Positions 1 to 45,576 of a stretch of 45,576 bases of DNA are shown piece by piece. A program made the position numbers and the translations under genes. Source of the stretch: Pirellulaceae bacterium (GTDB taxonomy: Bacteria; Planctomycetota; Planctomycetia; Pirellulales; Pirellulaceae); NCBI GenBank assembly GCA_020852965.1, contig JADYZV010000090.1, positions 1-45,576 on the forward strand. Direction: 5' to 3'. Under the pieces are notes generated by a model. It did not search any database, had not been told where the DNA came from, and was given only the letters and a program-made list of their open reading frames with translations. How positions within the stretch are numbered: position 1 is the stretch's first letter; each line of letters begins with the position of its first letter.

Positions 1-142
1 CATCGGGAGTGACAGCGCGCCATACACGATTGCCAGATCGAACATTTCGGCGGGCGTCGTTCGATCGATGTTCTCCAACACTTCCTGCGCGGCCTTGAAC
101 GATCGGTCGGCTTCGACTGTCAGGTTAGCCGAGCGGACACGA
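1..142 (-). other. Possible end of a minus-strand reading frame, cut by the window edge
   Basis: Read on the minus strand, this stretch is open down to base 1 and has a protein-like composition (for example TVEADRSFKAAQEVLENID, then a hydrophobic AIVYGALSLPM). No ATG or Shine-Dalgarno sequence is visible, and the frame meets the plus-strand fragment at about 130. It could be the remnant of a gene whose 5' end was lost at that junction, or a chance open frame. I do not recognise the family. Confidence 0.2.
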
Positions 143-975
143 ACTACTACTGGTTCGACGCACCCTTGGACACCAGCGGCAAGCTAACGATAACAGTTGC
201 TACCGCCAGCGAGTTCAGCCCGGATATTGTCGTCACGCTTTATGACAACGCTGGCAATCAATTGAAACGGGTAGACAACGAAGGCGTAGGAATCACAGGC
301 ACGACCGAGGTACTCGCCTTTGAAGGCGTTGTCCAGGACCAGCGACTCCTGGTTCGCGTGGGTTCTAAGGGGTATGGGACCTCTGGCCCCTATACGATCG
401 ACGTGAATTTCGACATCGCGCCTCTCACGGAGTACTTCTATGCCACTGACATTGCGTCACATCGGTTGGTGCAGATCGATCCAAGTAACGGCCACGTCAT
501 CGATGTGGGCATCCCTGTACCTGGACAGACTTTGGCCGGTTTGGCGCTAACCAACTCAGGGGCTCTGTTCGGGCATCTGGCCTATAGCGAGTTTGGTGGC
601 AATTCGCTCTATGAAATTGATCGACTTACGGGTACCGGCAGGTTGGTCGGCTCGATAGGCATGGATGTTGGTGGAGGGTTGGCTTACGATCCGAATCGCA
701 ATCGGATCTACGCGATTTCGCGTACCGGCGGCCAACTGATACGCATCAGTCAAACAACGGGACAAGGTTTCACAATTGGGTCGGGAAACTCCGGACTCGA
801 CTCTCCGGGTGCCGCGGCCTTTGATACCGACCAAGATCGCTTGATCGTATTTGATGATGCGGACAACGAGTTCTACGAGTTCAACCCGAGCAACGGAAAC
901 GCCATACTGCTGTCGGTCGCTACGACGTCACTGAGCTCATTTGCCATGACTGCGCAACTTTCATCTTTGAACAGT
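130..975 (+). pseudogene. Fragment of a secreted surface protein (PPC-like domain plus beta-propeller)
   Basis: The frame is open from base 13, but recognisable protein begins near 130. The first part (NYYWFDAPLDTSGKLTITV, then VTLYDNAGNQL) has the form of a bacterial pre-peptidase C-terminal beta-sandwich. It is followed by about 170 residues of propeller-like repeats of the type FYATDIASHRLVQID, LYEIDRLTGTGRLVG and FYEFNPSNGNAI. There is no signal peptide, ATG or ribosome site at the left end; the first possible start is a TTG at 166, inside the domain. At the right end the protein runs into a dispersed repeat (982-1080) and meets a stop only at 1210-1212, so the tail is not original sequence. 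Both ends look truncated. It probably once belonged to a large exported adhesin- or calcium-binding-type protein. Confidence 0.5.
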
Positions 976-981
976 AATTCA

Positions 982-1080
982 GCATTGCTCACTACCTCGT
1001 TGCAGGACCACCAAGAACAGCAGAATAGATTTTTTTCGTGTCCTTCGTGTTTTTCGTGGTTAATACAACTCCCAATCCTC
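982..1080. repeat. Dispersed repeat, copy A (about 98 bp)
   Basis: This segment is closely matched, in reverse complement, by 12141-12238. The core contains the phased words TTCGTGTCCTTCGTG and TTTTTCGTGGTTAA, flanked by ACCACCAAGAACA and CTCCCAATCC. A shorter copy in the same orientation as A lies at 12385-12410. It sits at the broken end of the surface-protein fragment. Confidence 0.75.
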
Positions 1081-1297
1081 CAAGTTCGTGAACGGCTACA
1101 ATTTGGCTTAGGGGTGCTCGACAAGAATCAACAATCGCATTGTGAGTCCGAGCGGGTTTTTGCAACAAATCTCCGCGTCGGCCGGTGTGATCAGTCTGAA
1201 AAACGAGTCTAGATTCATTTCATCGTTCCAACAAATCCTGCCGTGGATTGTGCAGTTTTCGAGGCTCATTCTCACTTGCGCAAAAGCATCGCCGCGA

Positions 1298-1327
1298 TTG
1301 GCGTTGCGAGTCTTAACTGGCTAGAAT
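1298..1327 (+). promoter_or_regulatory. Possible sigma-70-like promoter of the ECF sigma gene
   Basis: TTGGCG at 1298-1303 and TAGAAT at 1322-1327 are separated by 18 bases. Transcription would then start at or next to the ATG at 1334. Since no Shine-Dalgarno sequence precedes that ATG, this would give a leaderless message. It is a pattern match only. Confidence 0.25.
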
Positions 1328-1333
1328 GCTGCG

Positions 1334-1905
1334 ATGCAAGACGTAACTCAAATCCTATCCGCCATCGAAGCTGGTGATGCCAATGCATCGGAGGCTCTGC
1401 TGCCGTTGGTCTACGAAGAGCTACGAAGGCTCGCGCGAGCCAAGCTGAATCATGAGCGCCAGGGCAGACGCTACAGGCGACGGCGCTGGTACACGAGGCG
1501 TTTTTGCGGTTGGTCGATCAAACGCACACACAGCAGTGGGACAATTCGCGGCACTTTTTTGCAGCGGCCGCCGAGTCGATGCGGCGCATACTTATAGAGC
1601 GAGCCCGACAAAAGCAAAGCTTGAAGCGCGGTGGCAAACATCAACAAGTAGAATTTTCGCCCGAGATTGAACCCAGTTTCCTACCCTTGGCTTGTGACGA
1701 CATCCTGGGGCTGGACGAAGCGATCGAGAAGCTCCAAGAAAAACATCCTCGCAAGGCCGAGTTGATCAAGCTCCGGTTTTACGCCGGCCTGACCACGGCC
1801 CAGGCTGCTCACACGCTTGGAATCTCTACTACCACCGCCGAAAACGATTGGGCCTACGCCCGCGCCTGGCTGCGATTGGAGATGTCCGGCGAGCCCGACG
1901 GCTGA
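1334..1905 (+). pseudogene. ECF-family RNA polymerase sigma factor, frameshifted
   Basis: This is a planctomycete-type ECF sigma factor that directs RNA polymerase to its target promoters. The N-terminal part of region 2 ([33 protein letters not shown]) is in the frame starting at 1334. From about 1465 the rest continues one frame back: [38 protein letters not shown], then region 4 with KAELIKLRFYAGLTTAQAA and the helix-turn-helix HTLGISTTTAE. The switch falls at GGCAGACG (1463-1470), where the expected GGN-CAG-ACG lacks one base. Joined, the protein would be about 190 residues, the usual length. Because the coding signal is good on both sides, this is a recent mutation, an assembly error or a programmed -1 shift. 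The kinase starting 97 bp downstream is its likely regulator, as sigma/kinase pairs are common in this phylum. Confidence 0.85.
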
Positions 1906-2002
1906 ATTCTAGGATTTTTCGAAAATTCCATTGGGGTGTTGGCGACCGGATTTCGCATAGTAATGCGAGAGCCTAACCAAGAATAAAGGTGGAGCGAATT
2001 CG

Positions 2003-5000
2003 ATGGCCAGCCAACAACTCGATGACGAACGGATATTCCACACCGCGCGGGGAATCCCTGACGCCGAGATTCGGGCCGATTATCTCGAGCAGGTTTGCGT
2101 TGGCGACCAAGCGCTCCGAGAGCGCGTCGAGGCACTTCTTGCGGTCCACGAAAAGGAGCAGTCCTTTCTGAAAACTGCGCAATCGGAACCCGATCCAACT
2201 ATCGATCAGAAACCATTAACCGAAGCCCCCGGGCAAGAGATTGGCCGCTACAAGTTGCTACAGAAGATTGGAGAAGGCGGTTTTGGCGTGGTTTTCATGG
2301 CAGAGCAAGTGCGTCCGATCCGTAGAAAGGTCGCCTTGAAAGTCATCAAACCTGGCATGGACTCAAATGCGGTAATTGCGCGCTTCGAAGCAGAACGCCA
2401 AGCCCTGGCCATGATGGATCACCCAAACATCGCTCGCGTTCTAGATGGCGGTACAACAGATACAGGACGCCCGTACTTCGTCATGGAATTAGTGAAAGGT
2501 GTCCCACTGACGGAGTATTGTGATGCAAACAAGCTGCCCATGAAAGAGAGATTGGAACTCTTTACAACGATCTGCCATGCAGTGCAACATGCTCACCAAA
2601 AAGGAATCATCCACCGAGACTTAAAGCCATCCAATATTTTGGTGACGCTTCACGACGGCAAGCCAGTCATAAAAGTCATTGACTTTGGCGTTTCCAAAGC
2701 GCTCAACCAAAGGCTGACAGAGAAAACATTGTTTACGGCCTTCGGCCAAATGGTAGGCACACCACAGTACATGAGTCCTGAGCAAGCCGAAATGAGCGGT
2801 CTCGATGTCGATACTCGCAGTGATGTCTTCTCCCTCGGCGTTATTTTGTACGAGATGCTCACGGGGTCAACTCCACTCGATCCCAAGAGGCTTCGTAATA
2901 CTGCCTATGCAGAACTCCAACGCATAATCAAGGAGGAACAACCGCCCAGGCCGTCACATCGAATCAGTACAATGGGCAAGCAGTCATCGGTAGTAGCTGC
3001 AAATCGCCAAACAGACCCCAAGATACTACGTGGTGCGCTTCGTAGCGAGCTTGACTGGGTTGTCATGAAAGCGATTGAGAAGGACCGAAATCGTCGCTAT
3101 GAAACAGCACAGGGCTTTGCAGCGGATATTAGGAAATACCTCAACTCTGAACAAGTCGGGGCTTGCCCACCGTCGAGTAGCTACCGCATGAAAAAGGCGC
3201 TGTGCAGATATCGAGGTGTGTTGGCGATTGCAACTCTGATTCTCATTACTCTCCTTGCCGGCTTGGCAGGAACGACGTGGAAGTGGATCGATGAGTGGAA
3301 GGCAAAGCAAGAAGCTGAATATGCGCGGCGAGACGAACGACTGGCACGAGCAAGAGCAGAAGACGCACTATCGGTTAGCAGGCGTAAGCAGGCTGAGGCT
3401 GAAGCAGCTCGCGACAATCGTAGTAGAAGTCTATATGCAGCAGAGATGAACAATGCATTTGCAGCCTGGTACGACCACGACTACTTCTTCGTTGAGGCAA
3501 TGTTGGAAAAGTACAAGGCGCGCTCATATAGAGGCTGGGAACACGATTATCTTGCCCGCCAATTTCGCAAGATCGATGACCCTGAGCTAGTCGCTTGTGA
3601 GTCGGACCCTTTACGAATTGAACTTTCGGCTGACGAAAAGTGGCTTATCCAGGGACACGCGCTTGGAAAGTCATTATTCACGTTAGTCAACCTCGATACA
3701 AAGGAAACATTTCCTTACGGAAAAGGCGACGCCGGTGTCTTCCATTTTGCTTACGCACATTTCTCGCATGATAGCAAGAGTTGGGTACATCCCAATAATG
3801 ATTTCAGCTCCCTTATCATTCGGAACGTATTAGGCGGGGAAATCACTCACACGATGGAACTGCCAGCGCCATACGACAAGCCAGATGTGTACATTTCTGC
3901 CGCACGTTTTGCTCCCGATGATCAATCCCTTGCACTTATCATCGAAAAAATCGGGGTTTTTCGCTATGACCTCGCGACCAAAGAGGTTGTCCAGCTCAGT
4001 GAACCAGCAGACGAATATAATTCGCATTTTGACCGATTTGAGGACTTGCAGTTCAGCTCGCACGGTGGAATGCTCGCTGTTACTTCTCTGCCGCCAAGAA
4101 TCCTCAGTTATCCAGATGGAAAGCCCATCACATTCGCGAAGACGGTTGGCAGTAAACAAATCACGTCCCTGGAATTCATCGAAAACGACAGCCGTCTTGC
4201 ATATTGCAGTGCCGACGGAATGGTGCGAGTGATTGACTCTAGTTCCGGAGACGAGGTTGGCACCTACGGTCCCTTGGCAGGTGAGGCACGCCAACTCGCG
4301 TATTGTCCAGTAACGAACCGATTGGCAGTCTGTTCCCGCGCGCGCATCGCGAAGATTCTCGATGCTAGCACCTTAGAAGAAAAAGACGAAATCCTTGGAT
4401 GTTATGCTCTCTATGCGTTGGACTTCAATTCATCTGGAGGAGTGCTCTACGGGTCCTATGACTCAAAGGTACGGCTGCGCGCAGCAGGACGAACTGGCTC
4501 CTTAGCCAGAGTTTCTACGGGTGGATATGCAACGGGTCTCACGTTCTCTACCTGCGGAAAATACTTGGTCTGTCTTGTGAACGAGGAAGCAGCTTCAAAT
4601 CCTGAACAAGGTCAGCAGGTTGTAAAATACCTGCGACTTCAGGGACAAGAAGACTGGATGTCATTTCCGAACGCTTCGCCAAGAACCACTTCCGTAGCCT
4701 GTGCTGAGATTGGAGAGCGCAGCGTGCTTGCCATAGGGACGAAAGGGCCAGCCCAGCTTCGATTGATGGATTTAGAAACCTCAGAAGAATGGGGACGTGT
4801 CATTACCATCGATGACAAACTTGAAGTCTCAGCTCTGTGTGCCATCCCCCATACAACTACGATTGTATGTGGATTGAGCGATGGAAAGCTCATTAAAGTT
4901 GACATCGAGACCCGTCGTGTCAGCCTACTTGCTGAAAGGCATAAGTCGAGCGTTACTGAAATCAAGGTCCTGAACGATGGCAGGCTGGTAACAGGTGCTA

Positions 5001-5410
5001 CCGATGGATGCGTTTGTGTTTGGAGAGGCGGCGAATTAGATTTTGAACGTTTCGAGCCAGGTCGATGGATACGTGGCTTGGATGTCTACGAGGACCAGTT
5101 CGCGTATTCACTTTTTGGGGCGCCCAACAAGGACCTGAACCACATTCTTGTCGTAGATGCTGGTACGCAGGCAGCAAGGGGATTCTACGGGCATAAGAAT
5201 TCGGTGCACGGTGTTTTTTTCATCGATGGGGCGCGAGAACTCGTTACGCTTGGCGGCGACCGGACGATTAGGTTCTGGGACACGAAGAACTTTGAGCAAA
5301 GAGCCATGATTCGTGAGAACGAGATTCTGAGTCAATTGGCCATATCTCCAGACGAATCCACGATCGCGGCTGGCTCTCGCGAGGGGTCAGTGTTTATTTA
5401 CCGTCGGTGA
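2003..5410 (+). CDS. Transmembrane Ser/Thr protein kinase with C-terminal WD40-type propeller
   Basis: A 1135-residue Hanks-type kinase. Residues 1-55 form the acidic helical leader often seen on planctomycete kinases ([20 protein letters not shown], then [16 protein letters not shown]). The kinase domain spans about 83-390 with glycine loop GEGGFG 90-95, ATP-binding lysine K113 (VALK), catalytic HRDLKPSN (D206), DFG 227-229, and the [10 protein letters not shown] activation segment. One membrane helix follows (about 405-427), then a charged coiled coil to about 475. The remaining roughly 650 residues look like degenerate WD40 propeller blades ([31 protein letters not shown]), presumably extracytoplasmic sensing or binding surfaces. 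The start at 2003 has GGAG about 8 bases upstream. It lies just after the ECF sigma gene and probably acts on it. All catalytic residues are present. Confidence 0.95.
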
Positions 5411-5604
5411 ACGACTGCATACGAAAAAGGCAAAATAATCACTTTCGTGTCAAGGATCGAGAGCGTAGTTGCAATCGAATGCGACCTTTCTATTCTGATG
5501 GGCTCCCTGGAGTGCACCAATTCGTCGTCGCCACAGTTGGTAGTTTCAAGTTTCGATTTGTTGTTTCTACATGCTACTCGGAGAACTCGAGCACAGCGGA
5601 GCAG

Positions 5605-6535
5605 TTGGATTCCAATGCCATTGTGGCTCGCTTCGAGGCCGAGCGACAAGCGCTGGCCATGATGGACCACGTCAACATTGCTCGCGTGCTCGACGGTGGA
5701 GCCACCGACAGTGGCCGCCCCTATTTCGTGATGGAATTGGTCAAGGGTGTTTCGATCACCGAGTAATGTGATAAGAACCAATTATCGACTAACGATAGGC
5801 TTAGGCTTTTCGCAACGGTTTGGCAGGCAGTCCAGCATGCCCGCCAGAAGGGAATCATTCACCGCGATCTCAAGCCGTCCAACGTGCTGGTAACACTCGC
5901 AGACGGTCAGCCCATTGTGAAAGTCATCGATTTCGGAGTGGTCAAAGCGACCAATCAGCAGCTCACTGAAAAGACCCTGTTCACAGCTTTCGGACAGATG
6001 ATCGGGACACCGCAGTACATGAGTCCCGAGCAAGCGGAAATGAGTTGCCTAGACATCGATACTCGTAGCGACGTCTATTCGCTGGGAGTCATTCTTTATG
6101 AATTGCTCACTGGTACAACGCCGCTTGAGGCCGAGAAGTTGCGCACTGCTGGTTTCGTCGAGATGCAACGTCTAATACGCGAGAAAGAGCCGCCGAAACC
6201 GAGCACGCGTCTCAGTACATCAGGTGAGAGGCTGACAGTTATTGCGAAGCATAGAAGTATGACGCCCGAAAAACTCAAGAGCCAAGTGCGCGGCGACTTA
6301 GACTGGATCGTGATGAAGGCCTTGGAGAAGGACCGAGGCCGCAGGGATGAGGCAGCGAGTCACTTTGCTCTCGACATCAAGTCCTACTTCAGTGCGAGCC
6401 CGATTCAAGCCAGCCCCCCACTTTGGTATACCGCAGTTCACGATTTGTTTCTCGAAATCGGCTTGCGATTTCCGTTGCCGGACTGTTATTGGGCGCATTG
6501 ACGTTGGGTTTGGTGGGTACGTTACGGAAGAGATT
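5605..6535 (+). pseudogene. Decayed paralogue of the Ser/Thr kinase
   Basis: Homology to the upstream kinase starts abruptly at [20 protein letters not shown], so the glycine loop and the ATP-binding lysine are missing. In the expected GVSITE-Y-CD segment the tyrosine codon is TAA (5764-5766). The same frame then resumes with a recognisable [21 protein letters not shown] and [12 protein letters not shown] to about 6412. At the C-run 6414-6419 one C appears to be missing: the continuing protein ([20 protein letters not shown], then a membrane helix) is in another frame. This is a pseudogene with at least a 5' truncation, one nonsense change and one homopolymer frameshift. The closest visible relative is the intact kinase at 2003-5410, so a tandem paralogue is likely, though not necessarily a recent copy. 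Confidence 0.9.
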
Positions 6536-6540
6536 GTTCC

Positions 6541-6811
6541 GATCGCTGAGTTCATGCGGGGTGACGAAGTGCAACCTGAAATCTACCTCCAACCGAAATC
6601 GCAATCCAATCGACTTCGGGCTGAAATCTACTTCTTGGCAGGTATAGATCGATTAGCTAGGGGAAAACGGAGACAAGCCCGTGACCTCTTCGAAGAATGC
6701 GTCAAGACGGACTACTACGAATACCTCGTCTATCGGTGGAGCCGCGCTCTGCTGCCACTGCTCGACAACGAAAAATGGCTTCCGTGGATCCCAATTGCGG
6801 AACGCGCTTAA
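6541..6811 (+). pseudogene. C-terminal fragment with TPR-like helical repeat
   Basis: In a third frame, after the kinase remnant, there is a run ending at the stop 6809-6811: RAEIYFLAGIDRLARGKRRQ, ARDLFEECVKTDYYEYLVY, RWSRALLPLLDNEKW. This resembles the tetratricopeptide-like segment found at the C-terminus of some planctomycete kinases and lipoproteins. It may be the original tail of the decayed kinase, separated by a second frameshift near 6535, or an unrelated fragment. There is no start codon with a ribosome site. Confidence 0.45.
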
Positions 6812-7076
6812 ACGGAACTAGAAAACCTCCGTGGCTACTTCATTTCGCTAGACCAAAAACTGAAAAAGGCCGGAGGGAGACTACAACTGTGAGGTGTTCG
6901 GCCTGAGATCCTCGAAGTCTTTTCAATCACGCGTCTCGATCGAGTAAGGTCATCGATCTGGAAAACAATTCGGAACTTGTTCTACCTGGGAACGGTAGCC
7001 GACCGCATGTTGAAAACGCCGTTGCTCGAATTGATGCGCTTGAGGGTGCGCAAGCGGTAGCCCTGGCGCGGCAGCC

Positions 7077-7340
7077 ATCTCAAGTAGGATTGAACACATT
7101 GAAATCCTTCTCGATGAGCTCAGTGAGTTGGGGTTTGAGCAATTGACACTTGGACCTACCCAAAATCTCCATCTTTTCGGGGCTATTTGTTACCGTGCCT
7201 TTCCATCTCTGTCAGGGATCGAGTTGCGACTTCTACTTCGCCCCATTCTCCGATTCCCTCAAATACTGAAGGCGATTTTCCAGTTGGCTTTCATGTCGAA
7301 GACTGTCTATCCGTTTTTTAGGTGGCTACGAGAGCTGTGA
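7077..7340 (+). other. Unrecognised protein-like fragment
   Basis: The frame encodes SRIEHIEILLDELSELGFEQ, a middle part, then IFQLAFMSKTVYPFFRWLREL before the stop at 7338-7340. The composition is protein-like: an amphipathic helix, then hydrophobic stretches. There is no good start codon (TTG at 7128 only) and no family that I recognise. The region 6812-7076 upstream contains nothing I can identify. I read the whole of 6812-7451 as gene debris. Confidence 0.25.
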
Positions 7341-7451
7341 CGAGTCTTCCGCTGTTCATAGGCTTAGCGTCGTAGCCGTATTGGCGCTCGGCATCGGTGC
7401 GGTGCAGAATCAGGCCAATCTCGCTCGATTCGATCGAAAAGCGACAGCCCG

Positions 7452-7786
7452 TCAGCAGCTTGGAAAGTTTGGTAGACAGTCCAATTGTAACGCAACTCTC
7501 GTGCACGGCGCTTGACGCCCGAGAGTACGAGCTTCGTCAATAGCTGCGGGGCGGCCGGCGACCAAACTAAATAGGGTGCCGAAGTCGTGAACCAATTCGC
7601 ACCATACGTCGGGTTCAAGCCCTAGTCGCTGAAGGATCGGGGGCGTGTCCGAGGGAGTTACACCTCGCTTGCCTGCAACTGCTTGACGAGCGGTCCAATC
7701 GAGCAACGCCGGACGACGCGGCTGATGACATGCACGATGGACGGTTCGTCGGGTGAAAAGACTTCACTACGGTTGGGTCGCGCCAT
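7452..7786 (-). pseudogene. Remnant of a REP-associated tyrosine (Y1, IS200-like) transposase
   Basis: The ATG at 7786 begins MARPNRSEVFSPDEP, then VHVISRVVRR, which matches the N-terminus of planctomycete Y1 transposases of the RAYT type. These single-strand nucleases act on REP-like repeats. Directly afterwards, in another frame, comes LLDWTARQAVAGKRG, TPPILQRLGLEPDVWCELV and DFGTLFSLVAGRP, which resembles the C-terminal part of the same family. The central roughly 200 residues, which should carry the HUH metal motif and catalytic tyrosine, are absent, and the two ends are joined out of frame near 7710. It cannot be active. Family assignment rests on my recollection of these termini. Confidence 0.6.
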
Positions 7787-8160
7787 GATAGGGTCTCCGA
7801 GAGAGGACTGAGACATCCCACTCGGCACCCGCTAGCTAGCACCGTTCCGAGTGTGGAGCGTCGAAGAATTTTCGACACAAGATAGACGGAGATTCGCCTG
7901 GTTTCTTACAAGAATTCTGCGATTTTGTCTGAAAAACATACCAGACTCAGCCATCGCGCGCTCCTCGATCAGTTCTAATTGCTAGCTACTCGCGAATTGC
8001 GGTCCCCCCCCCATGAACGTTCTATGTCCCCATGCCCCTCTCTTCCCCATGCCCCTCTCTCCCCCATGCCCCTCTCTATGGTCGAGCGTTTCGGTAGAGA
8101 ATAACTAATACGTCCCTACGAGCAACCACGTTCGGGCAATGTAACAGATCGGGAAAGTCC
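7787..8160. other. Intergenic region without a gene
   Basis: No credible reading frame is visible. The segment holds a C9 run at 8003-8011 and the 17-bp tandem repeat at 8027-8077 listed separately. The region directly before the ATG at 8161 has only a weak purine-rich ribosome site (CGGGAAAG). Confidence 0.5.
8027..8077. repeat. 17-bp direct repeat, three copies
   Basis: Units 8027-8043 and 8044-8060 are identical (TCCCCATGCCCCTCTCT). The unit at 8061-8077 differs at one base (leading C instead of T). Strand composition is strongly pyrimidine-biased. It lies about 85 bp upstream of the gene at 8161. Confidence 0.9.
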
Positions 8161-8964
8161 ATGAGTCGAATCCTTGTCTTCAGTTTCGCTCTCATTGCGC
8201 AAGCGGTCGCAGCCGATGACCTGATTGACGTCGTACCCACGATGCCAATTGGCAATGGGAGCATGGCTGTATTTCGAAACGCAGGCGAAGTGCCCGACAC
8301 GGTATTAATTCACTTTCACGGTGCGGCGTCGACCGTCAAGCAGGCGTTTGTTCGAAGTGACCCGAAAGCGGTCTTGGTGGTCATCAATTTCCCTGGGCTG
8401 TCAACGGCATACTCAAAGCCGTTCGCCGAGGATCGTGAGCTGTTCAGGAAAATCCTCGAGCAAACTCATGCGGCGGCTACAGGTAAGACATCTGGAGAAT
8501 GGAAACATGTTTACGTTTCATCCTTTAGTGCCGGCTACGGCTCCGTCCGTGAACTCCTCAAGACGCCGTCGTACTTCGAGCAAATCGATGGCATCATCAT
8601 GGCTGATTCGATCTACGCTAGTCTAACTCCCAATGAACTCAAACGCGCTGTCGACGACGAGAATATGCGTGACTTTGCGCGCTTTGCCTCACTCGCGGCT
8701 GAGAATAAAAAGGTATTCATCCTGTCGCACTCAGCACAGCCAACGCCTTATGCAAGCACGACCGAGACAGCCGATTACCTACTGAATTCCCTGAGCATGA
8801 CTCGCATGCTACACACGTCAATTTCGACAGACACGCTGCGTCAAACAAGCCGAGCGCAGCGGGGACAATTCATCGTTCTTGGATTCGATGGAGCATCCGG
8901 TCAGGAACACATGCTGCATCTGAAGCATATCGACAGGTTTTGGAACCACGTGCCGCTGCCGTAA
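8161..8964 (+). CDS. Secreted alpha/beta-hydrolase-like protein
   Basis: 267 residues with a signal peptide of about 18 residues (hydrophobic stretch ILVFSFALIAQAVAA, cleavage before DD). The rest resembles an alpha/beta hydrolase. A strand DTVLIHFHGAAS provides an HFHG oxyanion-type segment, and KHVYVSSFSAGYGS places a candidate nucleophile at S123 in an S-x-S-A-G-Y-G elbow. DGIIMADSIYA (D149) and C-terminal histidines (GQEHMLHLKH) could complete a triad. The elbow is S-A-G rather than the classic G-x-S-x-G. The substrate is unknown; an exported esterase or peptidase role is inferred from the fold pattern only. The gene stands alone, about 190 bp before the next. Confidence 0.75.
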   Translation: MSRILVFSFALIAQAVAADDLIDVVPTMPIGNGSMAVFRNAGEVPDTVLIHFHGAASTVKQAFVRSDPKAVLVVINFPGLSTAYSKPFAEDRELFRKILEQTHAAATGKTSGEWKHVYVSSFSAGYGSVRELLKTPSYFEQIDGIIMADSIYASLTPNELKRAVDDENMRDFARFASLAAENKKVFILSHSAQPTPYASTTETADYLLNSLSMTRMLHTSISTDTLRQTSRAQRGQFIVLGFDGASGQEHMLHLKHIDRFWNHVPLP

Positions 8965-9156
8965 ATGCGTGAGTGCATGGGGACACACTCAGTTCTGTTC
9001 GGTGTCAGTTGGCGCTCAACAGGGATCAGCGCCAACGGCGACCATCACAGTCGAATCAGTACATGCTAGGATACAGTGGATTTGTCGAACGCGTTTCAAC
9101 GCCAAAGCGTTGCTTGACGGGCAATGGAAGTCTATCTAACCGAAAAAAGGCACGTG

Positions 9157-10842
9157 ATGAAAAACGTTTACCTGAATAAGTGCATGGTTTCAGCAGCCCG
9201 GACATTCCTGTCACTCATTTTGTTGGGGACATCCATCACCCTGGCTGAGAGCCCGATTGAACTCTCCAACGAAGGATCCAAAGAGCTGGCTAGCCAGATT
9301 CGAAGCGCATTGATCGAAACAGCTTCCAAACTAGTCGACTTAAAAATTGTTATTGCTGAGAAAGGAGACTTTTGTGTGCGAACTGAAGCAACGTCAGTTC
9401 CCGTCTGCTTCAAAGAGGTCTGGATGCACAGTGAATCAGCTCAAGCGCGCATGATTTGGCGTGAAAACGGAAATGACGTTGGATGGTGGACTGGCTTCGA
9501 ATCGCTGGATGGCCCAATAACCACGGCTCATCTTACAACCGTGCCAGGCAACAAGTGTTGCTTTGATTTGTCGAAGCCATTGAACTTTGCCGACTCGCGG
9601 CCGCTCTTCGACACAACGGAAAGCCAGTCTCGTACGCTCCATTCCGTCGGCATGACCGCGATGAATGCGCCATTCTTATTCATTCCGTTGGTCGAGCTCG
9701 ACAAGCCCTGGGTTCCTTCCAACCGAATGGGTGGATCGCCAATTGCGAATGATATCGCGCGCAGGCCCCTCTCAGATTGGCGCGTCTTGGGCGAGGAAAA
9801 ACTGGGGGAGGAAGATGTAGTCGTTGCGGAGATCGCTCAGCAGGATGCGTTTGCAGTGCCCCTCACGCGTCATTCGGGCAAGCTAGAGCTTATTCCAGTC
9901 TACGTGGCATGGTTCGCGAAAGAATATGGATGGATGCCATTGCGGATCGAGCAGTCGATGCGGTATCGGTTGGACGGTCACGAGTACATTCTAGAACGTG
10001 TTCCCGACGGTAAGTCGTCTCTGGTTTACAAAGCATCCGACTTCACAAAATTTGGAAATGCTTGGATACCACTAGTTGGCAATCAGCGTCTGTATCTACC
10101 TGAAGAAAAAGTTGAACGAGCATTGGATCCCGATGCGTTGGCCGATACACTTCTGGCGAACGGGAAAATGACTATGCAAGGTCCGTTTCAAGTAGGATAC
10201 AGTTATGAATGGAGAATTCTAAATATTGAACATATTGACCCAGCGTTGAATCTATGGTTTGAACCTCAACCAGGGGCGGAAGTGTACAACATGGACACCC
10301 AAAAGCGCTGCGTGCAAGGGGATTCAATTGCCTCGGCAAAATTCGCGGCGCGCGAGAACGCGATGGAAGCGATTGTCGGAAAGTCCGCTCCCGAATTTCC
10401 TGAGGGTGCTGTTTGGCTCAATGGAAGTCCGATGCGCTGGAATGACCTGCAAGGCAAAGTGGTCATCCTCAATTTTTGGGCGGAGTGGTGCGGAGCTTGT
10501 CGCGGTGAGCCCTACCATCTTGGTCCACTCCATGACGACCGACAGAACAACGGTCTAGCCATAATTGGTGTCCATCTTGCTGGCAGTAAGCTTTCAACAG
10601 TAGAAAAAGCTGTCAAGGAGCTCAACATCAACTATCCCATCTGTATCGATGTAACCAGCCGTGACAAAGACAACATCATCGAGGATGCGCTGTCTCCTGG
10701 CGAATTCTCATCTCTGTTCGCAATTGATAGCGTTCCACATTGCGTTGTCGTGGATCGGCACGGTATCGTCGCGGCATCGTTGCTGTCTAGCCGATTTGAA
10801 GATGCACTAAAGATCGCGCGACAACTCGCGAATTCTCCATAA
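9157..10842 (+). CDS. Exported protein with C-terminal TlpA/thioredoxin domain
   Basis: 561 residues from the ATG at 9157, preferred over the in-frame ATG at 9124 because AAAGG lies 6-7 bases before it and because a typical signal peptide then follows (TFLSLILLGTSITLAES). Residues of about 30-400 form a domain I do not recognise. The last 150 residues form a thioredoxin-like fold of the TlpA type: GKSAPEFPEGAVWLNG, KVVILNFWAEWCGAC with the redox cysteines C445 and C448, a long insertion, then the cis-proline region SVPHCVVVDRHG. TlpA-type proteins reduce or exchange disulphides outside the cytoplasm. Such an N-terminal sensor-like half fused to TlpA is common in planctomycetes, but its role is unknown. 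Confidence 0.85.
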   Translation: MKNVYLNKCMVSAARTFLSLILLGTSITLAESPIELSNEGSKELASQIRSALIETASKLVDLKIVIAEKGDFCVRTEATSVPVCFKEVWMHSESAQARMIWRENGNDVGWWTGFESLDGPITTAHLTTVPGNKCCFDLSKPLNFADSRPLFDTTESQSRTLHSVGMTAMNAPFLFIPLVELDKPWVPSNRMGGSPIANDIARRPLSDWRVLGEEKLGEEDVVVAEIAQQDAFAVPLTRHSGKLELIPVYVAWFAKEYGWMPLRIEQSMRYRLDGHEYILERVPDGKSSLVYKASDFTKFGNAWIPLVGNQRLYLPEEKVERALDPDALADTLLANGKMTMQGPFQVGYSYEWRILNIEHIDPALNLWFEPQPGAEVYNMDTQKRCVQGDSIASAKFAARENAMEAIVGKSAPEFPEGAVWLNGSPMRWNDLQGKVVILNFWAEWCGACRGEPYHLGPLHDDRQNNGLAIIGVHLAGSKLSTVEKAVKELNINYPICIDVTSRDKDNIIEDALSPGEFSSLFAIDSVPHCVVVDRHGIVAASLLSSRFEDALKIARQLANSP

Positions 10843-11096
10843 ATGACATGATCAAGCGGAGAATCTCATGTTAGGTCGTGATAACTCGAATGCCTTAGCT
10901 CGCGGAGTGCAAGTCGATTAGCTGCCTGAAATGATTGATTGCAGTCGTTCATTCTTTTGCCTCCTCGAAAGAAAAAGTGGGTCGTCAATAGATTCGAACA
11001 GAATTGATCCAATCGACTTTCAGTTACCGTATTCCAATAGGTGCTCCACATATCGCTCTCGCATCTGCGTCAAATCACGTCTAATAACTCAGCAGA

Positions 11097-11399
11097 TTAG
11101 AGACTATACTCGGCTGCGGTGTACAGGACCGAAAGCTCATAATCCGCTTCGACAGGAAACTCGACTTCGTAGTCCGCACGATTGGGATACTTGCCCGCAT
11201 TCCAGATGCACGCGTGAACCGTCGCGTACAACTCGCCGCGCAAACTGATGTGCAGGATGCTGCGATCGTAGGCGTGGGCCTCGAAGGTGATTTGCGAAGG
11301 TCCCGTCGCCAGTGCGGAGCTGACCAGTACAGCGCTCGCCAATACGGAAGCAAGGCATAAGTGAATTGCCAATTGTCGTGGTGTACGCATCGCTCGCAT
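11097..11399 (-). pseudogene. N-terminal fragment of a secreted carbohydrate-region protein
   Basis: 100 residues: a signal peptide (LAIHLCLASVLASAVLVSSA), then a short beta-rich segment (QITFEAHAYDRSILHISLRG, CIWNAGKYPNRADYEVEF, YELSVLYTAAEYSL). The segment looks like the opening of a longer protein whose first domain describes a carbohydrate-binding-like sandwich. It stops at TAA (11097-11099) shortly after a strand that should continue, and no continuation is seen in other frames. A genuine 100-residue exported protein is possible but less likely. Confidence 0.45.
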
Positions 11400-11405
11400 T
11401 CTGGG

Positions 11406-12098
11406 TCAAGTGTGAAGCTGGTATCCCGATCGCTGCTCACGCTGCTGCCATGTGTTGGCTTCAGGATCACCGACGATCTGCTGGGTGGCAGGATCCCAAG
11501 CGAGTTTTCGGCCGAGACGTATCGAGATATTTGTCAAGTGACAGGCCGAGATGGTGCGATGCTGAATCCGCACTGGCGAGATCGGCTCTTGCCGCGATTT
11601 CACGCACTCGAAAAAGTTGCCCATGTGATCGCGGCTCGGCGGCACGCGCCACGAACCTTCCGGCAGCGGATTCTCTGTCAACTCTTCAACCGCTTTGCCA
11701 TACACTCCGCCACGGTTGACGAAAACCCGCCCTTTGTCACCAATGAACATGATCCCATCGCGATCGAAGGACTTGATCTCGTCGGGGCAGTCCTCGCCGA
11801 ACAGTCGATAGTCGTCATAGATCGTCGCTTTTCCGCCGTGCTTCTCGCGAGCTCGTTCGGCGTGCGTTCGATCGACATCGCAAACGGCTACGACCTCGCC
11901 AAAAACGGCCGCTTGAGCCAGCACCGCCGAACCGCGTCCGCCCACACCGATCGCTCCAATATGCGGGCGGTCGCTGCCGGCTTGTATCGGCTCGGCCTGG
12001 GCAACCGCTCCGCTCAGCCAATAGGGAGCCAACGCTCCACCGACAACGCTGGTGGATGCCTTGAGGAACTTTCTTCGAGTAGACCGAGCGTGCGACAT
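11406..12098 (-). pseudogene. Gfo/Idh/MocA-family oxidoreductase with a large internal in-frame deletion
   Basis: Starts at 12098 (MSHARSTRRKFLKAS, a twin-arginine export signal); an upstream in-frame ATG at 12131 is less likely. Residues 45-97 are the first part of the NAD(P)-binding Rossmann fold (HIGAIGVGGRGSAVLA, EVVAVCDVDRTHAERA). After DDYR the sequence jumps to GEDCPDEIKSFDRDGIMFIG and the family's C-terminal part (DHMGNFFECVKSRQEP, ISIRLGRKLAWDP). About 200 residues are missing, including the EKP motif and the catalytic His region. The deletion keeps the frame, with the junction near 11803-11808. Full-length relatives are around 430 residues. The remaining 230-residue product cannot be a working dehydrogenase of this type. 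Confidence 0.8.
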
Positions 12099-12140
12099 GC
12101 GAGAGTCCTCAAGAGATTGGTAACCGTTCACGAAATTGGG

Positions 12141-12238
12141 GGATTGGGAGTTCTATTATCCACGAAACACACGAAGAACACGAAAAAATATATCGGCTAG
12201 TGTTCTTGGTGGTCCAGCAACGAGGTAATGAGCAATGC
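12141..12238. repeat. Dispersed repeat, copy B (inverted relative to copy A)
   Basis: Reverse complement of 982-1080 with only scattered mismatches over about 98 bp, from GGATTGGGAGTT to GAGCAATGC. It lies immediately upstream of the deleted oxidoreductase. Confidence 0.75.
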
Positions 12239-12384
12239 CGAAATACTATTCAAAGATAAAAGGTGCAAAATCATGGGAGCGATGTTCGAGGTTTACAAAG
12301 AGCATTAGGAACGAATCGTCCGCTAAAAAGGCTTTGAGGATGAAACTGCGAGTGTACCAAACAATTAAAGAAGAACAGAACCAG

Positions 12385-12410
12385 CTTTTCGTGTTTTCCG
12401 TGGTTAACAG
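12385..12410. repeat. Partial third copy of the dispersed repeat core
   Basis: CTTTTCGTGTTTTCCGTGG followed by TTAACAG matches the core of copy A (TTCGTGTTTTTCGTGGTTAA) and is inverted relative to copy B. It sits just after the stop of the beta-helix gene. The 12239-12384 segment between the copies has no recognisable gene. Confidence 0.55.
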
Positions 12411-12416
12411 AACGAA

Positions 12417-14519
12417 CTAACGCGTGAATGGATGCGAGGCAGGCATTTCCGCCTGAGCGGCCTTTTCGATCCAGTCGGCTTCGCCATACACACCTGCCTG
12501 GCTGTAATCAAAAGGTATGAAGCCGATCTTGAGCGCGGGTGAATCGGGCTGCAGGTGGTAGTCGTTATTCTCGGGATCGACGAACATGGGATCGGCGATG
12601 AGCGAGTTTTCGTCGTGACCAAGCTCCTGCCACGCGGCGCGATCCATGCCAGCGAAAGTGAAGTCATCGCCCGCTGCATTGAAATAACAGTTGTTGTCCA
12701 CTTTGGCTTGGATCTTATTCCACGGTCCTCCAAAGAGCGCCCCGGTTTTCCAGTACACGATGTTGTGCTCGAAGGTGAATGACAAATGGTCTTCAACGCG
12801 TGTGGCTGCAACTTGTGGATCCTGGCTACAAACCAAAATATTATTACGAACGATATTGTCTTTTCCGTAGTGCTGATGAAAACTACCTGTCTTCGTGTTG
12901 TAGACTAGATTGTTCTCCATCGTGATGCCCGTGCTCCCTTCGTCGGTATACAGTCCCCAGCCACCGTAGGAATAGGATTCGATATCGTGAAAGATATTGT
13001 TGCCGATGACCGTTCCTTCGGAGGGCCCCAGAGTATAGATGCCCCCCATGTCGCTCAGCACGCCTTGACCTATATGGTGGACATTGTTGAAACGGATGCT
13101 GTTGTTCTTTGCCAGACCATCGCTGTATCCCCAACGCCAACCCGCTGAAATGCCGGTGTAGTACAGGTCGGCGATGTCGTTATGAGTCACGGTATTCTCG
13201 CCGCTCTGCCCGATCCAGACGCCAACCGCTTCCGTATGAATTCGCCCGCCATGATGGATGATGTTGTTGTCGACGGTGATGTGATGCGTTCGTTCGTTCA
13301 GATTCGCGCGAATCTCTCCCTCGCCGATCCGCACGCCACCGGCACCAAGATCGGCGAGGTTGCATTGGCGGATTTCACAGTCCTGGCAGCCGCGACGAAA
13401 CCAAGCGGCATAATCTCCGGTGTGTCGAATCTCGCAATCAACCATCGCCACGTTCCGAGCGCCATCGACCATCACAGCGGCTTCGGTCGCAAAGGCAGCT
13501 TGATACGGAGCGTAGCCCTGAGGCGGCAGGCGATACGAATTGTGCTGAAATGAAAGACCCTGCAGAGAGATATGTTCGACGAACTGATCTTGCTCCGGGT
13601 TCCCCTGAATCACGACCAGCTTTTCCGCCACCGGAGCGATGACTTCCGCTTGGGTCATATCCTCTCCTGGTAGCGGCTTATAGTACAACGTCCCCTGTCG
13701 ACTGAGGAACCATTCGCCCGGCGCGTCCAAGGCCGCTTTGAAATTCTCGAGATGGAAGCGCGTCTTGGCAGGCCAGCCGGAATAGCTCTTGAGTTGCTCG
13801 CCGATCGTGATGATCGTGTTGGCATCGTGATCGACTTCACTCACAAAGCGGCGGCTGATGCACCACTTGTGAACGGCCACCAGTGTCACGTCATGAAGTT
13901 CTGCCTCGCTGAGCCCCTTGAGCGGTTCAAGCGAGCTGACGGGAATCTCCGTCGTGCGACGAAACTTTCCCGACTGCCCTTCGAGCGGAACTTCGACGGT
14001 TTCGCCCATGTGATCGTAGGACTGGTTCGGCGTTTTCGCTCGCACCGCGCGAGTGCCATTGACGACTAACTGCTCAAAGGTCCATTTGCCAGCGGCCACG
14101 TCCGGAATATCAGCCTGCCAGATCCCATCCTGCGCAGGCCGAAAACCGACGATTGCTCGTCCTCCGGAAATTACTGGCGAGGCACCTGGCGCACGTTCGT
14201 AGCTGATCGGACACGACTTCGTGCCACTATCTTGGGGCGTAAGCACAAACGGCTTCGTCAGCGAATAGACCCCATCGGCTACGATCACATGCACCGGCTC
14301 AGCGAGAGGTGTGTCTGCTTTCCATCCGCGAATGATATCGCGCGCTCGAGCGAGCGTGGCGACGGGACCATCACTGCGATCTGCGTTGGGCTGAACTAGC
14401 TGACCCGTCCAAGCGTCATTTCCGCTCGGAGAGACATGGATGGTTTCCGCTGCGGCAGATTGCCAAATGATACATAGTCCAACCCAAAGGACTGCAGATG
14501 AGAGAGAGTATTTTTTCAT
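12417..14519 (-). CDS. Secreted right-handed parallel beta-helix protein (GH141-like)
   Basis: 700 residues with a signal peptide (AVLWVGLCIIWQSAAAET). The mature N-terminus, TIHVSPSGNDAWTGQ and GPVATLARARDIIRG, followed by PVHVIVADGVYSLTKPFVLT, is the typical opening of beta-helix glycan-active proteins. Residues of about 320-620 carry coil repeats with asparagine and hydrophobic ladders (ITVDNNIIHHGGRIHTEAVG, NTVTHNDIADLYYTGISAG, GITMENNLVYNTKTG). The overall arrangement matches proteins assigned to glycoside hydrolase family 141 or related beta-helix lyases. The exact activity cannot be read from the sequence. It is divergently transcribed from the PmoA gene across 189 bp, which suggests shared regulation with the sugar-oxidation genes. 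Confidence 0.85.
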   Translation of the reverse strand: MKKYSLSSAVLWVGLCIIWQSAAAETIHVSPSGNDAWTGQLVQPNADRSDGPVATLARARDIIRGWKADTPLAEPVHVIVADGVYSLTKPFVLTPQDSGTKSCPISYERAPGASPVISGGRAIVGFRPAQDGIWQADIPDVAAGKWTFEQLVVNGTRAVRAKTPNQSYDHMGETVEVPLEGQSGKFRRTTEIPVSSLEPLKGLSEAELHDVTLVAVHKWCISRRFVSEVDHDANTIITIGEQLKSYSGWPAKTRFHLENFKAALDAPGEWFLSRQGTLYYKPLPGEDMTQAEVIAPVAEKLVVIQGNPEQDQFVEHISLQGLSFQHNSYRLPPQGYAPYQAAFATEAAVMVDGARNVAMVDCEIRHTGDYAAWFRRGCQDCEIRQCNLADLGAGGVRIGEGEIRANLNERTHHITVDNNIIHHGGRIHTEAVGVWIGQSGENTVTHNDIADLYYTGISAGWRWGYSDGLAKNNSIRFNNVHHIGQGVLSDMGGIYTLGPSEGTVIGNNIFHDIESYSYGGWGLYTDEGSTGITMENNLVYNTKTGSFHQHYGKDNIVRNNILVCSQDPQVAATRVEDHLSFTFEHNIVYWKTGALFGGPWNKIQAKVDNNCYFNAAGDDFTFAGMDRAAWQELGHDENSLIADPMFVDPENNDYHLQPDSPALKIGFIPFDYSQAGVYGEADWIEKAAQAEMPASHPFTR

Positions 14520-14708
14520 AATGCACTTGGGAGCTGGAAGCGTATCCCGATTTCGAAACCGACACGAATTTCGCGAGCGGAGCCTAGCTTGGAAACGCCA
14601 AATTCAGAATCATGCTATACACACCATTGAGGGTCTAGTATATTGGCTTTACATAGCCGATGCAATCGGCCAGTGGCGCAAGCCTGTCAGCTATCGATGG
14701 AGTAAATC

Positions 14709-15653
14709 GTGAGACCGCTGTTTGCATGTCTATCATTGACGCTCGCTCTAGGGCTGGTGCCATCTTCACAGGCAGACGAGAACGCTGTCGTCTGGAGCGC
14801 TAGGGCTACCGACTCCGGTTTGGTCGCAAGCCTGCGTGGTCAAACGCTTGCAGCCTACCAATCGACCCCCTACCCTCAAAAGCCTTACCTCAAACAATTG
14901 TTCACGCCTGGCGGACAACAAGTCCTGCTCGATAGTCCGGCGGATCACGTTCATCATCATGGCCTGATGTTTGCGATCTCCGTCGATGACATCAGTTACT
15001 GGGAAGAGGGCGACCGCGGCGGACGACAAAATGTCATCCAGACGCAGACAGACGATCATGGAATGCTCTCGCAGACGCTCCGCTGGATCGACCCGCAGGG
15101 CGCGGTCGCTCTGCACGAACAACGTCGAATCCAATTGGCTCAGACGGCCGACACCACTTGGCTCACTTGGCAATCCACGCTGACCGTTCCCGAAACGCTC
15201 GAAAGCGTTCGCTTGGGCGGAGGTCACTACTATGGACTGGGCATGCGATTTATCCGTGCGTTCGATCAGGTGGCAACTTTTCAATTTGCAGGAGCTGCCG
15301 AAGGCGAACCGGTGCGCGGTACGGAAAAACTGACGCGAGCGAGTTGGGTTGCCTGTCGTGGCAAAGTCGACGAGCGCTGGGTGACTTGCGCCATGTTTAG
15401 CTCTCCAGACAACACTCGGCCTCCGGCGTGGTGGTTCACAATGGACAAACCGTTCGCCTATCAATCGGCCACATTGAATCTATGGAAACAACCGCTCATC
15501 CTCGAGCGACATGATGCGCTGCAGTTGACCTACGGCGTTGCACTGATCGATGGTGACATTCCCGCTGAACAAGTTGAAACGCTTTACTTGCAGTGGGTCG
15601 CGAGCCTTTCTGACGAACTCCAATCCCCTCCCTCCCTAAGGAATTCCAAATGA
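14709..15653 (+). CDS. PmoA-family protein (DUF6807)
   Basis: 314 residues starting at GTG 14709, with GGAG about 8 bases upstream, and a signal peptide (FACLSLTLALGLVPSSQA). The conserved segment PADHVHHHGLMFAISVDD followed by YWEEG is characteristic of the DUF6807 family. Database names call it methane oxygenase PmoA, but family members have no relation to particulate methane monooxygenase. Proteins of this family are regularly found with Gfo/Idh/MocA dehydrogenases and sugar isomerases, as here. Its stop overlaps the next start (ATGA), so the two are probably translationally coupled. A periplasmic role in sugar-derivative processing is inferred from context only. Confidence 0.88.
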   Translation: MRPLFACLSLTLALGLVPSSQADENAVVWSARATDSGLVASLRGQTLAAYQSTPYPQKPYLKQLFTPGGQQVLLDSPADHVHHHGLMFAISVDDISYWEEGDRGGRQNVIQTQTDDHGMLSQTLRWIDPQGAVALHEQRRIQLAQTADTTWLTWQSTLTVPETLESVRLGGGHYYGLGMRFIRAFDQVATFQFAGAAEGEPVRGTEKLTRASWVACRGKVDERWVTCAMFSSPDNTRPPAWWFTMDKPFAYQSATLNLWKQPLILERHDALQLTYGVALIDGDIPAEQVETLYLQWVASLSDELQSPPSLRNSK

Positions 15654-16957
15654 ATCCCTCCCGCAAGAGTGAACCAGCGCCGATCACTAAGCCAGTGGAA
15701 AACCATCCGAATCCTGGGCGACGGAGCTTCTTAAAAGCAGCGACTGGTGCGGCAGCGGCCACCGCCGTCTTTGCACCTCGATTTGACATTCTGGCCGATA
15801 GTGCAAAAGGGGCCAACGAACGAATTGGTGTCGGCTTCATCGGAACTGGCGGCCGCGCTGGCGCGCATATTGACATTATCAATAAGTTCAAAGAACGCGG
15901 CATCGCTCAACCGGTAGCGGTGTGCGACGTCTATCGGCCACGCTTAGAAGCTGCCAGCCACAAGGCCGGCTCGACAAAGATGTACATGGAGCACGAACAA
16001 CTGCTCGACGATAGGAATGTCGATGTGGTCTGCATTGCCTCCCCCGATCGCTTGCACGCTCGGCAGGCGATCGACGCCATGAAAGCCGGCAAGGATGTGT
16101 ACTGTGAAAAGCCGTTGACGCACTGGAGCCAGTTTGATCTTGCCAAAGAAGTCCAGCAGGTAGCAGATGAAACGGGCAAATTGGTGCAAGTGGGCACGCA
16201 GCACATGGCGGATGACAATTACCCACAAATCATCCAGTTGATCCGTGACGGTATCATTGGCAAGCCGGTTCATGTTCAATGTAGCTACTTTCGCCGTGGC
16301 GACTGGGGCGAACGCATGCCAATCCCCGACCCCAATGCGAAACCCGGCCCCGATTTGCTATGGGATCGCTTCCTAGGTGACGCGCCACAAGTCGACTTTT
16401 CAGCCTCCAGGTTTTTTCAGTGGCGGATGTACCTGGACTACGCGGGCGGTCCCGCGACCGATCTGCTGGTCCATACCTTTACGCCGATCTTTTGCGTGTT
16501 GGAGCTGGATTATCCGACGCGAGTCTTTGGCGGCGGCGGAACTTTTCAGTATGACCGCGAGGTGCCCGACCAGTGCAATATTATCGCAGACTATGAAAAC
16601 GGCCCCAGCGTGGTCATGACCAATTCGCTGTCCAACCATGTCCCCGCCGACACGTTCATTCGCGGCACCGATGGTTTGATCTCATGGGGGATGCTGCAAG
16701 GGGGAAATGAATATGGCGTGCGCATCGTTCCCTTTGGCGGCGATAAAAAGGAGGTGGTCATTCCCTGGAACGGGCAAGGTGACACCAGTAAGTTGTGGGA
16801 AGATTTGCTTTCGTGTGTCAAGTCGCGACAGCAGCCCAAGTGCAACATCGGCATGGCCGTCCGCGTTCAAGCTCCCTTGTCGATGGGGGTCTTGTCGCAT
16901 CTGAACAGCAAGGTTGCCCTGTTCGACAAGGCCAGTGAATCGATCAAACTCTCGTAG
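15650..16957 (+). CDS. Tat-exported Gfo/Idh/MocA-family NAD(P)-dependent oxidoreductase
   Basis: 435 residues. A long twin-arginine signal (GRRSFLKAATGAAAATAVFA, about residues 24-43) predicts folded export, presumably with bound cofactor. The Rossmann fold begins IGVGFIGTGGRAGAH. DVYCEKPLTHW gives the catalytic lysine motif EKP at 153-155, and GTQHMADDNYPQIIQLI follows. The second domain includes FFQWRMYLDYAGGPATDLLV, with the aspartate and histidine typical of the active site. It is an intact version of the type deleted at 11406-12098, but from a different subfamily. It likely oxidises a sugar or cyclitol hydroxyl or reduces a keto-sugar. AAGGA precedes the start. It forms the core of the PmoA - isomerase - reductase run. 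Confidence 0.95.
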   Translation: MNPSRKSEPAPITKPVENHPNPGRRSFLKAATGAAAATAVFAPRFDILADSAKGANERIGVGFIGTGGRAGAHIDIINKFKERGIAQPVAVCDVYRPRLEAASHKAGSTKMYMEHEQLLDDRNVDVVCIASPDRLHARQAIDAMKAGKDVYCEKPLTHWSQFDLAKEVQQVADETGKLVQVGTQHMADDNYPQIIQLIRDGIIGKPVHVQCSYFRRGDWGERMPIPDPNAKPGPDLLWDRFLGDAPQVDFSASRFFQWRMYLDYAGGPATDLLVHTFTPIFCVLELDYPTRVFGGGGTFQYDREVPDQCNIIADYENGPSVVMTNSLSNHVPADTFIRGTDGLISWGMLQGGNEYGVRIVPFGGDKKEVVIPWNGQGDTSKLWEDLLSCVKSRQQPKCNIGMAVRVQAPLSMGVLSHLNSKVALFDKASESIKLS

Positions 16958-17079
16958 TCTTCCTAGAGAAAAAGATCACTGGTGGCAGCGAAAAAGCGAA
17001 GGCGATGATCAGCCGACCGATGCATGAACCCTGGACACGGTGACACCTTCCTTAAACAATTTTTCTGAGCGAGCAACAA

Positions 17080-17922
17080 ATGAAAATTGGTGTGTTCCTG
17101 CTGATCGAACCTTTCGCCAGCGTCGAAGTGCAATTGCAGCGCGCCCAACAAATGGGGTTCACCTGCGCCGACATAACCGACACCAACGCCGGGGGAAGCA
17201 TGCTGGGGACCGCTGGGTTCTCACCGACGGTCAGTCTGGATGACAACCCGTTCGCGGTTAGGCGGACGTTCGAGAAATATGGAATTGAACCGACGGCCGT
17301 GTGCGCGCATGCCGCGTTGCTCGAACCGAGTAGTCCGGGAACCTATGGCACCGCCGAGATCATGAAAGCGATTCAATTTGCGGCGGCGATTGGCATCCAA
17401 GATGTCGTCACCACGGACACCGACCCACGATCTCCATGGGCGAGAAGCCTTTCGCATCAGGAGCAGGTGTTCGTGATCGCTGAAAAGCTCTGCATGCCGG
17501 TCCAAATGGCAGAAGACTATGGAGTGCGAATTTTGTTAGAACCTCACGGACCGATCACCGACTCGATCGCCGGAGTGCAGGAAGTCTTTGAGCGACTCGG
17601 CCATCCGGCCTCGCTGGGAGTAAACCTTGACACGGGAAATGCGTGGCTTGGCGGTGCGGACCCCGTTGAGTTTGCGCGGGTGTTCAAAGACAAGATTCAT
17701 CACATTCACTGGAAGGACCTCGCAGCGGAGTGGGAGCCAAAGCGAGGAACCTTGTACGGATGCGGATTCTCGACCATTGCACTCGGCGACGGAGTAATCG
17801 ATATCAAGGGCGTTTGCGACGTCCTGAAGGATTGCCCGATCGCCAGCTCGACACTTGAAATTGTCGGGGACGAGCAGATACTGAAACGAAGCGTCGACTA
17901 CTTGCACCAATGCGGAATATAA
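17080..17922 (+). CDS. Sugar phosphate isomerase/epimerase-like TIM barrel
   Basis: 280 residues of the xylose isomerase-like (AP endonuclease family 2) fold, without a signal peptide. Probable metal ligands are E154 (ILLEPHG), D184 (VNLDTGNAWL), H210 (IHHIHWKD) and E260 (STLEIVG), the normal four-ligand arrangement. Such proteins isomerise or epimerise keto-sugars, or in some cases eliminate at a 3-keto-glycoside. The gene lies 122 bp after the exported oxidoreductase and only 5 bp before the aldo/keto reductase, and is likely in the same transcript. The cytoplasmic location contrasts with the exported upstream proteins, so a transported product is probably its substrate. Confidence 0.92.
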   Translation: MKIGVFLLIEPFASVEVQLQRAQQMGFTCADITDTNAGGSMLGTAGFSPTVSLDDNPFAVRRTFEKYGIEPTAVCAHAALLEPSSPGTYGTAEIMKAIQFAAAIGIQDVVTTDTDPRSPWARSLSHQEQVFVIAEKLCMPVQMAEDYGVRILLEPHGPITDSIAGVQEVFERLGHPASLGVNLDTGNAWLGGADPVEFARVFKDKIHHIHWKDLAAEWEPKRGTLYGCGFSTIALGDGVIDIKGVCDVLKDCPIASSTLEIVGDEQILKRSVDYLHQCGI

Positions 17923-17927
17923 ACACT

Positions 17928-18962
17928 ATGAGATACTTGAAGCTTGGATCATCGGACTTGAACGCGTCGGTCATCGGCATGGGGGCCTGGGCCATCGGCG
18001 GCGGGTCCAGTTGGGGTAGCCACGTCGATGATGACTTGGCGATTCAAACCATCGAGAAGGCCTTGGACATGGGGATCAATTTTTTCGACACCGCCCCAGG
18101 CTATGGATGGGGGCATAGCGAAAAGCTGCTCGGACGCGTGATCCAGGGACGACGGGATCAATTTATCGTCGCTACAAAATGCGGACTGTGGTGGGACGAC
18201 CAGCGCGGTTCTTTCTTCACGGTACTCGAAGGACGCCCAATCTATCGCTCCTTGAGACCCGACACGATCGCCATCGAGATCGAGCGGTCGCTGAAGAACC
18301 TCAACACCGACTTTATCGATCTGTATCAGATTCATTGGCCTGCGGTTGAGCCAGAGAAAACACCGATTGCGGAAACCATGCAGACGCTGACGAAATTGAT
18401 CGATGAGGGGAAAGTGCGCGCGATCGGTGTCTGCAATGTCAGTGCGGATGAACTACAACAATATCTCGATTGTGGAAAGGTTGTCACCGATCAGTTTCGC
18501 TATTCGATGCTGTATCGCGAGGCGGAACAGGAAATCCTGCCGCTCTGCCAGCGGCATGGAATCTCGACGTTGACGTACATGTCACTCGAGCAGGGACTGC
18601 TAACTGGCAAAGTGACGATGGACAGTGTTTTCGAGGAGGGAGATTTTCGAACCAACGCGGTTTGGAATCCGTGGTACTCGCCCGTGAACCGCCGACGAGT
18701 AATCGACTTGCTGGAGGGCTGGCAGCCGCTTTGCGAAAAGCTCAACTGCAATCTTTCCCAACTCGTGCTCGCCTGGACACTCGCTCAAGATGGTGTCACG
18801 CATGCCCTAGCCGGAGCTCGGCGACCGGAGCAGATCGAGCAGAATGCAGCCGCCGCCGACTTGTCGCTCGACTCGCAAACGCTTCAGCGGATCAATCAAG
18901 ACCTGCTTGAGATATCCGCAGAACTAGCCCAACAGCAATCACCCCGAGTGCTGCCAACTTAG
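17928..18962 (+). CDS. Aldo/keto reductase
   Basis: 344 residues from the ATG at 17928; an earlier ATG at 17910 would overlap the preceding gene, and MRYLKLGSSDLNASVIGMG is the standard opening. The catalytic tetrad is D54 (FFDTAPGYG), Y59, K84 (IVATKCG) and H136 (LYQIHWPA). The NADPH-binding C-terminal end is present (HALAGARRPEQIEQNAAA). It is a cytoplasmic reductase of aldehydes or keto-sugars, likely working with the upstream isomerase. Its last 35 bases and the following sequence are duplicated at 21771. Confidence 0.95.
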   Translation: MRYLKLGSSDLNASVIGMGAWAIGGGSSWGSHVDDDLAIQTIEKALDMGINFFDTAPGYGWGHSEKLLGRVIQGRRDQFIVATKCGLWWDDQRGSFFTVLEGRPIYRSLRPDTIAIEIERSLKNLNTDFIDLYQIHWPAVEPEKTPIAETMQTLTKLIDEGKVRAIGVCNVSADELQQYLDCGKVVTDQFRYSMLYREAEQEILPLCQRHGISTLTYMSLEQGLLTGKVTMDSVFEEGDFRTNAVWNPWYSPVNRRRVIDLLEGWQPLCEKLNCNLSQLVLAWTLAQDGVTHALAGARRPEQIEQNAAAADLSLDSQTLQRINQDLLEISAELAQQQSPRVLPT

Positions 18963-19108
18963 TCTTTACCGATCGGTTGCCGTGCGCTGTGGGCCGCTCT
19001 CCAGACCAAAGCTCCGAGAACTCGAAGCACTCCAAGAAAAAACGCATCAAGCAGACGCGCCGCAGGTTCTACAATGAACAAGTTCGGATTGATCGCGCAC
19101 CTACTGAC
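18928..19108 (+). repeat. Parent copy of a duplicated segment (end of reductase gene and spacer)
   Basis: CCCAACAGCAATCACCCCGA through to CGGATTGATC and CTGACCC is repeated at 21771-21965 with about a dozen differences and a short insertion. The segment covers the end of the aldo/keto reductase and most of the 280-bp spacer before the heparinase gene. The rest of the spacer (19109-19242) has no recognisable gene. Confidence 0.85.
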
Positions 19109-19242
19109 CCATTGCCAATGGTTTTACAGAAATGAAATTGATGCGATTGGAAATTCCACCGTGCTAGCGCGTCGGGTGCGTATTGCCTGCGAAATGTTCA
19201 CGAACAATCGAATTGTCAACTTGGCATTTTCGTCGTGTAAAA

Positions 19243-21147
19243 TCACTGGTCACAACTTCCGGGTGTTGCGACAACGACCAATCGTAATTTCCCATCCTCT
19301 GGGGCTACCACTTCAAAGGCGACCATCGTTGTACCTGGGTTGGCCGAATCCCACTCGTGGCGAGGTTTCTCCGTATTGACGGTCGTCCAAGTTGCTCCCA
19401 ACGGTTCAGCGATTGTCAACGTCAGACGCTGAGCTTGTTGTTGCAAACGTAGTGTCGCATCAGCACCAGCTCCCACCTCTGCGCGAGTGATCATTCCCCA
19501 ACGCACATGGCTTCCCGGTGCGAGTCCAGTCAAACTGTCTTCGATCCGCACCTCGCGCGAAGGCAGTAGCGTTACGCTACGGCGAACGCTGTCGGCTTGT
19601 CCCTTGTACACCGCACTTAGATCGGCGACAGTGTGTGGCGACTTGGGATCGACTGAAAACTCGACAATTTCGGCATGGCCCTTGGCAATTTGCAATTTTC
19701 CGTCGATGACTAGCGTGTTGTGCCCGGAGTTGCTTTGGCGAAAGATCGTCCAGCGATCAGATTCCTGCGCGGCGCTCCACAAATTCATGCCGCGCGACTC
19801 GATGCCATGGTAGCCTTCGGCACCCAAATCGATCGCCCAGCGCACTCCGTCGGCATCGAGTACAAACGATCCGATATCCATTTGACCATGAGGTGCTGAA
19901 GGTGAACCGGCTTTGAGTCCGACGAAAGTTGCATTGGGGTCAGTCCAAGAGCTGCGATGAACGGCGACAGGTGTGCTACTTTCGCTCTGCCAATTCAATG
20001 GCATCTTGATGTCCGCTTCCTGTAGTTCGTTTTCGCTGCCATTGATCCACAGCAATGCCAGCGGCAGCAAGCGGTTTCCACCAGCCCCAGCGTCGTTCGG
20101 CTTGAATCTGTCGATCTCAGCTCTCAACCTCGCATCTTCACCGAGCAACCAATCGGAGCGACCGTAGCGCTGAGCGAACCAGTATAACGTCGGCTCGGGA
20201 CCTCGGCTCGCGCCGCCATCGGCATAGTTGAATGCATCACCCGATGGACCTGTCATCAAACTAGGATACTGCCCTGTTTGGTCAAAACCCTGCGCCTCGC
20301 TCAATCCGAAATCGCTTCCTAAGACACTGTCGAGCGTCGCCAACAACACAACATTGAAGCCGGTTCCGTAGGCCCAGTAACCAGGGCCTTCGGGGTAACT
20401 TCCTTTGGGTGCAAACGCCTTCATCGAGCGCGGCACATTTTGAATTGCATTGAATACCGTCTTGGCGGCTAACTCGGGTTCATCTTCGAAGATGGCGAGT
20501 GCACCGGCAGTCAAACCGCAATGACAAACTTGGCCCCAGTTGTTCGATGCCGTGACCCATTTGTTGTGTTTGGTTTCAAATGGCAATGACACCCCCTTGT
20601 GCTTGATGGCCTCACGAATGGTGTCTCGACTGGTTTGGTCCAGAGCGTCGAACATCCAGTCGTATCCGATCGCCATCGCCAACGTCATCTCGGCGACATC
20701 CAGGAAGTGGCTGGGGTTCCAATCGCTCAATGCGGCAACCGCCAGCATCTCTTGCCTGCCACGCTCGACATACTTTGTCTCGCCGGTCAATTGGTACGCC
20801 ATCGACAAGTTCAGCAAGCGTTCTAAGCAGCGGCGCGATTCGCGCAGTAGCCGTCGTCCTTCGAGTCGTCGCGTGATCGGCGCAATATCGCTTAGCAAAT
20901 CCGCGCGGCGAATCACAGCTTGAGCAAGCACGTCACGTGTCGAAGTTGACTTTCCGAGTGACTCACGCAGTGCTTGAAACGTGGCCGCATCGGCCATCAG
21001 ACGCGGGTGAGTTTCTGGCACGGCTTCGATTCGGGCCTGCAACGCTTCGACGTTCGTTGGAACAGCGGTGCCTTGCGCTGTCCCTTGCTGTAATGTCCCC
21101 TGCTGTAATACGAACACTGGCAACATCAACAAGGTCAATCTATTCAT
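19243..21147 (-). CDS. Heparinase II/III-family polysaccharide lyase-like protein
   Basis: 634 residues from the ATG at 21147 (GGAG 7 bases before it; a longer frame to 21192 is unlikely). A signal peptide (NRLTLLMLPVFVLQQG) is followed by a low-complexity QQGTLQQGTAQG. Residues of about 60-330 form the alpha/alpha toroid (HPRLMADAATFQALRESLG, YDWMFDALDQTSRDTIREAI, NNWGQVCHCGLTAGALAIFE, YPEGPGYWAYGTGFNVVLL). The C-terminal beta-sandwich follows (APHGQMDIGSFVLDADGVRW, SNSGHNTLVIDGKLQ). The family cleaves uronic-acid glycans or alginate-like polymers by beta-elimination. The exact substrate is not readable. A decayed second copy of parts of this gene lies at 21966-22120. Confidence 0.88.
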   Translation of the reverse strand: MNRLTLLMLPVFVLQQGTLQQGTAQGTAVPTNVEALQARIEAVPETHPRLMADAATFQALRESLGKSTSTRDVLAQAVIRRADLLSDIAPITRRLEGRRLLRESRRCLERLLNLSMAYQLTGETKYVERGRQEMLAVAALSDWNPSHFLDVAEMTLAMAIGYDWMFDALDQTSRDTIREAIKHKGVSLPFETKHNKWVTASNNWGQVCHCGLTAGALAIFEDEPELAAKTVFNAIQNVPRSMKAFAPKGSYPEGPGYWAYGTGFNVVLLATLDSVLGSDFGLSEAQGFDQTGQYPSLMTGPSGDAFNYADGGASRGPEPTLYWFAQRYGRSDWLLGEDARLRAEIDRFKPNDAGAGGNRLLPLALLWINGSENELQEADIKMPLNWQSESSTPVAVHRSSWTDPNATFVGLKAGSPSAPHGQMDIGSFVLDADGVRWAIDLGAEGYHGIESRGMNLWSAAQESDRWTIFRQSNSGHNTLVIDGKLQIAKGHAEIVEFSVDPKSPHTVADLSAVYKGQADSVRRSVTLLPSREVRIEDSLTGLAPGSHVRWGMITRAEVGAGADATLRLQQQAQRLTLTIAEPLGATWTTVNTEKPRHEWDSANPGTTMVAFEVVAPEDGKLRLVVVATPGSCDQ

Positions 21148-21339
21148 CGCCGACTCCAATTGCAAACTGCGTTTTGTACCCATTCCAGGCACAGAGGATG
21201 GAGGCCATGCTCCATCGAAATACTCACTGTATCGATAGCTTTCAGCATTGCAACCGTCCAGTCTCTACGGATCACGACAAAGGCTGTTGGCAGCGTTGGC
21301 AGTACCATACCAGTTGAAGCCCAACGCAACGCCAGTTAG

Positions 21340-21513
21340 ACTGCCGAATCGGTCGGACAGTCCGACCCGCTTTACGATCCTCAGGTCTGGCAAAACATGC
21401 GTGAAATCCACTTGTTAACGCAGTTCGTCGGGCAGGGCGATGGCGAAACTCAGGAAGATGTTCCGCCTCAGACCATCTCGGTGGTCGAATGGATTCCTCC
21501 GAACGCTCAGTAA
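21340..21513 (+). other. C-terminal fragment of an unrecognised protein
   Basis: A frame bounded by TAG (21337-21339) and TAA (21511-21513) encodes SVGQSDPLYDPQVWQNMREI, FVGQGDGETQEDVPPQTI and VVEWIPPNAQ. The composition is convincingly protein-like, but there is no start codon with a ribosome site, and the only ATG lies in the middle. It is probably the tail of a lost gene. The surrounding 21148-21339 and 21514-21770 contain nothing else I can name. Confidence 0.3.
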
Positions 21514-21770
21514 AAGCTGCTACGCATCGTGATGTCCCAAGTCTCTGCAGTCCATTGAGATCGACGGAGAACTAGAATTTCATCGCGAGCTGTTTTGCAA
21601 ACAAGATGTTGTGATGTAGCTATCGTTGCAGGCTCTAGCTGTTAACAGTACGGTGTCGTCGTCGTTTCGTGATCAAGATTCCTAGCATGGAAGCGAAGTT
21701 CAGCCAACTCGACGGCTCAGTCACCAGTGCGGATCGACCTAAAAACATCTTGCATCGCGCCGCGACTCCA

Positions 21771-22120
21771 CCCAACAGCAATCACCCCGAGCGCTGCCAA
21801 CTTAGTTCTCACCGATCTATTGCCGTGCGCTGTGGGCCGCTCGCCAGACCAAAGCTCCGAGAACTCGAAGCACTGGTATGATGTCCCGCAAAGAAAAAAG
21901 CGTAAAGCAGATACGCCGCGGATTCTACAATTGTCAAATTCGGATTGATCACGTCCGTGCTGACCCGATGCCATGGTAGCCTTCGGCACCCAAATCGATC
22001 GCCCAGCGCACTCCGCCGGCATGGTTGAATGCATCACCCGATGGACCTGTCATCAAACCGGGGTACTGCCCTGTTTGGTCAAAACCCTGCGCCTCGCTCA
22101 ATCCGAAATCGTCTTGCCGC
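21771..22120 (+). repeat. Decayed duplicate of the reductase-heparinase junction
   Basis: 21771-21965 repeats 18928-19108. It continues directly into 21966-22020, which matches heparinase bases 19799-19853, and then 22018-22114, which matches 20218-20313. The rest of the heparinase gene is missing, so this is a duplication that later lost two blocks: the one between 19108 and 19799 and the one between 19853 and 20218. No intact reading frame remains. Confidence 0.85.
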
Positions 22121-22250
22121 GAACGGGGCGAAACGGATATTAGGAAAACCAAAGATTCCAGGATTCACGCAAAGGGGTGTGGCGTCATCAACGCTTCCTG
22201 CCGCTTTTGTTTTTCCCCCATTTTTATGTCAACCCGAATCCGCTGGTCTG

Positions 22251-23237
22251 CTATTGCGACTGAAGGAAATGTACGGGAATGTCGCTACCGTCGAGCCGCT
22301 GCACCAACGACAGGCCCGATTGCATCCAAGCGGCATAAGCTTCGTTTTCGCAAGCGATACCGTACAATTTCTGTAGGTCTTCGTTCTTTCCCAGGGTACG
22401 CGTTACAGTACTGGCCGAAGCGTCCGCAAGAGCGAGCTCGGCGATGACTAAACGCTCTTCGAAAACACCCGCTTCGTCGAGGACGTTACCAAGCGGATCG
22501 ACGATCAGGGAATTGCCATGCGAGCAGTTATGTCGCTCAATATTATGCGGATCCGCAGGACTATTGCTCATTACGGCATAGACCAAGTTTTCGGTAGCTC
22601 GCGAGATTTGCATCGATCGGTATCCGAGCAGTTTATTCTCGCTGGTAATACCGCTTTCATTATTGGCGATGAAAACGATCCTGGCACCTGCGGCGACGCT
22701 CAATCTGACCAGTTCGGGATATCGCAAATCGTGGCAGATGATGACGGTCGCCTCCACGCCAGCGATCGTAAAGACTACCGGCCCTCGCCCCGCACAATAA
22801 TGCGGCTCGCCAGCGCGCCACGTCTTGTCATAGTGCCCCAAGAGGCGTCCGTGTTCATCGATCACTAGGACATAGTTCAGAAACTGATCATCTTGCTGGC
22901 CGGTGCTCCCCAACAAGACGGCGATGTTGAGCTCTTTGGCCAAATCGCGAATTTCGAGTTCCGCCTGCCTGACCAGCGCGAAATCGAGACTCTTCAGTTG
23001 CTCCCGATTGGGATAACCGGTCAAACACCCCTCGTGAAACAGCACGATATCACAAGCTCGCGATTTGGCTTGGCGAATCGAGTCCATGATCTTGCATCGA
23101 TTGCGTTGAAGATCGTGCGTATCGGTCAGTATCTGCGCCGCTGCAACCTTGACGCTCCCCTGGTGCGGCGTCTGCGCTAGAGATGGCGATGCCAGTCCGC
23201 ACACCAAACTACCTAAGAGAAAAACGCTAGTCTTCAT
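22251..23237 (-). CDS. Exported carbon-nitrogen hydrolase (nitrilase superfamily)
   Basis: 328 residues from the ATG at 23237 (AGGTGA about 6 bases before it; the ATG at 23243 is too close to the ribosome site). A signal peptide precedes TPHQGSVKVAAAQ (FLLGSLVCGLASPSLAQ). The catalytic triad of the superfamily is complete: E69 in FHEGCLTGYP, K138 in GHYDKTW, C168 in VIICHDLRYPE. The residues following the cysteine (DLRYPE) and the glutamate context resemble amidases of the omega-amidase/carbamoylase type. Most family members are cytoplasmic, so export is notable. The substrate could be an amide released from N-acetylated or amidated glycans; this is inference. Confidence 0.9.
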   Translation of the reverse strand: MKTSVFLLGSLVCGLASPSLAQTPHQGSVKVAAAQILTDTHDLQRNRCKIMDSIRQAKSRACDIVLFHEGCLTGYPNREQLKSLDFALVRQAELEIRDLAKELNIAVLLGSTGQQDDQFLNYVLVIDEHGRLLGHYDKTWRAGEPHYCAGRGPVVFTIAGVEATVIICHDLRYPELVRLSVAAGARIVFIANNESGITSENKLLGYRSMQISRATENLVYAVMSNSPADPHNIERHNCSHGNSLIVDPLGNVLDEAGVFEERLVIAELALADASASTVTRTLGKNEDLQKLYGIACENEAYAAWMQSGLSLVQRLDGSDIPVHFLQSQ

Positions 23238-23442
23238 CACCATTCACCTCTATCTATTCAACGCTCGGCGGTGCTTCGCGAGCAATGCAAGTTCGAAGCG
23301 CCAGTTTTTGGCGTTGCGTTATTATCGTAATTCGTCGCGCACGTTGTAGCAACCTACGCGACAACTGCGTCGATAACACTGGCGAACAGTGATAATGCAT
23401 CCCCCTCGAGTGCAGTCTTTGCTGTTGGTTTGGCTAGTTCGG

Positions 23443-26400
23443 TCAATAGCCTCTTGGACGAAGCGACTGCACATCTCGGCGTGGGCGAGCCCAAGTTTCC
23501 CGCACCGCTTGACTCACCAGCTCCAAGACGGCGCGGTAGTCGGCGTCGTCTTTGTCGACGTAGACGTCCGGACCACAACTCTCGCGGCCACCATCTGACT
23601 CCGCCAGTGGCGCGGTAAGAAACTGACTCTGGTCCGCGTGGTGAATGTCAATCCAATCCAACCGAGTAACCTCATCCGGCTGGTGACACGCCCCACAGCG
23701 CCTCGCGTGAATATCCAAGAGCGACTGATGCAATACGCTGTCAGATGCTAGATCATAGGCCTCCGATTCCGCACGCTTGTTCACAAAGCGATCATGGTAA
23801 GGTGCGTTCGCATCGATCCACATCACCAAACGCAATTTTTCCTCGGCATTTAGCGAAACCGCGTCACGATGGTTCTCATCCGCAATCGCTTGGATGACTC
23901 GACTGCGATGTGAACCGTAGGCAAGCGGCGGAGTGATGCTGGCGTCCTGAGCGCGAGCCGGCGAACTGGCAATCAACCCTTCCGTCATGAGCGTGGCATA
24001 CGCACGGTTATAGCCATAGTCGGGCACCCCATCATCGAGCGAAGTCAACCCGCCAGAGAAATCGAGCCCTTGAGCCGGCTTCAGCCCGCTATGACAGTCG
24101 AGACAGTGCTTGTCGAATACCGGCTGCACGTCACGCAAAAAGCTGATCGGACGATCGCCCCAAGGGGGTGGGATCATGGTAGCAGGCTCGCTCGGCAGTG
24201 AATAGGAGCTCGGTAGGTTTCCTGTATAGGAGGTCAATCCGCGAGTTTCATGGCAGCCGACGCAGGCTCGCCTCTCACCCGGTCGAAAGCTGATGAACGA
24301 TCGCATGCGTTGCAATTCCATGCGATCCTTGTCCAACAACTGGAAATAGACGGCCGTGTCGGCCGGAACGCGGAACTCCACGCTACCATCAGACGACACC
24401 GGGACGTCCCCCAGGATTCGAATCGGCGTCCAACTTTCATCAGGAATTTTCTTTTCACTACTTTGCTTCACGAACGAGTGATCTTCCACGTAGCGATGGC
24501 CACCATACTTGTTGTCGTAAGGCCAACCGAGCGGCTCGGCGATCCGCAAGAACTTCACTTGTTCAGGCTGAACCTGGTCACTGCCAAATGTAATATCGCT
24601 GACTACGCACGTGGCATAGTCGACCGACCGATCTATCGTATCAGACAATATGGGCGGCCGCGGGCGGCTGCGAAGTGGAATCGGTGTAAAGCAGGAGATG
24701 GTCGGGTCTTTATAAATCAGCTCTTTGTTACCGAAAACATCGACCAGGTAGAGGGCGTAGCCGGTGGCATCCACTTCTGAGCCCAATTTGCCGAGAGGTC
24801 GGTTGCCGTACGCATAGGAAACAAGGAAGTACTTTTCCGATAGGGCCCATGGCGTAGAATAATAACCTCGGTGATCCACCACGCCCCCCTCAGGAACAGG
24901 CTTGCCAGCCATGCCACCTTCCGGAGGTTTGACTCCTGGCGTAACAATACCGATCCCCTCTGGCGTGTTGGGCCCCATTCGCGTATCGATGACGACCAGC
25001 GGACCTGCCGCCAATGTATGGTGCCCAGCGGCAATGGCCACCAGCTTGGAGCTACCTGGAATGGAGCGTGCATCTTCCAGTGCCCAGGGGTCAACGAGAT
25101 GCTGTTTGAACAGAGCATTTGCGCCGGTACCATCTGGGCGGATCGTCCACAATGACTGGATGTATGCCCAACTCCGCTCATGATATTCCCAATGCGTGTA
25201 CACAATGGACCCATCGTCCAACACATGAGGCAGATAGTCACCATCCTTGCTGACACTCAACCGCCTAATATTAGTGCCATCTGGACGCATCGCATACAGA
25301 TTACAACTGGTTTCATCCTTGTCGTATTCATTGCATTGCAGCGAAGTACCGCATCGTTCGGACACAAATATAATGTCGCCACTCGGCGCGTAGGAAGGAT
25401 CCAAATCGCTCCACTCGCCCCACGTAAGCTGACGCAAACGGCGACCATCGATGTCCATTTCAAATAGATGAATTGGCTCCTCTTGGCGTCGCAAATCGAA
25501 GTGTGTCCTGCGATCCAACCAACCCTTGGGTGGCTCGTGGCTCGCCGCGCGCGCGTAACCGAACACGACACGCTCACCGTCGAACCACAAATCCAATCCA
25601 TGCACGTGTCCGGGACCCAACGCACCGTCGAGTAGGTATCGTATCTGTTGGCCTGAACCGGCGGATGGAAACGGATTCTCCAGAATACAAATATCGCCAC
25701 CCGGACGTGAGACCCAAGGCATATGATTGAGACAGATGTCCGGATAGGTTTCTTGACAAAAACGTTTGACAAACAACAACTGCTGGAAATCCAATAGTGG
25801 ATTCGCAAAGGCCAATCGCCGCACGATCCAACGAGCACGAACGTATATACTGCGTTTCTGCTCCACAGACGAATCGGACGATAGGGCACGGCTTTCCGCT
25901 TCGACCACGTCCAACTCTCGTAGGCTCCCGGTCACATCAACACCCGCACGCCGCAAGTCAGCCGCCAGCTTTCGCCCGCGCTCGATGCAGGCATCTGTAG
26001 GAAACTCTACCACCCCGCTTGTACTGGCTGTCGACCAAGGGCTCAAACTGCATTGGTCGGCAGGTCGCCCCAAGGCGAGATTCTTCGCGTCGCTTTCCGG
26101 CCCATAGAGCTCGACTTCATCGAGATGAAAAAAGAGCGGATTCGAGCTGGGAACCTGAAGCCGTATGAATCGAGCTACAAACTCAGTCGGTTCGAACGTC
26201 AACTCCAAAGGTTGTGCGCCCTCGATTCCACCGAAGTGTTGGCCACGATTCTCATATCGTAGAGTCCAATGCTGGCCATCCTCCGATGAAAGAACCTGAA
26301 GATTGTCCGCGTTATGTAAACCAGGTCTATAGTCGAGCCGGTTGTAGACAACCACGCGCCGAATGGGCACTGCCTGCCCCAGGTCTACCTGCCACCACGG

Positions 26401-26679
26401 TTTCGTATCCAGCCCAGTGTGGAACCCGTACTTGCCATTTTTCACACCATCGCAACCACCGGCCGCATCCGTTTGGGTTGTAATCCCCCCCTGCAGCGCT
26501 TGCAGCCAATCCTCCTCGATCATCTGGGACATCTGCTGCTCCGGAACGACTTCGTCGCGAGGTTGTGAAGCAGTTGGGGGAGCAGGCAACGGCTGGCGTG
26601 CGTACAGGCTGGGCAATCCCAACGAGATTAAGCAGAACAAACAGAGACCGGCTCTCTTGGCTACAACGATCGGGTTCAT
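23443..26679 (-). CDS. HZS-alpha-like triheme protein with discoidin module (protein A)
   Basis: 1078 residues from the ATG at 26679 (GGAG 9-10 bases before it), rather than 26754, and with a signal peptide (LCLFCLISLGLPSLYA). About 55-195 is an F5/8 type C (discoidin) domain: KPWWQVDLGQAVPIRRVVVY, VARFIRLQVPSSNPLFFHLD. A helical linker ends in LAFANPLLDFQQLLFVKR and SRPGGDICIL. A propeller with repeats such as PIHLFEMDIDGRRLRQLTWG, YTHWEYHERSWAYIQSLWTI and GHHTLAAGPLVVID resembles the middle domain of the hydrazine synthase alpha subunit. Three c-type haem motifs follow: CVGCH 806-810, CLDCH 859-863 and CGACH 995-999. Probable role: extracellular or periplasmic electron transfer or oxidation on a carbohydrate. 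Next to it are the PVC-cytochrome/ThuA pair. Confidence 0.88.
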   Translation of the reverse strand: MNPIVVAKRAGLCLFCLISLGLPSLYARQPLPAPPTASQPRDEVVPEQQMSQMIEEDWLQALQGGITTQTDAAGGCDGVKNGKYGFHTGLDTKPWWQVDLGQAVPIRRVVVYNRLDYRPGLHNADNLQVLSSEDGQHWTLRYENRGQHFGGIEGAQPLELTFEPTEFVARFIRLQVPSSNPLFFHLDEVELYGPESDAKNLALGRPADQCSLSPWSTASTSGVVEFPTDACIERGRKLAADLRRAGVDVTGSLRELDVVEAESRALSSDSSVEQKRSIYVRARWIVRRLAFANPLLDFQQLLFVKRFCQETYPDICLNHMPWVSRPGGDICILENPFPSAGSGQQIRYLLDGALGPGHVHGLDLWFDGERVVFGYARAASHEPPKGWLDRRTHFDLRRQEEPIHLFEMDIDGRRLRQLTWGEWSDLDPSYAPSGDIIFVSERCGTSLQCNEYDKDETSCNLYAMRPDGTNIRRLSVSKDGDYLPHVLDDGSIVYTHWEYHERSWAYIQSLWTIRPDGTGANALFKQHLVDPWALEDARSIPGSSKLVAIAAGHHTLAAGPLVVIDTRMGPNTPEGIGIVTPGVKPPEGGMAGKPVPEGGVVDHRGYYSTPWALSEKYFLVSYAYGNRPLGKLGSEVDATGYALYLVDVFGNKELIYKDPTISCFTPIPLRSRPRPPILSDTIDRSVDYATCVVSDITFGSDQVQPEQVKFLRIAEPLGWPYDNKYGGHRYVEDHSFVKQSSEKKIPDESWTPIRILGDVPVSSDGSVEFRVPADTAVYFQLLDKDRMELQRMRSFISFRPGERRACVGCHETRGLTSYTGNLPSSYSLPSEPATMIPPPWGDRPISFLRDVQPVFDKHCLDCHSGLKPAQGLDFSGGLTSLDDGVPDYGYNRAYATLMTEGLIASSPARAQDASITPPLAYGSHRSRVIQAIADENHRDAVSLNAEEKLRLVMWIDANAPYHDRFVNKRAESEAYDLASDSVLHQSLLDIHARRCGACHQPDEVTRLDWIDIHHADQSQFLTAPLAESDGGRESCGPDVYVDKDDADYRAVLELVSQAVRETWARPRRDVQSLRPRGY

Positions 26680-26779
26680 GGGCTCATCTCCGAGGAGTGA
26701 ATAATGGCAGACGTGTAAACGCGGCAGGGTCCAAGCTGGAGATTCAATTAACAAATCGCCTAATCAACCAAATCGGCTC

Positions 26780-26813
26780 CTGACCCCGTTTTTTCGCTGA
26801 CCCCGTTTTTTCG
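26780..26813. repeat. Perfect 17-bp tandem duplication
   Basis: CTGACCCCGTTTTTTCG occurs at 26780-26796 and again, identically, at 26797-26813, followed by T7 ahead of the stop codon of the next gene. On the minus strand it reads as two GGGGTCAG words after A-runs. It lies between the PVC-cytochrome gene and protein A. It resembles REP-like words mobilised by Y1 transposases, although this is from memory. Confidence 0.85.
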
Positions 26814-26818
26814 TTTTT

Positions 26819-29809
26819 TTAGCGTAGCGTGGTGAGGTAGGCGACCAGATCGAGTAACTCCGGCTCGGACATGGTCAAGTCGAGCGATTCGGGCATGAGC
26901 GAGCGATTCAACTGTCGTCGCTGTTCGACGTTCTTTAAGTCGACTCGATCTGTCGAGCCTGCGGTCGAGGTAATGACCAGTTCGTCTCCGTCGCGAGCAA
27001 CTCCGCCCCGAAGCGTGCGCCCATCCTGCGTGACGATCAGCTCCTGCATGAAACCGGTCTTGATCGTTTTGCTGGGATACAAGATTGAGTCGATCAGATA
27101 GTCGACCGTGTTTGTGGCAGCCACTCCATCGAGAGGCGGGCCGCTGAATTCTGCTGGCCCACCAGAGCGATGACAACGCGAACAGACTTGACTACGAAAC
27201 ACGAGCCGCCCCAGCAGCGGGTCGCCCTGCTGTTGCCGCTCCAGCAATCGAGCTCGCAAGCCTTCTTTTTGCTGCACCGCAGCGGGATCGTTTTCCCGAG
27301 CATCGAGCTGAACCAGAATTGCCTGAGAGCCGGTTGAGATTTCCACAAACTGCTCGCGGGTTTTTAACGCGGCATGAAACTCTACGCCCCGAGCGGTGAG
27401 CCGCGACTCAAATCTCTCCAACAATTCGGTGACGGCAGTTTGGTCAACGTGATTTCGCAAACAACGCAAAGCGACCAGAGCGACTTCCCGCGTTGGCGAT
27501 TCGAGCAGTTCTTGCCATGCTCGGCTTCCGAGCTGTTTTTCAATCTGCGAAAGGCTAACGATCGTTTCGAGCCGCTGCTCCAGCGGCGCGGCACTGTCTC
27601 CGACCACTTGCCAACACAGTTCAATGCAGACCGAATTGCCGACACCGAGGGTCGTGAGCGTGTGGTGCGTCTCGGCGCGGACTTCCGTGTCCTCGTCTCG
27701 TAAGAGGCGGCCGAGAAGTATGAACATATCGGGCTGTAGTTGGTCCTGCGCCAGGATCGCCAAGGTGCCGAGCTTATCGCCACGCGAGTGGAGCGGTGCC
27801 TCGTCGCTGGCCACTCGGTGCCAGAAGCGGTCGAGTGCGCCACCCCACGTGCCGCGTGTGGGCGACAGCTTCAGACGACCAAGAACGGCGACGCCGCGAA
27901 TCGTTTCCTGTACCGACAGATCGCGTTTCAATGCCGAGATGATTGGTTGTTCGAAGGCCGAGTGAGGCCAACGTTCCGCCAAGGCGAACAATTCAACCAG
28001 TGGCACATTGCCCGGTTGTAAAATCAAGGCGATAAGCGCCGCGCGGGCGGCTTCTCCACGCACCCCTTCGTGGAAGGCCTCGTCCACTGCGATCAGACCG
28101 GCTTGGCGGACGTCAGCATCGGCATCGGTCACGAGATTTTCAAAGTCGGCTTGCTCTCCCAGTCTCGCAACTTCGAGCGCGGCTCGGTAGCGGAGCCACG
28201 GCGACTTGGCCGCTCCTGCTCGGAGCGACCTGACCACGGCACGTACTCGGTCAGCGCGTTGGGGCAGCCCTATCGCCGCTTCCAATTGAACCGCCGGATC
28301 GGGATCACCGACGAGATTCTCCAGTGCCACGGAGCGCACATCCTGCTCGCGCAACAGTTGAATCGCCAATCGCCGCACGCGCCAGTCCGCATGTTGCAAA
28401 CCTCGCTCCATGATCGGCGCAGCGCTGGGCCAAGTGCTTTGTCGGAGCGTCCAAAGCGACTCGGCTGCGGTCAAGGCGTCTGGCTGGGTGAGCTGTTGGA
28501 CGAGTTTCTCTGCGGCGGCTGGTCCCTCCGCTATCAAGGCTTCCCTGGTTCGTTGGCGCGTCCGATGATGTCGGCTGGCCAGACCAGTATTGGCTGCCAT
28601 CTCATCCGTGGGCCGCTGTGACGCTCCCTCTTGGCCGACGTACGTGATCTTGTACAAGCGGCCGGTGAGATCGTTCTCGTCATCCATGCCGTACCAGTCG
28701 AGCAGGTACAGGTTGCCATCGGGTGCCATGGCAATCTGTGTGGGCCGGAAACGTGGGTCGCTGGTCGTGAGAAACGGTTCAGTCTTGATGAGTTCTCCGC
28801 GCTCGTCGATGATGTGTCGCAGGATAACGTGATTGGCTGACGGGAAGCCGTGAACGCCCCAATTGGCCACGAGCAAGTTGCCCCAATACTCGTGTGGAAA
28901 GGCCGACGAGTAATAGGCCAACACTGCCGTGTGCGCCCCAGGCGGATTCTCCCACACGGGTGGAGCCAGCGGATGCTTCCCAGCCAGCCACGGCCAATCG
29001 ACCGCACGTGTCTGAAAATGATAGTCGCCGCCAACGATCGCATGGATCAAGCGGTTGGGGTTCCCCTCGCCGTTGGACAACACCCACAGTTCACCAAACG
29101 GGTCGATGTCGAACGAAAACGGTGCTCGCATTCCTTGCACGAGCAACTCGATGTTGGAACCATCCGGCTTGAAGCGAAAGACCGCCCCCGTATTGCCGCG
29201 CACGGCGACCTCGTTGTTGGGCCCGGACAATTTTGTGGGATGATCACCTACGCAAAGATAGACCAGTCCATCCGGTCCGAATGCCACACGATACATGCCA
29301 AATGGATTCCACGGAGTTTCGGCATCTTGCACGATGGTCTGCCGCTCACCCGCCTGGCCATTCTCGTCCAGCTCTGCGGTGAACACTTGATTGAGATTCG
29401 TTGCCCACAGCCGACTTCCGCGAACCGCCAGACCCATCACGGGGTCAGCAAAGCCGGTCGCCACTTCGGAACTCCGCGCGACATGACCATCTTCATTCAA
29501 CTCAAGCCGGACAATCGGGTTCGTTGGCGACTCGGTGGGAGCCCCTTCGAGTCCGTATCGATAAGTGTGTGCCAGGCTGACGTAGATGCGGCCCGCTTCA
29601 TCCACGGCCATCGTCATCGGGTTGACCAAGTCGGGTTCAGCCGCGAGGAGCTGGATCTCAAAACCCTCGGGAAGGCTGAACGTGGCGAGCGCTTCGGTTG
29701 GCGATAGCACGGGATGAAGCTCTGGTGCCGACGGCGGTGCAGCATCGCTGGCGATGCAAAGGCTCGCTGAGATTGCGACAAGGAAGCTCCACAGCCGAGC
29801 GATCATCAC
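26819..29809 (-). CDS. PVC-type membrane-bound dehydrogenase: propeller, HEAT repeats, cytochrome c
   Basis: 996 residues with a signal peptide (LWSFLVAISASLCIA). About 35-400 is a sorbosone/glucose-dehydrogenase-like propeller (FSLPEGFEIQLLAAEPDLVN, MTMAVDEAGRIYV, NPFGMYRVAFGPDGLVYLCV, GLVYLCVGDHPTK). About 430-800 are HEAT-like helical repeats (DWRVRRLAIQLLREQDVRSV, VQLEAAIGLPQ). The C-terminus is a single c-type cytochrome domain with CSRCH at 876-880, followed by the family's VDYLIDSILYPSKTIKTGFM and ESLDLTMSEPELLDLVAYL. This is the PVC-specific haem protein architecture. Its start overlaps the ThuA stop (TGATG), so both are probably made from one message. Likely a periplasmic sugar or polyol oxidase donating electrons to the haem. 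Confidence 0.93.
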   Translation of the reverse strand: MMIARLWSFLVAISASLCIASDAAPPSAPELHPVLSPTEALATFSLPEGFEIQLLAAEPDLVNPMTMAVDEAGRIYVSLAHTYRYGLEGAPTESPTNPIVRLELNEDGHVARSSEVATGFADPVMGLAVRGSRLWATNLNQVFTAELDENGQAGERQTIVQDAETPWNPFGMYRVAFGPDGLVYLCVGDHPTKLSGPNNEVAVRGNTGAVFRFKPDGSNIELLVQGMRAPFSFDIDPFGELWVLSNGEGNPNRLIHAIVGGDYHFQTRAVDWPWLAGKHPLAPPVWENPPGAHTAVLAYYSSAFPHEYWGNLLVANWGVHGFPSANHVILRHIIDERGELIKTEPFLTTSDPRFRPTQIAMAPDGNLYLLDWYGMDDENDLTGRLYKITYVGQEGASQRPTDEMAANTGLASRHHRTRQRTREALIAEGPAAAEKLVQQLTQPDALTAAESLWTLRQSTWPSAAPIMERGLQHADWRVRRLAIQLLREQDVRSVALENLVGDPDPAVQLEAAIGLPQRADRVRAVVRSLRAGAAKSPWLRYRAALEVARLGEQADFENLVTDADADVRQAGLIAVDEAFHEGVRGEAARAALIALILQPGNVPLVELFALAERWPHSAFEQPIISALKRDLSVQETIRGVAVLGRLKLSPTRGTWGGALDRFWHRVASDEAPLHSRGDKLGTLAILAQDQLQPDMFILLGRLLRDEDTEVRAETHHTLTTLGVGNSVCIELCWQVVGDSAAPLEQRLETIVSLSQIEKQLGSRAWQELLESPTREVALVALRCLRNHVDQTAVTELLERFESRLTARGVEFHAALKTREQFVEISTGSQAILVQLDARENDPAAVQQKEGLRARLLERQQQGDPLLGRLVFRSQVCSRCHRSGGPAEFSGPPLDGVAATNTVDYLIDSILYPSKTIKTGFMQELIVTQDGRTLRGGVARDGDELVITSTAGSTDRVDLKNVEQRRQLNRSLMPESLDLTMSEPELLDLVAYLTTLR

Positions 29810-30564
29810 CGTGGCTCCTGTGGGGACTTCCCAGTTAACAGGGACCGATCATTGGCTGCCCAAGCGCACCCGCGCCGAATCAATTCGGCTGTACCAGGCG
29901 ATCGAATCGCGCGGTCGTCATGGCCCAACGACGTGTGAAAAACGCGTCCCTTGCCATACTGAAACGCAAACGCCATGGGATGGTCCCTGCCGGTTACCTT
30001 CGATCGAGCGAAAGCCAGCAACTCTACGGACCGCTCGCCCACCAAGCCAATGTACAGTTCGTCATCCGTCTGAAAGTCGCTCATTCCGCGAGTGATGGGA
30101 TGTTCGTCCTTGGTGATCTCGACCGTGAATGGCCCTCGCGGATCGTGGGTGTTTTCGCCGTCCCACACCCTGCCCACCAGATTGCGATACTCGGGCCAAT
30201 CCCCCAACGCACCGCAAGCAAAATGCATCGCGACCAGCCCTCCGCCACGTTCGGCAAACTCGGTCAAATTGGCTTGTACCTGCTGCTGCTCAGCGAGCGG
30301 TTTGTCGTTTCGAAAATGCAGAAACACGACATCGATGTCAAAGAGCTCAGGAGACGCCAGGAGATTTGGATCCTTGACGACTCGCACAGCGAACTGTTCG
30401 TCTTTCTCCAACAGTTCACAAATCGTTGGTGTGGTTTTGGTCCAATCATGAGACGGGTGATCGACCCCTGTGACCAGCAGCACCTGGATCGGCTTCTTAT
30501 CGTCGCTCAGCGCCACAGCGGCCATGGCTGTGACAGCAACCAGAGTCATTACAAAGAATCGCAT
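29806..30564 (-). CDS. ThuA domain protein
   Basis: 252 residues with a signal peptide (VMTLVAVTAMAAVALS). The class-I glutamine amidotransferase-like fold of ThuA proteins is visible: IQVLLVTGVDHPSHDWTKTT, FDIDVVFLHFRN, GGGLVAMHFACGALGDWPEY, VWDGENTHDPRGPFTVEI, and PMAFAFQYGKGRVFHTSLGH. ThuA is linked to metabolism of 3-keto-sugars from trehalose and related disaccharides; the reaction catalysed by exported versions is unknown. GGAG lies about 8 bases before the ATG. It overlaps and precedes the PVC cytochrome gene, a pairing seen often in planctomycetes. Confidence 0.92.
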   Translation of the reverse strand: MRFFVMTLVAVTAMAAVALSDDKKPIQVLLVTGVDHPSHDWTKTTPTICELLEKDEQFAVRVVKDPNLLASPELFDIDVVFLHFRNDKPLAEQQQVQANLTEFAERGGGLVAMHFACGALGDWPEYRNLVGRVWDGENTHDPRGPFTVEITKDEHPITRGMSDFQTDDELYIGLVGERSVELLAFARSKVTGRDHPMAFAFQYGKGRVFHTSLGHDDRAIRSPGTAELIRRGCAWAANDRSLLTGKSPQEPR

Positions 30565-30707
30565 GGTAGGATCTCCGGTGTCAGGTCAACAGACCACGCA
30601 AGAACTCGATCATCGATATGCTCCTTGAGTAACGACAGTCATCGAACATTGGCAAACGGAAGACTTCCGAACAGGCCGAAAGCGCGTTCGCGGAGCAAGT
30701 TGCGCGA

Positions 30708-30740
30708 CAAGAACCCAGACCGCTGTGGCCTGGATTCTTG
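30708..30740 (-). terminator. Strong hairpin downstream of the lipoprotein gene
   Basis: Read on the minus strand, a 14-bp stem (CAAGAATCCAGGCC pairing with GGTCTGGGTTCTTG, two G-U pairs) closes a 5-base loop ACAGC. It begins 28 bases after the lipoprotein stop codon (30769). There is no clear U-tract afterwards, so it could also be a processing or mRNA-stabilising hairpin. It would separate the lipoprotein transcript from the ThuA gene starting at 30564. Confidence 0.5.
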
Positions 30741-30768
30741 AACCACGAACAACCGCAAGCTGGCTCGA

Positions 30769-31377
30769 CTACTTATCGTCCTTCTTCTCGGCAGCGGCAT
30801 CCTTTTCTTCAACCGCCTTCTTTGCGGCAGCTTCGTCGGCAGCTTTCTTCGCAGCCGCTTCCTCTTCGGCCTGTTTTTTGGCCGCAGCCTCTTCTTCGGC
30901 AGCCTTTTTGCTCGCAGCCTCGGCTGCCGCAGCATCATCGGCGGCTTTCTTCGCAGCCGCTTCCTCCGCAGCTTGCTTCATCGCTGCAGCCTCTTCTTCG
31001 GCAGCCTTTTTACTCGCAGCCTCGGCTGCCGCAGCGTCATCGGCGGCCTTCTTCGCAGCCGCTTCCTCCTCAGCTTGCTTCATCGCTGCAGCGTCTTCGG
31101 CAGCTTTTTTGCTTGCAGCCTCGGCTGCCGCAGCGTCATCGGCGGCTTTTTTTGCGGCCGCTTCCTCTTCGGCTTGCTTTTCGGCTGCAGCCTCTTCTCC
31201 CGCTGCAGCATCTTCTCCCGCTGCAGCATCTTCGACCGATGTGGCTGCGTTCCCCTCCACCTTTTTATCAATACCGCCGCTGGGCTTCGCTGATGGGCTC
31301 GAACCCGTTTTTTCGTCGCAGCCGACAACGAATACGGCCAAACAGATCAGTGTCAGGAAAGCAATCAGTTTCTTCAT
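30769..31377 (-). CDS. Lipoprotein with Ala/Glu/Lys-rich coiled-coil repeats
   Basis: 202 residues. LIAFLTLICLAVFVVGC is a lipoprotein signal with the lipid-carrying cysteine at residue 20. After a short Ser/Gly linker the whole protein consists of A, E, K, D and Q: three near-perfect copies of a 33-34-residue unit (EEEAAAKKAADDAAAAEAAS, then KKAAEEEAAAMKQ) and a fourth shorter one. It should form a long alpha helix or coiled coil, like the shaft of TolA or periplasm-spanning lipoproteins, which suggests a spacer anchored in a membrane. AAGGA lies 7 bases before the ATG. It lies 67 bp downstream of protein B. The unusual composition makes open frames on the opposite strand meaningless. Confidence 0.85.
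   Translation of the reverse strand: MKKLIAFLTLICLAVFVVGCDEKTGSSPSAKPSGGIDKKVEGNAATSVEDAAAGEDAAAGEEAAAEKQAEEEAAAKKAADDAAAAEAASKKAAEDAAAMKQAEEEAAAKKAADDAAAAEAASKKAAEEEAAAMKQAAEEAAAKKAADDAAAAEAASKKAAEEEAAAKKQAEEEAAAKKAADEAAAKKAVEEKDAAAEKKDDK
30889..31191. repeat. About 100-bp tandem repeat inside the lipoprotein gene
   Basis: Three successive units of 99-102 bp, differing at a few bases and by one codon, encode the Ala/Glu/Lys repeats. The similarity of the DNA, not only the protein, indicates recent unit duplication. The number of units may vary between strains. Confidence 0.85.
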
Positions 31378-31444
31378 TGGAATGTCCTTCTATTAAGTAG
31401 ACTTTACTATTAAACAATCAACACAATTGTCATTATCTCATCCG

Positions 31445-34400
31445 TCACGGATCGGTATCCGAGGAGTTCTCGGATAGCGATTGTCGAGGCGGCTCGCCGC
31501 TGCCTCGCGCGATAATCGACTCTCGAACCGAGAGCAGATCGGCACGCGGGAGTTCGTGTAACTGATCCATCAACGAGGAAAGCGTGGCGAGGAGTCTCTC
31601 GTAGTCCGGATCGCTTTGATCCGCAAACACGCTTGGCTGACAACGCTGCCAGCCGCCGGCGGCACGAGCCAACGGTGCTTGCAACATGCGGCTCTGCCGC
31701 ACATCGTGCTGGTTGAGGCTCCGCCACCAGTTGCTGAAGCGACCACCGTCATCGCCGCTGTGACACGTGGCGCAACGGCGGGAGTAAACGTCGTGCAACT
31801 CTTTCTCAACCGCCCCTGTGAAAATATCGCGATTCGGGTAATAGGTTTCGTAACGGTCATAGTAGACGCCATTCGTGTCGATCCATGTTGTCAGCCGCTG
31901 CCATTGATCGTCGGTCAAGCTCACTCCTTGATGGCCGGCTGCTAAGAGCTTCACCAACGGCGAGGCATGCGAACCATACGTGTACGCGGGACGCGGATAG
32001 ACATCCTCCGGATGGTCCCAACGCATGGCGTTGGCAACACTCAGATAGGGCAGTAGTTCCTCGTAGGCCACCGTGAACTGGTCGGTCAGCTCATCGGTGA
32101 GCAGGAGGCGGCATTGCGAGCGGTTCTGGTCATGGCAATGCGCACACTTCTCCGAGATCAGGGGTTGCACATCGCGAAGGAAACTCACGGCAACCGTGCC
32201 CCAAGGGGGCGGCACTAGTCGATCGGGCGGACGGAGCGACGCCAACGATACTCCGTTGGGGGGCGATTGCGTTTGCGGCTCGTGGCAACCGACGCACGTG
32301 CGGCTCTCGCCGGGTTTCAAACAGACCACGCTGCGCATCCGTTGGATCTCGCGGCGGGCCTCGTCCAATACTTGAAAGTAAACATTCCGGTTGGCGGGCA
32401 CCGAGAAATGGACCGATCCGTCCGACTCGATCGGGACCGTCCCCCAAACTCGTTTGACCGTGTAGATCTGAGTGCCGGAAGTACAGATCACGCCGCCCGT
32501 GGGGACCGCTGTGCGAGGAACATCTTCGAGTACCCGCAAGTACCGCGCTGTGCCGCGCGGCGTGTCGGGCAAGCCACGGTAAACGTCCAACACTAGCAGG
32601 GAGGCGTCAGCCTGATCGGAGTCCGAATTCAGCCGAGTCGGAGAGAGCACGTCCGGCGTCGCACGCGACACCAGTGGTATCGGTTCCGCACAGGAGATGT
32701 TCGCATCGCGATAGACCAGCCCCAGGTTGTCGTGCCGATCACCGATATACAACGCCCAGCTCTGTTCGAGCCAGGGCTGGACCGTCGGTGTGAACGAGCA
32801 AAGGTAGGTTGTCTCGGACAGCGGCCAGGGTTCACTGTACCAACCGTGGCGGCTGTCCTCGATCTTCTCGCCGGTCACGGGAACGCCGGGAGTCAACACG
32901 GTGACCGGTTCCGGGCCGTCCACACCGCGCCCCACATCGATGGTGCCGATCGGTCCGTGCGTCTGGCCATGATGCCCCGTGAACAGCGCCATGACCTTGT
33001 GACTGCCCGGCACGGCGCGCGGAAACATGATCACGTTCGGGCGGATCGTCGCATTTCCATAGAAAGGTGCTGCATGCGATCCGTCTGGGTGAATCGTGAA
33101 CAAGTCGTGGAGCGATGTGACGCTGCGTTCGTTGTACTCCCAGCGATTGTAAATGATCCGCCCGTCGCTAAGCACGCTGGGATTGAATTCATTGAAGACG
33201 TTGAAGCCCAGTTGCTGGACTGCGGAACCATCGGCGTTCATCGTGTGCAGGCTGGCCACGTGGATGTCGCTGCCACACATCACCACCTGCTCGGGGCGAT
33301 CGGACGTAAACCCAATTTGTCCGTTGGGCAGGTAGAACGGCTCGCAGTCGTTGGCAGGGCTGGCTGTCACTTGGCGCAGTTTCGTGCCATCGATGGCGAT
33401 TTCGTAAATGTTATAGTTCTCATCGCCAATCACCTCGTCCAAGGGCTGGTCGGGCAGGGGACGTGGTCGGTCCGAGCCGTTGCCGAAAGCAAACAGCAGT
33501 CGCTCGCCCCCCCAATCGAGACAGACATCGCGATAGATTCCAGTCCCCAGCGAGTCGACAACCGTCGTGACGGCTCCTGCGGGTCCGACAGGCGACAGGC
33601 TATAGATGCCACCGCCCGGACGGTTATAACAGTGATGGCCATCCATGAAAGGCTGTTCGGAGATGTAGGGTTTTCGCTTGACGAATAGCAGCCGCTCGAA
33701 ATCGATTTGATCGAGCAACAGGCGATCGCGCAGGGAGCTGGCGGCGAGGAACAGTTCCGACCAACGCTCGCCAACCGTCGCCGCAGTGTCGCTGAGAAGC
33801 CCGTTCATGCGGAGCCGCAACTCCGCCAGTTGGAGCGCCCCCTGCGCATCAGGCGTATCGGACAGAATCTGTTCGACACTGTGCAACACGGCAGGCACGT
33901 CTTCGACATGCGTCAGCAAACCGAACCAATACGTCTGCGATTCCGTTGCGATGTCGATCAACATCAACCCACCACCGGGACGAGACAGCTCAAATGCCAG
34001 CGCTAGGCTCTTACGCTCGCCGCCATTGAGTTCGATCAGTTGGTCTTCCAGAAGCTGTCGTTGAATTCGATCGCCTCGTCGCCAGCTCGGCTGGGCGGAA
34101 CTTCCCTCGGTGCTTCCCTCGGAGCTCGGACACCGCTGGTGGAAGTGGCAGCGGAGCTTGAGCTTCACGGGTGATTCGGTGGCGTTGCTGTAAACCACCG
34201 TCAGCAAATTCTTCCCCAGTCGAGGATTCCAGCGCTCAGCTAGTTCTAGCGAAAACGGCGCTGGCTGAGGACGCAGCTCCATCAACGAATCGAAACGTCG
34301 ATCGTAGCGGTGATACCATTGACTCTCTCCTCCTCCGCCTGGGTGCCGATCGCCGCGCACGGTCTCGCCCACCTGGACGTGTCGCTCGTTCGATTCGTTC

Positions 34401-34738
34401 TGCGCGTCACGAGTGAGCACTGCATTCGATTCGCGATCAAACTGAAGGCGAACAGAATTCGCACTCGATCCAGCAGGAAGCAGGGATAGAGGAATAGGAT
34501 TTGGCCAGCCGACGGTGTCTCCATTGCCGGGCACAGGAAAGGTCGGGATGCGATCCGCTTCGGCAACTTCGGTCTCTCGGTCTGCAAGGATCGTTTCCCA
34601 ATCGTCGATCGCAACTAGCGATTCGCGAAAGTACCAATCGTCGACGGCCATTTCGGAAACCGGCAATTCAGCCCTGCATCGCGCGCCGCTTACCGCGACA
34701 ATCACGAAGACCCCGAAGCAGAAAGAACCGAATCTCAT
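31445..34738 (-). CDS. HZS-alpha-like triheme protein (protein B)
   Basis: 1097 residues from the ATG at 34738 (signal peptide FGSFCFGVFVIVAVSGARC); an ATG at 34756 is also possible. About 30-270 is a beta-rich domain I do not recognise (QWYHRYDRRFDSLMELRPQP, LGKNLLTVVYSNATESPVKL, GGGLMLIDIATESQTYWFGL), replacing the discoidin module of protein A. A helical linker carries DQIDFERLLFVKRKPY and NRPGGGIYSL. The propeller follows (DENYNIYEIAIDGTKLRQVT, YNRWEYNERSVTSLHDLFTI, FTGHHGQTHGPIGTIDVGRG). Three c-haem motifs: CVGCH 815-819, CAHCH 865-869, CATCH 989-993. Same length as protein A's full open frame but clearly divergent in sequence. Probably a paralogue with a different target. Confidence 0.86.
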   Translation of the reverse strand: MRFGSFCFGVFVIVAVSGARCRAELPVSEMAVDDWYFRESLVAIDDWETILADRETEVAEADRIPTFPVPGNGDTVGWPNPIPLSLLPAGSSANSVRLQFDRESNAVLTRDAQNESNERHVQVGETVRGDRHPGGGGESQWYHRYDRRFDSLMELRPQPAPFSLELAERWNPRLGKNLLTVVYSNATESPVKLKLRCHFHQRCPSSEGSTEGSSAQPSWRRGDRIQRQLLEDQLIELNGGERKSLALAFELSRPGGGLMLIDIATESQTYWFGLLTHVEDVPAVLHSVEQILSDTPDAQGALQLAELRLRMNGLLSDTAATVGERWSELFLAASSLRDRLLLDQIDFERLLFVKRKPYISEQPFMDGHHCYNRPGGGIYSLSPVGPAGAVTTVVDSLGTGIYRDVCLDWGGERLLFAFGNGSDRPRPLPDQPLDEVIGDENYNIYEIAIDGTKLRQVTASPANDCEPFYLPNGQIGFTSDRPEQVVMCGSDIHVASLHTMNADGSAVQQLGFNVFNEFNPSVLSDGRIIYNRWEYNERSVTSLHDLFTIHPDGSHAAPFYGNATIRPNVIMFPRAVPGSHKVMALFTGHHGQTHGPIGTIDVGRGVDGPEPVTVLTPGVPVTGEKIEDSRHGWYSEPWPLSETTYLCSFTPTVQPWLEQSWALYIGDRHDNLGLVYRDANISCAEPIPLVSRATPDVLSPTRLNSDSDQADASLLVLDVYRGLPDTPRGTARYLRVLEDVPRTAVPTGGVICTSGTQIYTVKRVWGTVPIESDGSVHFSVPANRNVYFQVLDEARREIQRMRSVVCLKPGESRTCVGCHEPQTQSPPNGVSLASLRPPDRLVPPPWGTVAVSFLRDVQPLISEKCAHCHDQNRSQCRLLLTDELTDQFTVAYEELLPYLSVANAMRWDHPEDVYPRPAYTYGSHASPLVKLLAAGHQGVSLTDDQWQRLTTWIDTNGVYYDRYETYYPNRDIFTGAVEKELHDVYSRRCATCHSGDDGGRFSNWWRSLNQHDVRQSRMLQAPLARAAGGWQRCQPSVFADQSDPDYERLLATLSSLMDQLHELPRADLLSVRESIIARGSGEPPRQSLSENSSDTDP

Positions 34739-35247
34739 TGGGCAAACGATTCCCATTGCGACACTTGAGCCAAACTATGGTATTCCGATCGTGTTTCCTT
34801 GCATTATGGAGCCAACGGATGGAAAAAGCAACCCGAGCGCTGGCCTTCCTGGCGATATCGAAGCCACAGGGGTCAGGCGAATAAGAAACACCTGCACTTT
34901 GCACTTGCATCAGTGTCGACCTGATAAACTCTGGAGTGCGGGGATTCATCACCGCTTTGGCCCTCCCCCAAGCCCACACCAACCAGAACTATCGCGTCAC
35001 CAATGCGGATTGACCTGAGACCTGAGACCTGAGACCTGAGACCTGAGACCTGAGACTTGAGACTTGAGACTTGAGGCTTGAGGCTTGAGGCTTGAGGCTT
35101 GAGGCTTGAGGCTTGAGGCTTAAGATGATTGGTATAGACGGTGGAATGCATAAAGAGCCAAGCACTAAGCCAGCTCTGTCACTCTTCCCGTATTTCAAAA
35201 CCGCCACTCAGCGTCACCGTCGTCGGACTGCGCCGGCCTAACAGGAA
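34739..35247. other. Intergenic region upstream of protein B, repeat-bearing
   Basis: No credible gene is seen. It contains the heptamer array at 35012-35123 and otherwise unique sequence. The frames across the array (runs of SSLKPQA on the minus strand) are repeat artefacts. Confidence 0.5.
35012..35123. repeat. Heptanucleotide tandem array, 16 units
   Basis: Six GACCTGA units, three GACTTGA, six GGCTTGA and one GGCTTAA follow each other without gaps. The three variants occur in ordered blocks rather than mixed, which points to stepwise slippage expansion after two separate point changes. There are no spacers, so it is not CRISPR-like. No reading frame with protein character crosses it. Confidence 0.95.
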
Positions 35248-35415
35248 TCACAACATTAGATTGGCAAAGTAGATGGCCGCTCCCGCAATAAACATAGCGG
35301 CCGCCAGCACGATCATCACTCTAGAAGAAATTAGGACATAGAGCGTGCGACGGCGCCACAGATTTCTCAGGAAATGCCGGTCGCGGTTTGGCGCGTGCTG
35401 AGAGTATTCTGTCAT
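35248..35415 (-). CDS. Small membrane protein (hypothetical, 55 residues)
   Basis: From the ATG at 35415: a charged N-terminus (EYSQHAPNRDRHFLRNLWRR) and then one membrane helix (VMIVLAAAMFIAGAAIYFAN). The frame extends upstream to 35484 without better signals. The positive-inside pattern supports a real membrane protein, but there is no clear ribosome site and no family I recognise. It sits next to another small membrane protein on the same strand. Confidence 0.4.
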   Translation of the reverse strand: MTEYSQHAPNRDRHFLRNLWRRRTLYVLISSRVMIVLAAAMFIAGAAIYFANLML

Positions 35416-35519
35416 TGGCAAATCCGATAGCCAAAATGGAGAATTCAAACATGATAGCGAAGCGTTCTGTTGCGGGTTGGACACTTGAGGAAGCTCGCGA
35501 GGTCGTTCCGGCTTGATAC

Positions 35520-35912
35520 TCAGAAAACTCCGATGCCGCCGCGAAAAAAAAGCCAGGCACTTGTAGCCGCAACGGCGATACAGGGGATGAGAAAGATGAG
35601 TTCGCCAAGCTCAATTCGGGTTGAAGATAAATTGACGACCACAAGGAAGCTGGCAACGGCAAGTAGGCTAAGGCATAGTGAGCCTGTTCGTTGAAGAATC
35701 GGAACAAAACCCATCGCGACCAGGCAAACCCAAAGCACCGGAGCAACGAACATTCCCTTGGTGAAGTAAAAGAAAAAGTTGTTCCAGAGAATTTCAATAA
35801 GGGCAATCATTCCCTTTGCCCTTGCTGCCTGTCCGATGAATAGAAAGAACAAGGCAAGCGCGACGTAAGGCACTACGACGATGGCACCGACGGTATGTAA
35901 GAGAGCGTGCAT
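35520..35912 (-). CDS. Multi-pass membrane protein of unknown function
   Basis: 130 residues with about four hydrophobic helices: VGAIVVVPYVALALFFLFIG, MFVAPVLWVCLVAMGFVPIL, SLCLSLLAVASFLVVVNL and LIFLIPCIAVAATSAWLFF. A charged loop (AARAKGMIALIEI) separates the first two. No motif reveals a function. It ends about 100 bp before the 55-residue membrane protein on the same strand, and the two may be expressed together. No Shine-Dalgarno sequence is visible before the start. Confidence 0.6.
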   Translation of the reverse strand: MHALLHTVGAIVVVPYVALALFFLFIGQAARAKGMIALIEILWNNFFFYFTKGMFVAPVLWVCLVAMGFVPILQRTGSLCLSLLAVASFLVVVNLSSTRIELGELIFLIPCIAVAATSAWLFFRGGIGVF

Positions 35913-36560
35913 TCGATACTACCAGTCTTGCTCGTATGTTAGTATTCAACCTTAAGCAATGATAATCTAAGCTAACGTCTGTCCGGGGGAAAGTCTCTTG
36001 CAAAAACTTCGTCAACTGCCTCTGACTGGGCAAAGGAACAATGCCACTACTCCCAACCCCAAAATTAAGACTGGAATGATGCGTTGGCAAAAAACGCGTC
36101 GCTCGCATCGACTTCGGCGACGAAGCCGCAGATGTTTGTGGCCGCTTAGGGCGGAGGTGTCTTCCGCCGATGACGGAAACTGCAATGCAATTGGACCAAC
36201 TAAGCATCGTGCGGAAAATATGTGGGGGTATCCCAGGAGCTGTTTCATCATCCTGCAAGAATAGTTCAATTGTTTTCTCTTTTCCTGGGCGACTCTGAGA
36301 CCTAGCAGCCGAGTCTGAGACCGATTGCCCGTCATAACGATGCGGGCTGACTGACATGCCCCAATAGCCTTGCCAATATTCCACATTCCCGCTATAGTTT
36401 CCATTGTATAATTAGCCAATTCACCAGAAGGCTTGAACTGCAAGCAGCCGGGTGAACTGTTGCATCTCAATCTTCAGGCTTGCCGAGGATGGGGCAACCT
36501 TAAACACCGACCCCGCAATTTCCCGCTCGACAGCCAAGCTGCTACAAAAGGATTTGTCAC
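35913..36560. other. Intergenic region of about 650 bp
   Basis: Open frames are present on the minus strand (for example 36012-36470), with one hydrophobic stretch (IIPVLILGLGVVALFLCP), but the remaining protein is cysteine/arginine-rich and without a family. I do not call a gene. The right part serves as the upstream region for the radical SAM gene: AAGGA at 36548-36552 precedes its GTG start. Confidence 0.4.
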
Positions 36561-38291
36561 GTGCTCACCCCAGTATCAAGCGTGCCAGCCACGCACGCCG
36601 TCCAGCCCACAACGCCCCAACATCCCGCCGGGTCGCGGGCGAACGTCTTGCTGTGCAGCGTCTTTGGCCCGTACGCCCAAGATGACGAGTATGGAAGTCG
36701 GGCTATGAATCCGATGGAGCTGTACCAGAATCAGGTGACGCGAGAACAGGGGCCGTTCTCGCTCCGTATGTTTCATCGCAGTTGGGGCCTGATGCTGATG
36801 CAGGCGAACATGCAAGCCCCCTGCACGCTGCTCGACTTTCCGACCTTGGATCGATTCATCGAGGAGCTCCGACAGCAACAGTATGATATCGTGGGCATTA
36901 GCGGCATTCCCGTGAATGTCCTCAAGGTTAGCAAGATGTGCGATCTGGTGCGCCAGTACCAACCGCAGGCGACGGTGGTTGTCGGCGGGCATGTTGCCAA
37001 TGTCCGCAATTTGGATCAACAGCTAGACGCCGATTTTATCGTGCGCGGTGAGGGCGTGCGCTGGTTCCGCCGATTTCTTGGCGAAGATGAGCAGCAACCG
37101 ATTCGACACCCGCTGATCACTTCCGGAATTGGGATTCGTTCTGTAGGAATGACTATTAAGGAACGTCCGGGGAGCGTCGGTGCGACCGTCATTCCATCGG
37201 TCGGCTGCCCCTTGGGGTGTAATTTCTGTGCAACATCAGCCATGTTCGGCGGCAAGGGGAAATTCATCAACTTCTACGACTCCGGTGACGAACTCTTCGA
37301 TGTCATGGTCACCCTCGAGCGGCAAATGAAGGTATCGTCCTTCTTCATGATGGATGAAAACTTTCTGCTGCACCGCCGACGCGCGTTGCGGTTGCTCGAA
37401 CTCATGCAGCAAAATGACAAATCCTGGTCGTTGTACGTGTTCAGCTCGGGCAAGGTCCTCGCAAACTACACCCACGAGCAACTCGTCGCTCTGGGGATCT
37501 CCTGGGTATGGATGGGGCTGGAGGGAGAAGCCAGCCAGTACAGCAAACTCCGCGGTGTCAATACGCATGAATTGGTCCGAGAACTTCAATCGCACGGAAT
37601 CAAGATCCTCGGCTCGACAATCATCGGGATGGAAGAACATACTCCCGAGAATATCGACCAAGTTATCGACTACGCCGTCCGTCACGATACGGACTTCCAT
37701 CAGTTTATGCTGTATACACCGATCGAAGGAACACCGCTGCATGCCGAGATGCTCGAACAGGGGCGTCTAAAACCGAGAAGTGAGTATCACCCGGCTGACG
37801 CCCACGGGCAGTTCAAGTTCAATTATCATCATTCGCATATTCGCGACGGGCGCGAAACGGAGATGTTGGCTCGCGCGTTTCGTCACGATCTGGAAGTCAA
37901 CGGACCCAGTATCGTACGCGTGGCGCGGACGATGCTGGCCGGCTGGAAGCAGCACCGAGAGCATCCGGACCAGCGGGTGCGGCGTCGCTTTGCCCGCGAA
38001 GCGCGAGAGCTAGTAACGACCTACGCACCGATCGTGTCGGCGGCCAGGCGTTACTATCGCCAGTCTCCGGAACTACACGCGAAAATGTCGCGGCTGCTCA
38101 GCGAAATCTGTGACCAACTCGGCTGGACGACTCGAATCGCCGCAACACTTGGCGGTCGCTATCTATCCTGGAAAATACGGCAGGAAGAAAGGCGGCTGGC
38201 CAGTGGCTGGAAGTACGAGCCGCCGACGTTCTACGAGAAGAACAGCGCCGCTGCCTCCGCAATGAATTCATGCTCCGCTTCGCTGGCATGA
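36561..38291 (+). CDS. B12-binding radical SAM protein
   Basis: 576 residues from GTG 36561 (AAGGA about 8 bases upstream). About 30-175 is the cobalamin-binding-type Rossmann domain (ANVLLCSVFGPYAQDD, YDIVGISGIPVNVLKVSKMC, PQATVVVGGHVANVRNLDQQ, ADFIVRGEGVRWFRRFLGED). The radical SAM core carries C216-x3-C220-x2-C223 (PSVGCPLGCNFCATSAMFGG), with FFMMDENFLLHRRRALRLLE and WVWMGLEGEASQYSKLRGVN following. The C-terminus (YTPIEGTPLHAEM, then a helical tail) completes the common B12-radical SAM layout. No DxHxxG B12-anchoring motif is visible, so whether cobalamin is really bound is uncertain. Such enzymes methylate or rearrange lipids, peptides or small molecules. The substrate is unknown; the cytochrome genes downstream could be unrelated. 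Confidence 0.88.
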   Translation: MLTPVSSVPATHAVQPTTPQHPAGSRANVLLCSVFGPYAQDDEYGSRAMNPMELYQNQVTREQGPFSLRMFHRSWGLMLMQANMQAPCTLLDFPTLDRFIEELRQQQYDIVGISGIPVNVLKVSKMCDLVRQYQPQATVVVGGHVANVRNLDQQLDADFIVRGEGVRWFRRFLGEDEQQPIRHPLITSGIGIRSVGMTIKERPGSVGATVIPSVGCPLGCNFCATSAMFGGKGKFINFYDSGDELFDVMVTLERQMKVSSFFMMDENFLLHRRRALRLLELMQQNDKSWSLYVFSSGKVLANYTHEQLVALGISWVWMGLEGEASQYSKLRGVNTHELVRELQSHGIKILGSTIIGMEEHTPENIDQVIDYAVRHDTDFHQFMLYTPIEGTPLHAEMLEQGRLKPRSEYHPADAHGQFKFNYHHSHIRDGRETEMLARAFRHDLEVNGPSIVRVARTMLAGWKQHREHPDQRVRRRFAREARELVTTYAPIVSAARRYYRQSPELHAKMSRLLSEICDQLGWTTRIAATLGGRYLSWKIRQEERRLASGWKYEPPTFYEKNSAAASAMNSCSASLA

Positions 38292-38345
38292 AGGCTGCAC
38301 AGCTCTGAAACTCTTAAACCCAGCCTATTGAGGCACTCCCATTGA

Positions 38346-38363
38346 GGTGGTCCACCAACCACC
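38346..38363 (+). terminator. Weak terminator candidate after the radical SAM gene
   Basis: GGTGGT and ACCACC form a 6-bp stem around a 6-base loop, 55 bases beyond the stop at 38291. No U-tract follows. It is the only hairpin of note in the 205-bp spacer before the next gene. Confidence 0.25.
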
Positions 38364-38496
38364 GGAGGTGGATCGCTTGCCAGGGATGGCCTGAAACACT
38401 ATAACCACACTTGAGTTTCGAGTATATTAATGTAGCCGCTTCGGTGACAACGCGGCCCGTCGGTCAGGCAACACACCCCATCGAGGAGATTCCACA

Positions 38497-40446
38497 ATGA
38501 ATCGAACCGCGCAAAGCATCATGTTACTAGTGAGTGTGTTGGCAGCTTTGTTGGGGGCCTGGTTGACGCCGCGCGATGAGCTGCTCGCGCAGGATGTGGC
38601 CATCTCGGAATCGCCGGCCGCCTCTGCCTATAGATCGCCATTTGCGGTGGTCACGTCACCCGATGGGAAAACGATCTATGCCACCGATCAAACCGGCGGG
38701 CGCCTATCGATTCTCGATGTTGCAAGCATGACAGCCTGCGGCGAGATCGAATTGCATGGCCGACCGCAAGGTTTGGCTCTGTCGAACGACGGGAGTACGC
38801 TGTACGTCGCCGAGCATGGAGCCAGTAGCGTGGCCGTCATCGACACGAACAAACAAACGATCACTTCGCGAATTGCCGTCGGACTGTGGCCGACTGCGGT
38901 GGCGCTCGGCGAACAATCACGACGACTGTACGTCGCCAACCAAGATCGCGATTCGATTTCAGTAATCGACTTGCGCCAGCATCCCGCAAAAACGATCACG
39001 GAAATTGCGGTGGTTCGCGAACCGAGCAGCCTGGCGCTCACGCCAGACGAGAGGCATATCGTCGTGACCAACTTGATGGCCCTGGGGCGTGGCACCGACC
39101 CAACATTGTCGGCAGTGGTGAGCATCATCGACACAGGCACGCTGGCAGCGGCGAGAAGCGTGAAGCTACCTCCGGGATCTACGATGGTCCCGGGTGTGGC
39201 TGTCAGCCCGGACGGGAAGTGGGCTTATGTGGTGCATGGGCTGGGGCGGTTCAATCTGCCCATCACGCAACTCGAACGCGGTTGGGTGAATACCAATGCC
39301 TTAAGTATCATCGACATCGCCGGTGGTTCACGACTGGCCACGCTGCTGCTCGACGATTTGATGCAGGGTGCGGCAGATCCACACAGTTTGGTCGTCTCCC
39401 AGGACGGCAAGCATCTGTGGATTACTCACACCGGCGTCCACGAGGTCTCTTCCATCGATATTGGTTTGGTGCATGAACTTCTGGAAGGCAACGTGCCCGA
39501 CGATTTGGCGTCGCTCAAGGACGGCTCGCAAGCCAATATCTGGAACCAGGTAAAGCACAACCGAGAGAAGATTGCGGACCTCGAAAACGATTTGACCGGG
39601 CTGTACATCGCTGGAGTGATTCATCGCTTTCGCGCCGGTGGCACCGGACCGCGCGGGCTGGCGCTTTCCTCCGATGGCCAAGCGCTGTTTGTAGCCAACT
39701 ATTTCTCCGGTTCCGTCACGGTGCTCGACGCTTCGACGGGCAGCCTGCAAGGGAGTATCTCGCTGGGAGCGGCACCGGACCCCGACTCGGTGCGGCGTGG
39801 AGCAACCATCTTCCACGACGCGACGCACGCCTTTCAACGGTGGCACAGTTGTGCTTCGTGTCACGCCAATGAAGGCCGCATTGACGGCTTGCGCTGGGAT
39901 TTCCTGGGGGATGGCATCGGCAATCCCAAGGATACACTCAGCCTACTCCATTTCGACCAGACCGAACCGATGAACCGCCGCGCGACGATGCAGTCGTCGC
40001 GCGCTTGTACGAAGAACGGCTTGGAATCGACGAACATGATCGTGCCGACCGAGAAGGACGTGGACGACTTGTATGCGTATCTGATCTCGTTGCGCCCCGT
40101 CCCCAGCCCACACCTCACGCCCGATGGCAAGTTGACCGAGTCCGCCGAGCGCGGGAAGTCGTTGTTCGAGGGCAAGGCGAGCTGTGTGCGCTGCCATCCC
40201 GCACCGTACTTCACCGACAAGCAAATGCACAACGTCGGCGTGCTGAGTCCGAACGAACCAGACGGTCGTTACGACACACCTTCGCTGTTGGAGTCGTACC
40301 GCACCGCTCCGTATCTCCACGATGGGCGCGCGCTGACTCTGAAGGAAATTTTCACGGCGAACAATGAAGCGAAGAGACACGGTGACGCCAGTTCGCTCAC
40401 CGAGCAAGAGGTCGACGACCTAGTCGCTTACCTGCTTTCCCTGTAG
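38497..40446 (+). CDS. YncE-like propeller fused to a diheme cytochrome c peroxidase-like domain
   Basis: 649 residues, GAGGAG 8 bases before the ATG, and a signal peptide (IMLLVSVLAALLGAWLTP). About 45-430 is a seven-blade propeller of the YncE type (SPDGKTIYATDQTGGRLSIL, LSNDGSTLYVAEHGASSVAV, QSRRLYVANQDRDSISVID, SSDGQALFVANYFSGSVTVL). The C-terminal third has two c-type haem motifs, CASCH 452-456 and CVRCH 563-567, in the pattern of the MauG/cytochrome c peroxidase family (RRGATIFHDATH, RWHSCASCHANEGRIDG, SAERGKSLFEGKASCVRCHP, YDTPSLLESYRTAPYLHDGR). It probably acts in the periplasm as a peroxidase or a protein-modifying oxidase. The HZS-alpha-like gene begins 44 bp later, so co-transcription is likely. 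Confidence 0.92.
   Translation: MNRTAQSIMLLVSVLAALLGAWLTPRDELLAQDVAISESPAASAYRSPFAVVTSPDGKTIYATDQTGGRLSILDVASMTACGEIELHGRPQGLALSNDGSTLYVAEHGASSVAVIDTNKQTITSRIAVGLWPTAVALGEQSRRLYVANQDRDSISVIDLRQHPAKTITEIAVVREPSSLALTPDERHIVVTNLMALGRGTDPTLSAVVSIIDTGTLAAARSVKLPPGSTMVPGVAVSPDGKWAYVVHGLGRFNLPITQLERGWVNTNALSIIDIAGGSRLATLLLDDLMQGAADPHSLVVSQDGKHLWITHTGVHEVSSIDIGLVHELLEGNVPDDLASLKDGSQANIWNQVKHNREKIADLENDLTGLYIAGVIHRFRAGGTGPRGLALSSDGQALFVANYFSGSVTVLDASTGSLQGSISLGAAPDPDSVRRGATIFHDATHAFQRWHSCASCHANEGRIDGLRWDFLGDGIGNPKDTLSLLHFDQTEPMNRRATMQSSRACTKNGLESTNMIVPTEKDVDDLYAYLISLRPVPSPHLTPDGKLTESAERGKSLFEGKASCVRCHPAPYFTDKQMHNVGVLSPNEPDGRYDTPSLLESYRTAPYLHDGRALTLKEIFTANNEAKRHGDASSLTEQEVDDLVAYLLSL
39979..40003. repeat. 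Perfect 10-bp inverted repeat inside a coding region
   Basis: CGCGCGACGA and TCGTCGCGCG surround a 5-base loop (TGCAG) in the peroxidase-like domain. The very GC-rich stem would be stable in RNA. It may be incidental to coding. Confidence 0.8.
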
Positions 40447-40490
40447 TGGATTCTGAGTTGCAACGTACCAACGCATAGAATTTCGATGCC

Positions 40491-42941
40491 ATGACAAACC
40501 GCATCTCGTCTCGATGGTTGAAGTTGTTGGGTTCCTCGCTGACTCTGCTGGTCTTCGCGGCGGCGCACTCGTTGGTGCATGCCGCCGAAGTCCCGCAACA
40601 CCCTCCCGGCGAACTGCTTTCTTCGATGCTCCAGGGGCCGCTCGATGGCTTCGAGGAAATCGTGTTCGCGACCCGTGTTTCGGGCCGCGATCACTGGTAT
40701 GTCAGCTTTGGGTATTACAGTTGCGACTACGGCGAAGGAGCTGAGAAGAGCTTCGGCAAGTATCCCGATGGTGAGACCCTGCGGGGCTACGGAGACGGCG
40801 GCCGCTTGTGCCGCCTGAATCTCCGCACGGGAGAACTAAAACTGCTGATCGATGATCCACAAGGTGGTGTCCGAGATCCTCAGATGCATTACGACGGCCA
40901 AAAGATCCTCTTCTCGTATCGTCGCGGAGGAACGCCGACGTACCATCTCTACGAGATCAATATCGACGGCACTGATTTGATTCAATTGACCGATGGTCCC
41001 GATGATGACATCGAACCGACGTATCTGCCCGATGGTGGGATCATGTTCGGCTCCAGCCGCTGCAGGCGTTTTGTTAACTGCTGGTTCAGCCGCGTGGCCA
41101 CGCTACACCGCTGCGATGCAGACGGCAGCAACATCCGGATGGTTTCGAGCAACAACGATCACGACAACACGCCCTGGGTGCTGCCAGATGGTCGCGTATT
41201 GTATATGCGATGGGAGTATGTCGATCGCAGTCAGGTTCATTTCCATCATCTGTGGACCGTCAATCCGGACGGAACGGGCCAGATGACTTGGTACGGAAAT
41301 GAGTTTGCCGGCACCGCCATGCTGGATGCTAAACCAATACCTGGCACCAAAAAAGTTGTGGCGTCGTTTTCGCCTGGGCATGGTGCCCCCGAACACATGG
41401 GACACATTACGGTTGTCGATCCGAGTGCTGGGCCAGACGTCTTGCCGGTCACTAAGCAGATCAGTCAAGGCAACCAGATGTTTCGCGATCCGTATGCGAT
41501 CAACGAAGACTGCTTCCTGGCAGCCGATCCGAAAGGTGTTTTCGTTATCGATGGCGCTGGCAATAAGGAGCTGGTCTACGCTCTGCCGGAAGCCTTGCGG
41601 CACATGGAATGCCACGAACCTCGTCCGCTCCAGGCGCGGCCGCGCGAGCCGATAATCGGTTCCAAAACCGAGCTATCCAAGGAGACGGGCGAGTTGGTGC
41701 TGGCTGACATCTATAACGGTCGCAACATGGAAGGAATCCAACGTGGCGAAATCAAGAAGTTGCTGGTGCTCGAACAATTGCCCGAGCCGGTACACTTCTC
41801 GGGCGGCATGGAACCATTGAGCATTGGTGGCACGTTCACGATGTCGCGGGTGCTGGGAACCATTCCGGTCGAACCCGACGGCTCAGCCTACATGGAGCTG
41901 CCGGCAATGCGATCGTTGTTCCTGGTCGCATTGGACAAGGACGATCTGTCCGTCAAGCGGATGCAGAGCTTCGTCACCCTTCAGCCTGGCGAACGAACCA
42001 GTTGCGTTGGCTGCCACGAACAGCGCTCGCGCACCGCTCCCGTCGACTCACATTTAATGGCGCTAGCCCACTCGCCCCACAAGCTGACGCCCATCGATGA
42101 TGTTCCCTCGGTGCTGGACTTTCCTCGCGACATTCAGCCTATATTGGACAAGCACTGTGTCGAATGCCACAATCCGGATCGTCGTGACGCGGGCGTGGAT
42201 CTCAGCGGCGACCACACTCCTAAATATACGAATAGCTACTGGACCATAGTCCGCCGCGGTCTGGTAGCCGATGGACGCAACCAGCCATATTCCAACCGCG
42301 CGCCGCGCTCGATCGGCAGCGCGGCCAGCCTGCTCATGCGGCTGACCGATGGTAGCCATCAATCTGCCAAGCTAAGCGAACTGGAACGAAAGACTATCCG
42401 GCTGTGGATCGACACGAGCGCCACCTACCCTGGTACTTACGCCGCGCTCGGCTGTGGCATGTACCCTGCTGCGCTCCCCAACGACGTGCTGGCAAGCCGG
42501 TGCGGAACATGCCATGACGGCCAAAGCCGAGAGGGACGAGTGGCACGCAAGTTCGACTTTAGCTCGCTGCAGTCAATGTGTAATCTCTCTCGGCCCGAGA
42601 AGTCCGACCTGCTTCGCGCACCGTTGTCCAAGGAGGCCGGTGGACTCGCCCTGTGCGGCAACGAGGTCTTCCAGGACACGACCGACCTGGGCTACCAGGC
42701 ACTTCTCGCCGCGATCCGCACCTCCGCAAATCAATTGGCCACGCAAAAGCGATTCGATATGCCAGGCTTCCGGCCCAACAAGCATTACATCCGCGAGATG
42801 AAGCGGTTTGGCATCCTGCCAGCGGACTTGGGAGCAGATGATCCGATCGATATCTACGACACCGACGAGCGTTATTGGCGATCGTTCTGGTATGTGGACC
42901 AGTCAAGGCAACTTCTCCCCGACCAGGTGATGAATCGGTGA
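40491..42941 (+). CDS. Compact HZS-alpha-like triheme protein (protein C)
   Basis: 816 residues with a signal peptide (LLGSSLTLLVFAAAHSLVHA). Unlike proteins A and B it has no extra N-terminal module and no LLFVKR linker: the propeller starts almost directly (FEEIVFATRVSGRDHWYVS, GVRDPQMHYDGQKILFSYRR, YHLYEINIDGTDLIQLTDGP, YMRWEYVDRSQVHFHHLWTV). Three c-haem motifs follow: CVGCH 505-509, CVECH 556-560 and CGTCH 671-675. This size and order match the hydrazine synthase alpha subunit best, but the beta and gamma subunits are not seen. It probably forms an operon with the YncE-peroxidase gene 44 bp upstream, which could be its redox partner. Confidence 0.88.
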   Translation: MTNRISSRWLKLLGSSLTLLVFAAAHSLVHAAEVPQHPPGELLSSMLQGPLDGFEEIVFATRVSGRDHWYVSFGYYSCDYGEGAEKSFGKYPDGETLRGYGDGGRLCRLNLRTGELKLLIDDPQGGVRDPQMHYDGQKILFSYRRGGTPTYHLYEINIDGTDLIQLTDGPDDDIEPTYLPDGGIMFGSSRCRRFVNCWFSRVATLHRCDADGSNIRMVSSNNDHDNTPWVLPDGRVLYMRWEYVDRSQVHFHHLWTVNPDGTGQMTWYGNEFAGTAMLDAKPIPGTKKVVASFSPGHGAPEHMGHITVVDPSAGPDVLPVTKQISQGNQMFRDPYAINEDCFLAADPKGVFVIDGAGNKELVYALPEALRHMECHEPRPLQARPREPIIGSKTELSKETGELVLADIYNGRNMEGIQRGEIKKLLVLEQLPEPVHFSGGMEPLSIGGTFTMSRVLGTIPVEPDGSAYMELPAMRSLFLVALDKDDLSVKRMQSFVTLQPGERTSCVGCHEQRSRTAPVDSHLMALAHSPHKLTPIDDVPSVLDFPRDIQPILDKHCVECHNPDRRDAGVDLSGDHTPKYTNSYWTIVRRGLVADGRNQPYSNRAPRSIGSAASLLMRLTDGSHQSAKLSELERKTIRLWIDTSATYPGTYAALGCGMYPAALPNDVLASRCGTCHDGQSREGRVARKFDFSSLQSMCNLSRPEKSDLLRAPLSKEAGGLALCGNEVFQDTTDLGYQALLAAIRTSANQLATQKRFDMPGFRPNKHYIREMKRFGILPADLGADDPIDIYDTDERYWRSFWYVDQSRQLLPDQVMNR

Positions 42942-43258
42942 TGAAGATCGTGAACGACCAAGCCGATATTGTGCAGACCTTTGTTTGAGTGACACCATTC
43001 TCAAATCCGTACTTGCATAAATAGCCGCTTGGGCGTTCGCCACGGTTATTCGATGTGACAGGAAACTTATGCGTGGGTGCCCTTTCTTTTGTAACCGTTT
43101 ACGGTAAACGTGGGAATTGAGACATTGTAGAACCATTGTCTCAATGGTTCACCGCTTCGGATTGCTTAACACCGTCAAAATCCCGAACACTTGGGGACAA
43201 TTGTTCTACTTTTCAATCAAGCGTGAACGGTTCCCTTTTTTTTTGAAGTGAGAATACA
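42942..43258. other. Intergenic region between proteins C and D with palindromes
   Basis: No gene is seen in these 317 bp. CGTTTAC-G-GTAAACG at 43096-43110 is a perfect 7-1-7 palindrome, the size of a protein-binding operator. A second hairpin, ATTGAGACA (43116-43124) with TGTCTCAAT (43137-43145), follows 5 bases later. A T-run (about 43237-43245) precedes the purine-rich ribosome site for protein D. These may be a regulator site and a terminator or leader element. Confidence 0.55.
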
Positions 43259-45576
43259 ATGGAAGCGCGCTACACTCTGAAACTGTGTCTCGTTTTGGCG
43301 TGCTTCCTTTCAGCGGTTGTTACGGGCGCTCGTGGTTCGTTTTCCGACGAACCCGAAAACGAAGTGGCTCTCTTCTCGCATTGGGAGTTTGACGAGGAGG
43401 GTGACGCACTGGTGGTCCGCGACTCGTCGGAATTCGCCAGCGCGGACATCACGCTGCCAAATCGCTTGACGAGGACGAGAGGCGTCCACGGTGCGGCTCT
43501 CGACCTTGTCGGCGAAAACAAACTGGCTTGTAAGTTCGCCTCCGACGCCACGCAGCTATCCGGGATCACCATAGCCGCGTGGGCGCGACCGACCGATCTG
43601 CGTGGTTACCGCGAGATCTTTCGCCAAGAGTGCGACGAGCGACTGCTGTTCTCGTACCAGAGTGACGGCTGCGTACTGTCGCTCGGCTTGAACATCGGCG
43701 GCTATGTCGAATGCGATGCTCGCATTGAACCGGACCAACTCATGGACGGAGCGTGGCATCACTGCGCCGCGACGTTCGATGGTCAAGCAATGCGAGTCTA
43801 TCTGGATGGCAAGGAAATCGGTTCTTTGCTGCGACCAGGCCAGATCGCCCTGCGGACTTCTGTACCTGCTTTCATCGGTTCCAGCAGCGGGCAGGGCGAG
43901 TTCTTTCAAGGTGGGCTCGACGATCTACGCATCTATGCGAAGGCCCTAACGCCGGAACAGATCTCGCGTCTCTATCGCAACGGCATCGAGTCGCTGGTGA
44001 GCTACGCGAAACAGTTCGATGCCGAACTCGGCACGCTGTACGCGCCAGGCAGCTCCTTTGCCGAGACGCTCGCCGGCACCTGCAAGAATCTCGCGGAGCG
44101 AGACCTGCAAACGGATCGCGACCTGGTGAGTGCTCTGCTCGTTCGGCTCAAGTCAACCTATCCTGCAGACTACGAAGCGTTTCTCTCTTGGACTGGCACC
44201 AGCCCCGTCGAGTATCTGGCTGCCGATGGTAACGTCAATCTCCAAAGTATGGCCCGATTGCTCGAGCTGCTCGTCGAGTACAAACCACTCACCGAGCGAC
44301 AATGCGAATTCCAAACTTCGGAACAACTCAGCAAGTGGAACGAAGTCGAAGATATTCTAAAACGATTTGAACGGCTCAAGAAGCTCGGCGATTCGGCCCG
44401 CTTCTCGCCTGAGTGGATCGAGATCATGTTGGCGGCCGAGCGACACATCCAATTGCGTCCGTCCGTCGACGAAGCAGTCGCTCCCTACGTCACACCGCAA
44501 ACGCCGCCGACGAAGAATCTCTCCGCCGAGGAGGCCCAAGGCGCCTTACACCGCGACTGGTTGCACCAAGCCGATCAAGATCCGTCGCCCGACAGGATCG
44601 AGCAAGAAATCCAGTGGGCGCGCGAGCTTGCCGAGCGAATCGTGTCCAGTTCTTCCGGCAAGGCTGATCTCGCCTGCGAGATCTCCGAACTCGACGCGTT
44701 GTCGAAACAGGTCGCCGCGTTGACCGCACCGGACGCTGAGCTGTATTTCAAGGTCCGAGCGGTCAAACGCACGATTGCATTCAAGAACCCAGTTGTCGAT
44801 TTCAGTAAGGTTTTGTTCGTCGATATGCCATTCCCGCAGGGGAATGAATGGCCTCATGAGACGCGACACCGCTTGGGATATATGGCCGTGCCTGGTGCTA
44901 GGCTGCTCGTCCTGGATGGACTCACGCCTGCCGGCACGTTGACGAAGCTCATGCCGAATGCGCCGCTACACGGTTCCTTTTGGCGGCCCGATCTCTCGTA
45001 CGATGCTCAGAAAGTTCTATTCTGCTTCAAGCCGCACAACGAAAAATCGTTCCATCTGTACGAGATCAACATCGATGGTTCTGGGCTCGTCCAATTGACC
45101 GACGGACCATACGACGATCTCGATCCGATCTATTTGCCGGACGGCGAGCATATTCTCTTCTCGACTTCGCGCGGACACACCTATGTCCGTTGCATGCCAC
45201 CGACGAACGCTTACGTGCTGGCTCGCTGTAACAGCGATGGCAAGGACGTCTACCTGATTTCGCGGAACAACGAACCGGACTACCTGCCGTCGGTGATGAA
45301 CGATGGCCGTGTAGTTTACACGCGTTGGGAGTACACGGACAAACCTCTGTGGCGCGCCCAAAGCCTCTGGACGACTCACCCAGACGGCACGCAGGTCGCC
45401 ACGTTGTGGGGCAATCAAAGCGTCTGGCCTGATCTGCTCAAGGATGCTCGGAGCATTCCCGGTAGCCGGCGAGTGATGTTCACCGGCAGCGCCCATCACA
45501 ACTGGTTTAGCGGATCGGTTGGCATAATCGATCCCGAGAAGGGGCTTAACTTTCCCAACGGCTTGACGAAAGTTAC
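43259..45576 (+). CDS. HZS-alpha-like protein with LamG module (protein D), 3' end outside window
   Basis: The frame is open from ATG 43259 to the window edge (772 codons visible). GAAGTGAG lies about 8 bases before the ATG. A signal peptide (LCLVLACFLSAVVTGARG) is followed at about 40-240 by a LamG/concanavalin-like domain (SGITIAAWARPTDLRGYREI, DGAWHHCAATFDGQAMRVYL, FFQGGLDDLRIYAKALTPEQ). About 250-560 is helical. Near 515-530 the motif IAFKNPVVDFSKVLFVDM corresponds to the LAFANPLLDFQQLLFVKR linker of protein A. The propeller begins about 575 (FHLYEINIDGSGLVQLTDGP, YTRWEYTDKPLWRAQSLWTT, SIPGSRRVMFTGSAHHNWFS). The haem motifs should lie beyond the edge. Confidence 0.88.
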   Translation, partial: MEARYTLKLCLVLACFLSAVVTGARGSFSDEPENEVALFSHWEFDEEGDALVVRDSSEFASADITLPNRLTRTRGVHGAALDLVGENKLACKFASDATQLSGITIAAWARPTDLRGYREIFRQECDERLLFSYQSDGCVLSLGLNIGGYVECDARIEPDQLMDGAWHHCAATFDGQAMRVYLDGKEIGSLLRPGQIALRTSVPAFIGSSSGQGEFFQGGLDDLRIYAKALTPEQISRLYRNGIESLVSYAKQFDAELGTLYAPGSSFAETLAGTCKNLAERDLQTDRDLVSALLVRLKSTYPADYEAFLSWTGTSPVEYLAADGNVNLQSMARLLELLVEYKPLTERQCEFQTSEQLSKWNEVEDILKRFERLKKLGDSARFSPEWIEIMLAAERHIQLRPSVDEAVAPYVTPQTPPTKNLSAEEAQGALHRDWLHQADQDPSPDRIEQEIQWARELAERIVSSSSGKADLACEISELDALSKQVAALTAPDAELYFKVRAVKRTIAFKNPVVDFSKVLFVDMPFPQGNEWPHETRHRLGYMAVPGARLLVLDGLTPAGTLTKLMPNAPLHGSFWRPDLSYDAQKVLFCFKPHNEKSFHLYEINIDGSGLVQLTDGPYDDLDPIYLPDGEHILFSTSRGHTYVRCMPPTNAYVLARCNSDGKDVYLISRNNEPDYLPSVMNDGRVVYTRWEYTDKPLWRAQSLWTTHPDGTQVATLWGNQSVWPDLLKDARSIPGSRRVMFTGSAHHNWFSGSVGIIDPEKGLNFPNGLTKV

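Follow-up and report, generated by a model that had tools for sequence, protein, structure and literature searches.

What do hydrazine synthase (HZS)-like multihaem proteins do in a Pirellulaceae bacterium, and why do neighbouring copies carry different terminal domains? The locus lies on the entire contig JADYZV010000090.1 (C90; 45,576 bases, hereafter the window). The origin of hydrazine synthase is itself an open question, and we know of no reaction established for non-anammox HZS-like members.

HZS-alpha-like proteins with a shared core and different modules

The earlier note had described four HZS-alpha-like proteins (A–D) in the window, and all four were recovered, with A extending to 26754 and B to 34756:

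23443..26754, minus strand: A, HZS-alpha-like, 1103 aa, with a TolB-like propeller, PF18582 and three c-haem motifs; in-frame ATG at 26679
26140..26451, minus strand: F5/8 type C (discoidin) module of A, residues 102-205 (Pfam, 6.4e-11)
23683..24264, minus strand: stretch of A with three CxxCH motifs, at residues 831, 884 and 1020 (motif scan)
31445..34756, minus strand: B, HZS-alpha-like, 1103 aa, with PF18582 and three c-haem motifs
33617..34654, minus strand: N-terminal region of B without Pfam match, 39-41% identical in two orthologues
40491..42941, plus strand: C, HZS-alpha-like protein of 816 aa without a terminal module (bare), with three c-haem motifs; the beta-gamma-1 gene ends 44 bp upstream
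41745..42020, plus strand: PF18582 (HZS-alpha middle domain) of C (Pfam)
43259..45576, plus strand: D, N-terminal part, 772 aa, open at the contig end, the rest probably on contig C148
43544..43966, plus strand: LamG (Laminin_G_3) module of D, residues 96-236 (Pfam, 1.6e-26)

The PF18582 search that had been proposed as a check was positive above the cut-off in A (1.4e-23), B (6.8e-23) and C (3e-19), and the domain was found as well in the C148 frame that probably continues D (6.4e-23). The last 225 bases of C90 overlap the first 225 of C148 end to start at 93.3% identity (15 mismatches), which makes the join, and hence the continuation of D, probable; the mismatches may stem from differences between strains, with a close paralogue as the less likely source. 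As previously claimed, A, B and C each carry three c-haem motifs (CxxCH at residues 821/871/995 in B and 505/556/671 in C), and at least three such motifs arose in 0 of 2000 residue shuffles of each protein, while the C148 frame has two and not three. The first two motifs are spaced by 53, 50, 51 and 51 residues in A, B, C and D, respectively. The two propeller signatures initially reported as common to all four proved less uniform: C and D match EI.IDG..L.QLT exactly, while A reads EMDIDG and B ends in QVT, and W.Y...S......LWTI.PDG is exact in A only, with close variants in B, C and D. TolB identity was not indicated (TIGR02800 scores of 20-38 bits vs a cut-off of 343 bits).

The module assignments also held, with discoidin in A, LamG in D, nothing additional in the Pfam scan of C, and an N-terminal region of B that matched no Pfam family at E <= 0.001. 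Orthologous cores in other genera were 53-66% identical while their terminal modules differed: the G021 orthologue of A had no discoidin match, the G032 orthologue of D had no LamG match, and the G021 orthologue of B carried an additional C-terminal NPCBM. Across 43 alpha-like proteins (42 of the 61 distinct non-anammox alpha-like ORFs, picked for longer stretches, plus the N-terminal part of D), modules detected at E <= 0.001 included F5/8C (7), FGE (5), HEAT (4), and NPCBM, LamG, CBM6 and rhamnosid_N (2 each). These sequence comparisons support one redox core fitted with varying terminal modules. Proteins and lipids are likewise among the ligands of F5/8C and LamG modules.

Of the four alphas A-D, only C was modelled (pLDDT 84.0, pTM 0.82), and its top PDB match was HZS-alpha of Kuenenia (5c2v_A; 777 columns, E 9.5e-32, TM 0.58/0.62, rmsd 5.5), so that the structural comparison suggested earlier stands for this protein over its length.

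An extended cluster with paired beta-gamma proteins

The count of four paralogues was an underestimate, as the window forms one end of a ~87 kb run of linked contigs encoding 11 HZS-alpha-like proteins, with 13 in the whole genome. This run includes two beta-gamma/alpha pairs, in which the bare alphas C (window) and E (C148) each adjoin a beta-gamma fusion (beta-gamma-1 and beta-gamma-2, respectively). The partner of C had been missed in the earlier note:

38497..40446, plus strand: beta-gamma-1, homologous to the HZS beta-gamma fusion, with a YVTN propeller joined to a di-haem MauG/CCP-like domain

This protein matched NF052342 (6.4e-56) and, in profile comparison, both 5c2v_B (3.9e-51) and 5c2v_C (2.7e-39), the former being also its top Foldseek match. 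Against the fused beta-gamma NCBIfam model, beta-gamma-1 and beta-gamma-2 scored 190 and 237 bits vs a cut-off of 1250. In six relatives, an alpha-like neighbour was found beside 5/5 beta-gamma-like genes with a best segment above 100 bits (an FG-GAP gene sitting between in two of these pairs), and beside 0/5 weaker ones (56-84 bits) within 9-16 kb surroundings. A beta-gamma match at E <= 1e-15 exists somewhere in 21 of 22 C-type genomes, although this in-trans evidence is weak because the same model also matches generic propeller and MauG-like proteins. Adjacency counts for C-type loci refer to 75 loci, as five of the 80 yielded no plus-strand C-type ORF.

Like anammox HZS (5c2v), the cluster combines the alpha propeller, middle domain and second-haem region over the whole length with homologues of beta and gamma, which are fused here as reported in the available text for Scalindua (PMC12758564). 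Unlike it, A, B, C and E have a third, C-terminal haem motif, and the cluster proteins display terminal modules and a glycan-gene setting. Non-anammox pairs are already published: the available text of Hagglund et al. 2025 (PMC12758564) describes adjacent alpha and fused beta-gamma genes in planctomycetes, in clades I-IV and with key HZS residues missing, and that of Suarez et al. 2023 (PMC10732223) hzs-like genes in Phycisphaerae. The present pairs share this arrangement and these losses, whereas tandem expansion, glycan-type modules, GH10 neighbours and a sulfite reductase-beta-gamma-alpha operon do not appear in the same portions of these reports. From gene context alone (no FG-GAP/ABC gene, variable order), C and beta-gamma-1 would belong to Hagglund clade IV; clade I-type loci (alpha, FG-GAP, ten-CxxCH beta-gamma) were found in G021, G023, G530, G768 and G463. 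PVC bacteria further encode PSCyt/PSD c-haem proteins fused to LamG, NPCBM, CBM6, rhamnosid_N or F5/8C, with genes near sulfatases and a proposed role in carbohydrate metabolism (He et al. 2017, PMC5615132, available text). The cluster likewise fuses a c-haem core to sugar-binding-type modules, but this core is HZS-alpha-like, and A-D showed no PSCyt or PSD Pfam domain at E <= 0.001. We found no literature on module swapping or a glycan link in the HZS-like family, and the main text of the T. terrifontis xanthan transcriptome paper names no hydrazine-synthase-like gene (PMC5673643, available text).

A partly carbohydrate-related setting and a proposed function

Domain scans of the cluster alone revealed glycan-type genes, along with many generic enzymes, as well as dihaem and PVC-type cytochromes:

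12417-14519: GH141-like/beta-helix (domain scan)
14709-15653: DUF6807 (domain scan)
15650-16957: GFO_IDH_MocA (domain scan)
17080-17922: xylose-isomerase-like (domain scan)
17910-18962: aldo/keto reductase (domain scan)
19243-21192: heparinase II/III-like (domain scan)
26819..29809, minus strand: PVC-type cytochrome with DUF7133, HEAT and CxxCH domain (domain scan)
29806..30564, minus strand: ThuA-domain protein (Pfam)

The gene setting is thus partly carbohydrate-related. Among 80 C-type loci, 12 had a GH10-like gene, no more than 1 kb away from the alpha gene in 8 of these; WDVVNEA and HFTE are kept in 8/8 of the latter genes, and Pfam confirmed GH10 (a xylanase family) in 3/3 tested. The link is not universal, since 68/80 C-type loci had no GH10 on the fetched stretch and this genome yielded zero matches, which rules GH10 out as a constant partner here. 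Neighbour clusters with a GFO/IDH or a sulfatase as tested representative each occurred at 8/80 C-type loci.

Taken together, we tentatively propose (probability about 0.42) that these proteins are exported, modular, glycan-associated, HZS-like multihaem c-type oxidoreductases, which take electrons from (oligo)saccharides and in the case of the pairs form complexes. The core would consist of a TolB-like propeller with one to three c-haem motifs (here two or three), and exchangeable modules (discoidin, LamG, NPCBM, CBM6, rhamnosidase-N, HEAT, FGE-like) would place it on different glycans or surfaces. Electrons, most likely from (oligo)saccharide-type substrates, would pass through haems loaded in the core to the PVC-type and dihaem cytochromes of the cluster. 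C and E may each assemble with the respective beta-gamma fusion to give an HZS-like alpha-beta-gamma complex, whose beta propeller would connect a peroxidase-like haem in gamma with the haem of alpha. Export of the alphas is predicted from N-terminal hydrophobic stretches only. Such a system could serve the oxidative glycan attack or electron delivery envisaged earlier, and the data suggest, without proving, that much of the HZS-alpha-like family works on carbohydrates. If so, this modular redox family would gain a concrete substrate class to test and possibly represent a novel type of carbohydrate-active redox enzyme, and HZS would have evolved among existing periplasmic haem proteins, as one branch with an extra insert. 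The hypothesis can be tested in relatives, given their swapped modules, the adjacent GH10 genes and the pairing with beta-gamma genes.

Alternative functions

It is also conceivable, if unlikely, that the alphas have no catalytic site and are targeted electron conduits, holding c-haems at polymers, minerals or partner dehydrogenases so that electrons leave the periplasm. Haem I without the Tyr591 insert of HZS is consistent with this, as are the dihaem and PVC cytochromes of the cluster and a Met-x-Ser located 14 residues ahead of the first CxxCH in 43/61 non-anammox alphas (M491 and S493 in 41/41 C-type proteins), which may point to an ordinary His/Met electron-transfer haem. However, the polar and aromatic propeller residues H68, W69, Y70, H252, H253, H297 and H302 are invariant in 41/41 C-type proteins, some of which are paired with MauG/CCP-like beta-gamma proteins.

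Nitrogen chemistry, i.e. an HZS-like complex reducing NO to hydroxylamine or forming N-N bonds as in anammox, appears improbable. The adjacency of alpha and beta-gamma homologues would fit, and E branches with anammox alpha (support 98/94, in a tree with anammox rows thinned to 9/26) and scores 289 bits against the HZS-alpha model. This placement of E as nearest to anammox rests on the tree and a comparison of relatives, because genome-wide scoring was limited to two candidates in each genome. One short fragment was excluded from tree building. Beta-gamma-1 and beta-gamma-2 retain gamma Cys165 (third haem bond), which the two others compared, L172 and L175, lack; a glutamate synthase gene adjoins the E-type pair in G777 and G754, and G777, which has both pairs, displays one match to PF13447 (HAO/HDH family). 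Nevertheless, judging from sequence, the cluster proteins are not hydrazine synthases, because Tyr591 and its insert, His772, gamma-His144, gamma-Asp168 and any HAO/HDH-family match are all missing. Tyr591 with its insert was absent in 9/9 aligned non-anammox alphas extending beyond the first CxxCH (among them C and E), and the distance from the first to the second CxxCH is 102 in 26/26 anammox alphas vs 49-55 in 50/55 non-anammox alphas having two motifs. In the alignment of C and E (A, B and D lying outside it), nothing corresponds to distal His772; gamma His144 is replaced by Arg in beta-gamma-1 and by the MauG/CCP-type Trp in beta-gamma-2, and gamma Asp168 by Asn and Thr, respectively. The Zn ligand Cys303 is absent from non-anammox homologues and from Scalinduaceae, according to the available text of PMC12758564. 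Against the HZS-alpha NCBIfam model, A, B, C and the available part of D score 52, 67, 77 and 21 bits, respectively; these values and that of E lie far under its cut-off of 800, which was passed by 27/392 genomes of the phylum when two candidates were scored per genome. PF13447 yielded 0 matches in this genome (G000) and in G017, vs 12 and 14 in two anammox genomes used as positive controls. Missing residues, spacing and zero PF13447 matches rule out true anammox potential.

For the E pair at least, sulfite oxidation or release coupled to assimilation would be a further, rather remote reading. Beta-gamma-2 and E are directly preceded by a gene for assimilatory sulfite reductase (PRK13504, 543.9 bits, cut-off 457), a 55% identical gene occupies the same place in G017, and contig C290 of G777 starts with a sulfite/nitrite reductase homologue that is divergent to beta-gamma-1/C. 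This neighbour points away from glycans for the E pair, and the third haem region of E resembles SorB (1.5e-8, below its cut-off), a weak match that may reflect any small cytochrome c fold. The arrangement is however seen in two genomes, with the third only across a contig break, and among the scanned window proteins the neighbours of A, B, C and D include no sulfite reductase.

A broader variant of the glycan reading, to which we assign similarly low odds, is that alpha-beta-gamma serves PVC and neighbouring bacteria generally as a machine for oxidative polysaccharide attack, with anammox HZS as an offshoot. Gamma would make a small reactive species at its peroxidase-like haem, beta would channel it, and the alpha haem would use it on a polymer held by swappable modules, as a haem-based counterpart of lytic polysaccharide monooxygenases (LPMOs); anammox HZS would have gained the Tyr591 insert (102 vs ~50 residues) and turned this species to nitrogen. 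Finally, that these are structural or binding proteins whose haems are no longer relevant is very improbable: four HEAT-related members have a single CxxCH, but all three motifs are invariant in 41/41 C-type proteins and the spacing of the first two is widely conserved.

Origin of the cluster

The HZS-alpha-like family was absent from 14/14 same-genus genomes, which can mean an old transfer or loss. GC content (0.535-0.577 in the C90, C148 and C111 stretches vs 0.541-0.571 in 8 contigs sampled from this genome) and mean tetranucleotide correlation (0.39-0.53 vs 0.33-0.46 in these contigs) gave no sign of foreign DNA and thus speak against mis-binning or recent transfer, although the test is weak because fragments from other genomes reached correlations of up to 0.43. 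The cluster also includes a FabB-type gene, an extra paralogue ~37-41% identical to those of genus members, which has no bearing on the cluster's origin.

A cluster of HZS-alpha-like proteins

Proteins resembling the alpha subunit of the anammox hydrazine synthase (HZS), and their fused beta-gamma partners, were located in this genome (8.37 Mb, 199 contigs) as follows.

Alpha-like protein A, window 23443-26754, minus strand
Alpha-like protein B, window 31445-34756, minus strand
beta-gamma-1, window 38497-40446, 44 bp upstream of C; NCBIfam hydrazine_BC, 6.4e-56
Alpha-like protein C, window 40491-42941, plus strand
Alpha-like protein D, window 43259 to contig end, plus strand
beta-gamma-2, contig C148 22372-24246, precedes alpha E
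Alpha-like protein E, contig C148 19434-22415

The HZS-alpha middle domain (PF18582), which the earlier note had expected in A–D, was detected far above its cut-off in A, B and C, each with three CxxCH motifs, and in D through its probable continuation on C148; the protein words reported as shared were exact in some of the four but not in all. D is truncated at the contig end, where its last 225 bases overlap the start of C148 at 93.3% identity (window 45352-45576; L034:1-225), and the frame opening C148 carries PF18582 and two CxxCH motifs beyond this overlap. This join, resting on a non-identical overlap, is probable, and the divergence of the two ends suggests mixed strains in the assembly; one amino-acid difference was seen across the overlap. 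The ends of C148 and contig C111 are linked by an exact 127-base overlap, across which an alpha with an FGE-like C-terminus is followed by the next alpha, and MAG KLAP164 (L107) retains this order unbroken at 88% and 87% identity. The window (from 23.4 kb on), C148 and C111 (203.6 down to 168 kb) therefore form a cluster of ~87 kb that encodes 11 PF18582 proteins when D is counted a single time, and contigs C119 and C23 hold two more, for a total of 13. The window comprises all 45,576 bases of contig C90; as assembled, it is one end of this larger cluster, its linkage to C148 being the probable part. PF18582 was absent from all 14 same-genus genomes. The C23 locus (58148-67487; L056:1148-10487) is very divergent, and its alpha-like gene stands in a row with genes for a YVTN/beta-like protein with three CxxCH motifs, an ApbE/FGE fusion and a five-CxxCH protein.

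Exchange of terminal modules

Across 43 alpha-like proteins (E ≤ 0.001), PF18582 was found in 42, the exception being the N-terminal half of D. The accompanying modules included F5/8C (7 proteins), FGE-like (5) and HEAT (4), with NPCBM, LamG, CBM6 and rhamnosidase-N in two each, some of these module matches falling under the Pfam curated cut-off. Orthologous cores differed in their modules: A, with F5/8C, shares 53% core identity with its G021 orthologue, in which no F5/8C was found, and D, with LamG, is 58% identical over 252 residues to its G032 orthologue, in which no LamG was found. The G021 orthologue of B (66% core identity) has an additional C-terminal NPCBM, and the N-terminal region of B is retained at 39-41% identity. 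Module swapping on a kept core is usual for the substrate-binding modules of carbohydrate-active enzymes, which the alphas resemble in that their terminal modules differ among core orthologues. This exchange is the strongest support for the earlier proposal of one redox core fitted to varying targets, whose substrate and chemistry we infer.

PSCyt proteins bearing CBMs (PMC5615132) and non-anammox HZS homologues (PMC12758564 and PMC10732223) have already been published. Searched by title and abstract, with subscription papers mostly outside scope, the literature yielded nothing on glycan-type modules or glycan-gene clustering of HZS-alpha-like proteins.

Beta-gamma partners

The earlier picture lacked a beta-gamma partner, beta-gamma-1 having been overlooked. 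In the PDB, a profile of 20 relatives hit both HZS beta (3.9e-51) and HZS gamma (2.7e-39) more strongly than any di-haem peroxidase (3o5c at best, 8e-13). Because the propeller of S-layer protein 1l0q scored higher still (9e-65), the specificity of this assignment rests on beta and gamma together. The best Foldseek match of the beta-gamma-1 model (pLDDT 75.6) was 5c2v_B (TM 0.88 by target).

Among six relatives, five beta-gamma-like genes have a best segment scoring more than 100 bits, and each of them adjoins an alpha-like gene, with an FG-GAP gene in between in G021 and G023. Five weaker genes had no alpha-like gene on the 9-16 kb stretches examined; one of the weaker genes (G021, C285) lies ~20 kb from a PF18582 gene.

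Relation to anammox hydrazine synthase

Scored against a model built from four anammox alphas, E reached 248 bits, its G017 orthologue 232 and alphas of clade-I-like loci (alpha, FG-GAP, ten-CxxCH beta-gamma) 130-212, compared with 61, 44 and 41 for C, B and A. Two unrooted trees (86 rows, LG+F+G4; 69 rows, LG+C20 PMSF) placed anammox alphas, clade-I-like alphas and E together (97; 98/94), separate from a group containing relatives of C (C-type) and most modular alphas (100/100 in the 69-row tree); being unrooted, the trees show grouping but no direction of evolution. Of the alphas in this genome, E is closest to HZS-alpha. Sulfite reductase (PRK13504, over its cut-off), beta-gamma-2 and E form a row (C148:19434-26229; L054:9434-16229) found in the same order in G017 at 55, 71 and 75% identity. 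In G777, E and beta-gamma lie at the end of contig C289, and contig C290 opens with a homologue of sulfite/nitrite reductase, oriented divergently from beta-gamma-1/C. In both G777 (C289; L207:3-3791) and G754 (C1326; L208:1-2736), genomes of different families, the E-type pair adjoins a gene identified by Pfam as glutamate synthase.

That these proteins are themselves hydrazine synthases is ruled out by several features (residue roles from PMC12758564 and PMC12607021). The Tyr591-bearing stretch after the first CxxCH is absent from all nine aligned non-anammox alphas reaching that far, and the alpha alignment gave no His772 counterpart in C or E. Both beta-gammas retain Cys165 of HZS gamma but have His144 and Asp168 replaced, and HZS model scores of alphas and beta-gammas fell far below the NCBIfam equivalog cut-offs. 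HAO/HDH (PF13447) had no match in this genome or G017 and a single one in G777, compared with 12 and 14 in two anammox genomes. A spacing of 102 residues separates the first and second CxxCH motifs in 26/26 anammox alphas, versus 49-55 in 50 of 55 non-anammox alphas having two; among the remainder, four have 68-79 and one fragment has 115. Hagglund et al. 2025 (PMC12758564) likewise concluded that their clades I-III are not hydrazine synthases.

The C-type family

The top match of the structure model of C (41 aligned sequences, pLDDT 84.0, pTM 0.82) was 5c2v_A, the HZS-alpha chain (E 9.5e-32 over 777 columns), which supports for C the proposed likeness to the Kuenenia subunit. In a scan of GTDB species genomes, the best 80 of 375 relatives of C showed 52-89% identity, with titles naming Planctomycetota, Verrucomicrobia, Lentisphaerae, Acidobacteria, Hydrogenedentota, Chthonomonadales and others. 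A beta-gamma-like gene was present at 18 of these 80 loci; at 16 of the 75 having a C-type ORF it shares the strand of that ORF and lies no more than 500 bp away. Beta-gamma-linked members fell on either side of the C-type tree. A MAG named Candidatus Anammoximicrobium (L115) has a C-type alpha and, on the stretch examined, no beta-gamma; the name suggests anammox, yet HZS features are missing from C-type proteins. A contig labelled Gammaproteobacteria (L117) bears a C-type alpha 64% identical to C, and is possibly a mis-binned planctomycete contig.

Possible function and gene setting

On the favoured reading, the swappable modules would hold a carbohydrate-type substrate at the alpha haem core, which would draw electrons from it and pass them on to periplasmic cytochromes; on two bare alphas, beta-gamma would complete an HZS-like complex. 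What the data show directly is the homology, the fold, the motifs, the gene pairing, the exchange of modules and the gene neighbourhood. A Met-x-Ser lies 14 residues ahead of the first CxxCH in 43 of 61 non-anammox alphas and in 41 of 41 C-type proteins, and since it occupies the position of Ala-Leu-Thr or similar, seen in E and the anammox alphas shown, haem I of Met-x-Ser alphas probably differs from that of HZS.

Neighbours of the alphas include GH141-like, heparinase II/III-like, GFO/IDH/MocA, xylose-isomerase-like, ThuA, pectate-lyase-like, arabinofuranosidase-like, GxGYxYP and WbsX-like proteins, and a 3-keto-disaccharide hydrolase with DUF7133 and a cytochrome, along with several PVC and dihaem cytochromes and generic enzymes. 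GH10 had no match in this genome. Among the 80 C-type loci, 12 carry a GH10-like gene (three confirmed by Pfam); in 8 cases the alpha gene lies no farther than 1 kb away, and in 7 of these 8 it is on the opposite strand. Conserved catalytic motifs were seen in GH10-like genes, mostly divergent to a C-type alpha no farther than 1 kb away, on L120 (8242-9780), L121, L122, L124, L125, L130, L142 and L157.
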